Assembly: GCF_019059575.1 (NCBI RefSeq) | Contig: NW_024883410.1 | Coordinates: 23,736 to 87,735, forward strand | DNA length: 64,000 nucleotides | Source: Amphibalanus amphitrite | Lineage: Eukaryota > Arthropoda > Thecostraca > Balanomorpha > Balanidae | Direction: 5' to 3' | Part shown: positions 1-64,000 of the stretch, one piece after another | How positions within the stretch are numbered: the stretch's first letter is position 1 | How the letters are laid out: each line of letters starts with the position of its first letter | The notes under the pieces: generated by a model | The model's input: the letters and a program-made list of their open reading frames with translations, nothing else | What the model was told of the DNA's origin: nothing | Database searches by the model: none | Position numbers and translations under genes: made by a program

Positions 1-556
1 GGGGGGGGGGGTATAACTGATGTGGAAGTTAGTTTTAGGCGGTGGATGACCGGGTATTCGAGTCCGGTGGGGGAATTGGGCCTTTGATGCAGTTTTGTCT
101 GGTGTTTACGGTGATCGAAGAGGCTTTCATTAAGTTTGTTGACCTTAGCAGATACCTCGTGACCGCTGGTAATTGGCTAAGACAATGGCGCGGTAATGCT
201 AGGTAATTATGTCGGTCATGTAAGTCTCCAATTCAGCGTTATGTAGTGTGGACAAAGCATGTGATGATTGTTAGGAACATCCGCGATGAAGCGCGACGCT
301 ATTCCTTTTTATTATCCCGGTGGAACCAATCATACCCGCCTGGGGTCTGACTGGTTGATGCGCGATATTTGGCCAGGCATGCACGCACGGCATGCCTGTT
401 ACGCAACGGAAATTATTAGCGATCTACCCGTCCTGCCGCCGTGCGTCGGTATTTATAAAGTTTTGACAATAAGTCGAGCTACCGCATGTGCTCGATACCT
501 ATAAACCGACGCTCTTCGCATCTGTCTCATCTCGTAACTGCCCGCCTTGTATCCTC
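1..556. other. Presumed Bre1 intron, nothing recognised
   Basis: The stretch begins with a G run and has no convincing exon, RNA gene or repeat that I can name. By position it is the intron upstream of the Bre1 terminal exon. Short open frames here have no recognisable protein features. Confidence 0.5.
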
Positions 557-559
557 TAG

Positions 560-646
560 GTTCTTGAGTACAATGAGCAGCTGAGGTGTCCATTATGTCC
601 TCCTCCTTCCCTCTTCCCTCTCTCACTCTCTAACTCTGCCATCCAG
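560..646 (+). repeat. Upstream echo of the Bre1 last-exon head
   Basis: Bases 560-598 repeat the first 39 bases of the Bre1 last exon (647-685) at roughly 80 percent identity and are preceded by an AG (TAG at 557-559), as at a splice acceptor. The copy still encodes a Glu-Tyr-x-Glu-Gln-Leu-x-Cys-Pro-x-Cys head. The offset is 87 bases (29 codons). No stop lies between the copy and the real exon, so splicing to AG559 would add 29 residues in frame. Pyrimidine-rich sequence (599-640) separates the copy from the true acceptor. It could be a decayed duplicate or a genuine alternative acceptor. Confidence 0.75.
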
Positions 647-838
647 GTCCGCGAGTACAAGGAGCAGCTGACGTGTCCATCGTGCAAGGTGAAGCGGAAG
701 GATGCCGTGCTCACCAAGTGCTTCCACGTCTTCTGCTTCAGCTGTCTGCGCACACGCTACGAGACACGACAGCGCAAGTGTCCCAAGTGTAATGCTGCGT
801 TCGGTGCCAATGACTATCACAGGTTGTATCTGGCTTAG
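647..838 (+). CDS. Bre1: E3 ubiquitin ligase Bre1, terminal exon (RING finger)
   Basis: The acceptor (ATCCAG) lies at 641-646, the frame opens at 647 and TAG is at 836-838, giving the last 63 residues. They hold a complete C3HC4 RING: cysteines 10, 13, 25, His27, then 30, 33, 45 and 48 of this segment. The tail Phe-Gly-Ala-Asn-Asp-Tyr-His-Arg is characteristic of Bre1/RNF20/RNF40. Members of this family act with the E2 Rad6 in the nucleus to monoubiquitinate histone H2B, which promotes H3K4 and H3K79 methylation and transcription elongation. Only the RING exon is in the window; the coiled-coil body must lie to the left. Identification is from motif and terminus recognition, and the family match is close. 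Confidence 0.95.
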
Positions 839-2155
839 GTGTGACTGTGAGCGATTGTGAGTGTTGTTGTGTGAGTTTATGTGCGTTGCTGTGGTGTGTG
901 AGTAGGTGTGGCTGTCATAGGATGTGATCGTATGTGTGTCTTTGTACGATTGTTTCTGTCATCGTGGACAATCGCGGACAGGCGGTACTCGGGGAGACTC
1001 TGCTCTGATCTTTCGACTGGGATGGTTTGAGTTACATATGAGAACGAGTGAGTGAGTGAGCAGGGCGAGTGTGTCTGTGTTTAGCGGCCTGGTTGTGACG
1101 TGTGATTGTGACGTGTGACGGCCCCTGTCGGTTGGATTGCCGTCTGAAAGTGTGACGAGTCGGGCGCTCCTCTGCGGTGGTGCGCCGTCCGTCTGTGTCC
1201 CTCCCTATTGCGTTCCGCCCCTCCCCGGCCCGGCAGTCGTCTGGTCCGGGCCTGTCTATTGTATTGTATAGGGCGGTCGGATCTCCGCCGCCGCCGGCTC
1301 CCAGCGGTGGGATCAGCTCTCCGCCGCCGCAGCTGACGTAAAATACCGCCCGGCTGGTCACACTTGCTGTCCGCTGGTTAATCAAGGGACCCTTCTTTCC
1401 AGCCGACCGTTGTGCTATGGACAGCGGCGGCCTCGTGTAGCGCTATCCGCGACGTACTTAGGCTTGCTGTAATTGCCGGTCGTAGAGGTGCATTTTCCCC
1501 CAGCGGGGTTTATTCAGTGGACTGGAGAGGCGCCGCACTCTGCGGCCGACCTGAGATGGCATTTCTGATTATTGTTCCGGTCTGGTGTGGTGCCGTGCGC
1601 GCAGTTGTTTGTGTACAGACGTCGGGCCGACCGGTCCCGGGCTATATTTGTGTACAGACTAGATTTGACGGCCCGCCGGCGCCTGTCGGCTGCTGAGACG
1701 GTGCGGGGGCTCGGCCACGGCGGCGTCTCGGCGGCTGACCGTCGTTGGCGGGCTGTCCGTGCTCTCGGCGTTCACGGCAGCCCGCGTGAACCGCTGAGTG
1801 TTAGACGGCTCGCCGGCCCGGCGCGGCAGGCGCCGCCACTTCAACTGTCTCGTCCGTGTCATTAGCTATGCCCGGGAAGGGCTCGTCGTGTTTTCTTCTC
1901 TGACGGTTTGGTACTTTGCGCGCGGCGCTCGCTCGCTCGCTCGCCGGGTATTTTTCCATAGGCAGTCCGTGTATCGAGGGATGGCTGTGTTGTAATATCA
2001 AACTGTCGGGCCGCCGCGGCCGCCATGCGGCGCGCGCACGCAGCTCTCTGCAATCTGCATGTCTCCGTGGTCCTCGTGTCGATGTGACGTGACGCCGTCG
2101 GGCCGTCACGCTGATGTAATCAGTACCGCGACCAATAAACGCCTGCGATGTGACT
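839..2155 (+). other. Bre1: Bre1 3' untranslated region
   Basis: After the Bre1 stop comes about 1.3 kb with no acceptable exon. It starts with a GT-rich low-complexity run (839-960) and becomes GC-rich (1140-2100), which explains the many spurious open frames on both strands. It ends at a canonical poly(A) signal with a GT-rich downstream element. The extent is inferred from that signal. Confidence 0.6.
2134..2139 (+). terminator. Poly(A) signal of Bre1
   Basis: AATAAA lies at 2134-2139, followed 10-30 bases later by a G/T-rich tract (TGTGACTCGTGTCGG), the usual layout of a cleavage and polyadenylation site. It is the first canonical signal downstream of the Bre1 stop that I see. Confidence 0.65.
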
Positions 2156-2170
2156 CGTGTCGGTTTGGTG

Positions 2171-3177
2171 GAGGGATCGCAGACGAACGAGATGGGCTAG
2201 GATAGATATTGGTAAAGATAATTTCTCATTTTTCTTCCTCCTACAATGTTTGAATGCGAAAACATACTACTTGCAGCTCACTTTATTCGTGGACAGTGCA
2301 AGTATGTAGGCATAGTTTTGTGGTCGTTACGAAAGTTACACAATAAATTACATAACTGTTTAGATACATTTTCATTTTATGACTTCAACCACAAAGTGCG
2401 CGAAACTTCAACTCGGACTGGCTGGGCTGGTATTCGCTGCAACAAGTCGAGGCAATTTGCTTGCGCAAGATGGCAACGCTTCCGTCAATCTTTTTCCAAA
2501 GATTGATTATTTCATAAATTTATCCGGCAAGTCCTTTTACTTCTCGGGTTTGCTTCTATTATAATACAGCCGTATCTTAAACTAACCCGGCTTGTTTTTA
2601 TGTTTTTTTTTTATATTTTATACCAAAAAAAACATCGGCTTAGCGCTGGCTACGACCGCACCCTTTCGCTGAGTGTTTCAGCCAAGGCCCTAGTTTCAGC
2701 CATTAGGTTCGCCTCAATACCCGAGCATTGGTTTTGCCGCCAATTAGGCTGCACTTACGGAGTTATTTCGCTGCATTTCCACCGACAGCCGCACAGACTG
2801 GTGGGTCTAATTCGTGTTTTTACCGCTGTCGACTCGGCATTGCGGCCGTGCTGTTGCGCCTGTTGCGACGATCGATCAGAGACGGGGCGGCCACTTGGAT
2901 ACCGGTTACCATGCCCGTATTGGCTGCTGTTTAATGCCGCTCACATCATCAGCTAGCTATCGGTGTGACAATAATAGCTGTCAATAGCACCCCCAGGACA
3001 ATTATCGAGAAAATGAGTTGCCTTAATAAAAAAGCTTCCTAAGGGTCTTATCAACAGCTTGCTTTTCTAACTCATGGCATCAGCGAAAAGCTCATTGTCT
3101 GGCGATTTGCTGTTAGTTGTCACAGACATGCAGTCTTTAGACTGAATCCATTTTGCGATCGACAGGCTAGTTCTTTT
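2171..3177. other. Intergenic, nothing recognised
   Basis: This is AT-leaning sequence with T and A runs around 2600-2640 and no supportable exon, RNA gene or terminal-repeat element. Confidence 0.4.
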
Positions 3178-3296
3178 ACGGTGAGAAAGGCTACTTTAAT
3201 CCCTGCCCATAGATGGCGCTAGTTTACACCTTGGAAGATATGCTGTACCGTATTACACGTTGCCGACTCACTGCGGCTTAGGGTGAGAAACTTTAA
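3178..3296. repeat. Tandem unit, first copy (about 100 bp)
   Basis: The stretch starting GGTGAGAAAGG and carrying ATAGATGGCGCTAG recurs immediately beyond the transposon at 4209-4300, with the same order of words (ATAGATGGCGCT, GGAAG.TATGCTGTACCG, CTCACTGCG). GGTGAGAAA recurs again at 3282, so two tandem units were present and the TTAA element landed at the junction. Confidence 0.6.
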
Positions 3297-4208
3297 CCCT
3301 CGCCCGCACATGGGGGGGGGGGGTTGCCACCCCCCCCAGGCAGTCTTTCTGCTCTGCACTCAACATTTTTAGAGCTAGAAGGCTGATTTTTCGTATAGCT
3401 GCTCGTCTATCCTTTCTTGATGTCCACTGAAAATTTCAAGTTTCTGTGATTTTTGCTTTTGGAGATATGACCTTGTTTTTTCAGGTCATGTCATGACCCA
3501 AATGGCCAATTCTCAACATCTTGCGTTTGCCATGGGCCTTGTGAGCTTTTGACACCCTGATTTCGGCCTTTTTTGCCAGTCTTACCTCCCACCTATCATG
3601 GAACATGTTGTTCGACGATGTACAGGGGTCAAGGTCAGGGTCAAGGTCAACCTAGGTCATCTAAGATAATTGCGTTTTAGGTAAGCTGAATTTACTTTTT
3701 GTGAAGTTTTTTGACTGCATTTTTGGTAAAAGCTTCTCAGATCATGATTTCATGTGATATGGACCCAAAAACAATCGGTGCACACATCAGTATACACACA
3801 GACACACACAGACATACAAACACATATAATTGACCTTGACCTAACTTGACCTGAAATGACCTCAGCAGCAAAATTATGGTCGGATAGTGTGACAAAGAGG
3901 TTCTAGCTGGCTTGGCACCAGAAAACAGCATCGTCATCGGTCTTTGATAAGCAGCGCACTTGATATCCAACGGTGACCCAAAACAGCAACATTTTTTAGT
4001 TTGACCTGACCTGGAAGGTCAATGACTGACCTGAGAAGGTAAAACTGGGTATCATTGGATTCGTCTCTTCCCAAAGAATCTTTTTGGTCTTTACTGCTAA
4101 GCTCTATCTCCAACAGGAACGAAATGGCGCGGGGGGGGGGGTGGCAACCACCCCCCCCCCCCCCCCATGTGCGTTCTAGGATGGGAAAATGGCATGTGCG
4201 GGCGAGGG
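3297..4208. mobile_element. TTAA-flanked non-autonomous element (piggyBac type)
   Basis: The left end TTAA-CCCTCGCCCGCACATG and the right end CATGTGCGGGCGAGGG-TTAA are perfect inverted repeats flanked by TTAA at 3293-3296 and 4209-4212. A TTAA target and a terminal CCC are hallmarks of piggyBac-like transposons. The 912-bp interior has no transposase. Just inside each end is a poly-G/poly-C pair (3311-3340 and 4132-4167) able to fold back. The middle is rich in AGGTCA/TGACCT words. It was probably mobilised by a transposase encoded elsewhere. Confidence 0.85.
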
Positions 4209-4212
4209 TTAA

Positions 4213-5364
4213 TTCCTGTCAATAGATGGCGCTACTAGTAACGCCTGGAAGCTATGCTGTACCGCATTACCCAAGCCAACTCACTGCGCGCGATCAGTAG
4301 ATGCCTGAGCTGAGAATTGTACATATGCCGATGGACGGGAGGAGGGCGATGGGGCTGTGCGCAAGCACTGAACCTGATTCTCGGAATGACCGCAGCTATC
4401 AAATGCACATCCCGTATAAGAAGCCACAAACGATCCATAAATGGACGCTAAACGGACGACCATCATTCTAAATTATCTCTACCGGCTCTTCGATATCGAT
4501 CTCCTGTCCGCCCCAGGGCCCAGCACCACCGGCAACGACCGCCCAGCCTCTCGCTCCTCCCCCGGGCGCTCATTTCCACCCACTAAGCCACCTCCGTCCA
4601 CCTCCTGCCAGACGTGACTCCCATCCGGAGCTGTTTTCCACAGCCTCCGGCGCCAGTCTTGTGACGTAGATGGCGCAGCAGTCACGTGAGTGATTTCAGC
4701 CGTGTCCCCGCTGCACACTGGTCGGAAACGCCCTCACGAGAGGCCACGGGCGATTCCGGAGTTTCGGATTATTTTTTATATAGATCGATTTGAAATTGAT
4801 CAAATTATTATACTTAAGCCAAAAAAACTAATCCGGGTGACCAAAAATAGCTGTAATCAGCCCCCGAAGATGGGGTATCCCAGAACTCGGAAACTGACGC
4901 GGAGCAAGAGGTTTCTTGAGCCGGATATTCAGAGTCTTATTGCTGATAGACACCAAATTGAAATCCCACATATTATGCATCAAAATGTTCGTTATGAAGT
5001 TGCCGACTGGTCATTGCAAAATTTTTGGTATACTTTTTCCCTAACTAAGATGTACTATAGCTTTTTTATGAAGGCTCTCCTACAGTGATTCTGGAATATA
5101 ACTGCAAAGTTTAGGTAAGGAAACAACAGGTAGTCCCATCTAGTTCCACTCTGATTTTTTTTTAGATGAAGTAGGATTTAAATTTACACCAGGGCAACAT
5201 AAAAGCTAACTGCGCATATTTGCGCAAAATTTGCAGGCGCCGCTCTTCCTACCCAAGTACCGCCCGCCCCGCCCCAGTTTCGGCTCGGCCGCCGCGCCCG
5301 GCTTACGCTGACCTGTGTGGCCTGCACGCATCCATGCGTAGTTGACTGGTCATTAAAAACAGAT
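4213..5364. other. Intergenic; second tandem-unit copy, then nothing recognised
   Basis: The first 90 bases repeat the unit at 3194-3290. The rest, including a 132-codon open frame from 4690, shows no domain, no neighbouring exon and no codon-quality evidence. Confidence 0.4.
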
Positions 5365-5649
5365 GCGCTTGACACTGGCGGATCCAGACTTGCGTTTTGG
5401 GGGGGGGCCAACTCCTGCAAGTAACCAAACCTAGGGTACCCCCAAATCCTGTTTTCTCATCGGATTTAGGCCACTTATTTTTTCGTCACAGCCCTGAAAC
5501 GATATTTTTTTTTTTAACTAAAAATAAAAAAAATAGAAATGGTAGCCCACCCAACCCGAGCCTAAATATTACTTTGAAAACACTTCAAATTGCTTTTGTC
5601 GACCAATTAGCCCGCTCCGGGTCGGTACGTGGCGCAGCCTTCGCGGGCT

Positions 5650-6600
5650 GGGAGGTGTCGGTTGGACCCCCTGCCGTTCGGCCCCTGATTAAGCTAGAGC
5701 TCGCGGAAGAAAAACAGGCGTGTTGCCCGTGAGTGACGAGACGAAGCCGATGATACCCGATTTTAAGGTCCTTGGTCATTGGTTGACCTTCCAGGGCGGT
5801 GTTTCACGGTCGTGCTGACAGCCGCTGACAGCGCATTCCGCGAGCTAAGGTCAGCCTTCGGTAGTGTTGTGGGTATAGGCTTGTTGATGTCTCCATTGAA
5901 ACCAAAAGTGCCATCAGCGCTGGCAGCGGCTGGCAGCGTGCCGTGAAACACCGCCCAGGTCAGGTCACAGACCCAAAAGACGGGAAAATCAGGACCTGTC
6001 AGAACCTCCTAAAGTAAGGCTGTAATACGTTTTTTTGTGCTGATCACAAATTTCATGTTAGTTTGGATCATAGATAATGTCTTCATGCGTTTAGACCATG
6101 TCGGGGCAGGTCAGGTCAGATCAACCAGTAGGAGTACTTATGGGCGTCCGTATAGCAGGTGTCCACTACCACTGGCAGCTACGTAACATGATACGAAGGC
6201 ATCAAAACTACTTCGTAAATGTTCAAATGGCTGCAAAATGCTAAATTCAAAATCAGCTAAACGAAACTATCCTAGAAACATGTTAAACTCGGAAAAGTGC
6301 ACCGAGGTCATCAAAGGTCAATGACCTGACTTGACCGTAAGGTGACATTGGCATCCGCCCTAATGCGTGGGAGCAACATCATATCACATGTTTGAGCGTT
6401 TTAAACCACGAAAAGACTATAAAAGCGCGGATAATGTGAGCCGACATACGCCGAATCGCTATTCCGGCCAAACATGGCCTCCAACATGGCCAAACAGTCG
6501 AGAAATAGGCCACAAGTCAAAGTTCACTTGGGTCAGGGTCATGAAATTTTCAGACTTTGTCACCATGAGGGTACTAAAGTTTCGTCGCGATCGGCTTCAT
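5650..6600 (+). mobile_element. Decayed relative of the 8863-9762 TTAA element
   Basis: Order and wording match 8940-9700 closely: GGCCCCTGAT..AGCTAGAG, GTGTTGCCCGT, GAAGCCGATGATACCC, the AGGTCA clusters, GGGAGCAACATCA, and GAGCCGACATACGCCGAATCGC. Terminal TTAA/CCC ends are not recognisable here. The 130-codon frame at 6367 is a by-product of this repeat, not a gene. Confidence 0.65.
5795..5955. mobile_element. 161-bp MITE with 3-bp target duplication
   Basis: The ends GGCGGTGTTTCACGG and CCGTGAAACACCGCC are perfect inverted repeats, extended imperfectly to about 43 bp by CTGACAGC/GCTGGCAG words. It is flanked by CAG on both sides (5792-5794, 5956-5958). The related element at 9045-9060 has an uninterrupted CCTTCCAGGTCAGGTCA at the same place, which serves as the empty site. 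Confidence 0.8.
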
Positions 6601-7552
6601 GATACCTTACACGATAACTTCACACGTCGATCGAGAGTTAAAGCATGGATGAAGGAGAACCAGGGGATGAAGGTTCTTTCATCCATGGTTAAAGTGTACA
6701 ATAAGAACTTCTTGGATGAAGACAAGACCAACACTTTTATCAAGCTCACAGATTTTTAATGATACGGTATTTTCTCTCTACCTACTACGCCCTTCTCACA
6801 TTCATTTTTCTTAAGTGTTTTTGGGGACGAAAAATATATGTTGTTCCCCTTTCAGGCTTGGGGGCATGACCCCGTGGCCCCCCTGGATCCGCTAGGCCGA
6901 AACTAACTAGGTCGTTTTCAAACGGTCTGATATTTCAGGTCATAGTTTGCAAACGGCCGGTGTTTTCAGGTAGTTTCATATGGCCTGACTGGGCCAGGCC
7001 GTTTGCAAACGGACCGAATTTTCATACGGCCTGTAACATATATTCAGATTTCGACATCTGTCGTAGCATCAAATGCTGATGTGGCGCACTCAAAAGCCGG
7101 AATTGGTCCTTGGATGCCGTAAGGACCCTTTTAAGAAATAAGTGACCCGACTGACCCTTAGAGATTGGCCTGAGCTGTGACCGAAATAAGTCTTTTACCG
7201 TTTCGCAGGAAGGGACAAAAAGGTCCCTCATATGCTTCTTGTACAATTACGAAACAAAACAAGTTTTTTTCAACGAAAACTCAGTGAGTTTTCCTAAAGA
7301 ATTTATTGCGCATATTCCGTGAATGAAAAGTTGCCGGGTCATGTCAGGTCAGGCTGCCACAGCAAGTTTGTTAACTTGACAGCTCAATCGATATTTATGC
7401 AATAAGACCTTCTCGGGTGACGATAAGACATGACGACACTTTATGAAGGAAGCTAGTAAACCCGGTAGTTTCTCCATAGGCGCGGGAACCGGGGGGAGGG
7501 GGCAGTGGTGGCAGCTTGCCCCCCCCCCCCCAACTCTGGGGCCGTGCGGGCG

Positions 7553-8290
7553 GTGCCCCCACAACTTTCAGACAGAATACCGCTCCTTTTTGCAAATATT
7601 TTCTTTTTTTGTTGAACAAGCCAAGGGATGAAAAATAAGTGGCCTAAAACCGGCGAGAAAACTATATTTGGGGGATCCTAGGTTGATCTCTATCATGGTG
7701 TGACCTCCCCCCCCCCCCCCCCCGCCCGTCTAAAAGTAGTTCCCGCGCCCCTGGGTTTCTCTACGCTATTGAATCACGCTGCTGATTCTAGTAAGTATCT
7801 ACTACACAACCTTCTCACATTAATTTTTCTTCGAGCGTTTTGGGGGGCCAAAAGATATGTTGGCCCCCTCTTTCAGGCTTTTTGGGCCCATGGCCCCGGT
7901 GGCCCCCTTGAATCCGCCAGTGCCCCACAACTTTCAAACGGAATACCGTCCTTTTTTGCAACTGTTTCTTTTTTTTTGTTGAAAAAGCCAAGGGATGAAA
8001 AAAGTGGCCTAAAACCGGTGAGAAAACTAGATTTGGGGGGACCCTAGGTTGATCTCTATTATGGTGTGCTCCCCCAGTCTGAAAGTAGTTCCCGCGCCCC
8101 TGACTTTCTCTACGCTATTGAATCACGCTGCTGATTCTAGTGGGTATCTACCACGCAACCTTCTCACATTAATTTTTCTCCAAGCGTTTTGGGGGGGGGG
8201 GGGGCAAAAGATATGTTGGCCCCCCCTTTCAGGCTTTTGGGGGGGGCCATGGCCCCGGTGGCCCCCCCCCCTGGATCCGCCAGTGGCGCT
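7553..8290. repeat. Two tandem copies of a 367-bp unit
   Basis: The segment starting at 7553 (CCCACAACTTTCAGACAG) repeats from 7920 with the same internal order: AAGCCAAGGGATGAAAA, AGTGGCCTAAAACCGG, a poly-C run, CTACGCTATTGAATCACG, CTTCTCACATTAATTTTTC, a poly-G run, and GATATGTTGGCCCCC. The last 120 bases also resemble 6776-6895. These repeats are inside the hAT-type element and explain the parallel short frames at 7700 and 8049. Confidence 0.75.
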
Positions 8291-8539
8291 TGAGTTTATG
8301 AATTTTGTGAAAAGCGCGTTTTGTGTATGCATTTATGTATGTATTGACATTTCCACATATTGCGTGGCGATTACGGCTTGCATTTAGAGAGCCTTGCTAT
8401 TGACAACCATCAATCGGCTGAAGAAAGTGGAAATTGAAACCTTCGTGAATATAAGACGCTGCAAATATAGGACACCTGTCACTGACGTCGGATTACCTTG
8501 GGCCGTCTTTTTACATTTGATCGCAATTCCGGTACCCTG

Positions 8540-8740
8540 GCCGGACCGATTGGTTTTCTACATTGACCGGGGAGGGTTGGTACAACTCCCTCGCCGTTTC
8601 GCCTCTAATTGAGCTAGAGCCTCGCGGAAAAAAACAAGCTTGTGTGCCGTTATAAGACGCAAAAATTAGGTACTACCCGATTCTAAGGTCTTAGGTCAGC
8701 CAGTGACCTCTTAGGTCAGGTAAGTGCCACAAGGCACGGG
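8540..8740 (+). mobile_element. Fragment of the TTAA-family element
   Basis: GAGCTAGAGCCTCGCGGAAAAAAAC and the following CCGATTCTAAGGTC words match 8950-9050. It lies just outside the hAT-type element and just left of the intact copy at 8863, and is a truncated older copy. Confidence 0.5.
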
Positions 8741-8862
8741 CTCGGTGTAAGGTTAATTACTTTGCCAAAAATGGTCGCACTGCCGCGATTTTGGTTTAAT
8801 CGTGTTTGTCTAGCTCAGGCGCGTTGAATGCTATACTTGGTGTTCGGGTGAAGTCAGCTTAA

Positions 8863-9762
8863 CCCTCGCCGGCACAGGCCATTTTGCGTCCTTCGACGGC
8901 ACAAGGGGGGGGGGTTGGTTGGTACGACCCCCCCCCTCGCGTTTGGCCCCTGATCGAGCTAGAGCCTCGCGGAAAAAAACGAGCGTGTTGCCCGTCACGA
9001 GAGGAAGCCGATGATACCCAATGTTAAGGTCCTAGGTCATCGGGTGACCTTCCAGGTCAGGTCAATGACCCGAAAACCGGGAAAATCGGGACCTGTTAGA
9101 AAGTCGTAAATTGTGGCTGCTATGTGGTTTTCCGGGGTGCTGATCACGAATATCGTATTAGTTTTGATCAGAGATGATGTCTTTAAGCATTTAGACCAGG
9201 TCGGGTCAGGTCAGTCAGGTCAACCGGTAGGGGTTGTGACGGGTATTCGTAATACGTGTCAACCGCCTCTGACAGCTTCGTAACATGTTATGAAGGCGCC
9301 AAAACTACTTCGTAAATGTTCAAATGGTTGCTAAATTAGAATTCAGCTCCAAAAACTAGCCTAGAAACATGTAAAACTCGAAAAAGTGAACCGAGGTCAC
9401 CCGAGGTCACCAAAGGTCAATGACCTGACCTGACCTTCAGGTGACCTTGACACCCATCCTAATGTATGGGAGCAACATCAAATCACATGTTTGAACGTTT
9501 GAAACCACGAAAAGCTTGCAAACGCGCGGCTAATGCGAGCCGACATACGCCGAATCGCGATTTCGGCCAAACATGGTCACGGAAAAGAGGTCACAGGTCA
9601 AAGGCCATTGGGGTCAGGGTCATGAAATTTTCAGGGTAGGTGTAAAATTGATCAATGCGAGGGTACTGAAAGTTTCGTCGCGATCGGCCGCTTTTTACGC
9701 GAGTTATTTGCGAAAAACCTTAGGGGGGTTGCATCAACCCCCACCCCCTGTGCCGGCGAGGG
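8863..9762. mobile_element. TTAA-flanked non-autonomous element, second copy type
   Basis: TTAA-CCCTCGCCGGCACAGG (8859-8878) and CCTGTGCCGGCGAGGG-TTAA (right end at 9762, TTAA 9763-9766) form the ends of this 900-bp element. Inside the left end is a poly-G/poly-C pair (8906-8935). The interior is packed with AGGTCA and TGACCT half-sites. The terminal eight bases match the element at 3297, but the body differs, so it is a sister family sharing the same transposase signal. Confidence 0.85.
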
Positions 9763-9799
9763 TTAAGGTGTTAACCTCGGGTCAAGGTCAGGTCTGAGC

Positions 9800-10145
9800 C
9801 CCTCAGGTCACGAAAATGGTTGGAGGAGGTCATATCGCATATCATTCGATTCGGCAGGTCTTCCTGAGTCCAATGGTGGCTTTCCCGACTCTTTAGCTCC
9901 ATCTGATCAGGAGTTATTGACGAAAAACTTACATGGCCTTAGTGACGTCATAAATGACGTCACGCAAAGTCAACAATGCTAAAGTCAAGCACTGGACCTT
10001 GCAAGGAGTGCATGAAACCATTCCCGGTGCCCGAATAGCAGCTCCCAATTTCCCTTGTTGACTTAAAGTGGTGCTAGATCCTGTATTATACTCAATTATG
10101 ACGTCATAACTTAACAGATTCACGTCATATATTTAGTGCTTGACA
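9800..10145. repeat. Dispersed repeat with paired CRE-like sites
   Basis: The sequence matches 58280-58600 over about 300 bp: CATATCATTCGATTCGGC, TGGTGGCTTTCCCGACTC, TTATTGACGAAAAAC, and CCTTGCAAGGAGTGCATGAA. It contains two TGACGTCA palindromes four bases apart (about 9943-9962) and another at 10099. Ends are not defined. Confidence 0.65.
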
Positions 10146-10935
10146 TCCAAATGATAGCTTACATATGACAGAGAAGGTATGCAAAGTTTTATGAAGTTTG
10201 CTTCACTAGTTGTGGAATAACAAGCAAAAAACTTTTGCGGAAAGGCCGCTGGCCTCTCGCTGGAGCGTTTCCGACCAGTGTGCGCTGGGTCAATTCGTTT
10301 CAAAAGGACGACGTCGTCACGCGGCTATTTTGGGACAAAAACAGCCGCCAAGTTTCTTATCAACCGGAACAGGCCATCTGGTGTGAAAACAACGCAGGGC
10401 GTAGCAACGCAGAAACGCTATAAGTCGGTATGAGCTTTGAACTTAGCCCAGAGGATAACTACAAAGTGACTCTGCAGTGAAGTTTATTAAAACGATGCAG
10501 AACTGACCTACCTGTTGCCTGAACTGCTGGATAAAAAGTTTCGTAAGCGTCCACATGTGAACCGTTCATGAAGCCTTTCCGGGAACTATGAAAAATTGGA
10601 GCTGTTATGTTGACCAGGTAGGTATACTAACTAGCAGTGTGAACGAGTTTACGATTATCATCAAACTTTGGGACCATCCAATTTACCTACCTTTTTAATA
10701 GCTACCAGAATAGAAATGGGAGCCTCATATACAGAAAGATCACCAATCATATTGAACTGAACAAACTGATACTGTTACCTTCTTCATTTGCCACATGAGT
10801 GACAAGATCAAGATGCTCCAACTGTTGTGAAGATAATTGTTCGATTGCATGCGTGTTCTAGTTATTAACTACTAGTACGGGTTACAGGTTGACGTCAATA
10901 CGAGGAAATTAATGTCCGGTTGCCTTGAAACTTAG
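10146..10935. other. Intergenic, nothing recognised
   Basis: No exon, RNA gene or repeat could be supported. The 62-codon frame at 10235 has no features. Confidence 0.4.
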
Positions 10936-11030
10936 CACACAGAAAAATATTAACACCGTTAGCGGTGTAATTGCACAGTACTGAGCACTTGAGCCTTGAG
11001 GAAAGTTAATTTAGTCCCTTCCCCGCTTAA

Positions 11031-11180
11031 ATTACTCGCGCTTCCAAATGAACACCAGGAAGAAGGTAATAGAACACTGTTAGGAGGGTTGGGTGTTTTG
11101 CTACATGTAGTAAAACACCCAACCCTCCTAACAGTGTTCTATTACCTTCTTCCTGGTGTTCATTTGGAAGCGCGAGTAAT
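11031..11180. mobile_element. 150-bp perfect hairpin element in TTAA (copy 1)
   Basis: ATTACTCGCGCTTCC runs to GGAAGCGCGAGTAAT as an almost perfect inverted repeat with a short CTACATGTAG centre. It is flanked by TTAA at 11027-11030 and 11181-11184. A second copy is at 16619-16768. Because the palindrome reads the same on both strands, it yields twin spurious frames that encode nearly the same peptide in opposite directions. Confidence 0.9.
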
Positions 11181-11231
11181 TTAAGCGGGGAAGGGACTAA
11201 ATTAACTTTCCTCAAGTGCTCAGATATGTAC

Positions 11232-11606
11232 AGCCCTCTGCAAACTGCGTGGTAGGTATTCTTTTTTCGACAAAAACGATAATAATGCGCATACTATGCT
11301 ATCGGTCATTCGCAAATCGTAACAGGAAGACACGCGAGACTCCGCACCTTAGATTGGCATCATCACCGTATTCATTTTCCTTCTAGTTCGACAACAAAAT
11401 CCAAAAGTTTATATTTGCCCCCAAAACAAACTTTTGCATTTTGTTGCCACACAAGGCGTATACTTTGTTTAGTGATACACCTAATCGAAGGAGTGGAGCA
11501 TGGCGCATCTATTTGCAGTGAGTTCTGACCGACTGATAGCATAGCCTCTGAGTTATTACCGGTTTTGTCGAAAAAAGAATACCTACCACGCAGTCTGCTG
11601 AGGGCT
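11232..11606. mobile_element. 375-bp element with GTAC target duplication
   Basis: The ends AGCCCTCTGCAAACTGCG and its near-complement at 11606 form inverted repeats of about 45 bp, including GGTAGGTATTCTTTTTTCG. It is flanked by GTAC at 11228-11231 and 11607-11610. The other copy of the host element has the undisturbed site ATATGTACTGTGC (17670-17682), which proves the insertion. No coding capacity is seen. Confidence 0.9.
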
Positions 11607-11739
11607 GTACTGTGCAATTACACCGCTAACGGTGTCAATATTTTTCTGTGTGAGCACGAGCTATCCGTTTTTGTATCCGACTGCAATAACAAATTCGCAC
11701 GCTGGCCCGGTGTCGATCATACGTCATTATCTTTTTGTC

Positions 11740-12042
11740 GAAGCTTAAATAGCCACGCTGCTGGATATTAGTACTGCGCAGCGCTCGAGATCAACAGTCG
11801 CGGAGAGTGGGCGTCCGGCGCGGAGCGAGGGTGTCCGGCTCGGACAGTTGGTGTCCACTGGGTGTGTGACTGGTGGGGCGTGGGTGTATTAGCGGGACTG
11901 GGTGGCCGCGCCTGCCCTGCGCAGCTCTCTGGCCGACGGTGACCTGGTGGATAGCGCAGCGTCCTCGGTCAGTCGCCGATCGCATCTCGCCGACTGCGAG
12001 TCTCTCCCCGCGGCTGGCCGTTCCTCTTCACAGCACCATCAG
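11740..12042 (+). promoter_or_regulatory. Candidate promoter and 5' non-coding exon of the secreted-peptide gene
   Basis: A GC-richer stretch follows a TTAAATAG word (11744) and runs to a good splice donor (CACCATCAG|GTGGGT at 12042/12043). No long frame crosses it. The next suitable acceptor on this strand sits one base before the ATG at 14101, so this is a plausible leader exon. It is inferred from the splice site and position only. Confidence 0.35.
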
Positions 12043-12871
12043 GTGGGTCTGGGGATTTCAGCAGGGCCTTCCTCGCTTATGGTCCAGCTATAGTTTTGGC
12101 TGGACGGACTCTGGGGAAACTAACAAACCATTTGAGGTATTTGCAAACTCCGTGGTTGCGTGATGCTGCAGAAGTAAAGGGTCTACATTCTAGCATGACG
12201 ATTTTTTTATTTGTGAACTTATAGTCAAACATGAACCCACTGACGTCAGGCAACACACAATCGATTGAACTGTGCTGCACTAGAGCTAAAAATATATTGT
12301 GCATGTGTACGTTGAAAGCAAATGTGCTTTGTTAACATTCCGTACCTCATAAGCATGCTTACATTGCAATAGTTTGGCTTAAATCAATAGACATGACGAT
12401 AGCCCGTAGATGATGAAGAATAGACGGAAGCTCTTCCATTCAACTACCGAGTGTTTAACTGACGCATTAGACACGCACGGGCGACCCCATCATGATCACG
12501 TGCTTTATGAATAGACCGCACTCATGCAACGGCGGTGCGATGAAAAGCGGTACACAATTACAACTCAGACTCATGTTGGAATGCAAATGGATTCATGAAC
12601 AGGAACATGTGTCCGCTGTGTCTTCTTTTAGAGTAAAATAGCTTGTGAAAGCAAGTATATTAAAAAGCGTTCAGGGAAGTCCTGTTTTACATTCATGCGT
12701 GAGCTATCAAGCCTGTTCAAATTGGCACTGAAGCCTGAATGTCAGGAGGGCATGTGTTACATATCACTGAAATGTTATGATCAGCCTAATTCTTTTTGTC
12801 ATGTTCGACTATAGTCTGTTCCATATCAAGCTTGCAGTCGAAGTTTCTTCGGCAGGCCTTGCAATTTCGTA

Positions 12872-13768
12872 GGGGAGAGTGGGGCAAAGCGGCCACCCGG
12901 GGCAAAGCGGCCACCCATCGTTTTAGCCCTTCATAGCTGGCGTCAGTTCCAATTTATGGTTTCCAATTATACTTCTCTTCACGGTCGTTCGAATGAGCCA
13001 GACCGGGGTTTCAGGCCCATCACCATTGTTCTGTGAAACACGGAAAAGCATTTCTTGCCAGGTTACCAACTATGTTTACAATTTTTTAATGTTACGTTAT
13101 TCCATAACCGTTTGGAATTTTTATAAGCGTTCTTGTCCATGCATTGCATGGTTATCGTACATGTATTCTACCAATTTTAATGTCTTTTACCCCACTAATA
13201 GCTAAGCTGGAATATTTTTGTCTCGGACGGTAGCGCGGGGCAAAGTAGACGGGGCAAAGTGGCCACCCCCCCAATTGGCCATAAGCTGCTTCCATCTGGA
13301 TAAAAACATTATTTATATTCAAATGTGTCGCCATGCATTCATCTTGGCCACTTTCCAGTTGCATGAGTTACCAAATAATGCAATTAAATGTTTTTTTTTT
13401 TCATGAAAATCCTTTCTTTGTTTACCTACAGATGGAAGATGATAAAGTAAACATCCATCCTCGCTTAACCTTGTCACCATCAAATACCCTAGTCGTACAC
13501 GAGGAACTATTTTGTTTCTCATGTCGGGACTTGAGAAGACGCCGGTGGCCGCTTTGCCCCAGGGTATGGGGCAAAGTGGCCAATATGCATAGGTTTAAAG
13601 TTTTGTCAATATCTTTCATATGTGAACGCCTTTGGAAATAAAACGCAGTTGAAATAAAAGGCAACTTAATAGGGATCACATTGGTATAGAAAGAATCTTT
13701 CCAAGTTTAAAAATCAAGGGTTGGCATCGTGAGAAGCGTTAGGGTGGCCGCTTTGCCCCACTCTCCCC
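12872..13768. mobile_element. TA-flanked inverted-repeat element (GGGGAGAGTGGGGCAAAG ends)
   Basis: The left end GGGGAGAGTGGGGCAAAG and right end CTTTGCCCCACTCTCCCC are perfect inverted repeats of at least 26 bp, flanked by TA (12870-12871, 13769-13770). The words GGGGCAAAG and GGCCACCC are repeated internally (12899, 13247, 13562). A TA duplication suggests a Tc1/mariner-group MITE, but no transposase frame is present and the class is uncertain. Confidence 0.7.
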
Positions 13769-14100
13769 TATTGATCAAGCATTATTGATGAAGTGCTATC
13801 AGTGAATGCCGGTCATCTCGCTTCTTTAGCAATGCATAATTCATTAATCCCCATTCCAGAAGCTCGTCATGGGAATGACTAGATGGACTCTTTAAAAACG
13901 AGCCTCCCCCCCGTGTATGTACATTTTTGACGCATATGTGCAATACGCATATGTACAATTATTGTTCGTTATGAACAGACTTGAATCTTTATGAAAGCAG
14001 TAAGCACTCAACATACCGGGCTCATTGATTCGGGTTTTGATGGTGTTCCTTTTACCTTACATGTCCCTCCCATGCTCAGAATCAACGCACTGATTACAGG

Positions 14101-14253
14101 ATGTCGAGTCGAGCCCAGCTGTGCGACGTCTGCCTGCTGCTGGTGGTCGCCGCCGTTCTGGTGCAGTGTTCCAGCGCCTTCAGTGGCCTCACCGGTATCC
14201 GACGGAGCCCCGACTACTTCAACGACTATTACAGACGCATCGTCAAAAAACGG
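14101..14253 (+). CDS. Secreted cysteine-rich peptide precursor, exon 1 (signal peptide)
   Basis: The ATG at 14101 is one base after an acceptor-like TTACAG, and the donor CGG|GTGCGT ends the exon in phase 0. It encodes 51 residues: a signal peptide (about 1-26, leucine/valine core ending Cys-Ser-Ser-Ala), then a basic, tyrosine-rich stretch with Arg-Arg at 34-35 and 45-46 and Lys-Lys-Arg at 49-51. The four exons join in frame to 168 residues. With signal peptide, dibasic sites and a compact cysteine block, the layout resembles a neuropeptide or peptide-hormone precursor acting outside the cell. I do not recognise the family. The six-cysteine order also occurs in knottin-type peptides of many roles, so no function is assigned. 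Confidence 0.75.
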
Positions 14254-14404
14254 GTGCGTCAGTGCAGCAGTGACAGAAAACGGGCGTATTAACGTGCAGC
14301 AGGGCTAAATGACCGTGGGATGCATCAGGACGGAAAGGTCCATAATTGTTGCATACCTTCGAACGAAGACTGTAAAGATGATACCACTCTACCGTGTGTT
14401 TCAG

Positions 14405-14476
14405 TTCGATGAGGACCGGCCCTATTATAGATGGACTCCACAGATGTTCCAGAGATACGCGGGCACCTTCAAACGG
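14405..14476 (+). CDS. Secreted peptide precursor, exon 2
   Basis: The acceptor GTGTTTCAG ends at 14404 and the donor CGG|GTATGA follows 14476. The 72 bases are phase 0 at both sides and encode 24 residues, rich in Tyr, Arg and Asp and ending Phe-Lys-Arg. That gives a 22-residue segment (52-73) bounded by Lys-Lys-Arg and Lys-Arg, suitable for release as a free peptide. Confidence 0.7.
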
Positions 14477-14599
14477 GTATGAAACATAAACAATCGCCGG
14501 ATTTTTGTCACGCACTCACAAGTACATCACAATAGCAAAATAATGTGATAAAGAGGCCCTATAACGATCTTGAACGGTTTAGACACCTGTATTTACCTT

Positions 14600-15105
14600 G
14601 TAAGTCTGCGCTTTTCAGTACATCTCCGAGCCGGATTCTATGCAGCTATATGCTATTTTTGTATGTTTTTGTTTGTCTTTCCCAAAATCTGACTTTTCAG
14701 TCTGCCCCTGTGTTTAATTGTGTTTCGGTTCACCCCGAGTCAAAGTCTCTGCAGCTGTGTTTTTATGTTCGCTGTGTTTGTCTGTAATGCCTGCATGTCT
14801 GTGTTCAGTAGATACCCGAGTCGGAGTCTGAAGTGTTTGTATGCCAGTGTTTGTGTGTTTCAGTCGATCCCCGACTCGGAGTCGCTGTAGCTGTGTTTCT
14901 TTGTCTGTGTTTCAGTCGATCCCCGAGTCGGAGTATCTGCAGCTGTGTTTGTATGGGCTATCTGTGTTTAGTTGTTTGTTTGTTTAGTTGTTTGTTTGTT
15001 TGTAATGCTGTGTTTTTGTTTCAGTCGATCCCCGAGTTTTTGGAGCTGTGTTTTTATGTTAGTGTTTAAGTCGGTCACTGACTCGGAGTCTGAAGTGTAT
15101 GTATG
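14600..15105 (+). repeat. Array of acceptor/exon-head copies in intron 2
   Basis: Seven or eight decayed copies of the exon 3 acceptor and head (TTTCAG, TCGATCCCCGA, CTCGGAGTC, CTGCAGCTGTG) lie at about 14619, 14701/14729, 14809, 14864, 14916, 15025 and 15071, separated by GTGTTTGT-rich spacers. Units vary from about 50 to 110 bases, and several keep a usable pyrimidine-AG. The array continues across the inserted element to the true exon at 19366. Confidence 0.85.
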
Positions 15106-15413
15106 TGTTACGGGCCATATGCTAACTAGGGCAGTATGCAAACTACCCGGGCAGTATGCAAACTACCCAACAGCCCGGGCAGTATGCATACCGCCCGGGT
15201 AGTATGCATACTACCCGACCCCTTGGGCAGTATGCATACCGCCCGGGTAGTTTACATACTGCCCAGGTAGTATGCATACTATCCACCTTTCATCTCACGG
15301 GCAGGATGTTTACTCGGGCACACACAGAAAAATATTAACACCGTTAGCGGTGTAATTGCACAGTACATATCTGAGCACTTGAGGAAAGTTAATTTAGTCC
15401 CTTCCCCGCTTAA

Positions 15414-16614
15414 CCCGCGCCCCGTTGGGCTCTGCCGAGCAACGCGCCCGGTTGGGGGGGGGGGGCATTTTGCCCCCCCCCCCTAAGATCTCGAGAACCA
15501 CGCAACATAGCGACAAGCGGTAAACGGCGTTGGATAGCCCCAACGGGGAACTACCTTGTGACCCAATTTTATTGACCTAGGTCAAACCGATGACGTCACA
15601 GGTCAGGTCAAAGGTCCAATTTTCACCGTTTACAGGCACTTCAAGAAATGCGTTGTAAAATCGAGTAAAATGCATTTCATTGAAAATCATCGATGGGGAA
15701 ATGTTCTTCAAACACATATTTTGCTATTTGAGGTCACTGATACCAGGTCAGGTCACAGAGGTCAGGTCACGGGGGGGTCACAATATGAAAGTGTCGTGTG
15801 ATACATGTTTTATGGTCCATTTTACATGACAAATGCAATTATAAGGGTCAGGCAGCCTTTGGGGCCAGCTTAGATCACGTTTTGGTCAAGGTCAGGTCAA
15901 GGTCAGGTCAAGGTCAGGTCAAGGTCAGGTCAAGGTCAGGTCAAATTAGGTCAAATTTCAAAGTTAATATTTTTGCATAAAATGGGTATCGAATCGATGC
16001 AGCTCGTCACGGGGAGTTCAATGGTGGTCTTTGTTTTGCCGTACGTGGTCTAGAATCGCTAAAAATTGAGTTTAAAAATTTGACGTCATCATTTTTGAAC
16101 AGTTTTTTCGCTATAACTTGGCCAAAAAACGAGATATCGATCTGAAATTTGGTATGTATATAGAAGAGCGCTGGGACTATCACATATATTCCGGGTTTTT
16201 CGAAATTCGGAAAATTTTTTGATTTTTTCAAAGTTTTTCTAAAAAAATCAATTTTTTGAATTTTTTTTGGTCAAAAACCAAAATTTTTGAAAATCCGAGA
16301 CAGCAGTTTTGTAGCACCGCTTTTTGTCTACTAGTCCATATAAAGAACTTTGAAATTGCTTGATAACTCTAGATTTGGTGAGCGTTTCAAGATTGCATGT
16401 TTTTTGCTCATTTTTGCTCGAACATGACCTCAGTTTGACCTCAATAACTCCTGACCTAAGGTGACCTAAGACTTGAAATTTGGTGTGAAGGTGTCAAATT
16501 GATGCCCGGGAAGGTACTGAAAATTTGGCGGCGCTGCGCGCCGTCGTTTTCTTGCTATTCAGGAAAAACCACAGGGGGGGGGGGGCCAAAATGGCCCCCC
16601 CAACGGGGCGAGGG
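15414..16614 (+). mobile_element. TTAA element A (CCCGCGCCCCGTTGGG ends)
   Basis: It is flanked by TTAA at 15410-15413 and 16615-16618, with ends CCCGCGCCCCGTTGG and CCAACGGGGCGAGGG. Poly-G/poly-C pairs lie just inside both ends (15455-15483, 16574-16600). It contains AGGTCA clusters and an 11-bp minisatellite at 15884. A second copy in the opposite orientation is at 35665-36823. It is of piggyBac type by target and CCC ends, with no transposase. Confidence 0.85.
15884..15945 (+). repeat. 11-bp minisatellite AAGGTCAGGTC
   Basis: At least five tandem copies of AAGGTCAGGTC build overlapping TCAAGGTCA and AGGTCA words. The opposite-strand relative near 36340 has only one or two units, so the array expanded in this copy. 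The word TCAAGGTCA is the extended half-site known for FTZ-F1/SF-1 and ERR-type monomeric nuclear receptors. Confidence 0.8.
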
Positions 16615-16618
16615 TTAA

Positions 16619-16768
16619 ATTACTCGCGCTTCTAAATGAACACCAGGAAGAAGGTAATAGAACACTGTTAGGAGGGTTGGGTGTTTTACTACATGTAGCA
16701 AAACACCCAACCCTCCTAACAGTGTTCTATTACCTTCTTCCTGGTGTTCATTTAGAAGCGCGAGTAAT
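16619..16768. mobile_element. 150-bp hairpin element B (copy 2)
   Basis: This is the same perfect palindrome as 11031-11180 with single-base differences (TTCTAAATG for TTCCAAATG), flanked by TTAA at 16615-16618 and 16769-16772. The differences are mirrored in both arms (TTCTAAATG and CATTTAGAA), suggesting arm-to-arm correction. Confidence 0.9.
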
Positions 16769-16772
16769 TTAA

Positions 16773-17628
16773 CACGCGCAGTGGAAGGGAGGGGGGCGGA
16801 TTTCGCCCACCCCTCCTGTTTTTCGCCAATAACTCGCGCCGCAAACACAATATTAATGTGAAATTTCGGCTACCTGTCCAGAATTGAATTGCGGATCTTC
16901 TCGTGCAAGAAATAAGAAAATCGGTTCACAACTTTTTTAGTAATAGCGGTGTAAAGTAAAACATCCTGCCGCTGCGGCGGCGCGGCGGCGCGGCGGCCGG
17001 CGCTAGCCGTTACGCGCCGCCTGAATTGTAGACTGTGCCGGGGCGAGACGGTTCCGTCTTTACATCGCGCTCCTTACCGCTGATTATATTAGATTCGCGT
17101 CAAATTCGGTGAGAAGACTGAGAAATGTACAGGCAATCATATGGTCAAAGAATTTTGAAAATCGGCCGGTAACAAGTTGAGTTATGAGTGTGTAAACACA
17201 AAATTGTGATTGCCGCGTTTCCCGCGTCGGCCGATCCCGCTTCAGCCGGCGATATCTTACCCTTAGCAGGCTTCTAACTGCCATATTTATTGTTGAATTA
17301 TCTAGAAATTCACCATACATACTCACAAATGTTTGTTCTTTCGTATATTCAAAGAAAAAAGAAAATCGGCTGGTAACTTTTTGAGTTATCGGCGTGTAAA
17401 CGCAAAAAAGTCGCTAATATGGCAGATTTGACCACATTTGACCTCATTTGACCTTGAAGATATTGACATAGGGTCATGAAATTCACACACAACAGAGTTC
17501 CCCATGGCCCCCACCTACCCTCCAAATTTCGTCTTTCTAGCTCCAGTGGAAGCTGAGATCTTAGGGGGGCGACATCCGCCCCCCCCCTTCCACTGGGCGT
17601 AGTACTCGCAACCCTTCCACTGCGCGTG
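16773..17628. mobile_element. TTAA element C (CACGCGCAGTGGAAGG ends)
   Basis: The ends CACGCGCAGTGGAAGG and CCTTCCACTGCGCGTG are perfect inverted repeats flanked by TTAA (16769-16772, 17629-17632). The 856-bp interior is without coding potential, with GC triplet-like runs at 16970-17010. The ends start CAC rather than CCC, so it may be a different TTAA-specific family. Confidence 0.85.
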
Positions 17629-19365
17629 TTAAGCGGGGAAGGGGTAAATTAACTTTCCTCAAGTGCTCAGATATGTACTGTGCAATTACACCGCTAACGG
17701 TGTTAATATTTTTCTGTGTGCAGTATGCTGACCGCGGCTCGTGAGGCTTGTTAATGCAATAGCTCGCATACTCTGTCAATGACAGACACTTCAACCCGCG
17801 CGGGGCCACGCTCGGCGCCAGCCGTGCCGTTTTTTGGGGGGGGGGGTGAACACCCCTTACTCGACTCCTGTGCCACTTGGCGGCACAGGAGTAAGCTGCA
17901 TGTAAGATGCGGTAAGCGGCATTCAAAATAACATAAAAAAAATCATGGAGAAACTCCAGTCATGTTTTAGGTCAGGCCAAAGATCAGGTCACCAGAGGTC
18001 ATCAAAGGTCAATTTTCACCTTTTTAACTTTTTTACAAATCGGTCCACAAGCTCGGAAGCTAATAGAGCTAAAGAACCGCAGAAATACGCATTCAGTAGT
18101 TCTTTTAACGCTTTCTGAAATAAGCCCTCAAAGTTGACCTAAGATCAACGGTGTAGCCTCCAGAGGGCAACAAAGCTTAAAATAGCTGTTTTGACGATTT
18201 ATTTTACGGCAAAATTAGTTTACCTTAGATAGGCACGACATTGCACCTTTGCCGGCATCGTGTTCCTCTCGTCGAGACGCGTCGAGTTAACTATAATTTG
18301 GCTTTTGAGACCACTTTAAAATTTGACCTAAGGTCAAGGTCATGACCTGACAAGAAAAGGTCATGTTGGTTATCAGGCGATCCTTGTCGTCGACTTAAAC
18401 ACATCTAGGTTGTTTCCATCGCTCGTATACGTCTCCATAAACAGAAATCGTCAAAAAAACTACTGCAGATCTGTTATGACCTGATATGACCTCATGGTCA
18501 TAAAGAAGGGTCACCATAAGTACCTACACTTTTCCGATTCAGTATGTTGTATTTACATGGAACCCGATGTTTGAGAGCGTGTAGAAGGACTTTTATCCAA
18601 AAAAAGCGTCTTTCAACTTTCTCCTGTGAACTTCTAAGAGACTGTGCAAAATTGGCCTGACCTTAGGTCATCGGCTGGACGTCAAAGTTCCAATGCATGT
18701 ATTTCATACATACTTTTACTGTATTATTGATCGCTGAAAGGTTTAAAGTGATCGTTCAGTCGGGGTAGCTATGGCGAACAAGTTCTAACTTGTTCTGAGG
18801 TAAGGTCACTTGATCTGCCCTGCAGTTACCTGACCTTGTTACGCCTTACATGCAAATGGTTTCATGCAGCATTAGCTATTGAAACTGTACTTACGCCCTC
18901 TACAGGTCCATATGCCAAACCAAAGCCAGCGAGTGATGAAACTATAGAACTGTCTTCATTTCAGATGAAAATGACTTGCTGGCCGCTGGCTAATAAGCAA
19001 TGAAATTCTGGGGGCAATTTAAGTCTTTATATTCCAATTCTTATTCCATCCTAAGATCCTTCAATCGGTAAATCGCGTTTGACGGCAAAACAGGCTTCGT
19101 AGTTAAGCTACGTTACTCAGAGAGCCATTTTTATTTTTAAAATGGACATGGAATGCACAACTTCAAGACGAGAAACGGGCAGTATGCAAACTGCCCGAGC
19201 TTTTGGGCGGTATGCATACTGCCCAAGGGGTCGGGTAGTATGCATACTACCCGGGCGGTATGCATACTGCCCGGGCTGTTGGGTAGTTTGCATACTGCCC
19301 GGGCAGTCTGCTTACTGCCCAAGTTAGCATATGACCCGTAACATATGCCTGTTTGTGTGTTTCAG

Positions 19366-19526
19366 TCGATCCCCGACTCGGAATCGCTGGAACTGTGCGT
19401 ACCTCCGACCGAGTCGTGTGACCCCGATCTGCGGAGCACCGCCTGCTGCGGCGAACTGCAGTGTCTGCCCGACACCGAGGGATTCAGCTGCCAGTCGCCC
19501 ACCGCTCAATCGGAGGCAGATATCCG
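19366..19526 (+). CDS. Secreted peptide precursor, exon 3 (cysteine block)
   Basis: The acceptor GTGTGTTTCAG ends at 19365 and the donor CCG|GTCAGT follows 19526. Entry is phase 0 and exit phase 2. It encodes 53 residues with cysteines at joined positions 86, 93, 102, 103, 108 and 117, spaced C-x6-C-x8-CC-x4-C-x8-C, the order seen in inhibitor-cystine-knot and colipase/prokineticin-like folds. The block follows directly on the Lys-Arg site closing exon 2. The head of this exon is the sequence repeated in the upstream array. Confidence 0.8.
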
Positions 19527-19583
19527 GTCAGTTAACCAACAGTTCCGCATTAGTTGACACCTTGCTCATTGCCGAAATTGTCC

Positions 19584-19645
19584 GACACTGATGGATTCAG
19601 TTGCTAGTTGGCGGCTGCCCAGTCGGAGGCAGACATCCGGTAAAT
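19584..19645 (+). repeat. Downstream copy of the exon 3 tail and donor
   Basis: GACACTGATGGATTCAG through GCAGACATCCG|GTAAAT repeats the last 56 exon bases (19471-19526) and the donor at an offset of 113 bases, with about a dozen changes. Its donor (GTAAAT) looks at least as good as the true one (GTCAGT). It is the mirror image of the acceptor-side copies. Confidence 0.7.
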
Positions 19646-19940
19646 TTCCGAACAGTCCGACATTAGCTAGTGGCTCAGCAGCAGCTTCACATTACCTTTA
19701 CTCGTCACGTATATACTTACATTTATTCAGGGGGAACAGGACAAATCCGACGGAGGTATTTGGTGTTACATAAATTTTCTGCTATGTGGTACCGGTCATC
19801 AACTATTTTTGAAAAGCCATGTATGTAGGTCAAACTACGGGGAACTTCTTGGGTTTTGTCATGTTTTGATGCCTCCGTGTCTTGCCGATTTGAACGCTCT
19901 GTCACACTCTGTGTGACCAGTTTTTCTCACTTTCCGTCAG

Positions 19941-20061
19941 TGTTTCGGGCGACTCGGAGTCTGAGGAGTCAGAGTCGGACGACTCGCCAGCCGGCGCCGA
20001 TCTGAGTCGACCTTCCTGGCTCGGCCGGGCGCCGATACCGTTTGCGGCACGCGATTGGTAG
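19941..20061 (+). CDS. Secreted peptide precursor, exon 4 (acidic tail and stop)
   Basis: The acceptor TTTCCGTCAG ends at 19940, entry completes the phase-2 codon as Arg, and TAG is at 20059-20061. It encodes a Ser/Glu/Asp-rich stretch, then Pro-Ser-Trp-Leu-Gly-Arg and a terminal Arg-Asp-Trp. The phase fit and clean stop support the exon. The Gly-Arg could be an amidation and cleavage signal, which is inference. Confidence 0.7.
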
Positions 20062-21559
20062 TAAGGTGGAACTGAATACCTACCAAGCCCGACAAGAGGC
20101 GAGCTCTGAACAGTGAGCAGCAGTCAGCACTTCAGCCCGTCGTCGGACAAGATACCTCGCGACTCATTTTGAGCCTCAGACCCGATGGAGCCGCTCTGTA
20201 AGATTGTTTGAGAACGCAGAGGAAATAGGATGGAGATTTGGTGTACATGAAGGCACTTGTCATGAACGTGACAGCGAGAGGTGTATGTAATGTAATAAGT
20301 TATACGTGAGTTATGTTTTGCCGATGTGCTGTTTGGAGCTCGAATGTTCATCACCAGCTTCCCTAGTCTTAATATAATCGAAGATCTGTTTGGGAGCGGG
20401 AGCTCGTTACTGCTGATTGAAGACCATTGCAACCGGTGTGAATAATGAATAATGAACTTGCTATTATTTTACAATAATAACGCGAGATAACGTGAGAATG
20501 CGTTAAATGTTGTCACTGATCACTTAGTCGAGACTGAATGCACAATTGCACACGGGTCAGTTCTGAGATGACCATACGGAACCATTTCATGCACAGCTTT
20601 TTTGTGTTCTAGACTGCAGCAGACAAGACATTATAATACCTACATCTTATGCATTGCACTTGGTTCACAAAAAGATGCGCACTGGACATGGACTTTGTTT
20701 AGCTCCAATGCTGTCTAGGTATAGGAATGCTATGGATCTGCAATGCGACACTGTGTATTTCTTACACCATGACCCCTGTGTGTCTATGGTTGTGTGTTTA
20801 CGATTATATGTACTGAACAAATATATGTGTAAATGTGCAATTTTATTGCAAATGCAGGGCCGTTTCTATCTATTGCATACAAGGTTTAAAGACCCACACC
20901 AGGAGCTTTTCTGGAAAAAATAAGAATTACAAATAGATAAACAAATCAGAGAAAGCCGACGGGAATTCCGTGGTGCATGGCTCATGAATATTAGAACGCC
21001 TGAATAAAACACCGCAGTCGAAGTATACATTTTAAAACAATTGAATAGTTGACACACAGCGCAGCGTGCAACCCACCTTGCGACTGCAAAATGCTAGCAA
21101 CCTGATAACGTAGAAGCTGGAACATAATTCTACCAGTTCTATTGCAACTTCCTCAAATTGAGGTAATTTCTTGTCACCATATTACTTTTAAGTGGCGATT
21201 GACCCACCAGCTCGCACGTGCAAACGTAAGTATGAGTTCCTAGCTTTTTCACGCCGCTTCACGAGTGTACGCCACATTAGCGTGCATTCTTTTCTGCTCG
21301 ATCTGCGACCGACTACGGCCATTCAGTGGAGCTCACACCTACGGAGTGAATGCATCGCCACGACAAGCAGCTCGTCAGGGCTGCGGCGGCGTGGTCGAAC
21401 TATCGGCTGCTGCACAGACGTGCTGTTTGGTTACCTGTCTGTTGACACCGTAACCAAGGCGCCGGTGGAGGAGCGGCACCGTCTGAGGGCCGCTGCTGCT
21501 GAGGTCGCTGCAGTGGACGGACAGGACCCCCTGTGACCGGTGACCTGGGCCGGGCCGGG
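20062..21559. other. 3' region of the secreted-peptide gene and spacer
   Basis: No exon is seen here. An AATAAA lies at 21003-21008, about 940 bases after the stop, and could end the transcript. Before 21560 the sequence becomes GC-richer (21300-21560) and may include the leader of the next gene. Confidence 0.35.
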
Positions 21560-21659
21560 ATGGCCACCGCTACCCCGCCGCCTGTGCCACTGGTGCTCGT
21601 CGCCCTCTCCTGTCTGCCCCACTTGGCAGAGGCGGCGAGCGACACGACAGGGGTGCTGA
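21560..21659 (+). CDS. Single-pass membrane protein, exon 1 (signal peptide)
   Basis: The ATG at 21560-21562 opens a signal peptide of about 26 residues (proline-valine-leucine core, cleavage near Ala-Glu-Ala-Ala), ending at donor CTGA|GTGAGT in phase 1. The frame continues in phase with the membrane exon at 23225, the tail exon at 24687 and the last exon at 25013 or 25037, giving 156-164 residues if no further exon is missed. The layout (signal, membrane segment, proline-rich cytoplasmic tail) is like Shisa, CYYR1 or VOPP1-type proteins, but their cysteine-rich ectodomain is not found here, so the family is unassigned. Confidence 0.6.
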
Positions 21660-23062
21660 GTGAGTGGGGAGTGACCTGGGTCACCGCGCTGAATGAGTTA
21701 GGAATGGCCTGGACAACATGAGTGAGTGAAGAGTAGCCTGGGCTATTCCTCTGGTTGATGGAGGAATGGCCTGGTTCACTCCTCTGAGTGATAGAGGAAT
21801 GACAGGATATCTGGATCCCTGGACACTCCACGGTGACAGTCATAGCATCAGCAGCTGTCAGCTCAAAATTTGGAACCGGAAAGCCCCACTGGGAGACACG
21901 GTAGCATCGGCATTTAGTAGCTACTTGTCCTTGTCATTTTCACTGGAAGACGCACATTCATGATGAGAACCATTGCATGACACAATGGCGTGCCGGCCGG
22001 TAGGTCGTATACAAAAGGAAATTCGCTCGGAAATGGGTGAACGCGCGGGACGGCGGTCACGTCAGTCAGACTCACCACCTGTAGCGCTACGAACCGGTTC
22101 CACTGCGTGGATATCGGCTATCCTCGCTAAGCTTCTTCTGGTGATAGTGTTTAACCTTGTGGCCACTCGCTCACAAAATTTAGGCAAATTCTTTATGTAT
22201 TGTATGACTACGATTTGCACTATCCTGGATTGCCAAAAGTAGCCGTGAAGAGCTAAACAATGCGCTTCTCGCCAAAGCAGTCAAATTCTGATAGCAATTG
22301 GGGATCAAATAGCGTCTGTCTGAACGCAGACCAGTTGAATAGAGCTAGTTTACATTTTAGCAGAGTTGCGTCACGCAAAGCGTCTTTAAAAAATGAGCCT
22401 TTCTATCTTCAGTTAATGTGGATGATTTTACTACTCTTATGCTATACTCGTAATTTAAATAGTCTGCTGTTGTGTATTAGACGTAAACTTGATTCATCGT
22501 CCATAGACACATCAATAATAGCCTGTATGCCCTGATGAATGTAACTCTAATGGTCATAATAACATGCGAACGAACGCAGCAAGCGAACGTGATAATACAG
22601 AGGGTGAGCAAAATTTCAGCATAATCGTCTCGCCCCGTGATGCTTTTTTAATACCTTATATCTCGGCTACCGCTCAACCGAATGACAAGCAGTTTGCTGC
22701 ATCAGATAGCTCCCTCTCTTCAACTGAAGATTCGACTACTTTTGATATGTGCGGATAAGTCACAGTGCGTTTCTCGTAATTGCCCCGTTTACCCGCTTGC
22801 CGTAAGCGAACCCGTGCTCAAAATTACGCTCGCTCGTGCGTCTGTCGAACCAAAAGGCGTCATCCTGGTAGAAATCAGAGCACCCGGGAACCGAACTACA
22901 TACGAAATGTGCCATAGTGATGTCTATTCACTCTTCGATTCATCGGTATTAATAGAAAGCACGCAAGGAATGTCTAGGTGCTCCGTCTGGGCCAAAGTCT
23001 GACGTAACGGGTTAGTGTATCCGCCGTTGTACGCCGTACATAAGTGTGCCGTGCTTTTTCAG

Positions 23063-23224
23063 TGGTGGTTGCGATCGTACTTGGGTGCTCCGTGATCGTG
23101 CTGGGGTGTGCGGTGGTCGGGTTAGTAAGTGGCCGTATGTTTTTCTTTTCAGCGGTAGTTGTGATCGTGCTGGCCGCTGGGGTGCTCGATGGTCCAGTTA
23201 GTCAGTGTTCCGTGTTGTTTTCAG
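23063..23224 (+). repeat. Two in-frame echoes of the membrane-exon head
   Basis: Copies of the membrane exon's acceptor and head begin at 23063 (TTTTTCAG before TGGTGGTTGCGATCG) and 23153 (TTTTCAG before CGGTAGTTGTGATCG), against the real start 23225 (CGGTAGTCGCGATCG). Offsets are 90 and 72 bases, both multiples of three. The frame stays open across all copies, so upstream acceptors would add one or two hydrophobic Val/Ile/Leu segments. A strong donor word GTAAGT follows the first copy at 23125. Confidence 0.8.
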
Positions 23225-23359
23225 CGGTAGTCGCGATCGTGTTGGGGTGCTCCGTGGTCGCCGGAGGCCTGGCCGTCATCGGATGGTACTGTTGGAAACA
23301 AAACAGGAGAGAGCCCTCCGTGCAGCCCAAGCCCAAGCCGCCGCCGCCTCCCAAACCAG
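23225..23359 (+). CDS. Membrane protein, transmembrane exon
   Basis: The acceptor GTTTTCAG ends at 23224. The exon encodes a roughly 22-residue hydrophobic helix (Val-Ala-Ile-Val-Leu-Gly to Ile-Gly-Trp-Tyr-Cys-Trp), then a Lys/Arg stop-transfer and a Lys-Pro/poly-Pro run. The donor CCAG|GTCAGG after 23359 leaves phase 1, which fits the exon at 24687. If intron retention occurs, the frame runs on 13 residues to TGA at 23398-23400, giving a short-tailed form. Confidence 0.65.
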
Positions 23360-23522
23360 GTCAGGCTCACACCAGTGTCACTGCCACGAACGGCCACTGA
23401 GCAGAGATGTGTCTGTAAACAAGCGCTGCTACTGATACAACAAAGAAGCGACACATTCAGTTAAGATGTCTCTTGCCTCTTGCTTCCCTTTGTTGAATTC
23501 CCTTTCCCTTTTCCCTTTGAGC

Positions 23523-23872
23523 CGGTCCCGTAGCTCAGTCGGTAGAGCGTTGGACTCCGCGTGGTGAGAGCACGCGTTCCCGGTTATAACAGTCCGGGTT
23601 CGAAGCGCGACGGGCGCTTGACGTTTACGAGCCTCCTGACAGGTCGGGTTGCGGCTGGTGGCAGGCCGTAGCCAGGCGAAGTCAGTGTGGGGACCGGCCG
23701 TGCGCGGCTATGTGCGCACGTTAAACTTTGGACTCCAAATTTTGCCATAGAACCGAAATCGCGCAATCGGAGGGTAGAGGACAGGGTCACCGCAACAAGC
23801 TTCGCTTAGTGCGGGCTCTGTCATTGTGAATCCTTCCATTCGAAAGGTTCGGACTAAGTTAAAAAAAAAAAA
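23523..23872 (+). repeat. tRNA-derived SINE-like element
   Basis: TAGCTCAGTCGG followed by TAGAGC (23531-23548) matches a pol III A box, and GGTTCGAAGC (23597-23606) matches a B box about 55 bases later. The acceptor stems pair poorly and the anticodon region is expanded, so it is not a working tRNA. It ends in a 12-base A run (23861-23872), as SINEs often do. It lies in an intron of the membrane-protein gene. Confidence 0.55.
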
Positions 23873-24169
23873 CATTTGAATGCAATGTTTCGACAATTTC
23901 AAGCCTTGCAAAATATAGTTTGCTTAGTGCCATTGCTGTCATCAAACAACTTTAGGAAAATTTGGATGTTTGTTGAACTGCTGCAGAGATACCCGCACAA
24001 AATAAACGTGCCAGATAATCCTTGAAGTAACTCCAAGGCCTGTGAATCTCTAAAAAAAAAATGTACACTTCAAAAAAAGATTCATTGCAGAGTTGTTTTT
24101 CACCACTTCCCATCTCCCTATATTTCATCCATTTCATTTGCTTTCAACTTTGGTCGCCGTCGATACACT

Positions 24170-24440
24170 GTAAAAAAAAGTTTAGCAGCATAGAGGTACT
24201 TTTCAATTGACTAATTTTCAGTACCCTAGCGGTGCTAAGCTAAGCATTTTATTCGTACTTAACTGAGACCTAGTTTAGTATCAAGGTGCTAATATAAGTA
24301 CCCATATTTGTTTAGCACCCGTGTACTAAATGTAGTACCCTACACCTGCTAGACCAATTTTCAGTACCCTAGCGGTGCTTAACTTTAAAAGGTGCTAAGA
24401 ATAGCATGCAGTTAGATAGTACCATAGGAAGCTAAACGCC
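24170..24440. repeat. Local repeat with GGTGCTA/TAGCACC words
   Basis: CACTGTAAAAAAAAGTTTAGC opens a region where ATTTTCAGTACCCTAGCGGTGCT occurs twice (24215 and 24358) and short GGTGCTAA or TAGCACC words recur. It is probably a decayed MITE; no target duplication could be fixed. Confidence 0.4.
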
Positions 24441-24686
24441 ACGTTATTGGAGGACTTGCAAACCTCAAGTCAGGTCACTCTTGGTCAATCAGGCATAAAA
24501 AGATAAACCACCATTATAAACAGCGGGCGATCCGACATTGGAGCGTCTCCTGCCGCGCTGTATCGTGGACCAACCGCGGCTGTACTGTATCGCTACTGTG
24601 CCGCAGTACCGGCGTGTACTGCGGCACAGCCTATGCGCCAGTCCCGCCTGGTAGGCTGCGCGTTGAAGTCTCTCTGCATCCCACAG

Positions 24687-24779
24687 CCAACTCGCCACTA
24701 CCACCTGCCAACCCGCCAATGATGCTGGTCGCGCAGTCACCGATGCCAGGAATGCAGGGATTCATGATACCCGCAGGAG
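24687..24779 (+). CDS. Membrane protein, proline/methionine-rich tail exon
   Basis: The acceptor TGCATCCCACAG ends at 24686 and the donor GGAG|GTGAGT follows 24779. The 93 bases enter with two bases completing Ala and leave in phase 1. It encodes a Pro/Met/Gly-rich stretch (Pro-Pro-Ala-Asn-Pro-Pro-Met-Met), consistent with a flexible cytoplasmic tail. Confidence 0.6.
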
Positions 24780-25012
24780 GTGAGTTTCAGAAGGGCATGA
24801 TTCAGCTTCATGTTTTCAAAAAAAAATATTATGTAACCAGTATTCCGCACAGCCTTCCTGTGGCGAAGGCGAAGCTATTGTGCGAAGAAAGGAAACAGAG
24901 AAGAGAAAGTATGCACTTCAATTTTGCACATTTGCAATTGTGAGGATAGGTTTGACTGCGCTCAGCTCCAGACACGCTCACAGCACCTTTTGTATTACGT
25001 TTATCGTTTCAG

Positions 25013-25179
25013 CGATGTACTGCGATGTGCGCACAGGTATGATGATGGGGTACCCGGCGGGGATGTCGCCGTCGCCCGGTACCGCCTTGTACCAGGTACC
25101 CGTACAGCAGCAACCATCGCCGGCTCCCCCCGACAACACATCAGTTGAGGACCTGGAGGGCAATAACGCCGGCAAGTAG
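25013..25179 (+). CDS. Membrane protein, last exon
   Basis: The acceptor is either GTTTCAG (exon from 25013) or GCGCACAG (exon from 25037). The two differ by 24 bases and keep the same frame. TAG is at 25177-25179. It encodes a Met/Gly/Tyr-Pro, Gln and Pro-rich tail ending acidic (Val-Glu-Asp-Leu-Glu). The downstream start continues the Gly-Gly-Met-Met-Met-Gly-Tyr-Pro pattern better, while the upstream one has the better pyrimidine tract. Confidence 0.6.
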
Positions 25180-25535
25180 ACACTGGCGCGCATCGGTGAC
25201 CACTCGGGGATGAGCCTCGCGGAGGCATAAGGGCAGGTCAGACCGGAAAACAGGCGACTGTTGAGGAGCTTCGGTGAAAATCGGCAAGTGTCTTAGTGTG
25301 AAAAGTGATTGGCAATATCCTGGTGCGGTGGCTACATAAAAGAGGAAATTGCAGGAGAGTGTCGTCGTCTTGCAGCTGCAAGGGGAATACTACATATGTG
25401 ATATAGGACTGTGCTACGAGAATAACATTGCCACCTTGTGACTGTTTTGTAGGGAAACCCGAGTAATATTTTTAACAACAGTTACCAATGACAACTATAA
25501 ATTAAATTATATCGAAATGAAAGAAGTTATGCTGG

Positions 25536-25541
25536 AATAAA
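25536..25541 (+). terminator. Poly(A) signal, membrane-protein gene
   Basis: AATAAA lies about 360 bases after the stop at 25179. Another lies near 25613. Either would close the transcript. Confidence 0.5.
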
Positions 25542-25619
25542 ACGGCAGCGCTTCATAACCTTGTTCACGGTGATTCATTAATCCTAATTAATAAATCGGA
25601 CAATATTGTCTAATAAAAC

Positions 25620-28600
25620 GATCGTTGATTCGGTCCGTTTTCTTATTGCGACTGTTGTGCAGGAAAAAGTCACTCGTTGAGTCACCATCTACTCAATGAC
25701 ATAAAAACATCCAAATTACTCTGTGTTAGTGAAAGCTAAGTTTGTGATGATCAATTTGCGACAGCAAGCTCAAACTCATGCTAAAGTAGATTTGCATATA
25801 TGTAAGCGATAGCTATTCCCCGATGTATGCACGCGCCTCACCACTGTGCGTCCCCTTTGTGAATACTATACAGCCTTATTATATTATTATACAGCCCCCC
25901 CCCCCCTGTGTTGTCGACAGAAAGGTCACGTGAATGTTGGTGCCTATTTGTTGTGCTTGTTGTCATAATACCAGACTTATGTATACCCAATGGACATTAC
26001 TTTATTGTTGTGATGGACGATAATGGGCAACATCGGCTAGCAAGAGAGGGCCATTGGCAACGATAGACCCAAAATGAAAAGACACGAATCTAACAAGAGC
26101 ATGAAATGCAAATAACAAACATTTCGTAGCTGCTTATTTCCGTACGTGGAACGATAAATACTGCTGTTAATGTGCAACTGGCAAATAAGTTAACGTGGAA
26201 GGTACCTATTACGCCCACACCGGTAATAGCCTATAATGTGTCAACAACGAGCATTTGAATATGACAGTGCACATACGGATCTATATATAATGCAGGTTTC
26301 GTTATGATGGCTTGTCACCTATTGTCCAGTTGATCCTGGTCGATGGCTAGTTGGATTATCAAATACGCATCATTCTGTGGATAATATGCTTGGCTGACAA
26401 ATGGATTTTCCACGTTGATGCAGACCAGGCAATTTGTGTCCGCGCCCTGTGTGTGCCGGTGAGTGGAAAATGACGCATGGGCTCTGGTGATCGCAGCCAT
26501 TCCTACGCGGATCGCTGCCGACCGGCCGCGCATTGTGGCTGTCCTGATACGCAGCCGGGCCGCTCAGTATTGCCCATAGTGATGACGGCACGGCTCAGGC
26601 CGTATCGTATGGCCCAGACAGCACATCGGTCACCGTGCGTCGGTCGCGGATACACCGAGACATCAGTCACCGTCCGTCGGTCGCAGATACACCGGGAAAT
26701 CGGTCACGGTCCGTCGACGCCAGCTCAGTGGCACATACTACAGAGTTGGTGCGCTTATCGCCATACGATGCTGTACTACCGACAGTGCCGTGCGCATCCA
26801 GAGGCACTTACGTAAACATATTTACATTTAGTACCCAATTAACTGCCCGTCATGGTCCAACTGCAGTGCAAAGTAGGCGACTTTTTTGACACCTCATCAT
26901 TGAAGCTCCACTCAAGCAGAACCGTACCAATCACCCCTCACCCGGGCGAGGCATCGTCCCGAATACGGCTCACCATTCTCGTACGTTATGCAGTACGAAT
27001 GGTGGTTGGGGTGATGACTGGTGAGTAAAATCGTACCCGTTTCAAACGTTTCAGTTCATGGACAAGGTCAGAAACTGCTGCGAATATTGTTCATAAAATG
27101 CATAGAACTGTTCGGTAAGGCTTATTGAGAACGAAATGTCCCAATGCCTACATCAAACAACCGGTGGAGTAAAAGAGCAATGAGTCGCTTTCCGACTTGC
27201 CGCATATTGAGCTAGCTAAATATGGTGAAGTGCATATACCTATTTCAAAACAGCATTCGCACATTTTGCCACCCCAATGCGATAGGGAGCCCAAAAATGT
27301 AAATTGTAATACTATCCGTCACCGTTCGTAAGGCTTTTGGCCCGCATTTCTGATAAGGACTCCGTCGAACGAAAGCCGTTATGGTGCCCGGTGCATGCGG
27401 GCGGTTCAGTACCATGTCTGTTACATCGACCCCTGGAGACCAATTGAAGCTCGACCCCCAATAGAAAACGAGCACTGGAACGATGAATCCATAAACATAC
27501 GGGCAACTATCGCGGGTTTTATTACAAGCATACCCATGTAAACGAAACAATCACAAAGCATCGGCCATACAACAGCCAATATTCCAACATTCGCGTCCAA
27601 ACAGACGAATAATTAGATTCAGCCACCCCAAGCCTTGACCGCATGGTTTAAATACGTCCCTTGTGTAACCCCATCCTACACTGCACCTGCTGAGCGCGAA
27701 CAAATAGCACACACGCAGTCACCTCAGCTATTCGGAACCCAGAAGAGCTGAGGCGTCTGTCGACGGACGTTTGCCACCACACAGCACACACACACGACCG
27801 GTGCGATCGAGCAAAACCCTTGCCTGTCTCGGCGGCGGCTGTGGTCACTAAGAACAGACTGGCGGGTGAAAGCTGCTTCCGAGCCTTATCACAGAGGCGC
27901 AGGAACCGATCGCGTCGGGCCGAGATGACAGCGGCTTCACGGTACGCTGATATGCGCTGTCAGAGCCCTCAGCGAGACGGAAAGCCCTCACACTCTGTAC
28001 GCTTCAGCACGTGACTATGTGTGTTTCCAGTTAACATAATAGGCACGAGCAAGGTCAGAGCTCGAACGCCTTACGGCTGGGCAGCATCATATGGCAGCCT
28101 CCATAACTGAACAGTAAGCGATTATCTGCGCGTAGCGCTCAGCCTCAGCACAGCCGAGCAGTCAACAGTTTCGCCACAGGAGACTGAACACCACGCTGTA
28201 TCGCCGGTTTGGCAGCACACGGCTGCTTTACAGCCTCCATGAGGCTCAAGCGGCCAGACACAGCACAGCATCCGGCCGTGTTATCCCCGTCTGCACACTG
28301 ACACCCCGGGCGTGTGCTGTGTCACGGTCTGTCCGATAAATTGGCACACAGCCGGGCAGAAGACGGCTGAATGGATGCCCGTGCCGGGGTTAATCCGGCG
28401 AGAGGCTGTTTATAAGGGCGTGTAGACAGGTGGGCGGGCCGCGGACAGCTGCCGTGCCCCGACCGAGTGGGACAGCTCAGCCAACGCGGCCGACGTCGCC
28501 ACCCATTAGTCTAATGAGTCGAACGGCGGGACAGACTGGTAGTGTGGGCTGAGGGCGGCTGGGGCGGAACGGGTAAAAACCCGCCCCAGATCTCAGCACT

Positions 28601-29405
28601 AGGCACCTGTCCGGTCAGGATTACAACTGAGCTTATGTGGTGGCTTTGCAATTTTCTAATGGGACTGTAGATGGATTTGAAGGTCTGCTGTCAGCAGCGA
28701 GGATTAATGGTCGCCGCTGTCGAACGATACAATACAATCGCGATCATATGCCGGCGAACCATCGAACTCTGCTGTCAGCAAGTCAGGTAGTGACCGACAA
28801 AAATATCGTCTTTAAAACCGAAACAATGTCGGGCACCAGCAGGAGGCCCGTACCACAAAATCTGACAGTAAAGCTGTCAATCTGAATAAATTAACAAACA
28901 TCGACCGATCCGCGAAACACGTTGCAAGTAGCGGGGGCCGTGATAAGAAATACACAGCGCATGGACCGACCGTAGCATCGATCCTTTATAGGCACGGTCC
29001 TACCGCGGGGCCGTCACAGCCGCTGCCCCAGCCGTTTCCGAGACTACGGCCTCAGAAATTCTCACTTTGAGCTGAGCGGACTTGCTCGACGGCGAAACTG
29101 ATGGTCAAGGTACAGTTCCGACCGTGTAGAGGTATACCTACAGCCGGTCCGCCGGACGAACAGCTCCGCACAGTCTGTCTCTGATACAGATCAGCGACCA
29201 ATGGTAGGTCAGATCACCCGGCGGCTTCGTCATTCACCAACAAGGCAGAGGTCCATTTCACGGTGATCTTCCCCAGGTCCCCACAGAACAGAGGCACTGA
29301 GCGCTAGCGCCGTGTCGCTAGTCCCTGTCTCTGTCCAGGATGACCCACCCTGCCGCATGGGTCACTCTTCTCGTCCAAAGGGTACCCTACCCTGTCAGGA
29401 GATCA
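25620..29405. other. Intergenic region between convergent genes
   Basis: No exon or RNA gene was found on either strand. The part nearest 29405 must include the Pelota 3'UTR, but no clear reverse-strand AATAAA was found there. A 37-bp tandem repeat sits at 26623-26716. A GTTTATAAGGG word at 28407 in a GC-rich setting could be a core promoter but is not followed by a coding frame. Confidence 0.4.
26623..26716. repeat. 37-bp tandem repeat, about 2.5 copies
   Basis: ACATCGGTCACCGTGCGTCG recurs at 26660 and, slightly altered, at 26697, with CGGTCGCGGATACACCG between. It produces parallel short frames without other coding evidence. Confidence 0.75.
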
Positions 29406-29500
29406 CTAGTCGCTGTCGTCGTCCGAGGGGTCGTCATCCGACTCGATCTCCGGCATGGGGTACCGCAGAATGGCGGCGATACCAGTCAGCTGTTCCAGCT
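29406..29500 (-). CDS. pelo: Pelota, exon 9 (C terminus)
   Basis: The reverse-strand acceptor CCTTTCACAG lies above 29500 and the stop TAG is at 29408-29406. It encodes about residues 355-385: Leu-Glu-Gln-Leu-Thr-Gly-Ile-Ala-Ala-Ile-Leu-Arg-Tyr-Pro, then a short acidic Asp/Ser tail. Both are the standard end of metazoan Pelota. Confidence 0.93.
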
Positions 29501-30149
29501 CTGTGAAAGGAGGACCACGGCGTAACAGCGCTGCAGCGCTTCAAAGGTCGCAGAGGTCATTACGGGGACAGCACGGGGCACACGGTCAACAAGACCGTTT
29601 CCGAATGGAGCGGGCGCATTCATAAGTCTGAACAAACGCCTGAATGGGGTACACCGCTGTGGACCACCACACAGAGCACAGCAGCACGGTGAATACATGG
29701 CGGGCAGTCGTAATAACGCCCAGTAAAGGTCAGTTGCTCGCGTGCATGGGGACAAATTCAGCGTCTATAAGGAAAATGTGTTGAAAGCCGACCATTTGGG
29801 TAAATGTCCGTTCCGCGGACGGACGGTCAACATCGAATAAAATTTCAGCAATGACATACTGACTCATTCAAATGCATTGATGTTTTGCAAACAAAGTTGT
29901 TTGTTCATTTCTTAATTACACAAAATTGCAGTGTCACAGCACCAACAGAGCTCCCCCCGCAAAAAAGTCGCGACAGCCATGCCTTGGTTACCTTTGCCTG
30001 CATAGATGGGCTTTTAACCATTCAGCATCGATGTAAAGCACTACGGTGTTTCAGCTATTGGAAACCAAGCACTGCACCTCAGGTGAGGACGAAAATCGCG
30101 ACGAAGTAACACGCTTGTTAACTTGTTATAGTCCATCGATTTTACTCAC

Positions 30150-30256
30150 GTTCTCCGGAAATGTGGAGGCTGGAGAATATTTTGACATCGCCGTTGTACT
30201 CCTTTACGCTGTCCACCAGCGCGACGTATTTCTTCCTTTCTGCCAGGTCCAGCGAC
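30150..30256 (-). CDS. pelo: Pelota, exon 8
   Basis: The acceptor TGTATTTTCAG lies above 30256 and the donor GAAC|GTGAGT below 30150. The 107 bases enter completing an Arg codon and leave in phase 1. It encodes about residues 319-354, including Leu-Val-Asp-Ser-Val-Lys and Ile-Phe-Ser-Ser-Leu-His-Ile-Ser-Gly-Glu of the C-terminal eRF1_3 domain. Confidence 0.93.
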
Positions 30257-30339
30257 CTGAAAATACAGACATCAGTGAAAAATAAAACAATAAAACTTAA
30301 GCACATGCAGTAAAGGTGCAATAAAAATACTCCAGATAC

Positions 30340-30415
30340 TGGAAAACTTGTTTGCTAATTGGGGCTTTAGGGCGCGTCGACTACCAAGGTCATTTTGCGC
30401 CCAAGGTACTGGAAA
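30340..30415 (-). mobile_element. Fragment sharing the LINE 3' tail
   Basis: GGGCTTTAGGGCGCGTCGACTACCAAGGTCATTTTGCGCCC is, on the opposite strand, the same short 3' sequence found at the end of the LINE at 46995-47040. It lies 90 bases from Pelota exon 8. It is either a 5'-truncated LINE copy or a SINE using the same tail. Confidence 0.6.
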
Positions 30416-30419
30416 ACAG

Positions 30420-33082
30420 TGATAACACTGATAACATACACACTGCAACTCCAATGGCCAATGGCCATCTTTTACTGCGCCGACATATAGGTATGAACGG
30501 GCAATTGGGTCGTGGACGATGATATTGAACTGAAAATGTGCACTGTGTAGCCTGCAGTAACGGGTCGCCAGATCGGGACAGGTCAGATGCTGGCAACGAC
30601 AGCTCCAGTGCTGAGCAAAAGGGCCAGAGTAAGACAACTCGGTTGCGGGAGAAATGGAAGCCCAAGTTGCGATTATATTATAGTTTCACATCGTTTCGAT
30701 ATTCTGAAGTAAATGTGTTTCCATGAAAAACTTATATGTATCAATATACCCGAATAAGTACTGCCCGTGCCCAATAAATGTTCATGGTTCAAAGTTCAAT
30801 CTCCTCCACTTTGGTGTCGCTCACCTCTTAAATTGCAGGTCACAAAGTCTTATTCAGGCTCATAGGGTGGGGGCTCATAGGCTCATTCAGGCTCCAAACG
30901 TATCCAGCACACCAATGACACATGGACCTTGGACCTGTCGTAACGTTAACGTTTCTACATTTGTAACCACATTCGTACTATTAAACGATAATACCTGGGC
31001 GACAAGGCTGTAATTTTCCGTTCGTCAAGACCACTTACGGGGCCAGTGAAGTAAGGGTATGATTAATTAAGTCATTCGCGGCTGTCACGCAGCTCGTAAT
31101 GGACTTTTCAGAGACAGTCATCGATCTAGACACTGAGCCCTGACTTTTGTCAAGGATTCGCTGGACATCATACCCATGGTAAATAATGATAATTGTCCAC
31201 AGAAAATGTCGCAATTGAAGTCATCAAAACTAAAAAAAGATAATTAGGAAGAGGAAAAGAACCACGTGGAGTATAGAAGCATTAACAAGATTTGTGTAGC
31301 TAGAGGGTCGATTCTATGAACACATAAGTAACTTAGAACAACTAATTCTATCCAGCCGTCCAGCACGACGGTAGAATGTTGTTTCGCTCGACCAGGCAGG
31401 GTCCTTTCTCTCCAGGGACACCTTTTGCATGATGACCAGATTCAATCATATGTAATACTAGGCATACGCCGTAACCAGTCGCCATTGTTCTGAAATCGTA
31501 ATTTCGTTGGGCATGAATACGACAATGCTTTTCCGAAGATGTCAAAATATTCCTAGCGGAAGCGCACCATTACCTAAAAGTGGGATTTTTCATGACTGAG
31601 TCAGAGCAAATGTGCATTATGACCTCGTTACCGCAGTTGTGCCAAGCTCTGAACTTTCCGAAATACCGGTATTTGGTATTCATCCTGCCAAATGTGTGTC
31701 TTCCTTCGAATTGATTTTCAAAGGGTGCAGCTTCTTGATGACGATGATGACAATTTGTGGTTTACGGCAATTGGACCGCGGAGCTGATCGAGTGATGCTT
31801 GATCGATCCGCCTACCACACCGGCCTCGCGCCCACCCAGGACCGCAGTCTGAATAGAGCGCCCGGCCACTCCAGCACAACAGAGGCACACATAACGATCT
31901 GTGTACTACGCACGCTGACCACTACCGCCGTCACAATAGGTATGGACGTCGGGACCGCGGTCAGGCGGCGGGGGGGGGGGGGGGGGCTCGGCGGCGGGAG
32001 GGGTGGAGCGGTGGAGAGGCCTCGGCGGCAGTGCAAGCGGGTGGCGGTGACATTGGCAAGCAGTAGCAGCCACTACCAACGCCGGCAATTGGCGGTCACC
32101 CAAGCCACGACAGACCCGTCGTGTCTTCCTCTTCACCATCCACAGTCCGTAAATCCCATGACCCGCTAGACCCGCTGAACTCCCCCCACCCCCCACCCAA
32201 GCCGTAATCGCCACGCCATATGTGGAAGGCTTTTGGTGTCAATACATACATACATACATACACCCATAGGCGATGATTCACCCCGTACCCATCACCCAGA
32301 GTCTGCCCACGCCCATATGACGCCACACCAACGCGCCACACCAACCGAGATTGAATGAGAGAGACTAAGCCTAACGAGCCTGCAGGATGCTGCGGGACTG
32401 TGACGAAAATAAAACGCTGACCGTGCTGACAACATAGCGCGACACTCTCGGAGGTAGGCAGCTTTGGCGAGGGAATCAAAGGGCACGGCGTGGGCTGTCG
32501 TTAGAGTAGTTTGAAAAACGTGGACTGACAGCACTGCCCACGATTACTTATGAGCACAACGTCCAAACAGCTAATTCAGCAAATATCTTATTGAAGCTAA
32601 GTTGTATCTAACAAAAGTCGGCACTCTCAAGCACTGGTGCACATTTTTATTGCTTATCATTCTGATTTATAATTACGGCTTTATCTAATTGTCATTGCAT
32701 TTTCTTTCAAATATTGCTGTCAGTCAACGCTCAATGACAATGTCAGAGACATTCTTCTCCACAATAGCAGAAGCATCCGCTCCAGCGCTCCAGGCCACAT
32801 TTCACGCGCAGATCCATACAGCGCGGTCCCCCAGCTCGTGACGGAGAACGGACGAGGGCCACGAGTCCACGACACACAAGCACACTGATGAGATGGGCGA
32901 TCAGAAGTCATCACTCCCAATTCCTCAGCCGACGGTCGTCTCCCCGGGTCTCGGGGGGGGGGGGGGGCGGACCTAGGTTCATTGCCGATGGTAATTGCTG
33001 TCCACAACGCTCACAGAAGGATGATTACAAAAGCGGGAAAGATAACAGCTACACACGGAAATGGATACTCACCACAAGGAAG
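30420..33082. other. Pelota intron 7, no further gene seen
   Basis: This stretch has only short open frames, including a 185-codon one at 31612 that crosses a poly-G run and has no domain. A CATA microsatellite lies at 32243-32262. Confidence 0.45.
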
Positions 33083-33150
33083 CCGTTTGTTTGTTTATTG
33101 GAGCGTTAGGGCGCGCCGATTACTGGGGTCATTTTGCGGCCATGACAAGG
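33083..33150 (-). mobile_element. Second fragment sharing the LINE 3' tail
   Basis: GTTTGTTTGTTTATTGGAGC followed by GTTAGGGCGCGCCGATTAC and GGTCATTTTGCGGCC matches 46982-47038, including the (GTTT)n end, which on the reverse strand is a CAAA-type tail. The similarity stops about 65 bases in. Confidence 0.65.
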
Positions 33151-35660
33151 AAGGCGAAAACAAATGGATCTATTGATACAATACGATGTAAGTCGAGAGA
33201 CGAAAAAATATGTTATGTGAACAAATGGTGTCCGAAATGTTGACATCTTATTGCGATCCTCTTCATCCCTGTTTGCGTCGTCACTGTATGGCAGTTCCGT
33301 GCAGGATCAGTAAATCCATTTGCAATTCATGAAGCAGGCACCCAAGAAAACCTAGTCTTAGGATCGAAACATGGGTACCACGCAAAGTTTCAGAGCCCGC
33401 GTCTTTCACCGCACGTGTTTTGCATGTGGCATTCACAGCCGCCTCAATGGAAAGTCCTGAGGAATATTATCATAACAAAACTGCGGTAAAGGTGAATGAA
33501 TACGATGCTATGAAGGTGGGGCATTGAGTTTAAGACCGGGCATTGAGCTTGCCGTTAGCATGCCTATTATTGATGGTTAAACTTCGCTAAGGCACTATAT
33601 CACCCAGCAAAGACGTTAGAAGCACAATGTGATATATGCTGTATAGTGTATACTGTATAGTGCACAGCACTGCAGGACGGCAATCGACCAAACTAGAAGG
33701 GTTCCATTTGTACGGCACTATATTTCAACCCCTTCACGACTGAGGGCCTTGGTGATGCATAAAGCTTACTGTTAACAACCTTACATCGTTCGCCTCGCGC
33801 CTCACTATAGGGGCATGAATGTTCCGGCATCGATGTCAGACTTTGACACATCATGAGCTTCAGCGTTTCGCGTTATTACGTTCAAGACCAGGCGCTGAAC
33901 GTTATTCCTCGAGTTAGAGCACGGCCTGTATGGTAGCGATACGACATTTACACGGTCGTATTTCACCAGTGCAGTCGAGCTTACCATCCAATCATGATGC
34001 TCGTAAAATGTGACTATAGGCCTGAACAACGTACGAGCGCTATAGTATCTCATAAATTGGGTCTCCTCAGAACTGCCGTCCAAATGGACTGACGGGACAG
34101 GAAGACAGGTAGACAGTGTCAGTTCCCGACTTCAACAGGTCCCCTGACCGACACGTAACACGCTACGCTGACCCGGTGGAACGAGTTTCAGAGCGTGTGG
34201 CATCCTTGATGCAACGATCGATGGTCAGAGCGAAGGCAAAGTCCACTCGCACGGCCAAGTGGTGATATGTTTTGTCAGACTTTGGTCGTAACTGAGACTG
34301 AGATCAGTCCTATCAATAGTGTTTACATCACCGGCCAGCTCTTCTATCACTAAGAAACATAAACTTTAAAGTAAATAAACACTGCAGGTAAAACCTGTGA
34401 CAATTACCACGGATAAATGAGAAAATAAATCAGCATTAAAAATAGATTTCGCATGTGATTTTTTATTGTAATCCGTTGGTAGCACAGCACGCATTTACTT
34501 TCGACATGAGTCTACGGTAGCTGAAAGGTAAACTGAAGTAGCGATAACTTTCGAACAAAACAAGAAACACAAAGCAATCTCGGTACACAGTATTTCAGTG
34601 AAAATTGAGCTCCACTTCACCGTAAATATATGTCTTCAAAGAACGGCTTGGGTCCCTTCAGCCACCAATGGGTTCCATTTAAGTTTGGCGTTTTGGCCAT
34701 TTCAAGTAATTCGAGAAAGGGAGAAGAAAAACAAGCCAGCGGCTGGCGACTGAGAACAGTGGCGACCAAAGTTAGCCGAGAAGATCATGTTACTTGGATA
34801 AGTTGACACTGTTAAGAGGCAGAGTTTTCGACTTCGCTGATAGCCACTGGCGCTAACTTAGGAGTTTGGGAGTCACGGCAAGTGTCGCAGTTGACTCAAC
34901 TCGACTCGACTCGACTCGACACGACAAGAATCGATTTCTTGACAGAGCGGCAGTCGGCAATCGGGATAGGACTTTAAATGCACGCGATTTAGGACGCAGC
35001 TCGAGCTGCAATACAGAAGCGGGAAGCCGAAAGGTGGCATTAAAAGGATAATATTATAGGATAGAGACTAGAGCAAAACCAATTTTCATAAAAAACACAC
35101 CCAATTATGGAAAAATTATGGACGAAGTACCAATTCAGACTTTGATTTGACATAAATCCAAATCCCCAGATGGTTAACATTTGTGTCAATATACGATGAG
35201 TTAGATTCACCATCAAATACAACGGCTAGGGCGTTGGTGCCCCGCAGCTACATAATAACCCTACAATCACCAGCAGTAATGCATAGCTAACATAGCTAAA
35301 CATATTTAGACAGAGATGGTGCTCGGGGATGGAAAAATAGCCCTGTTGGCTAACATTTCACTGGGCCGTTCCATCATATGTCAAGAATGAAGCTTTACTC
35401 TGAATAACAGTGTGCGGACTAATCTTTAAATGTCACTTAGATCAAGCAGTAATGAATACATTCATCTTCCGCCGACGCTGATAAGTTTGGGCCGGAACTC
35501 AAATAAAACATTCAGGCTGGATAAATTGCTACTCCTACTGGCCCAGGAACCACGGAAAGTCGGGGCGGTTTAACGCTACCACCGGAAGTGAGCTGTTTAG
35601 TTTCAGCTACCATAGCGTAATGCTATCAGTAGACTGACGGAAACAGCAGAAGAAGAAAAC
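33151..35660. other. Pelota intron 7 continued, nothing recognised
   Basis: Only a small GACTC run at 34896-34920 stands out. No exon or mobile-element ends were recognised. Confidence 0.4.
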
Positions 35661-35664
35661 ATAA

Positions 35665-36823
35665 CCCTCGCCCCGCTGGGGGGGGGGGGAGGCACTTTCC
35701 CCCTGTGGTTTTTCCTGAATAGTAAGAAAACGGCGGCGCTGCGCGCCGCCAAATTTTCATTACCTTACCGGGCATCAATTTGACACCTCCACACACAATT
35801 TCAAGTCTTAGGTCACCTTAGGTCAGGAGTTATTGAGGTCAAACTGAGGTCATGTTCGAGCAAAAATGAGCAAAAAACATGAAATCTTGAAACGCTCACC
35901 AAAGCTACAGTTACTTAGCAATTTCAACGTTCTTTATATGGTCATGTAGAAGAAAGACGGCGCTACAAAACAGCTATCTCGGATTTTCAAATTTTTTTGG
36001 ATTTTGACCCCTGAAAATTCAAAATATTGATTTTTTTAGAAAAAAAACGCAAACAAATCCCAAAAGTTTTTTGAATTTCGTAAAAACCGGAACATATGTG
36101 ATAGTCCCTGCGCTCTTCTATCCACATACCAATTTTAGATCGATACCTCTTTTTTTTGGCCAAGTTATAGCGAAAAAAAAAAAACTGTTCAAAATTGGTG
36201 ACGTCAAATTTTTGAACTCAATTTTTGGCAATTCTAGAGCACGTAGCGCAAAACAAAGACCACCATTGAACTCCCCGTGAAGAGCTGCATCGAATCGATA
36301 GCCATTTTATGCAAAAATATCAGCTTTGAAATTTGACCTCATTTGACCTGACCTTGACCTTCACCAGAACATAATCTAAACTGACCCCAAAAACTACCTG
36401 ACCCACATAATCGCATTTGACATAAAATGGACCATAAAACATGTATCACATGATATTTTCATATTGTGACCCTCAGTGACCTGACCTGTGACCTGACCTG
36501 GTATCAGTGACCTAAAACAGCAAAATATGTGTTTGACGAACAATGCCCCATCGATGATTTTCAATGAAATGCATTTTACTCGATTTTACAACGCATTTCT
36601 TGAAATGCCTGTAAACGGTGAAAATTCGACATTTGACCTGACCTGTGACGCCATCGGTTTGACCTAGGTCAATGAAATTGGGTCACAAGGTAGTTCCCTG
36701 TTGGCGCTATCCAACGCTGTTGGCCGCTTGTCGCTATGTTGCGTGGTTCTCGAGATCTTAGGGGGGGGGGCAAATTGCCCCCCAGCAGGGCGCGTTGCTC
36801 GGCAGACCCCAACGGGGCACGGG
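35665..36823 (-). mobile_element. TTAA-family element A, second copy, flanked by ATAA
   Basis: The ends CCCTCGCCCCGCTGGG and CCCCAACGGGGCACGGG, and the whole interior order, match 15414-16614 in reverse orientation (for example GATTTTCAATGAAATGC at 36556 against its complement at 15670). The flanks are ATAA on both sides (35661-35664 and 36824-36827) rather than TTAA. It lies in Pelota intron 7, with its right end about 150 bases from exon 7. Confidence 0.85.
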
Positions 36824-36973
36824 ATAATAGAAAGACTAACACAGACAGACAGGCCAGGTTACAAACGAACGAAGCAGTTAAGACGGACAGACACGGACAA
36901 ACGATCCCCTCACACAAGGACAGACAGACAGCACACGCCCGAGCCGGCAGTCCCATCTCGCCGCCGCACCCAC

Positions 36974-37166
36974 CTGAACAGTTTGTCGGAGCAGAGCAGC
37001 GTCTCGATGGCCTGCGCCTCGTTAGCCATTTGTACGTGCTTGTAGCCGTAGTAGGCCTTGGCCGGGTCGTCCTGAAGCGTGCGGTAGAACTGCTCCAGAG
37101 CCTTCACCTCGCCGGCTGCCTTAGTGTCGGAGAGCCGCGCGGTGACGGCCGGGTCCTGGAGCACCT
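36974..37166 (-). CDS. pelo: Pelota, exon 7
   Basis: The acceptor CCTGTCCACAG lies above 37166 and the donor TTCAG|GTGGGT below 36974. The 193 bases encode about residues 255-318: Asp-Pro-Ala-Val, Asp-Thr-Lys-Ala-Ala-Gly-Glu-Val-Lys-Ala-Leu, Tyr-Gly-Tyr-Lys-His-Val, and Ala-Asn-Glu-Ala-Gln-Ala-Ile-Glu-Thr-Leu-Leu. These are highly typical of the Pelota C-terminal domain. The exon head is duplicated at 37226-37277. Confidence 0.95.
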
Positions 37167-37174
37167 CTGTGGAC

Positions 37175-37345
37175 AGGTAAGGTCGGGTCAGGTCCGGTCA
37201 GGTACGGTCCGGTCCGGTCAGGTCAGCTGCCTTAGTGTCGGAGAGCCGCGCGGTGACGGCCGGGTCCTGTAGCACCTCTGGGGGCGGGGCAGGTCAGGTC
37301 CGGTCAGGTCAGGTCAGGTCCGGTCCGGTCCGGTCAGGTCAGTTC
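37175..37345. repeat. GGTCAGGTCCGGTC minisatellite around the exon copy
   Basis: Short units of GGTCAGGTC and CGGTCCGGTC fill the intron on both sides of the duplicated exon head. They resemble the AGGTCA-rich runs of the TTAA elements. Confidence 0.7.
37226..37280 (-). repeat. Near-perfect upstream copy of Pelota exon 7 head
   Basis: Bases 37226-37277 repeat exon positions 37115-37166 with a single change, and the following CTG gives a CAG acceptor on the gene strand behind a C-rich tract. The offset is 111 bases. Reading on from the copy in the Pelota frame, the frame meets TGA within the following GGTCAGGTC-type spacer, so use of this acceptor without further splicing would truncate the protein. 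Very high identity implies a recent event. Confidence 0.88.
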
Positions 37346-40300
37346 GCGATCACATAACCGCTTTACAGCGCTAGCCACCTTCAGTCAATACTCATTGTCG
37401 GCCTTCAGTTACGATACGCCAGGGAACCTACCACCACCTGCCAAACACCAAGCGCCTACCGTCTGACAAACAAGTACGGGGTGTCATCGGTGTCCAATTA
37501 CCGTTACCGGGCCGATGGCGAGGCACATACGCTGCAAAAAACACCGCACACGGCCGCCGGTCCCGCCCGTCAACAAGTGACTGCCCAGTGGCCAGAGAGG
37601 CAGAAGTCTGCCCACGCCTGCTAGAGGACTGAACGTGGCTGTGGCACAGTCAACATACCAGGGACGCGCGACCATCGAAAACTTGACAACGCATCAGGCG
37701 ACGATGCATGTTTTTGCAACATCGTAAAACTCGGAAGTGTTTAGCCTACACTACGCTGCTGTAGACCTATCATGTTCTCCCCTGTAATTAGGTATTAAAT
37801 TGACGCTGCTGTATTGCAGATTAAGCGCAAATGCCATTGGCCACACAATTTCAAATTGAATGGTGGTTCACCAGAAAATGCATTGCGTTTCGGTAAGCCA
37901 CGGTAACGCCTTGGACGATGTATTTGAACGGAATTCTATGCAAACATAAACAACTTTCCTTATCAAAATTAATAACGCAGTAAAAAAATAACTTCCTTCA
38001 ATGAGCGTCAAAAGCAGCTCGTTAAACTACAGGATGATTCTGTATTCATTAGCAACAGATGGAAATGTTGCCACATCATTTTGCACCATCATTTCATTGG
38101 CCACTAAAGCAGTTTGCAATTTGTTTAACAATGCGTTGTTGCACTACGCTGCTCATCTATTATAGACATTTGCCTGCTTTTGCATAGGTATAACGAAGCT
38201 TTACATTTCATAGAGCTCACAAACACGATCTTCATATCTCAATTTTTCGAAAATATAATCCAGATTTTGGGCAAACTTCTTGGAACTTTCAGGCTGAACT
38301 TGTTTTTTTACGATTAGGTACTATTTCCATCCTACAATATTATGAAGCTCGCTCAGTGCTGATAAAATGCATGAAAAAGAACAAAAAAGAGCGCCGAAGG
38401 CCAAATAGGCTACGGGGTCGGCATGTAAAAAAAAAAACATTTACACGTCTCTGGCGCTGAAAGACAAGCACACAAAGCGTCACAAGCTCTAAAAGGCTGG
38501 GATGAAATGACTCCCCATTGAGGCGGACGTGACGACGTTCGTCTCAGCTGCGCCAAAAGAGGCCACTTGGTGCGGCGTGTCGCCAGCCGGCGACTCCCAC
38601 GTGTCCAGTGGCGTCAGAGCCGGCGCCCACTTAGCCGACTGAATGGGTCAGGCCGGCAGGGGCGCGGCCCATACGGCGCCGGGCGGGGGACGGACCACGC
38701 GGAATGAGTAGGCTAGGTATCCGGCGACCCAGGGAACAGGGCAGAGCACGCTCAAAGAAAATTTCACACAGACGTGAGGGACTTCGGCGAGTGGACTTCG
38801 GTGGTTAGGCTTCAGGGTGTTGTGAGTATTGCTAATGGGTCATCGGCAAACTGTACACCACATTGCATGATGTTGTATTACATAATGACAGACAGCGAGC
38901 AACAGCTCAATTTGCTGTAGTCGAAAAGATAAGTATATGAGGCGCAATGGGCATTGGACGCATGTATTTACCCGAGTGACCTATAATCATCCGCTATGGG
39001 CCAATGTCCATAGCCGGCTGTCATCATGAGCCTTGCATATAATATAATATATAATATAATATATATATATATTATATATATTATATGCAAGGCTATATAT
39101 ATTATAGCCTTGCATATAATATAATATATATATAATATAGCATCACACAACAACATCGCTAGTAGAAGTGAAACAGTGGTGAGGCGATAATGCCAGCAAT
39201 TACTGGTAAACGTGTGCTACACTAGGGGGGCTGCCAGCCAATATTGGTCCCCAGTGAGCGCCAAATAATGATGTCCGGACCAACCCATACCACACGCCAT
39301 TGAGGCTAGTCATATTGATGTAGCCATTATTTAGTACCATATCAGGCTTTCTGACATACAGCACTAAAGTATGCCACTAAAAAAGCTGCAAGATCATTCT
39401 AAACAGCGAAGTCCACCAGATCGGGACAATAATAACTGAAGGTTTGTGTTCAATAGTTAAAAACACTCTTCGCTAAAATTGCGTTTTTCTTTAAAAAAAA
39501 AAACAAAGCTGTCAGAATTGTGTTTTCTATGGGGGGAAAATAACAAATCTGAGTTCCCGGAAATCTTGCATCAGCGTATCTGCAAACTTTGGAGAATCAA
39601 AATATGAAGTGGAGCATTTTACTCTAACAATACAGGGAATACCAGGATGACGCAAACGTAAAGTTTCACTCGGCTCCGCTATCACATTAGCATAGCATTA
39701 AAATAATTACGGTACAGCCCTGGCTTTGAGACCACCCTGGTACGCAGATCAGAGACTGTTCTAAACGAAAAACAGACGACAGTGCTCACCACCTCGTCGC
39801 AATATCACAATTCTATCTCTTGGACGTTTGTATAACTTCAGCTGGTTCTTATGCAGATATTTTTACTCATTAAATCGTTTAGTAACAGTCCCGGCATGAG
39901 TATTAGGCGTGGCGTGGTGAAACTTAACACAACAAATCACGAACATCTTCAGCTACAGATTATCAATTAAACTTAACTTAAAGGCAGAAGCGAGGGAAGA
40001 GAGCAGAGATCGTCACGGCACCCACCCTCTCAAAGCCATCTACGCCAACACTATACACCACCAGTCCTCCCCTTTCTATACATGTACAAACTCCGGCGTT
40101 ACGATCGGTTAATTTTCAACTTCGCTCAACTCAAACCGCACTGTCAGTTTAGTGAGTCTGTCTTCACACAGTGCCGGACGTTTCCCGGTACAGACAATTC
40201 AACGGTGAAGACGGGAATTAATCACGCCATGATGTCAGATAGACCCCGAAATCGCTGTGCAGCGTCTTATTAATGAATATAACACATAATGAAGTGGATC

Positions 40301-40710
40301 ACCCTAGCAATCCGCAAAAGTCCTCAGAAAATACACGGCGAGGATGAATAAGTAACACCACTACCGCATGAGTACAAAGCTGTAACTCCTTTTTAATTCA
40401 CTCCCGACACGGTATAGACCGCGCGATAAGACTGCGAAATGCATGGGTCAGAATGTTTGCCATGCATTAGGCCGTTTCAGTGACGACGTCGTCCATTAGG
40501 AGCCACCTCATGATGGAACCTGTTAGATCCCATATCATACAGCTCGTCGGAATGTGACTACCAGATATTGCAATTTGAAAGGATTCTGAATCTAACCAAA
40601 AGAGAAAAAATGGAAAGACGGTAAGCCGTATGTTTGAGCAATCGTTTCAGATGTGACTGGCATTGGCGTGTTAGCAATGCTATGTCTGTACAGCGCTATT
40701 AAAAAAAAAT
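37346..40710. other. Pelota intron 6, mostly unrecognised
   Basis: This is AT-leaning sequence with a GC-richer patch at 38540-38700 and an AT palindrome at 39026-39140. No exon was supported. Confidence 0.4.
39026..39140. repeat. AT-rich palindromic repeat
   Basis: TAATATAATATA-type runs are bounded by AGCCTTGCATATAAT copies and an inverted TGCAAGGCT (39087), so the run can extrude as a cruciform. Three copies of the CCTTGCATATAAT edge are visible. Confidence 0.7.
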
Positions 40711-40721
40711 CCGGTCAATAG

Positions 40722-41275
40722 CAGGGTTGTGCTCGACTCAAAAAAATTTGCCGACTCGACTCATCATTCAACTTCAGAATGACCTGACTCAACTCTGACT
40801 CAAACAAGGAGCTGATTTTTTTTCCCTTGACTCGACTCATGACTCAAGCGGCTCAATGAAAATATGAGGTGACTCAAACTTGACTCAAATTTTTTGTTGA
40901 GTCAAATGTGTTGACTCAAAATTGACTCAGATAAAAAAGTTGTTGAGCGGGGGGGGGGGGGGGTGAAAAAATCTGGCAGCAGGGCCAGGCCTAAGTTATT
41001 AAGCGGGGGGAGGATGAAAAACTTATGCTATATATTGTTTCTAGAAAGCTGAGTCAGCTGACTCATGTTCCTAAATGCTTTTGACTCAACTCAATGTCAA
41101 AAGTTATTTTACTGACTCAACTCTGACTCAACTCAACACCTTAATGTTTTTGTCCGACTCAACTCTGACTCAACTCAACAGCTCAACATTTTATCCGACT
41201 TGACTCAAATCTGACTCATTTGAGTCAGAGTTGAGTCAAATTTCTGACTCGACTCATGAGTCAAGCACAACCCTG
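40722..41275. mobile_element. hAT-type MITE filled with TGACTCA words
   Basis: The ends CAGGGTTGTGCTCGACTC and GAGTCAAGCACAACCCTG are inverted repeats with the exact 8-bp flank GTCAATAG on both sides (40714-40721, 41276-41283). CAGGG ends with an 8-bp duplication indicate hAT. The 554-bp interior is largely GACTCAA, CTGACTCAACTC and their complements, with a poly-G run at 40949. Confidence 0.88.
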
Positions 41276-41283
41276 GTCAATAG

Positions 41284-41959
41284 CATAAAACTGCAAAGCA
41301 ATGACATTCTATACAACATATATGCAGAAATATTACCAAAGAGTGCAAAACTAGGGTGACCCGCGTGCTCCGCAACGCGAAAGGGGTATTTTCTATTGAC
41401 GGGTGTTTGGTTGTTCTTGTGTCGGTTGGGTTACCTATCCATTTCGGTCGATTGCTTTTTGACGGCTAAACGTTTTGGTTTGGGAAAAATATCCACCGCA
41501 TCGAGGTGCCCGTGTCTGATTAGCATGCTTTCCACTTCAGAATCTGTCAAATGTGCTTTATAATTTAGGCGCGTAGTTTTATGACAAATTAAAGGCGTAG
41601 ATAATTTTCACTAAAAATCGTTTTGCAGAGGTTTGAAACATTTATATTTTTAAGAATACTGTTGCTTGTCATGCAAACGTGATGATTGGATCTTGGAGAG
41701 AATTGAATGCTCTTTCCAATGATAGCATTTTCAATTGTCAAACGTATCAGGTAAAGCAGCAAAATCCGTGTAATTATTTAGTGGCACATTTTGGACAAAT
41801 ACCACTTAATTCAGCGATTTTTTCCACATTGTTTTTGATCAATAAGCTTTTCACAATTTTTCCATGAGAGACGGTACATTTCTATTGCTAATAGGCGCTG
41901 TTTCAACTCATTCCGTCTGACGATCACCTGAACTTAATATAAATTCCAAAATCCGTCCA
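41284..41959. other. Pelota intron 6, nothing recognised
   Basis: No exon, RNA gene or repeat could be supported. Confidence 0.4.
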
Positions 41960-42714
41960 AAACGTCCATTTTTCAAAACAAAGTGTCCTCCCCGGTGCAC
42001 GTGGCGCGTGCCAACCCCTGCACCGCACACCATTCGATAGCCCGTTCGATTCTCTACATGATGCTGTTTTCCCCGTACCGGTCGGGCCCACGGTTACCGA
42101 GATATTGCACCGGGACCGGACCCGTGTCGGGCAAATTTGGCTGTTTTCGCCCGTTTTTGCCAGCCGATTAATACATGTAAAGTCTATGACGCGAATTTGC
42201 ACTTTTTGGGCACGCGCCACGCGCTCGCTTCGCTATCGATCCGATCGAGCTGAGACCCATCAAAGGCACGTTGTCCATCCTTGTTCTATGAGTTGCGCAA
42301 ACTTCAGCGCGGTAGGTGCAACGGTGTGACCTGTAACCCGCGCTACGTAGCACCATGTCGCGACCTTCGTAATAGACAGAAACTACGTCACCACAAATAG
42401 TAATATAGACAAGCGGCTGCGCCACTTGCTTTGCTGCGTGGTAGGAAAAATTGCGGCACCAGCCAATTTGCTTTCGAATGGTGTTTGATTCATGTCGATG
42501 TGTCGTCTAGAAGCATAGATATGAACGGAAATGTGAAGAGAATTTAAAAAAGAACTGTTCTGAGGGCGTTGTTGGATGAAATTTGGGTGATACGGGGTCA
42601 AGACGGGTCAAAGGGGTCAGCCCCGGTCACTTTGGGTCAGGCCAGGTCACATAGGTCACCTCTCGTCCGCTGGGATCAGCCCGGGCCACTATTCTGCTTT
42701 TGTCTCCACCGACC

Positions 42715-43024
42715 ACCACTACCCCTACCCCTACCACTACCCCTACCCTACCACTACCCCTACCACTACCCCTACCACTACCACTACCCCTACCACTACC
42801 CCTACCACTACCCCTACCACTACATCTACCCCTACCACTACCACTACTGCTACCCCTACCACTACCCCTACTACTACCCCTACCACTACCCCTACTACTA
42901 CCCCTACTACTACCCCTACCACTACTACTACCCCTACCACTACCCCTACTACTACTCCTACCACTACCCCTACCCCTACCCTACCCCTACCACTACCCCT
43001 ACTACTACCCCTACCCCTACCAAC
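42715..43024. repeat. CCACTACCCCTA microsatellite, first array
   Basis: Irregular alternation of CCCTAC and CACTAC hexamers gives long spurious frames of Tyr-Pro/His or Leu-Pro repeats. It is the core of the second tandem unit. Confidence 0.95.
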
Positions 43025-44082
43025 ACCGCCGGGTCATGTCAGGTCACAGAATAATTGGATCCAATCAGTACTAAAATATCAGACATAAAGTGTTCCCAGC
43101 CCTGCCCCTATTCGTGCCATTCCATTACGCTTAATCGTATTTGTCGGAAATGGCGCTTTGTGGCATATGTGGCGCATTGCGACAAACGCGGCGCATTTTC
43201 GCCCGGCGATTGAGCATGCATCTTGGCACCAAATTGCACCCATATCGGACCATGTTTGACAAAACTGTGCGCTTTGCGGCAAAAATGACGCCCTGTGACC
43301 AATGTGACGCATTGCGGCAAACGCGGTGCATTTGTAAAATCCTATCACAAACTGTTGCCATTCAACGAAAATCAACACATTTTTTTCGCCACTTTTCATT
43401 CAAATTAATAACTTGCCGATCCGCCAATGCGAGGCACTCGCCGCCGATCGGCATGCATTTAGGCCACAAAGTTTGTCGACCCCGGCTCTCAATGAAGATC
43501 TACGAACCGATCAAAATTTCATTGGCGTTCTTCCGGCGCCCGCCACGCGCAAACCGTGCACCCCACCGACTGCAGACCCAGCAAAGGCACACGCCCGAAG
43601 CGTCGTCTACGCGGTGCGCAAGTTTCAGCCACCTCCTCGCAACCGTTTGACCTCCACGCGCCGATAACTGACCCCATGTCAGCGAAAATTTCACCAAAAC
43701 TGCGCACTGCAATATATTGGGGAGACCAAGTGCGGACAGACAGAAAGACAGACAAACAGACGATCTCAAATAGTAAGTTAGACAAGCGGCTGCGCCACTT
43801 GCTTTGCTGCGTGGTAGGAAAAAATTGCGGCACCAGCCAATTTGCTTTCGAATGGTGTGCGTTTCAAATCGATGTGTTGGCTAGAAGCATAGATATGGAC
43901 GGAAATGTGAAGAGAATTTAAAAAAGAACTGTTCTGAGGCCTTTGTTGGATGAAATTTGGCTGATACGGGGTCAAGACGGGCCAAAGGGGTCAGTCCCGG
44001 TCACTTTGGGTCAGGCCAGTTCACATAGGTCACCTCTCGTCCGATGGGATCAGCCCGGGCCACTGGTCTACTTTTGCCTCCA

Positions 44083-44452
44083 CCACTACCCCTACCACTA
44101 CCCCTACCCCTACCACTACCCCTACCTCTACCACTACCCCTACCACTACTCCTACCACTACCCCTACTACTACCCCTACCCCTACCCCTACCACTACATC
44201 TACCACTACCACTACCCCTACCCCTACCAATACTATTACCCATACTCCTAACCCTACCACTACCCCTACTACTACCCCTACCCCTACTACTACCCCTACC
44301 CCTCTACTACCCCTACCCCTACTACTACCCCTACCCCTACCACTACCACTACGCCTACCACTACCACTACGCCTACCACTACCACTACGCCTACCACTAC
44401 CACTACCACTACCACTACCACTACCACTACCACTACCACTACCACTACACGT
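44083..44452. repeat. CCACTACCCCTA microsatellite, second array
   Basis: It has the same hexamer mix as 42715-43024, in the matching place of the next tandem unit, ending in a pure CACTAC run (44390-44450). Confidence 0.95.
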
Positions 44453-45734
44453 ACGGGGACCAGCAGTTGCTACTGTACAGCGACCCTGCGTAAATTGTCC
44501 CAGCACCCTCACAGGGAACAACGATAAGCTGTCAGAGGGCACGCACAGAAAACCTCAGCTGTTCTTGCACAGGGACCGGCAGTCGATATCAATGCTATCG
44601 GTTGTTACTGGACAGGATAGACGGCTAGAGTTGGGGTTCGTGTACAGAAGCAACTGCGGGTCCCCGTACCCCTACCCCTACCTTCTACCACTACCCATCT
44701 TTGCGTGGCGATTACTGGGCAGTAATCGCCACGCCATGTGTGGATCGCCCATGATCGTAAATACAATACAATACAATACCCGTATAACTAGTAACTACCA
44801 CTACCTATGACTGGGTCATGTCAGGTGACGGAATAATTGGACTACAATAAGTCCAATCAGACTTTAAAAGTGCTTCTAGCCCTGCTCCAATTCTTGCTAT
44901 TACATAACCCCTAATCGTATTTGTCGGAAATGGTGCTTTGTTACAACCGTGGTGCATTGCGACAAACGCGGCGCATTTTCATCCGGTGATTGAGCATGCA
45001 TCTATGCACCAAATTGCACCCACATCGGACCATATTTGACAAAACTGCGCGAGTTGCGGCAAAAATGGCGCCTTGTCATCAAAGTGACGCATTGCGGCAA
45101 ACTCGGTGCATTTGTATACTCGTATCACAAACTGTTTCCATCGAACGAAAATCAACACATTTTTTCGCCACTTTTCATTCAAATTAATAACTTGCCGATC
45201 CGCCAATGCGAGGCACCCGCCAACGATCGGCATGCATTTAGTCCACAAAGTTTGTCGACCCCGGCTCTCAATGAAGATCTACGAACCGATCAAAATTTCA
45301 TTGGCGTTCTTCCGGCGCGCCCCACGCGCGAACCGTGTACCCCAGCGAGTCGGAACCTAGAAAAGGCGTTGACCCGCTCTGTCACCTAGAAGGTGTGCAA
45401 ATTTCAACTTCCTACGACATACCGTCTGCCCTGTGGGCGAGGTCAATTGAACCCACTACACGATGTGCGGACACACAAACTCACAGACGGATTTTGTTGG
45501 AATAGTAAGTTAGATTTAGAGTACTTCACATATAAATCGCGGAATTTTACCATTTAAGAAATAGCGATCCCAGAGGCTGGATTGGGTCGGAAATATTGAT
45601 AAAGCACTCATCCTTCGTACATATCCTGGTTCTGTACACCGTTCAGGCACAATACGGATAAAAATCGCTCTATGACGGCACCAGATGCCCACCCATCAAC
45701 AGATGTTGCACACCGACCCCGCTATATGACTGAC

Positions 45735-45957
45735 CTTTGAGCGAGTGTTTGAAGCCGGACGAGGCGTGTACCAGCAGAAACTTGCCCTTGCTCTCCAGCA
45801 GCTGTTTGTTGTCCGTCTTGAACGCCGTCTGCCACATGTACTCGGCGAACTGGTCCTTGACGAAGCCGGGACTGGCGATCAGCACGCACTTCACCACGTC
45901 CAGCCGCACGTGACGCAGCACCGCCTGCATCACCGTCTCGAAAAACCTCTGCAGGCC
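45735..45957 (-). CDS. pelo: Pelota, exon 6
   Basis: The acceptor GATCCCCAG lies above 45957 and the donor AAAG|GTCAGT below 45735. The 223 bases encode about residues 181-254, including Asp-Val-Val-Lys-Cys-Val-Leu-Ile-Ala-Ser-Pro-Gly-Phe-Val, Thr-Asp-Asn-Lys and His-Ala-Ser-Ser-Gly. This is the central eRF1_2-like domain, which in Pelota lacks the GGQ hydrolysis motif; none is seen here. Confidence 0.95.
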
Positions 45958-46649
45958 CTGGGGATCGAACGCCAGACAGCGTGGTCATTGATGTAGATCC
46001 GACCTAGCTATAAACAATCAATTTAATTACGCCTCTGCGACGAAAACAACGCTTTCATCAAAATTATTTTTAAGTACTTTTGCATGCCCAAATGACGTCC
46101 GCCAAAACACAATCATTTTTACATGGTTTAATAGACATCGTTAGCAAAGGAATATCATATCAAATCAATGCTTAGTAGCATCAGCCACCAGCCTCCCGCA
46201 CACCGTGCACTAATCACCACCATAGGCGACACCTGGTGTCGAGAATGGTAAGGCACACTTCATGCATTGGCCGCTGATACCAGCGCCACCAAACTCGCCA
46301 CCGGGGATAACGAGATATGAGGAGCTGGCATTTTACCTCGAGATATGATAGCACGCGTGTTCCCGTAGCATGAAGTTGAATGCAGTAAAATGACAATGTT
46401 CGACCAAAAACTTGAGATCAAATGTATCATGTCAACGTCCATGCCATTTAACCAGGAGCCTGCCACTAATAGGGTTAAAACCGTAAAACGACATGATCGA
46501 ACATCGACACTGCAGCCTGCAGGAAAAGTAAAACGACGAACTGGCAGGCAGCATTGGAAGCACACCAACGCTGCGACAAGGGGTCCCCTAAGTAACCTGA
46601 CTAACTCACACTTAGCCACCAGTTACTTCACACACGCGGTACGCCTCAC

Positions 46650-46790
46650 CTTCTCGTGCTGCGAGGTGTGCCCCTTACGTTTCCTGGGGATGGACTGGTC
46701 GATTTTGGCTCTCACAATGGTCATACAGGAGGTGACCAGGCAGACGTGAGCGATGCCCTCCTGCATAACCACCGCTGCCAGATCCGCGTG
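46650..46790 (-). CDS. pelo: Pelota, exon 5
   Basis: The acceptor GTGCCGGGCAG lies above 46790 and the donor GAGAAG|GTGAGG below 46650. The 141 bases are phase 0 at both sides and encode about residues 134-180, with Ala-Val-Val-Met-Gln-Glu-Gly, Arg-Ala-Lys, and Ile-Pro-Arg-Lys-Arg-Lys-Gly, the basic strand typical of the start of the Pelota central domain. Confidence 0.95.
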
Positions 46791-47221
46791 CTGCCCGGCA
46801 CACCGCGTCACAAGGTCATCAGGGCGGCCAAACGGCACATCAAACATATTACAGACCGCCTGGCAGTGGAAGGAAGAATAAATGAAAACAGCGATCGTCA
46901 GCCAGCAAAGCATCTGCTCCGAATGTGTTGTCAAATATTTCCTATCATTACAAATGCAATAATAGCAGGCTTTCTGTTCCTTGTTTGTTTGTTTATTGGG
47001 GCTTAAGGGCGCGCCGACTACAAGGTCATTTTGCGCCCATAACTATATACAAGTAAAGCAAGTGTGTCACAAGAAAACCGACGTAATAAAAGGCTTAAAA
47101 AAGCCTAAAAGCTGGTTAAAAAGAGCAAAGAAGGGTAAAATACTCCAAGCGTATCGTAAAAGACAGCTGACTAGGCGTAAGGACTAGATTAGAATAGACG
47201 TATGGACTAGTTGGTTTGGTA

Positions 47222-50200
47222 TCAGATCGAGTAGATTACTTGGAATTTGATTGAACGGATAAAGGAAAAGATGTTGCCAGATAAAACCCAGGGTGACTCG
47301 TCACCCAGCAAGTGGCGGACGGTGATATCCGGAGCGATGCGGCCCAGGTAGCGAGTCCGGTCCGGTTCCAAGCGTTGACAAGATAAAAGCACGTGGGCGA
47401 CGGTGAGAGGCACGGCGCACCCGCCGCAAACGGGCTGCTCATCTCCGCGGAGAAGGTGGCCATGCGTCGCATACGTATGACCGATGCGGAGCCTGCATAA
47501 AATCACTTCGTTTGACCTGTTGTCTTGCGAGCAAGACCTCCAATGCTCCAGAGTCGGCTTCACCTCTCGGAGCTTCCTGCCTCCACGCAGGCGCCACTCT
47601 GCCTGCCACTCCGTTAGAATAAAAGATCGTACAGCAGGGTAAAAATCACGCGCCGGCAATGGCAACCGACGAGTGCAGGGTGCTGCAGCAGCACGCCTTG
47701 CAGCCGCGTCTGCCAGCTCATTGCCATGAACGCCAACGTGACTGGGAATCCAGCAGAACTGAACAGATTTACCCGATTGTTCTACTGACTGAAGCCGAGC
47801 TAAAATGTCTTGAACGATCGGGTCGGCTGGATTAAAACTCCGTAGGGCCAACAGGCTGCTTAGGGAGTCCGATAAAATCAAGTAAAAAGGTCCGTCCGAT
47901 ACCTCAATAAAACACAAAGCCTTCTCGATGGCAACAAGTTCCGATGAAAACACCGAGGCGAAAGATGGCAACGAAAATGAACGGGTATCGTCGCCAGCGA
48001 CGAAAGAACAGCCCGCTCCCTCAGGTGTTTTAGAGCCGTCTGTGAATACAGGAATAAAACCATCGTAAGAGGCAAGGTGTTCCAAGGCTCGGACTCGTGC
48101 CTCTGCAGGCAGCAACTTGCCCTTTGGAACTGCAGACAGCGAAAGATCCACCTGTGGACTGACACTTTTCCACGGTGGAGGGGGCGCAGCCCAGGTACGA
48201 CGAACGTTACGCAATGCTATGTCAGCTATTGAAAACAGTTCTTTCATGCGCACTCCGAACGAGGGTCGTAACCTTCCGTTACATCGGGTGGCATGCCGTA
48301 AAAAAACGTATGGGTACGTCGGGTGCATAGGAAATTGGCGCAGTTTCAGCGCGTACCGCATACCCAACATCTGACGGCGGAGTGAAAGTGGCGGTTCATG
48401 CGCCTCAGCAAGAATGCTGCTCCTGGGCGAGGTGCGGAATGCTCCGGTGGCTACTCGGAGTGCTGCATGATGGACTGTATCCAGGACCCTCTTGCTAGAT
48501 TCACTCGCTGAATCGTAGACAAAAGAAGCGTAATCTAGCTTCGATCGTACAATAGATCGATATAGAAGAAGAAGGGTCCTGCGGTCCGCACCATAAGATG
48601 TGCGGGCGACACATTTTAAAACGTTCAGGGATTTAAAACATCGTTCCCGAAGCGTTCTAAAATGTTCTTTATACGTTAAACGACTGTCAAAAAAGATCCC
48701 AAGAAACTTCGCCACCGGACGAGTAGGAATCATCTGTCCATAGAGCTGGATTCCCAAGGGAAGGTCGCCGCAGCGGCGGCGGCAAAAGTGCATAGCGACG
48801 GTCTTCGTTGTTGAAAAACGAAGACCGTTGTCTCGACTCCATCTCTCCAACCGCGTCACTGCAAGCTGCAGCTGTCTGGCCATATGCCGAGCGCTTGAAG
48901 CGGCAAACCAAATGGCAAAATCATCCACGAAGAGCGATCTACCGATCGAGACCGGCAGATCATCAGCGATGTCATTGATCGCCACTGCAAAGAGCGCCAC
49001 ACTAAGCACCCCGCCCTGGGGAACTCCGTTATCTTGGGTAAAACTGCTCGAAAGACTACTGCCAACTCGGACTTTGAACCGACGACCCGATAAAAAGTTC
49101 TTAATAAAGAGGCCCATCCGGCCGCGTATGCCGTACTTGTGTACTTTGGAAAGTATTCTGTGTCGTAACACTGTATCATAGGCCGCCTCAATATCAAAGA
49201 ACAGTGCTCCAAGGTGCTTCTTTTCAGTAAAACAGGTGCGTATCTCGGTGTCGAGGGCTAAAATGTGGTCAACAGGGCTGCGGTGCTTTCTAAAGCCGCA
49301 CTGGGCGTTTGTAAAAACACCGTGATGTTCCAAAAACCAGCTAAGACGCACATTGACCATCTTCTCCATCAGCTTTGAAAGCGATGATGTGAGAGAGATG
49401 GGCCGATAGTGGAGAGGGTCATGTCCCGACTTGCCAGCCTTCAAGATAGGAATGATAGTGGCTTCCCGCCAGGTCTCAGGGAAAGTGCTAGTCTCCCAAA
49501 GCGAATTGAAAGTTGCTAGCAGCGCCTCGAGGGCAACTGCTGGGAGATGACGGAGCATGTCGTTGTGGACAGCATCCGGACCTTCTGAGACGCTGCGCAA
49601 CGAGCTGATGGCAGACGTGAGCTCAGCCATAGAGAAAGGCTCATTGTACATCAAATTTTCAGCTGTGCTGAAGTCCACGGCGGCTGGTGCAGGTCGTGAG
49701 GACGGCTCTCCTCGGCAGCGCTGATAGAGTGCACGGCCTATCGTCTCTGCGACGTCTAAAGGGTGGGATATGTCCGTGTTGTTCACTCTTAAAACCGGAA
49801 GCGGAACAGAGCTGAACCGGCCTTCAATGCGCTTCATGCGTGCCCATATCTGGGTCGTAGGAGTAAAACGGTTTAAGGAACTCACGTACGTGCGCCATGA
49901 AACAGCCTTTGCCTCTTTTAAAACGCGACGGGCAAAAGCCCGCGCTTTCTTAAAAGCGATGAGGTTCTCAGTAGTACTACTCCGGTCAAACTTTCTAAAA
50001 GCGCGCTTCCTGGCACGAATCGCATCTCCGCATTCCTTGGTCCACCACGGGACCGGAGGACGACGAGGCTGACTCGACGTCTTGGGTATGCACCCGTTTG
50101 CGGAGTCAATGAGTAAACATGTAAAATCCTCTGTAGACATCACAGAGGGGTCGGCTCTGGATAAAACCGTGGCCTCTACGGCGGCCTGGAATTCGCCCCA

Positions 50201-50992
50201 GTCGGCCTTCCGAACATTCCACCTAGGTGGACGGTTGCCTGACACTGGGGACTCCTGGTGCTCCAGCCACACTGGGAAGTGGTCGCTCCCGAGTGGGTCG
50301 TCATGGACGGACCAGGTAAAAAGCTGAGCTAGCCGCGGACTGACTAAGCTCAGGTCCAGAGCCGATGTTTGACCGGAGGGTGTTGTAAAATGGGTGCGCT
50401 GTCCTGTATTTAAAATACACAGCGCCTCATCGCGGATAAAAGATTCTAAAAGTCGACCACGAGTGCCAGTCGTGTCGCATCCCCACGCCAGGCTATGGGC
50501 ATTAAAATCGCCGACTACCAGGACCGGAGGTGGAAGCTCATCGACAAGTCGATGCAGCTCAACCACCGGGAGCGCTATACCTGGTGGTAGGTATAAAGAG
50601 CACACTGTCAGTTCCCGGTGGTTGAAATCAACTCTGGCGGCCACCGCCTGCAGAGGAGTCTGCAGCGGCACCTGGCGAGCAGGTACGCTGTGGTGAACCG
50701 CCAGAAGCACACCTCCATGGGCAATGGTAGGGGTGTCCAGGTCTCTTCTAAAAACAGAGTAGCCCTTGATGGCAAAGGTAACGTTTGGCGCTAGCTTGGT
50801 CTCCTGGAGACCTAAAACAAGGGGTGTGCGCCAACGGATAAGAGACTGTAGGTCCTGGTAGTTGGCCCGGAGGCCTCTACAGTTCCACTGTAGAATAAAA
50901 GGCGTGGTTAAAAAGGCGCAAAAAGGGCGCGTATAACATGAGGCAAAGGCGCACACAGATACCTGACTGACCACAAAAAAGGTAAAAAGCAC
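47222..50992 (-). CDS. LINE ORF2: endonuclease, reverse transcriptase, RNase H
   Basis: One uninterrupted frame of 1256 codons. An APE-type endonuclease comes first (Asn near 36, Gln-Glu-Thr-Lys near 63, Gly-Asp-Phe-Asn-Ala-His near 161, Ser-Asp-His-Phe near 236). The reverse transcriptase has Phe-Asp-Ile-Glu-Ala-Ala-Tyr-Asp near 599, Gly-Val-Pro-Gln-Gly-Gly near 656, and a catalytic Phe-Val-Asp-Asp near 688. RNase H carries Thr-Asp-Gly-Ser-Lys near 984, Ser-Glu-Leu-Val near 1018, Ser-Asp-Ser near 1041, and Asn-Glu-Leu-Ala-Asp near 1091. A C-terminal Cys-x2-Cys...His...Cys cluster lies near 1189-1205. All catalytic residues are present, so the protein may be active. The true start may lie some codons after the first Met. 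TTTTA words are strikingly frequent on the sense strand. Confidence 0.95.
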   Translation of the reverse strand: MLFTFFVVSQVSVCAFASCYTRPFCAFLTTPFILQWNCRGLRANYQDLQSLIRWRTPLVLGLQETKLAPNVTFAIKGYSVFRRDLDTPTIAHGGVLLAVHHSVPARQVPLQTPLQAVAARVDFNHRELTVCSLYLPPGIALPVVELHRLVDELPPPVLVVGDFNAHSLAWGCDTTGTRGRLLESFIRDEALCILNTGQRTHFTTPSGQTSALDLSLVSPRLAQLFTWSVHDDPLGSDHFPVWLEHQESPVSGNRPPRWNVRKADWGEFQAAVEATVLSRADPSVMSTEDFTCLLIDSANGCIPKTSSQPRRPPVPWWTKECGDAIRARKRAFRKFDRSSTTENLIAFKKARAFARRVLKEAKAVSWRTYVSSLNRFTPTTQIWARMKRIEGRFSSVPLPVLRVNNTDISHPLDVAETIGRALYQRCRGEPSSRPAPAAVDFSTAENLMYNEPFSMAELTSAISSLRSVSEGPDAVHNDMLRHLPAVALEALLATFNSLWETSTFPETWREATIIPILKAGKSGHDPLHYRPISLTSSLSKLMEKMVNVRLSWFLEHHGVFTNAQCGFRKHRSPVDHILALDTEIRTCFTEKKHLGALFFDIEAAYDTVLRHRILSKVHKYGIRGRMGLFIKNFLSGRRFKVRVGSSLSSSFTQDNGVPQGGVLSVALFAVAINDIADDLPVSIGRSLFVDDFAIWFAASSARHMARQLQLAVTRLERWSRDNGLRFSTTKTVAMHFCRRRCGDLPLGIQLYGQMIPTRPVAKFLGIFFDSRLTYKEHFRTLRERCFKSLNVLKCVARTSYGADRRTLLLLYRSIVRSKLDYASFVYDSASESSKRVLDTVHHAALRVATGAFRTSPRSSILAEAHEPPLSLRRQMLGMRYALKLRQFPMHPTYPYVFLRHATRCNGRLRPSFGVRMKELFSIADIALRNVRRTWAAPPPPWKSVSPQVDLSLSAVPKGKLLPAEARVRALEHLASYDGFIPVFTDGSKTPEGAGCSFVAGDDTRSFSLPSFASVFSSELVAIEKALCFIEVSDGPFYLILSDSLSSLLALRSFNPADPIVQDILARLQSVEQSGKSVQFCWIPSHVGVHGNELADAAARRAAAAPCTRRLPLPARDFYPAVRSFILTEWQAEWRLRGGRKLREVKPTLEHWRSCSQDNRSNEVILCRLRIGHTYATHGHLLRGDEQPVCGGCAVPLTVAHVLLSCQRLEPDRTRYLGRIAPDITVRHLLGDESPWVLSGNIFSFIRSIKFQVIYSI

Positions 50993-51073
50993 CGAGAGAA
51001 ATGCACCTGGTAAAAAAGCGCAATAGCGCGAAAAAGATAAAAGGATAAAAGAGGAAATGACTAGACTGAAAGA

Positions 51074-52834
51074 CTAGACTAGGTCCTCTAACTCCGAGGA
51101 GGCGCTCCCCCCGTAGCGGATACGGGGGTGCCCTGAGCCCTCTCGGTGAAGCCTCCCTTCAGCAGAGGCAGATCGGGCATGGCTCGGGCCCGGCTGGGGC
51201 CTTTTCGACCGGGGGGCGTCGCCCTCCGAAGGTGACCAGCTCGGGGGCGTCTGCCGCTTGGCGAGGCGCCCTGGAGCCGCGGAGGGCTGTTGCCGCCCCG
51301 ACGGGGATGTCGAGGCGGCGGCCTGTGTCCTCGACACAGGCGTCTCTGGCAGCGGCGGTGGTGGCCGCCGCTGCGGAGGTGGAGGAGGCGGCGGGGGACC
51401 CATGATGGGCCGAGTCCCCGCCTCAGGTGTCTCCGGGGTGTCAGCGGCGACAGCCGCATTGGCACTCCCGGAGGCGGAGTCGGCAGACGAGGCTTCCTTA
51501 GCCTCGAGGGCCTTCTGGACGAGGCGAGCCCTCCTCGCCTCACGTGCCCTTCTCTCCTCCTCCCCCCGCCGCAGAGCCTCCTGCACCGCCGTAGACGGTC
51601 GGGGGCGGGGCGGGGTGGGTGGCGCCTTACTCTGCGCCGGGGGGCGCCGACCACCCTGTCGGCGCTGGACGACGATCCAATCGTCTCCATTACCGTTCGC
51701 GGCTGGAGCGGGACTGGGTGGACCCCACACTGACTCTTGAGCAGCCTGCTCTGTGTTGCTCGGCGGCGCACGAGGCGCCGTGTTGTCCGCTGAGTCACCA
51801 GTGGCTACGACGGTGAGGCCGAATCGTTTGAGAAGCTGCACGAGCTGTGCTACGCTCATCTGGGAGGCATCGGTAGAGTTTGTGACTCTCACCTTCTGGG
51901 CATACGAGGTCTTCGGGTGACTCTGGTTGTACACCTCCCGGGCCTCTTTGAAAGACAGATTTCTGGTAGCCTTGATGGTCATGATCTCTTTCTCCTTGAC
52001 GTATGCAGGGCAAGACCTATCATACGCGGAGTGCGGCGTCTGCCCCTCTCCGCAGTTGACGCATCGGGGGGTCTCCGAGTCACAGGTTTCGTCAGTGTGG
52101 TCCTGCGAAGCACACTTGGAGCACGTGGGTCTTCCTCGGCAGTTGTCCTTTGTGTGGCCGAAACGTTGGCAGCGGAAGCAGCGCATGGGCGCTGGGACGA
52201 AAGGCCGCACGCGAACCTTCACGTAGCCCACGCGAATCTCACTCGGCAAGTCGGTAGAGTCAAATGTCAGAATGATGTTGTTGGTCGAGACCGTGCCTCT
52301 CTTCGTCATGATGCGGCGAGCCGCTGTCACGCCGAAATCGGCGAGCCCGTCCGCAATATCCTCGTCGCTCACTCCCCTCAAATCGAAACAGTTAATGACC
52401 CCTCGTGAGGAGTTCTTAGAACGGTGGGGCTCCACTGTAAGCGGGATGGAAACGAGCCTCCGGCCGGATGCCCGTCCCTCGGAGAACACGAAGCGAGTAG
52501 CGTCCAATGCTTTCGCCGCCTCCTCGCTTTTCCTGAACTCGACCTCCAGCGCGCCATCACGCATCCGGTCACAACGAACTATCGAACCAAACCGGTCGCA
52601 GCCATCCTTCCGCTGGAAGGGCGACAGAGAGCTCAGCTCCCTGTCTGCGCTCCGGAAGATGAGGATCTTAGGAGATCGTGGACCTTTTTCAAGCACCGTT
52701 CGCCTGTCGGCCGAGGCCAACGGGCGAGGATCGGCCGAGGCCGAAGGATTGGTAAGAGTGGGGGAAGGGGGGTTGGTCGAGTTATCCATGGAGTGTGCTT
52801 GGTCTCCGCCAGCTCGGCCGCCGACGCTCCGCAA
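51074..52834 (-). CDS. LINE ORF1: gag-like nucleic-acid-binding protein
   Basis: The frame has 586 codons, with the likely start at the second Met (residue 16, Met-Asp-Asn-Ser). Residues about 55-215 form an RNA-binding-like domain. Three CCHC-type knuckles follow at about 219-232, 238-251 and 258-275, the last widened. The C-terminal half is Pro/Arg/Ala-rich and disordered, with runs of prolines near residue 490. It ends 81 bases before ORF2. ORF1 of this group coats the element RNA and escorts it to the nucleus. Base composition is much GC-richer than ORF2. Confidence 0.92.
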   Translation of the reverse strand: MRSVGGRAGGDQAHSMDNSTNPPSPTLTNPSASADPRPLASADRRTVLEKGPRSPKILIFRSADRELSSLSPFQRKDGCDRFGSIVRCDRMRDGALEVEFRKSEEAAKALDATRFVFSEGRASGRRLVSIPLTVEPHRSKNSSRGVINCFDLRGVSDEDIADGLADFGVTAARRIMTKRGTVSTNNIILTFDSTDLPSEIRVGYVKVRVRPFVPAPMRCFRCQRFGHTKDNCRGRPTCSKCASQDHTDETCDSETPRCVNCGEGQTPHSAYDRSCPAYVKEKEIMTIKATRNLSFKEAREVYNQSHPKTSYAQKVRVTNSTDASQMSVAQLVQLLKRFGLTVVATGDSADNTAPRAPPSNTEQAAQESVWGPPSPAPAANGNGDDWIVVQRRQGGRRPPAQSKAPPTPPRPRPSTAVQEALRRGEEERRAREARRARLVQKALEAKEASSADSASGSANAAVAADTPETPEAGTRPIMGPPPPPPPPQRRPPPPLPETPVSRTQAAASTSPSGRQQPSAAPGRLAKRQTPPSWSPSEGDAPRSKRPQPGPSHARSASAEGRLHREGSGHPRIRYGGSASSELEDLV

Positions 52835-53489
52835 CGGCGCCGCTACAAGGCCTGGGACGGCCGAGCTGACTGTACGGGACTTGGCGGCACCTTCCGCGGG
52901 GGAGAGAGAGACTCACCACCCCCCACGGTCGGATACCGCCTCCTCCCTTGACGCCTAGCCGAGTCACCGCCAGGGGCAGCGACGGATCAGTCCCACCGAC
53001 GGAGGACGAGCACAAGTGCCCGAACCCCGCCGGCGACACCTCTCAGACACCACCCCCGGCGGCGTCACGACTGGGAATGGCTCCTCAAGTGCGGCGCCCC
53101 ACTGAGTGTCCCGCCCTTACAGAACTCAGGGCCAAAGAGGCGTGTTGCCCAGCCACCGCGACTGGCTCCGCACGGTGGGGGGCTCAACCTCCAGGATCCC
53201 GTTGTCCTGGGGTACGGGTCGGCTCGCCTAGCCTAGTAAAACCGGCTGGTACCCGAGGGGACGCCACTCCCCTTACACTAGCCCAACTCGGCTGTGTTCC
53301 TGCGGGTGCAAAAACAACGAAAAAGGTAGGAAAAGAATCAGAAAGCTGTGATCGAAAGAAACGCGGACATCCGGTGAAAAGCAAAGCAAAAGCAAACAGA
53401 GACCGCTCAAGAGAAACAAAACCACGAAAACCAAGAAAAGTCGGGCCGTACCATCTGTCCAACCAGCGATCAAAGCAAGTCGCAAGCAA

Positions 53490-53765
53490 GCATGGGTCAA
53501 GCTGGGGCCGAGGGGGCGCTACTCCCCTTGCTGGCCGAGGCCAAGGCCGCCGCGGGGCAAAGGCCCAAGGAACCCAGTCCGACAGCGACCCCGGCCACTG
53601 CCAACCCCCTGCGGGGCCAATCCTGCAGACAATCCATCCAGTAAGCAAGGCAAGTCCAGGTCAAAACGCGCGTCAAGCTGGGGCCGAGGGGGCGCTACTC
53701 CCCTTACTGGCCGAAGTCACAGCCGCCGCACAGCCGGAGCCAGATGACCCCGGCTAAGCAGCAGC
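53490..53765 (-). repeat. Tandem monomers in the LINE 5' region
   Basis: GTCAAGCTGGGGCCGAGGGG with GCGCTACTCCCCTT recurs at 53669 after 53496, an offset of 173 bases; a weaker relative (CGAGGGGACGCCACTCCCC) lies near 53251. CAGCCCCCTGCGGGG also recurs. Such monomers often carry the internal promoter of LINEs, which is inference here. Confidence 0.65.
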
Positions 53766-53881
53766 TCTGACCACGGTCAGCCCCCTGCGGGGAGTTGATA
53801 TTTCACGAAAAGATGACATTACAATGTCAACCATCATCACAATGACCGAAGCTAACCGCAGGTCGTCGCCAGCGACCGTAC

Positions 53882-53995
53882 CTGAGTGGGGTCACAGGCC
53901 ATCTCCACCCGCTCGATGGAGATGGAGTCCCAGTAATTCTTCTGCAGAGAGAACTTTCGATTGGCTTCTATGTCCAGGGTGTGGTACGCTCCCAT
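53882..53995 (-). CDS. pelo: Pelota, exon 4
   Basis: The acceptor TCTTCTGGCAG lies above 53995 and the donor ACTCAG|GTACGG below 53882. The 114 bases are phase 0 and encode about residues 96-133: Met-Gly-Ala-Tyr-His-Thr, Arg-Lys-Phe-Ser-Leu, Trp-Asp-Ser-Ile, Ala-Cys-Asp-Pro. This is the end of the Pelota N-terminal domain. The LINE begins less than 100 bases into the following intron. Confidence 0.95.
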
Positions 53996-54142
53996 CTGCC
54001 AGAAGAGGAAAAATAAGCTCGTAAAGCAGAAAAAAAGGAACATCTCTCCGGCACCCGTGACACTTTGGGGCCGGATAACACAGAAAAACGATTCCCTATT
54101 TCAACCAAGATATGTTACAAGAAAAAAACAGACGCATCTAAC

Positions 54143-54426
54143 CAGGGCTGCGGAGTCGGAGTCGGTCGGAGTCGACAGTTGTGACCGGAGTCGGAGTCGG
54201 AGTCGATTTTAGAAACCCGAGCCGGAGTCGGAGTCGAAGTCACCGAAAATCTGTCGACTCCGCAGTCCGCAGCCCTGCTAGGTCTGCGGAGTCGGAGTCG
54301 GGAGTTGGAGTCGGTCGGAGTCGACAATTCTGCCCGGAGTCGGAGTCGGAGTCGGAGCTAGTTTTTGAAAGCCGGAGTCGGAGTCGGAGTCGGAGTCGCC
54401 GAAAATCCATCGACTCCGCAGCCCTG
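54143..54426. mobile_element. hAT-type MITE filled with GGAGTC words
   Basis: The ends CAGGGCTGCGGAGTC and GACTCCGCAGCCCTG are perfect inverted repeats with the 8-bp flank CATCTAAC on both sides (54135-54142, 54427-54434). The 284-bp body is two similar halves meeting near 54280 and consists mostly of GGAGTCGGAGTC repeats. The many short Ser-Arg-Ser frames are repeat artefacts. It lies in Pelota intron 3. Confidence 0.9.
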
Positions 54427-54706
54427 CATCTAACAGACAATGGCTTTACACAATTAATAGTTGACTAAAGCCATCGGTGATACGGCCTTCCGGCAATTTG
54501 TTAAAGCTAGATAAAAGTACAAAAATGCACCAAACACACTGTGGGCATGGGTCGTCTACCCCCATTTCGGAGCTGTCTGTCTAATGGAGCAGACCTCCGA
54601 AACACTTCAATCTCAACACTCTGGGCCCGATACTATCGCCGCCAATGTAAGATCAACCGTTTACTCTGACCCCATCCTCGCGTAGCTCGCTCAGGCGGTA
54701 CCGCAC

Positions 54707-54857
54707 CTTGACATACTGGTTCTCCTCCACGTTCCTGCCCTTGATGCGCAGCACGGCCGCGTGTGTGTCAAAGTCCATATCCTCCGCCTGAATGGTGAGG
54801 GTGGTGCGCACTCGGTTACTGGAGGAGGAGCCCGTGGCCGACTCGGTCTGTACCTTC
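54707..54857 (-). CDS. pelo: Pelota, exon 3
   Basis: The acceptor CCGCCCTCAG lies above 54857 and the donor GTCAAG|GTGCGG below 54707. The 151 bases encode about residues 45-95: Lys-Val-Gln-Thr-Glu-Ser-Ala-Thr-Gly-Ser, Arg-Val-Arg-Thr-Thr-Leu-Thr, Asp-Phe-Asp, Leu-Arg-Ile-Lys-Gly. The head of this exon is repeated two or three times upstream (54880-55075). Confidence 0.95.
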
Positions 54858-54879
54858 CTGAGGGCGGAGGGGAGGACGG

Positions 54880-55075
54880 TTACAATGTAACTGGAGGACG
54901 AGCCCGTGGCAGACTAGGTATGCACCTTCCTGCGGGTGAAGGGGGGGGGGGGGCGGTTACAATGTAACTGGACGACGAACCCGTGGCCGCCTAGGTCTGC
55001 ACCTTCCTGCAGGTGGAGAGAGAATGTTACAAAGTTACTAGACTGGGAGCCCGTGGCCGACTCGGTCGGGTACAT
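54880..55075 (-). repeat. Upstream copies of Pelota exon 3 head
   Basis: On the gene strand, copies of GAAGGT..ACC.AGTC.GCCACGGGCTC with a preceding CAG begin at 54929 and 55006. A third (GACCGAGTCGGCCACGGGCTC, about 55035-55070) lacks the acceptor. Offsets are 72 and 77 bases. In the first two, the Glu codon after ACC has become TAG, a stop in the Pelota frame. Confidence 0.85.
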
Positions 55076-55843
55076 AGTAACAAGTACCTGGACTGAATAG
55101 TAGCAAGGCATATGCGTGTATTGTGTACTGTACACTGCACATGTCGAAGGAACAATTCACTTTCATGACTACTGCTTAAGAAAGAAGAACATGTTACTCA
55201 TAAAACTCACTCGTTACTGCATAAGTCGAATTAATATGGAGTTTTCTATATAACATTTCAATGCTGCAATGTCTACTATTTAGGTATCAGGCTGACCTCT
55301 CCATGAAATCCTGTGGTGGTGCAAAATACACATCTGGGGTTCACATAGGCTGCAGCAGTATTTTTAGCACAATTGGCATTGCTCAATAATGATGATTTTT
55401 TTGGGGGGACAGGGGGCGCCCCGACTGCAAAGGCGCCCATAACGTCGGACTGTTAAGCATAAAACACGGAATAAAATGGGTTGCAACCAATAAAACCACC
55501 CTTCTGCAAAAGAAACATCTACTAAACACACTTGACGACCATACACATGGGAATTTCACCAGACCGAAAGCCTCACGGTTCATGCCGAACTAGGACGAGA
55601 CGACCCGTCGGCCCCACTTGCGCTGGCTCGTACCTCGTTATGCGGCTCGTTATGCGGCGGTCACCGCGAATGCGGAGCCCCCCTGACAACAAATCTGCCC
55701 CAGGGGTTGTCCGCCAGCCTGGTAGGTGGCCCAGGGAAGACTGGGAAGAGGGAAACCTGATGCCGGAAAGTTCGATCAGGGTTGTTCGATGAGGTAAGTT
55801 TTCGTTAGCAGTACACACAGAAACACACATACAGCAAGTTCAC

Positions 55844-55936
55844 CTGATTGTCGAGGCTCGAATTGCATCTCCCGGGTGGATGAGATTGTAGGCGTGCCAA
55901 ATGTCCTCAGCATCCTCAGGAATCAACGCAACAATT
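55844..55936 (-). CDS. pelo: Pelota, exon 2
   Basis: The acceptor TTTGTTTCAG lies above 55936 and the donor ATCAG|GTGAAC below 55844. The 93 bases encode about residues 14-44: Leu-Ile-Pro-Glu-Asp-Ala-Glu-Asp-Ile-Trp-His-Ala-Tyr-Asn-Leu-Ile and Ala-Ser-Thr-Ile-Arg, the conserved Pelota N-terminal strand. Confidence 0.94.
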
Positions 55937-55944
55937 CTGAAACA

Positions 55945-56935
55945 AACAATTAGGTAGGCACTCAGATTTTCTTCCAAATTTTTTGAGTTATTCAGCGTAA
56001 CTTGCAGAATAATGTGGCTGAAGGCCTTCTCTGGTCACTCATTTAAAAGTTGTCTTACTATCACATGATGGCACTCTAAAGTTGATCTGCCTGGCATTTA
56101 AGAACTTCAACCTGCCAGTGTGATCTGGTTGGATAATTTCTGTAGTGCAAAATGTAATCTATTAAGAGCAAAATGGTCCTTCCAGTCTTCACAGAAATAA
56201 GAAATTGAATATTTTCTGTATCAGAATTTGGCAGCAATATCCAGCCCCCCCCCCCAATTCACTTGAGGTCAGTTGCGACTTGTGGGCATTGGGGTTGATC
56301 AAAATTTGTTTTCCAAAACTAATGATTAGTTAAGTATATTACTGCTTTCTCCAACTTCCAAGGCCATATGTGCTCTACTGAGGCTCCTCACGTGCTGTCA
56401 CTGCTCCTGCTCCTGAGGCTCCGATCATTTGTGATCACACAAATGTATATAATATGTAGGTACATTTTATTTGTCGCTGTAACAGCGGTGCATAATAAAG
56501 AATGATGATGATGATATGGTGCCAATCTATGTTGTGCTAATTTCTTCAGTTTTTTTAAGGATGCAAAAGGAGGGAAATCGCCTTCAACTAAAACAATCAG
56601 ATAATTGCAGAGCTTCCTATTGCGCATAGGTATCATAAGAATCCGCAGAAGCTGAGCCATCCAGCCATGACCAGAATAAGCTGGCATCTTTCACTTTTTC
56701 AAATACTGATGATCCTTGGAAGGTTCAGGTAGATAGCCTACAAAAATAAAACGTCAATGAACTATATTATAATCATAATTCACTGGACAGATGTTTGAAG
56801 ATGACCATAATTAAATACGGTCCATGTTGGATATATCTGAACTCCAAAAAGGTTGTGAGACCAAATTGAAGGGAGCATGCTAAGCTGAAGCACGCTATAT
56901 TAAGACAAGAAAGCAAATTAATGCATCAAATAAAA
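55945..56935. other. Pelota intron 1, nothing recognised
   Basis: This is AT-rich sequence with short poly-C (56245) and GAT (56502) runs. No exon or mobile-element ends were recognised. Confidence 0.45.
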
Positions 56936-56941
56936 GCATAC

Positions 56942-56982
56942 CCTTTCCCGTCCTTGTCGATGTCCTTGCGCAGTAACTTCAT
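56942..56982 (-). CDS. pelo: Pelota, exon 1 (start codon)
   Basis: ATG at 56982-56980 is followed by Lys-Leu-Leu-Arg-Lys-Asp-Ile-Asp-Lys-Asp-Gly-Lys and the donor AAAGG|GTATGC. The nine exons total 1158 coding bases (385 residues plus stop), the usual length for the family. Pelota is the eRF1-like factor that, with the GTPase Hbs1, enters the empty A site of stalled ribosomes in the cytoplasm, splits them with ABCE1 and feeds no-go and non-stop mRNA decay. In flies it is also needed for germline maintenance and transposon control. All three domains are covered and no frame break is seen. Introns are large and full of mobile DNA, giving a gene of 27.6 kb. No clear promoter motif was found upstream. 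Confidence 0.95.
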
Positions 56983-57009
56983 AATTGTTGAAAATCAAAC
57001 AGTGCTATG

Positions 57010-57630
57010 ATCCAAATGTCTTCAGAAATCTATTGTATGCACCATTAGGGACAGATATTGGACGCATTCAAACTATTGAGGTTTAAAAAGGCATAAAAAC
57101 TAGACTTAATCCTCCAACATCTATCGTTGCACACAACACACACACATGTCTCTCACTCGGATGTGCTTTTCAAGGACACGTGCTTCGGCTTTCATTTGAT
57201 GGCGCGTTCGTAACATACAAATGACGTAACACACTTTTGTGGTAAATTTTTCACATGTAATTTCTTTTTATCTTCACTAACAAAGCCTTAGTTATCATAT
57301 GTATATTCATTAAACGTATTCTGAATAAAAATGTCTTTAAAATTGCATAAAATGGGTAGAGTTACAGCAAATGGAGTCATTTCTTAGCCATTTCTAAGTT
57401 GCGTCACATTCGTAACTAGTGCGTGGAATTTATCTTACACAAGCTTGAAGGGATACCTTCGTATTGCCTTTAGTCCGTAAAGTAATATTTTGCTTCCTAT
57501 CGCCTGCTCGTCAGAAGGCAACGGTCTTATGCCGCGCCGGCCGTCGACTGTGGTGGTCATTTTGCCGGCGAGGTCTGCTTTTTGGGCCCTCATACTGGCT
57601 GGCTCTGAGATCCCTACGCCGAACTCCGAG
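57010..57630. other. Upstream of Pelota, nothing recognised
   Basis: This should contain the Pelota promoter and leader. I see no TATA box or other decisive element on the reverse strand. Confidence 0.4.
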
Positions 57631-57639
57631 GGCCAGTGA

Positions 57640-58275
57640 CGTGACGGATCCAGGGGCGGGGGGGGGGGGGGGGGTCACAACTCACATGGCTCATGAATCC
57701 CCCTTGGGGCCCGGGGGCACCACAGGCCTGACAGGGGCACTACAGGTCCGCCAGGGGCGCCACAGGCCTAGCAGGGGCGCCACGGGTCTGTCAGGGGCAC
57801 CACAAGCTTGTCACACAGGCCTGTCAGAAGCACCTTCGGCCTAGCACGAGCACCACAGGCCTGCGAGGAGCATCACAGACCTGTCAGGGGTACCACAGAC
57901 CTGCCAGGGGCACCAGAGGCCTTGCAGGGGTAACACCGGCCTTGCAGGGGCACCTTGGGCCTGTCAGGGGCCCCCAGTCCTGTCAGGGGCACCACGTGCC
58001 TGTCAGGGACACTTCAGGCTTGTCAGGGGCACCACAGTTCTGTCAGGGCCCAGGCCCAGGGGCACCAGCGGCCTAGCAAGGGCAACACCCATAGAGATGT
58101 ATATAATATCTCTATGGCACCGTCAGCCTCGCAGGGGCACAATGAGCCTCGCAGGGGCACAATGAGCCTCTCAGGGGCACTATGGACCTCTCAGGGGCAC
58201 CACAGGCCTGTCGTTGGCACTTCAGGTTTGTCAGGGACACCACAGTCCTCCCAGGGGCACCGCAGACCTGTCAGC
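57640..58275. repeat. 20-bp minisatellite GGGGCACCACAGGCCTGTCA
   Basis: About 25-28 degenerate copies of the unit follow a GGATCCAGGGGCGGGG word and a long poly-G run (57657-57674). The array is broken at 58089-58115 by a hairpin (CCATAGAGAT...ATCTCTATGG). Long frames across it are artefacts of the repeat. Confidence 0.9.
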
Positions 58276-58279
58276 ACCC

Positions 58280-58600
58280 CCAGGTCACGAAATTGGTCGA
58301 AGGAAGTCATGTCGCATATCATTCGATTCGGCAGGTCTCCCTGAGTCCATTGGTGGCTTTCCCGACTCGCTAGCTCAATTCGATCGGGAATTATTGACGA
58401 AAAACTAATATGACCCTAATGACGTCAAAAATGACGTCACGCAAGGTCAACATTGCAAAAGTGACTCATTGAACCTTGCAAGGAGTGCATGAAATCACGA
58501 TTCTGTGCGCTTGAGATAGTTGGAGATCGTTCCCGGCGCCAGAATAGCAGTTTTCATTTTTCCCATTGACTTATAATGGTGAGTTCACGAAAATGACCTT
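58280..58600. repeat. Second copy of the paired-CRE dispersed repeat
   Basis: It matches 9805-10050 in order and detail, including TGACGTCAaaaaTGACGTCA near 58420 and CCTTGCAAGGAGTGCATGAA. The left edge joins the minisatellite directly at CAGGTCACGAAA. Confidence 0.7.
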
Positions 58601-59039
58601 ACCTCATAATTCATATGAACTTTAGGAAAAATCCGAGTTGTAAAATTTGTGAGACTCCAAATGGATACTAGGTCCTGCAAGTTTCATTTCCCTGTGAAAG
58701 CTCCTCTATAGCAGTGAGGGCGTTGCGAATGTGCGACATCTGAAGACCGTGCAGAGGTACTTACCTACAGCCCACCGCTAAAGTACATAATGTGCGGTTT
58801 TACCAATCTCAACGGATGGTTTTGACTGCCGATATTTTAATGCGGAGTGCTCGAAAAGAGGACGTCAATAGATAAAGTTGCAGCTGCAAGGGTAACGATA
58901 CAGGTTAGCTACATTCAAAGTTGCATTGTGGTCTGGCTAATCATTCCTAAGCTTCAGAAGCAGAACATACCCAGGACTGAAGCCTCACATTACTTATGCT
59001 GTGGACTGTACGTACACTTATGACGTCGTAGGTCAGTGA

Positions 59040-59220
59040 CCTGACCTGACCCGAAAATGCGGTTGATGTCAAAACTGAAAACATTCAACTTGAATCAAAG
59101 GTCAGGTATGCCAAGTTCATCAGCTCTCTATCACCGGCGAGGTCGGAGCTATCGCGAAAGACATATGAGGCCGAGGGGGGGGGGGCGGCACCCGATCCCC
59201 CTCGGCCGGCGAGAGCTTAT
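59040..59220. mobile_element. Right-end relic of a TTAA-family element
   Basis: An AGGTCA-rich stretch is followed by a poly-G run, GGCGGCACCCGATCCCC and CGGCCGGCGAG.GCTTATTAA, a degraded form of the right ends at 4190-4212 and 9745-9766. Confidence 0.45.
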
Positions 59221-59387
59221 TAAGTCGCCCAAATCCGTTGAGTTTTTAATTTTAAGTATAGGTAGGGTCGGTGCACCACTTCGATTCATAACCCTCCCTT
59301 GGAGTTTTCCTGGATCCGCTCCTGCCGAGGGCCTTCACTCACATGCTCCTCTGAGGTCCCCAGGGCCTCCTCTAAGGAATTTTCACT

Positions 59388-59560
59388 GGGGGGGGGGGGG
59401 GGCAGAGGCTCAGAAGTCAAACCTAGGGTACCCCCAAATCCAGTTTTCTCATCGGATTTAGGCCACTTATTTTTCGTCACAGCCCTGATACCATGATTTT
59501 CATTTTTAATTTGAAAAAAAAAAATATTCAAGAAATGGTAGGCTACGTCACCCTACTGGT
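59388..59560 (+). repeat. Copy of the hAT-internal repeat
   Basis: A poly-G run, then ACCTAGGGTACCCCCAAATC, TTTTCTCATCGGATTTAGG, CCACTTATTTTT and CGTCACAGCCCTGA match 5395-5500. They are the reverse complement of parts of 7590-7685. Confidence 0.65.
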
Positions 59561-59859
59561 GGATCCAGGCGGCAGGGTCACATTTTAGGTACCTAACGAT
59601 CCCGGAAACGTCCGAAATCGACGAAAATTTCTGGCTTTTCGACTTTCGAGAATAAAACAAAATCCCTATATTATAGAAAAATTGTATTAAACGGCACGCA
59701 GTGCGTCAGGAATCTAACCAACCGCTTAAAGTGTGAGGTCAATCTTTCCCACTAACACTGGAATCTATTAACCAACAGCTACCTGCCTGAAAACAGCTCA
59801 CTATCCTAAAAAGCTACCTGCCTGAAAATGACTTAAGAAACAAGCCACAGGTCAATAGT

Positions 59860-61640
59860 AATGAAGGCTAGGGACCAGGGTCATTTCAGGAAATGTGCAG
59901 CCAATTGATAATCACAAGAATACTAAAAGTTTTGCCACGCTGGGCCACTTTTTACGTGAGTTATTTACGAAAACCCTATAGGGGTGGGTCTATCTAACGG
60001 CTAGCCCCTCAATAAGTGTGAGGGCTTATTGCTTCCAGTCCCAAACACCGGGGAATAAAAACTTTTCCCGTGCTCCGCCGCGTTCTCATTTGACCGTAGC
60101 AAGATTTCCTCTTCAAGAATGAACCCGTCTCCCGAATAAAATAGTCCTCCGTGTAGAAGCGTGAGCGTTTGACTGATTGAGAGGGCGACCTTCCGGGACG
60201 CTTCCTTCTCAAAGAAATTTGTCAAAGGCCATGCCCCGTTCGGGCTTCAGTCGGTGTTCGCTTATAAAAACTGCATTGTCTGACCTCATTCCGTGGCTCA
60301 TCTTAGGCAACATGCGGATGTGAAATGTTCTTTGTAGATAAAAAACAACGGTAGGTATAAGAAAACTAAAATTAGTAACGTGGTGATCGTGGAGATAGTC
60401 TGGAATCTGGATTGTTTGTGTGGTACGCTTTTAATGAAATTTCCTCATTTTTCTCATTTTCTCAATTTCCTCATTTTTCATTATTGGTTTAACTGTGTGC
60501 CCCCCCCCCCCCCCCCCAGTGACGCGATTTCAGCTCCACTGGGGGGGCCAGCGGCATCACAGGGGGGGGCCGCGGCCCCCCCCAGTTAACATTTTAGAGG
60601 AGGCCCTGGAGGTCCCTATGCCGAACTCCGAGGGCCTTCACTCGCAGGCTCCTGGGGGACCACACCGGCTCGTGGCCCACGGGCCACGGGGCCCTTCCTC
60701 CAGATCCTGAGCCCACATGCCGACCTTAATGGGCCCCACGGAGGTTCCTGACGGCTCAGCTCAGCACCAGCCGATGGGCTCCACACTGACTCCCGGGGGC
60801 ATCATGCTGGTTTGGTTCATGAGACTTAGTGGTGACGGAAAGTATTTTTTTTTACATCAGGGCGGCGGGGTGCAAGTTTCTCAGAGCCCCATGGGCCCCT
60901 CCGGCGACACCTATAGGTGGCGGCGGCCCGCTCGGGTCCCTTAGAAGCTAGCGTGACCCCTCAGAGCCTGGATTGGGTCCTAATGCCGGTGAAGGTTTTA
61001 AAAGAAGCCTGTTTGGGGCAATCGGAGTTTGGCGTGGGGGTCCTCTAAAGCAAACTGAGTCAAAGGTCGACGTTGTACCTACTAAGAGCCCGTGTAAGGA
61101 CTCTCATGAGGTAAGCGTGAGGCTCGGGGCTGAGGAGTCCGTGTGTGACCTCAGAAGCGGCGGTGTTGAGCTTCATGAATCGGCAAAAGTCCCCAGGAAC
61201 CGGCATATGGTCCCCGGGAGCCGACATGGGAGCTCTCGGACTCGGAAGTGGGGTCCGCATGGTGTTCTTCTCGGGAGCTTGAATGAGGCCTTAAGTGTTG
61301 GTGTGAGGCCCCAAGAAGCCTGTTTGGAGCCCCAAGTGAGCCGGCAGGGTGTCCCGAGGAGCCGACTATAAGGGACCGCAAGAGTCAGTGTGGGCCCCTC
61401 AGACCTCAGGAGCCAGCTTGAGGGCCCTCAAAAGCTGGCGCAGGGGGGGGGGGTAGGAGCCGGCGTGGAGCTCTTAAACGCTCATAGGGTCCTTAGGAGC
61501 CGATATGGGACCCCAAGCATGCATGAATCCTGGAAAAGCTTCGGTCTGGTGACTGAGATCAGCTCTACGAGCAACTCTGTTCAAAACATTGCGCATTGCA
61601 CAAAGTCTGAATCTCTGCCCACCCGTTCAGTTCTTTTGGC
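59860..61640. other. Repeat relics and low-complexity sequence
   Basis: 59870-59970 resembles 9600-9725 of a TTAA element. A CTTATAAAAAC word at 60260 could be a TATA box, but no coding exon follows. Poly-C and poly-G blocks occur at 60499-60600. From about 61120 to 61510 a loose minisatellite of AGGAGCCGGCATGGG-like units gives spurious frames. Confidence 0.4.
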
Positions 61641-61649
61641 AAGAGGTCC

Positions 61650-61860
61650 GGGAGTGTAAACGGACGAGTCTGCGCCGCGGGCCCGGTCTGGCAGCGGTCC
61701 AGACTGGGTTCCCCGACGGCACGGAGCGTCGGCAGACAGGAGCGCCGCGCCCGCGCTCCGCGCCGCCAGGGATGGGCCGGCTAGACGGGCGTCTGTAAAA
61801 CTGTGACATCGCTGACACCACGTGACGTCAAACTGACGTCACCAGCAGCTGCTACTCGGT
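61650..61860. promoter_or_regulatory. GC-rich patch with E-box and two CRE-like sites
   Basis: A CpG-rich stretch (61670-61790) ends at CACGTGACGTCAAACTGACGTCACC (about 61820-61844), which contains CACGTG and two GTGACGTCA/TGACGTCAC sites. This could be a promoter of a gene to the right, but no exon is confirmed. Confidence 0.35.
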
Positions 61861-61899
61861 GTGATGATTGCTGAGCCAATTAAGTGCTGACGGTTCTAG

Positions 61900-62950
61900 A
61901 TCACCAACGCCCAATCGGTCTATTTTTAGGTTCCGTGACAAGTGTGTCGCGCCGAACGACTTTTGGTCATCAGCCGCTGCCTGTAGGTGTGGCTGATTTT
62001 TCATTCGTTACGTGTAGTCTGCTTTCATTCTTAATTTCGAGTGTATCATGTGTCTGGACTTGTTATTGTTATGTCTGGGCATCGTAATAATCCTCTGAGC
62101 CGTCCTGTTCCACCAGAGTCACTATCTCGGAAAGGACGGACGGTAGATACCGGAAAACCCACAACCAGTGCAGTGTTTTGACTGGCGGCAAGAGCTAACA
62201 CCTTCCACCGTTATATACGCCACATGGCCAGACGACTACGATCTAGACCTCATACACGTGTTACACCGTGTCCCTGATAGGTATGTGATCTTGTTGTCTG
62301 CACGTGGCCGGAAACAGAAGTTAATCCCTGGATGAAAAGAAAACAAAAGGCTTTGATCCATGATTTAGTGGCTTTTGCGCAAAATTATGTTTTTTTTTGC
62401 ACGAGTTTTTCCTCTTCAAAAAACTAGCAGTGTTTTTTTTATTGAAAATCAATTACATGATTCATACTGTGCTGACTGCTGAGCAACTTAGCAAGGAAAG
62501 CCACATTCTGATGCTCGTGCACGTATGTAAAACCTTCACGAGTTACGACTTAGACGCGGCGAAGACTTACAAACTCGGGGCGAAGTAGAATCTGTCCAAA
62601 CACGATTCATACACCTCATTAGTTTCTGGAAACAAACGACCACAATCATCTGCGCGGCGTTCGGACCTTTGCTATATGTGGTTGATTTGTGGCTGAGCAT
62701 ATCGGAGGTGTAAACAAACGGTAATTGAAATAACGATACTTTAGTAACCTGAAAATCTCCCGCTCCCGATGCGCCTACATGATATGATACAGCTCCCGCC
62801 TAGCCGAAGCTATGCACATATGAAGGTGGAAGTACATTTATTTATTGGAATTGGAGTTGGGAGTTCATTTATTGGCACGCAAGAGCAAGATGAAACGATC
62901 ATGCCCCTCTTCTTTCAGTTATGATCTATAAATCGAATGGTTACACGCAT
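61900..62950. other. Nothing recognised
   Basis: Only short frames without features were found on either strand. Confidence 0.4.
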
Positions 62951-62955
62951 AACCA

Positions 62956-63651
62956 TCAAACTTTATAGACCGTTAGTCCACTGTCTAAGGCTACTCGGAA
63001 ACTACCACAAGTGAAATATTCGCTCCACCAGCCGGGTTTGCAGTCTTGACTCCTGACCCATTTTGTGGTTTTGCAGCGCCGTTTACAATCCGACGCGCAC
63101 TTCAGCACTGTGTCAGACCCGCAGACTGCGTCTCTCCGAACGGCTCGAGGAGACCGGAAGGTGTGGGAGACAGTGGGAGGACACTCACTCAGGACAGTAG
63201 GAGGACGGTAGGAGGACAGGGCCGGCTGAGAAAGCGACCACGGCCGCACCCGGACGCGGCGCGGCGGGCGGCCCTCCGCCCTGTGCCGGCCGCGCAGTGG
63301 GCACTGGGCGGTCCCCCGCCCCGTGCCGGCCGCGCAGTGGGCACGGGGCGCACCTCGCCACGACGGAGCCACGCCGCCGGCGCGGCTGTCCGGCGGGGTT
63401 CCCCTGCCCCCGCTGCAGACGCTGGCGGCCGCACCTGGGCACAGCGGTGGTCCTGCCGACCGGACCCACCCGTCAGCCGGCCCGCAAAACGACGACAAAT
63501 GACCGAGCCGGGCCATTTCGAGCTTATCGCCGGCCCATTGACCAGGCCAGTGCATTACCGCGTGTCGTGCCGCGTGGGAAACGGCGCCGGGGTTCCGGGT
63601 CCCGGAATCCCCGATACACATGCTGCAGGATCGGGCTACAAATGCACACAC
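62956..63651 (-). CDS. Unrecognised open frame, cysteine-rich end (doubtful)
   Basis: A 231-codon reverse-strand frame runs through a GC-rich, CpG-rich region where long frames arise by chance, and an overlapping frame of 208 codons exists on the other strand. Only the last 55 residues look protein-like: six cysteines spaced C-x7-C-x3-C-x3-C-x10-C-x10-C with Trp and aromatic residues (about 62956-63125). That part might be one exon of a secreted peptide. No family is recognised. Confidence 0.2.
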   Translation of the reverse strand: MCAFVARSCSMCIGDSGTRNPGAVSHAARHAVMHWPGQWAGDKLEMARLGHLSSFCGPADGWVRSAGPPLCPGAAASVCSGGRGTPPDSRAGGVAPSWRGAPRAHCAAGTGRGTAQCPLRGRHRAEGRPPRRVRVRPWSLSQPALSSYRPPTVLSECPPTVSHTFRSPRAVRRDAVCGSDTVLKCASDCKRRCKTTKWVRSQDCKPGWWSEYFTCGSFRVALDSGLTVYKV

Positions 63652-63869
63652 GGAAATTCGGCAGTGTTTTGATCATTTTTTGAGTACTTGCTGTTTGTTG
63701 TTGCGGTAATTCATTATTTTTACCACCGGTTGAATCGGTGTGTTTTCAAGCACACCAGTTCTAATTTTGGACGTGAAAAAGCGCGTCTCAGCCCGGATTA
63801 AATCATTTTTTGAGCCTTTAATGGTTTCTTTCAGGAAAACCTTACTTACGAAATACAATACCAGCAAAA

Positions 63870-63923
63870 ACAAGCTTCTCTGTCTGTCTGTCTGTCTGTC
63901 TGTCTCTTTCTCTCTCCCTCCCT

Positions 63924-63973
<50 letters not shown>

Positions 63974-64000
63974 CCTACTCTCTCACTCTCTTTTTCTCTC
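63870..64000. repeat. GTCT then TC microsatellite
   Basis: Repeated TCTG (63875-63905) passes into a long CT run continuing to the window edge. Confidence 0.95.

Follow-up and report, generated by a model that had tools for sequence, protein, structure and literature searches.

Mirage-like tandem duplications across splice junctions in the barnacle Amphibalanus amphitrite

All five acceptors for which upstream copies had been proposed in a preliminary description (those of the Bre1 last exon, secreted-peptide exon 3, membrane-protein exon 2 and Pelota exons 3 and 7) are preceded by tandem copies at the expected places in the Amphibalanus amphitrite window, i.e. the whole 64,000-nucleotide stretch analysed (contig NW_024883410.1 of assembly GCF_019059575.1). 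We consider these copies to be mirages, that is, small tandem duplications with one breakpoint in an intron and the other in an exon (probability about 0.8).

Structure and distribution of the copies

Copies had been described as the acceptor plus the exon head. The arrangement is indeed recurrent, also outside the window, but each unit includes the end of the intron as well, and is thus a tandem duplication straddling the 3' splice junction. Units lie head to tail with the intron-exon boundary inside the repeat unit. Each carries about 15-48 bases of exon head preceded by the 3' intron end, usually with the AG kept, and successive copy junctions are 46-112 bp apart. Aligned units of one array mostly differ by about 6-25%. 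Tandem exon duplication was rejected, as the unit ends fall within the exon. The features are as follows.

555..646, + strand: Bre1 echo unit plus the intron as far as the real acceptor; copy of the last-exon acceptor and head, junction before 560
647..838, + strand: Bre1 last exon (RNF20/40-like RING), with up to 90% identity to RING tails, some of them named BRE1
14707..15105, + strand: secreted-peptide intron 2 array of six units, junctions before 14729, 14809, 14864, 14916, 15025 and 15071
15106..19343, no strand assigned: insertion with inverted terminal stretches, splitting the secreted-peptide array from exon 3
19366..19526, + strand: secreted-peptide exon 3, boundaries in agreement with A. 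amphitrite proteins P0188 and P0189
19579..19666, + strand: tail echo of secreted-peptide exon 3, a copy of 19466-19553 (exon end and donor) 113 bp downstream
23043..23224, + strand: two membrane-protein gene echo units, junctions before 23063 and 23153
23225..23400, + strand: membrane-protein gene exon 2, modelled from splice signals and open frame alone
29406..56982, - strand: Pelota gene, nine coding exons, 385 aa, 100% identity to an A. amphitrite protein
36974..37166, - strand: Pelota exon 7, acceptor at 37166
37167..37342, - strand: Pelota intron 6 echo, one unit of about 112 bp, junction before 37278
54707..54857, - strand: Pelota exon 3, acceptor at 54857
54858..55067, - strand: Pelota intron 2 echoes, two full (junctions before 54929 and 55006) and one partial, reaching 55067

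The single copy of the Bre1 last exon (exon 12) lies 87 bp upstream of the acceptor before 647 and aligns at 84.6% over 39 bases. Beyond the window, Bre1 has three further acceptor copies, at exons 6, 9 and 11, that of exon 9 being weak and degenerate (score 30, at the cut-off). Bre1 exons 2-11, which lie outside the window, were located either through the codon pattern seen on comparing the haplotypes or through their open frame; the donor call of exon 2 is uncertain, there being no GT in the other haplotype. The same junction-copy arrangement occurs in two unrelated A. amphitrite CCT genes, which with Bre1 exons 6, 9 and 11 make up the cases outside the window. Self-comparison of the window yields 18 local duplication clusters, covering 7.0% of its length, and by eye 4 of the 13 modelled acceptors lie inside one. 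This exceeds chance, but the count is biased by the choice of the window for its copies. Secreted-peptide exon 3 falls outside these clusters because the insertion separates its array from the exon. The listing of five acceptor cases had overlooked the tail echo of this exon, the sole donor-side copy found.

Copies at acceptors, donors and control sites

An initial test with 45 bases of exon head alone placed 4 of 11 acceptors and 0 of 9 donors of the window in the top 4% of positions; in CCT genes a test of the same type gave 1/35 for acceptors and 0/35 for donors. Since the exon head of L049, 15 bases long, escaped it, a test spanning the junction was used instead. This was applied to 70 acceptors and 70 donors from this contig and the CCT genes, for which 55 of 101 exon matches were used; most of those left out were second copies located on other contigs or lay beyond the examined stretches. 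Test placement was off by one base for secreted-peptide exon 4 and by two for the donor of exon 3. The automatic criterion found heads at 8 of 70 acceptors; Bre1 exon 12, missed for being short by one query base, and secreted-peptide exon 3, missed because of the insertion, were added by hand. Head copies thus number 10/70 and tail copies 1/70 (p = 0.009, with the two hand-counted cases on the acceptor side only).

True acceptors, at the automatic 8/70, also exceed three control sets: acceptor-like sites with good pyrimidine tracts (3/200, p = 0.001), pyrimidine tracts without AG (30/891, p = 0.004) and acceptor-like sites with weak tracts (81/2379, p = 0.003). With matched tracts, the figures are 5/38 for true acceptors and 3/200 for control sites (p = 0.003). 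The controls exclude any cryptic site that has a true acceptor of the same strand within 250 bp, and only every ninth of the non-AG positions was kept. The background, measured as the share of random positions passing the head test, is 3.7% for the window and 1.7% for the CCT loci. Pyrimidine tracts as the sole cause were rejected, as control sites, which pass at 1.5-3.4%, show no clear excess over these backgrounds.

An acceptor bias of junction copies is suggested by the data, an excess over donors being likely, and bears on the earlier proposal of a local process that starts at 3' splice sites, taken here as one of template switching, R-loops or exon-edge breaks that makes excess duplications there. 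In favour of such a process, heads exceed tails and controls, and outside the window heads stand at 5/57 against tails at 0/58 (p = 0.027). The excess of heads over tails and control sites holds for contig and CCT genes together, but CCT acceptors alone (2/47) show no excess over the 1.7% random background (p = 0.19), and the second haplotype of the contig gives no clear excess of heads (3/23) over tails (1/22; p = 0.61), or 5/23 against 1/22 (p = 0.19) when two more heads recognised by eye are included. Out-of-window acceptors (5/57) are at p = 0.06 against the window background of 3.7%, and at p = 0.05 against the two larger control sets. In addition, copies that span the exon may stay recognisable for longer than intron-only ones owing to constraint on the real exon. 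The amphioxus mirages discussed below are described at both boundaries, and one barnacle copy is at a donor. We regard a 3' splice-site process as unlikely. Equally improbable is its fuller form, in which a mutational process linked to 3' splice sites that are functional makes junction-spanning tandem duplications at acceptors, but seldom at donors or acceptor-like decoys, and has been active recently, the last point resting on two copies in one contig that are haplotype-specific.

Chance combined with ascertainment, i.e. background minisatellites overlapping acceptors by accident in a repeat-rich window, is favoured by the pass rates at random positions, which CCT acceptors do not surpass. 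Against it, Bre1 exons 2-11 gave heads at 3 of 10 acceptors outside the window (p = 0.005 against 3.7%, one of the three being at the score cut-off), and we find this explanation rather improbable.

Comparison of the two haplotypes

A second contig of the assembly is collinear with the window region, and is probably the other allele. Five arrays (those of Pelota exon 3, the membrane-protein gene, the secreted-peptide gene and Bre1 exons 6 and 12) and the donor copy are common to both contigs; when the junction-spanning test was run on the second haplotype, the query cut-offs were widened by one base, whereby Bre1 exon 12 was included. The other haplotype lacks the echoes at exon 7 of Pelota and exon 11 of Bre1, and the Bre1 exon 9 copy was undetected there by this test. 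Barnacle arrays show length instability between haplotypes, a trait of mirages: counting the real junction, there are two units in the window and one in the other haplotype for Pelota exon 7, seven and six for the secreted-peptide gene, and three and five for the membrane-protein gene. The 4.2-kb insertion in the secreted-peptide gene is absent from the other haplotype, where five copy units lie directly before exon 3. Among the secreted-peptide copies, five out of six retain the AG in the window, as do three out of five in the other haplotype.

The preliminary description had also speculated that the copies supply alternative acceptors. Many do keep the AG and pyrimidine tract, and those of Bre1 and the membrane-protein gene in the window haplotype are in frame with the real exon. 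Reading through the copies of Pelota exons 3 and 7, however, meets stops. The frame of the membrane-protein gene copies differs between haplotypes: in the other haplotype none of the four is in phase with the real acceptor, and three contain stops when read in the frame of the exon. Two copies are missing altogether from one haplotype, and the public A. amphitrite protein records for Pelota and the secreted peptide are without echo copies, consistent with use of the last copy. Retention as alternative acceptors or coding exons is accordingly very improbable. An artefact of assembling two divergent haplotypes, suggested by the presence of the region twice in the 807.6 Mb assembly, is scarcely credible given the divergence of units within arrays and the arrays and donor copy shared by both contigs.

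Possible origin and relation to known systems

If the copies are mirages, the first duplication may arise through slippage, or through end joining that uses little microhomology, after which arrays would expand and contract in the manner of any minisatellite. By eye, microhomology is 1 bp at the Pelota exon 7 junction and 3 bp at that of a CCT exon. We assume that genes with barnacle mirages are spliced normally: mirages can persist because the last copy still precedes the complete exon, so that normal mRNA remains possible, and copies harmful to splicing would be lost. In keeping with this reading, the Pelota coding exons are free of stops in both haplotypes. Duplication blind to gene structure, acted on by selection only, should strike donors as often as acceptors, and the ratio of heads to tails therefore argues for some extra factor, against purely blind duplication. 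The unevenness of the head rate (8/23 acceptors on this contig, 2/47 in CCT genes, p = 0.001) also speaks against the explanation given here.

It had been stated that no genome is known to copy junctions in this way, but the same arrangement is described in amphioxus: mirages with tandem units of 10-160 bp across the intron-exon boundary in Adh3, the globins BflGb6 and BflGb9, and PGBD5, with AG/GT preserved in many copies and a haplotype-dependent copy number in BflGb6 (PMC3087553, PMC3902484). As in those descriptions, the barnacle units are boundary-spanning and length-unstable, many copies, though not all, retain their splice signals, and both 3' and 5' boundaries are hit, the latter in the one donor copy. 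The Adh3 mirage is reportedly also unstable somatically. The barnacle differs from the amphioxus cases described in being an arthropod with several affected genes on one contig, mostly at acceptors. The mirages named in the papers examined are lancelet cases, and none from any crustacean was found in the literature searched, so the barnacle would be a second animal with frequent, haplotype-variable mirages. In such an animal one may study whether small duplications arise preferentially at splice junctions, how splicing selects the last acceptor, and whether duplications of this sort contribute to intron gain or to shifts of exon boundaries.

Introns are said to have been gained, in Drosophila near intron pairs and in the potato RdRp gene, when exon segments resembling splice sites were duplicated in tandem. 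This route likewise involves small duplications that include splice-site sequence, and places the new intron inside an exon (PMC2891723); in the barnacle an existing junction is duplicated. This mode of gain was rejected for Pelota, where the protein is unchanged and the copies sit within existing introns. In another crustacean, Daphnia pulex, newly gained introns are described with direct repeats at their exon-intron edges, attributed to break repair and shared with the adjacent exon over 4-12 bp (PMC4202315). Unlike those staggered-break repeats, the barnacle units are 46-112 bp long and lie at existing introns.

Junction-straddling tandem copies

Upstream copies were found at all five acceptors singled out in the preliminary description, i.e. 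the last exon (exon 12) of Bre1, an RNF20/40-like RING gene that runs beyond the window, exon 3 of the secreted-peptide gene, exon 2 of the membrane-protein gene, and exons 3 and 7 of Pelota. At each of them the repeat unit consists of the intron end, usually with its AG, plus about 32-48 exon bases, and the copies are therefore exactly described as tandem duplications straddling the 3' splice junction. Successive junctions are 87 bp apart at the Bre1 last exon, 90 and 72 bp in the membrane gene, 72 and 77 bp at Pelota exon 3, 112 bp at Pelota exon 7 and 46-109 bp in the secreted gene. The features concerned are as follows.

56982-29406, minus strand: Pelota gene, nine exons, all GT-AG, 385-residue product
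19366-19526: secreted-peptide exon 3, placed by A. amphitrite proteins and splice signals
15106-19343: 4.2-kb insertion with inverted ends, inside the secreted-gene array, between the array and exon 3

The Pelota product is 100% identical over its full length to Amphibalanus amphitrite Protein pelota. The secreted-peptide gene matches a pair of A. amphitrite proteins, 144 and 168 residues long, that differ by inclusion of exon 2 (14405-14476; present in public record P0189, missing in P0188). The window is thus acorn barnacle DNA. Only the 4.2-kb insertion places the secreted-peptide array far from its exon; it has no counterpart in the second haplotype, where the array adjoins the exon. The inverted ends of the insertion consist of repeated palindromes resembling GGGCAGTATGCATACTGCCC, along with nested repeats. 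Heads are copied at all five acceptors, but the proposal that exon heads alone are copied does not hold for secreted-peptide exon 3, whose tail and donor are also copied, 113 bp downstream.

Turnover between haplotypes and assignment to mirages

In the 807.6-Mb assembly the region lies on two contigs, mostly 85-95% identical to each other, as if both haplotypes had been retained. The second locus was found by a search with 601 window bases, which matched at 85%. Positions 350001-450000 of this contig (C359) are collinear from end to end with the contig that carries the window (C1913, window at 23736-87735), in blocks about 82-97% identical that are interrupted by many one-sided insertions; 61% of contig bases align, non-collinear matches included, and C359 has the complete set of nine Pelota exons as well as the secreted-peptide exons. 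The stretch is taken here as the other allele of the region, although it may be a segmental duplication. In a related barnacle, Balanus improvisus, putative alleles of 66 coding genes are given as differing by a median of 5.3% (PMC8270832).

Read as alleles, the two copies differ in both the number and the presence of units: Pelota exon 7 has two units in the window haplotype and one in the other, the Bre1 exon 11 echo of the window haplotype is missing from C359, and the membrane gene has three junctions in the window vs five in the second haplotype, the secreted gene seven vs six. The arrays thus gain and lose units. The echoes of Pelota exon 3, Bre1 exon 6 and Bre1 exon 12 and the donor copy are common to both haplotypes.

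The name mirages was given to tandem repeats that cross exon-intron boundaries in amphioxus Adh3; such repeats were later found in globin genes, with copy number differing between haplotypes (PMC3087553), and PMC3902484 lists PGBD5 and troponin C as well. Those defining features of mirages that could be tested are present in the barnacle copies, which we therefore file as members of this kind in another phylum. The preliminary description treated repeated copying of the acceptor and exon head as not known from any genome; it is already described in amphioxus (PMC3087553). Among the matches listed for barnacle or crustacean, mirage and junction-duplication literature, no title or abstract start mentions a mirage outside lancelets.

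Frequency of copies and a possible bias towards acceptors

Bre1 exons upstream of the window were located by a repeat-blind codon-position test on two haplotypes and an open-frame search. Head copies occur at three acceptors among exons 2-11: those of exon 6 (75 bp) and exon 11 (68 bp), and that of exon 9 (106 bp), where the copy is degenerate and scores at the cut-off. Tail copies, i.e. repeats of the exon end and donor, occur at 0/10 Bre1 donors beyond the window. The Cpn60/TCP-1 family (CCT) served as an unrelated sample, with 55 of 101 exon matches in the genome used, on nine contigs. Head copies are found at 2/47 CCT acceptors (C1029:183081, with three extra units, and C401:185731, with a 47-bp unit) and tail copies at 0/48 CCT donors. 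The initial observation is real, and junction copies are more frequent than was visible from the window.

Across all sites, head copies occur at 10/70 acceptors (8 by automatic criterion, 2 by hand) and tail copies at 1/70 donors (48 CCT plus 22 in the contig; p = 0.009). In a comparison of the two haplotypes, the automatic criterion gives an echo at 7/23 acceptors in that of the window, or 8/23 including secreted exon 3; the second haplotype has 3/23, or 5/23 including Bre1 exons 6 and 12 by eye, with 1/22 donors copied in each. Random positions pass the head and tail tests at 1.7% and 1.6% in CCT loci (n=8734) and 3.7% and 4.3% in the window (n=4040). True acceptors (8/70) exceed control sites chosen away from them, namely acceptor-like sites with good pyrimidine tracts (3/200, p = 0.001) or weak tracts (81/2379, p = 0.003) and tracts without AG (30/891, p = 0.004), and with matched tracts the comparison is 5/38 vs 3/200 (p = 0.003). 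Outside the window, heads number 5/57 vs 0/58 tails (p = 0.027), the heads giving p = 0.06 against the window background and p = 0.05 against the two larger control sets. CCT acceptors alone give p = 0.19, and the second haplotype p = 0.61 for heads vs tails, or 0.19 with by-eye cases. The rate is also uneven between contig and CCT acceptors (8/23 vs 2/47, p = 0.001).

Taking supporting and opposing counts together, the acceptor bias, which is the interesting part of the finding, is suggestive; it is weakened by the further control sets and by the count in the second haplotype, neither of which affects the identification as mirages. Ordinary factors can inflate such a bias: the window was reported because of it, copies that span an exon may stay recognisable for longer under exon constraint, sites sharing one contig are not independent, and the CCT and Bre1 splice sites were placed by signal score.

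Origin of the copies and neighbouring repeats

The copies lie in tandem, hold the junction inside the unit and turn over between haplotypes. They may have originated by slippage or end joining; judged by eye, microhomology amounts to 1 bp for Pelota exon 7 and 3 bp for the C401 acceptor. They would be tolerated since the full exon and its donor come after the last copy. The suggestion that they supply alternative acceptors is unsupported: Pelota copies run into stops, and whether the membrane-gene copies are in frame or out of phase depends on the haplotype. Bre1 exon 12 may be an exception, with a copy usable as an acceptor, since this copy reads in frame.

Other repeats lie nearby. Pelota intron 4 contains one element:

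47225-52912, minus strand: two long open frames, measuring 1283 and 612 codons from stop to stop

By its motifs the element presumably resembles a non-LTR retrotransposon; it is missing from the second haplotype, where window positions 46959 and 53797 map 13 bases apart. A duplicated segment at 42394-45367 (88-89% identity) contains two hexanucleotide arrays of 307 and 367 bp, with consensus ACCCCT and ACCACT, and upstream of Pelota, at 57714-58274, lies a minisatellite in which a degenerate unit of 20 bp is repeated about 25 times.
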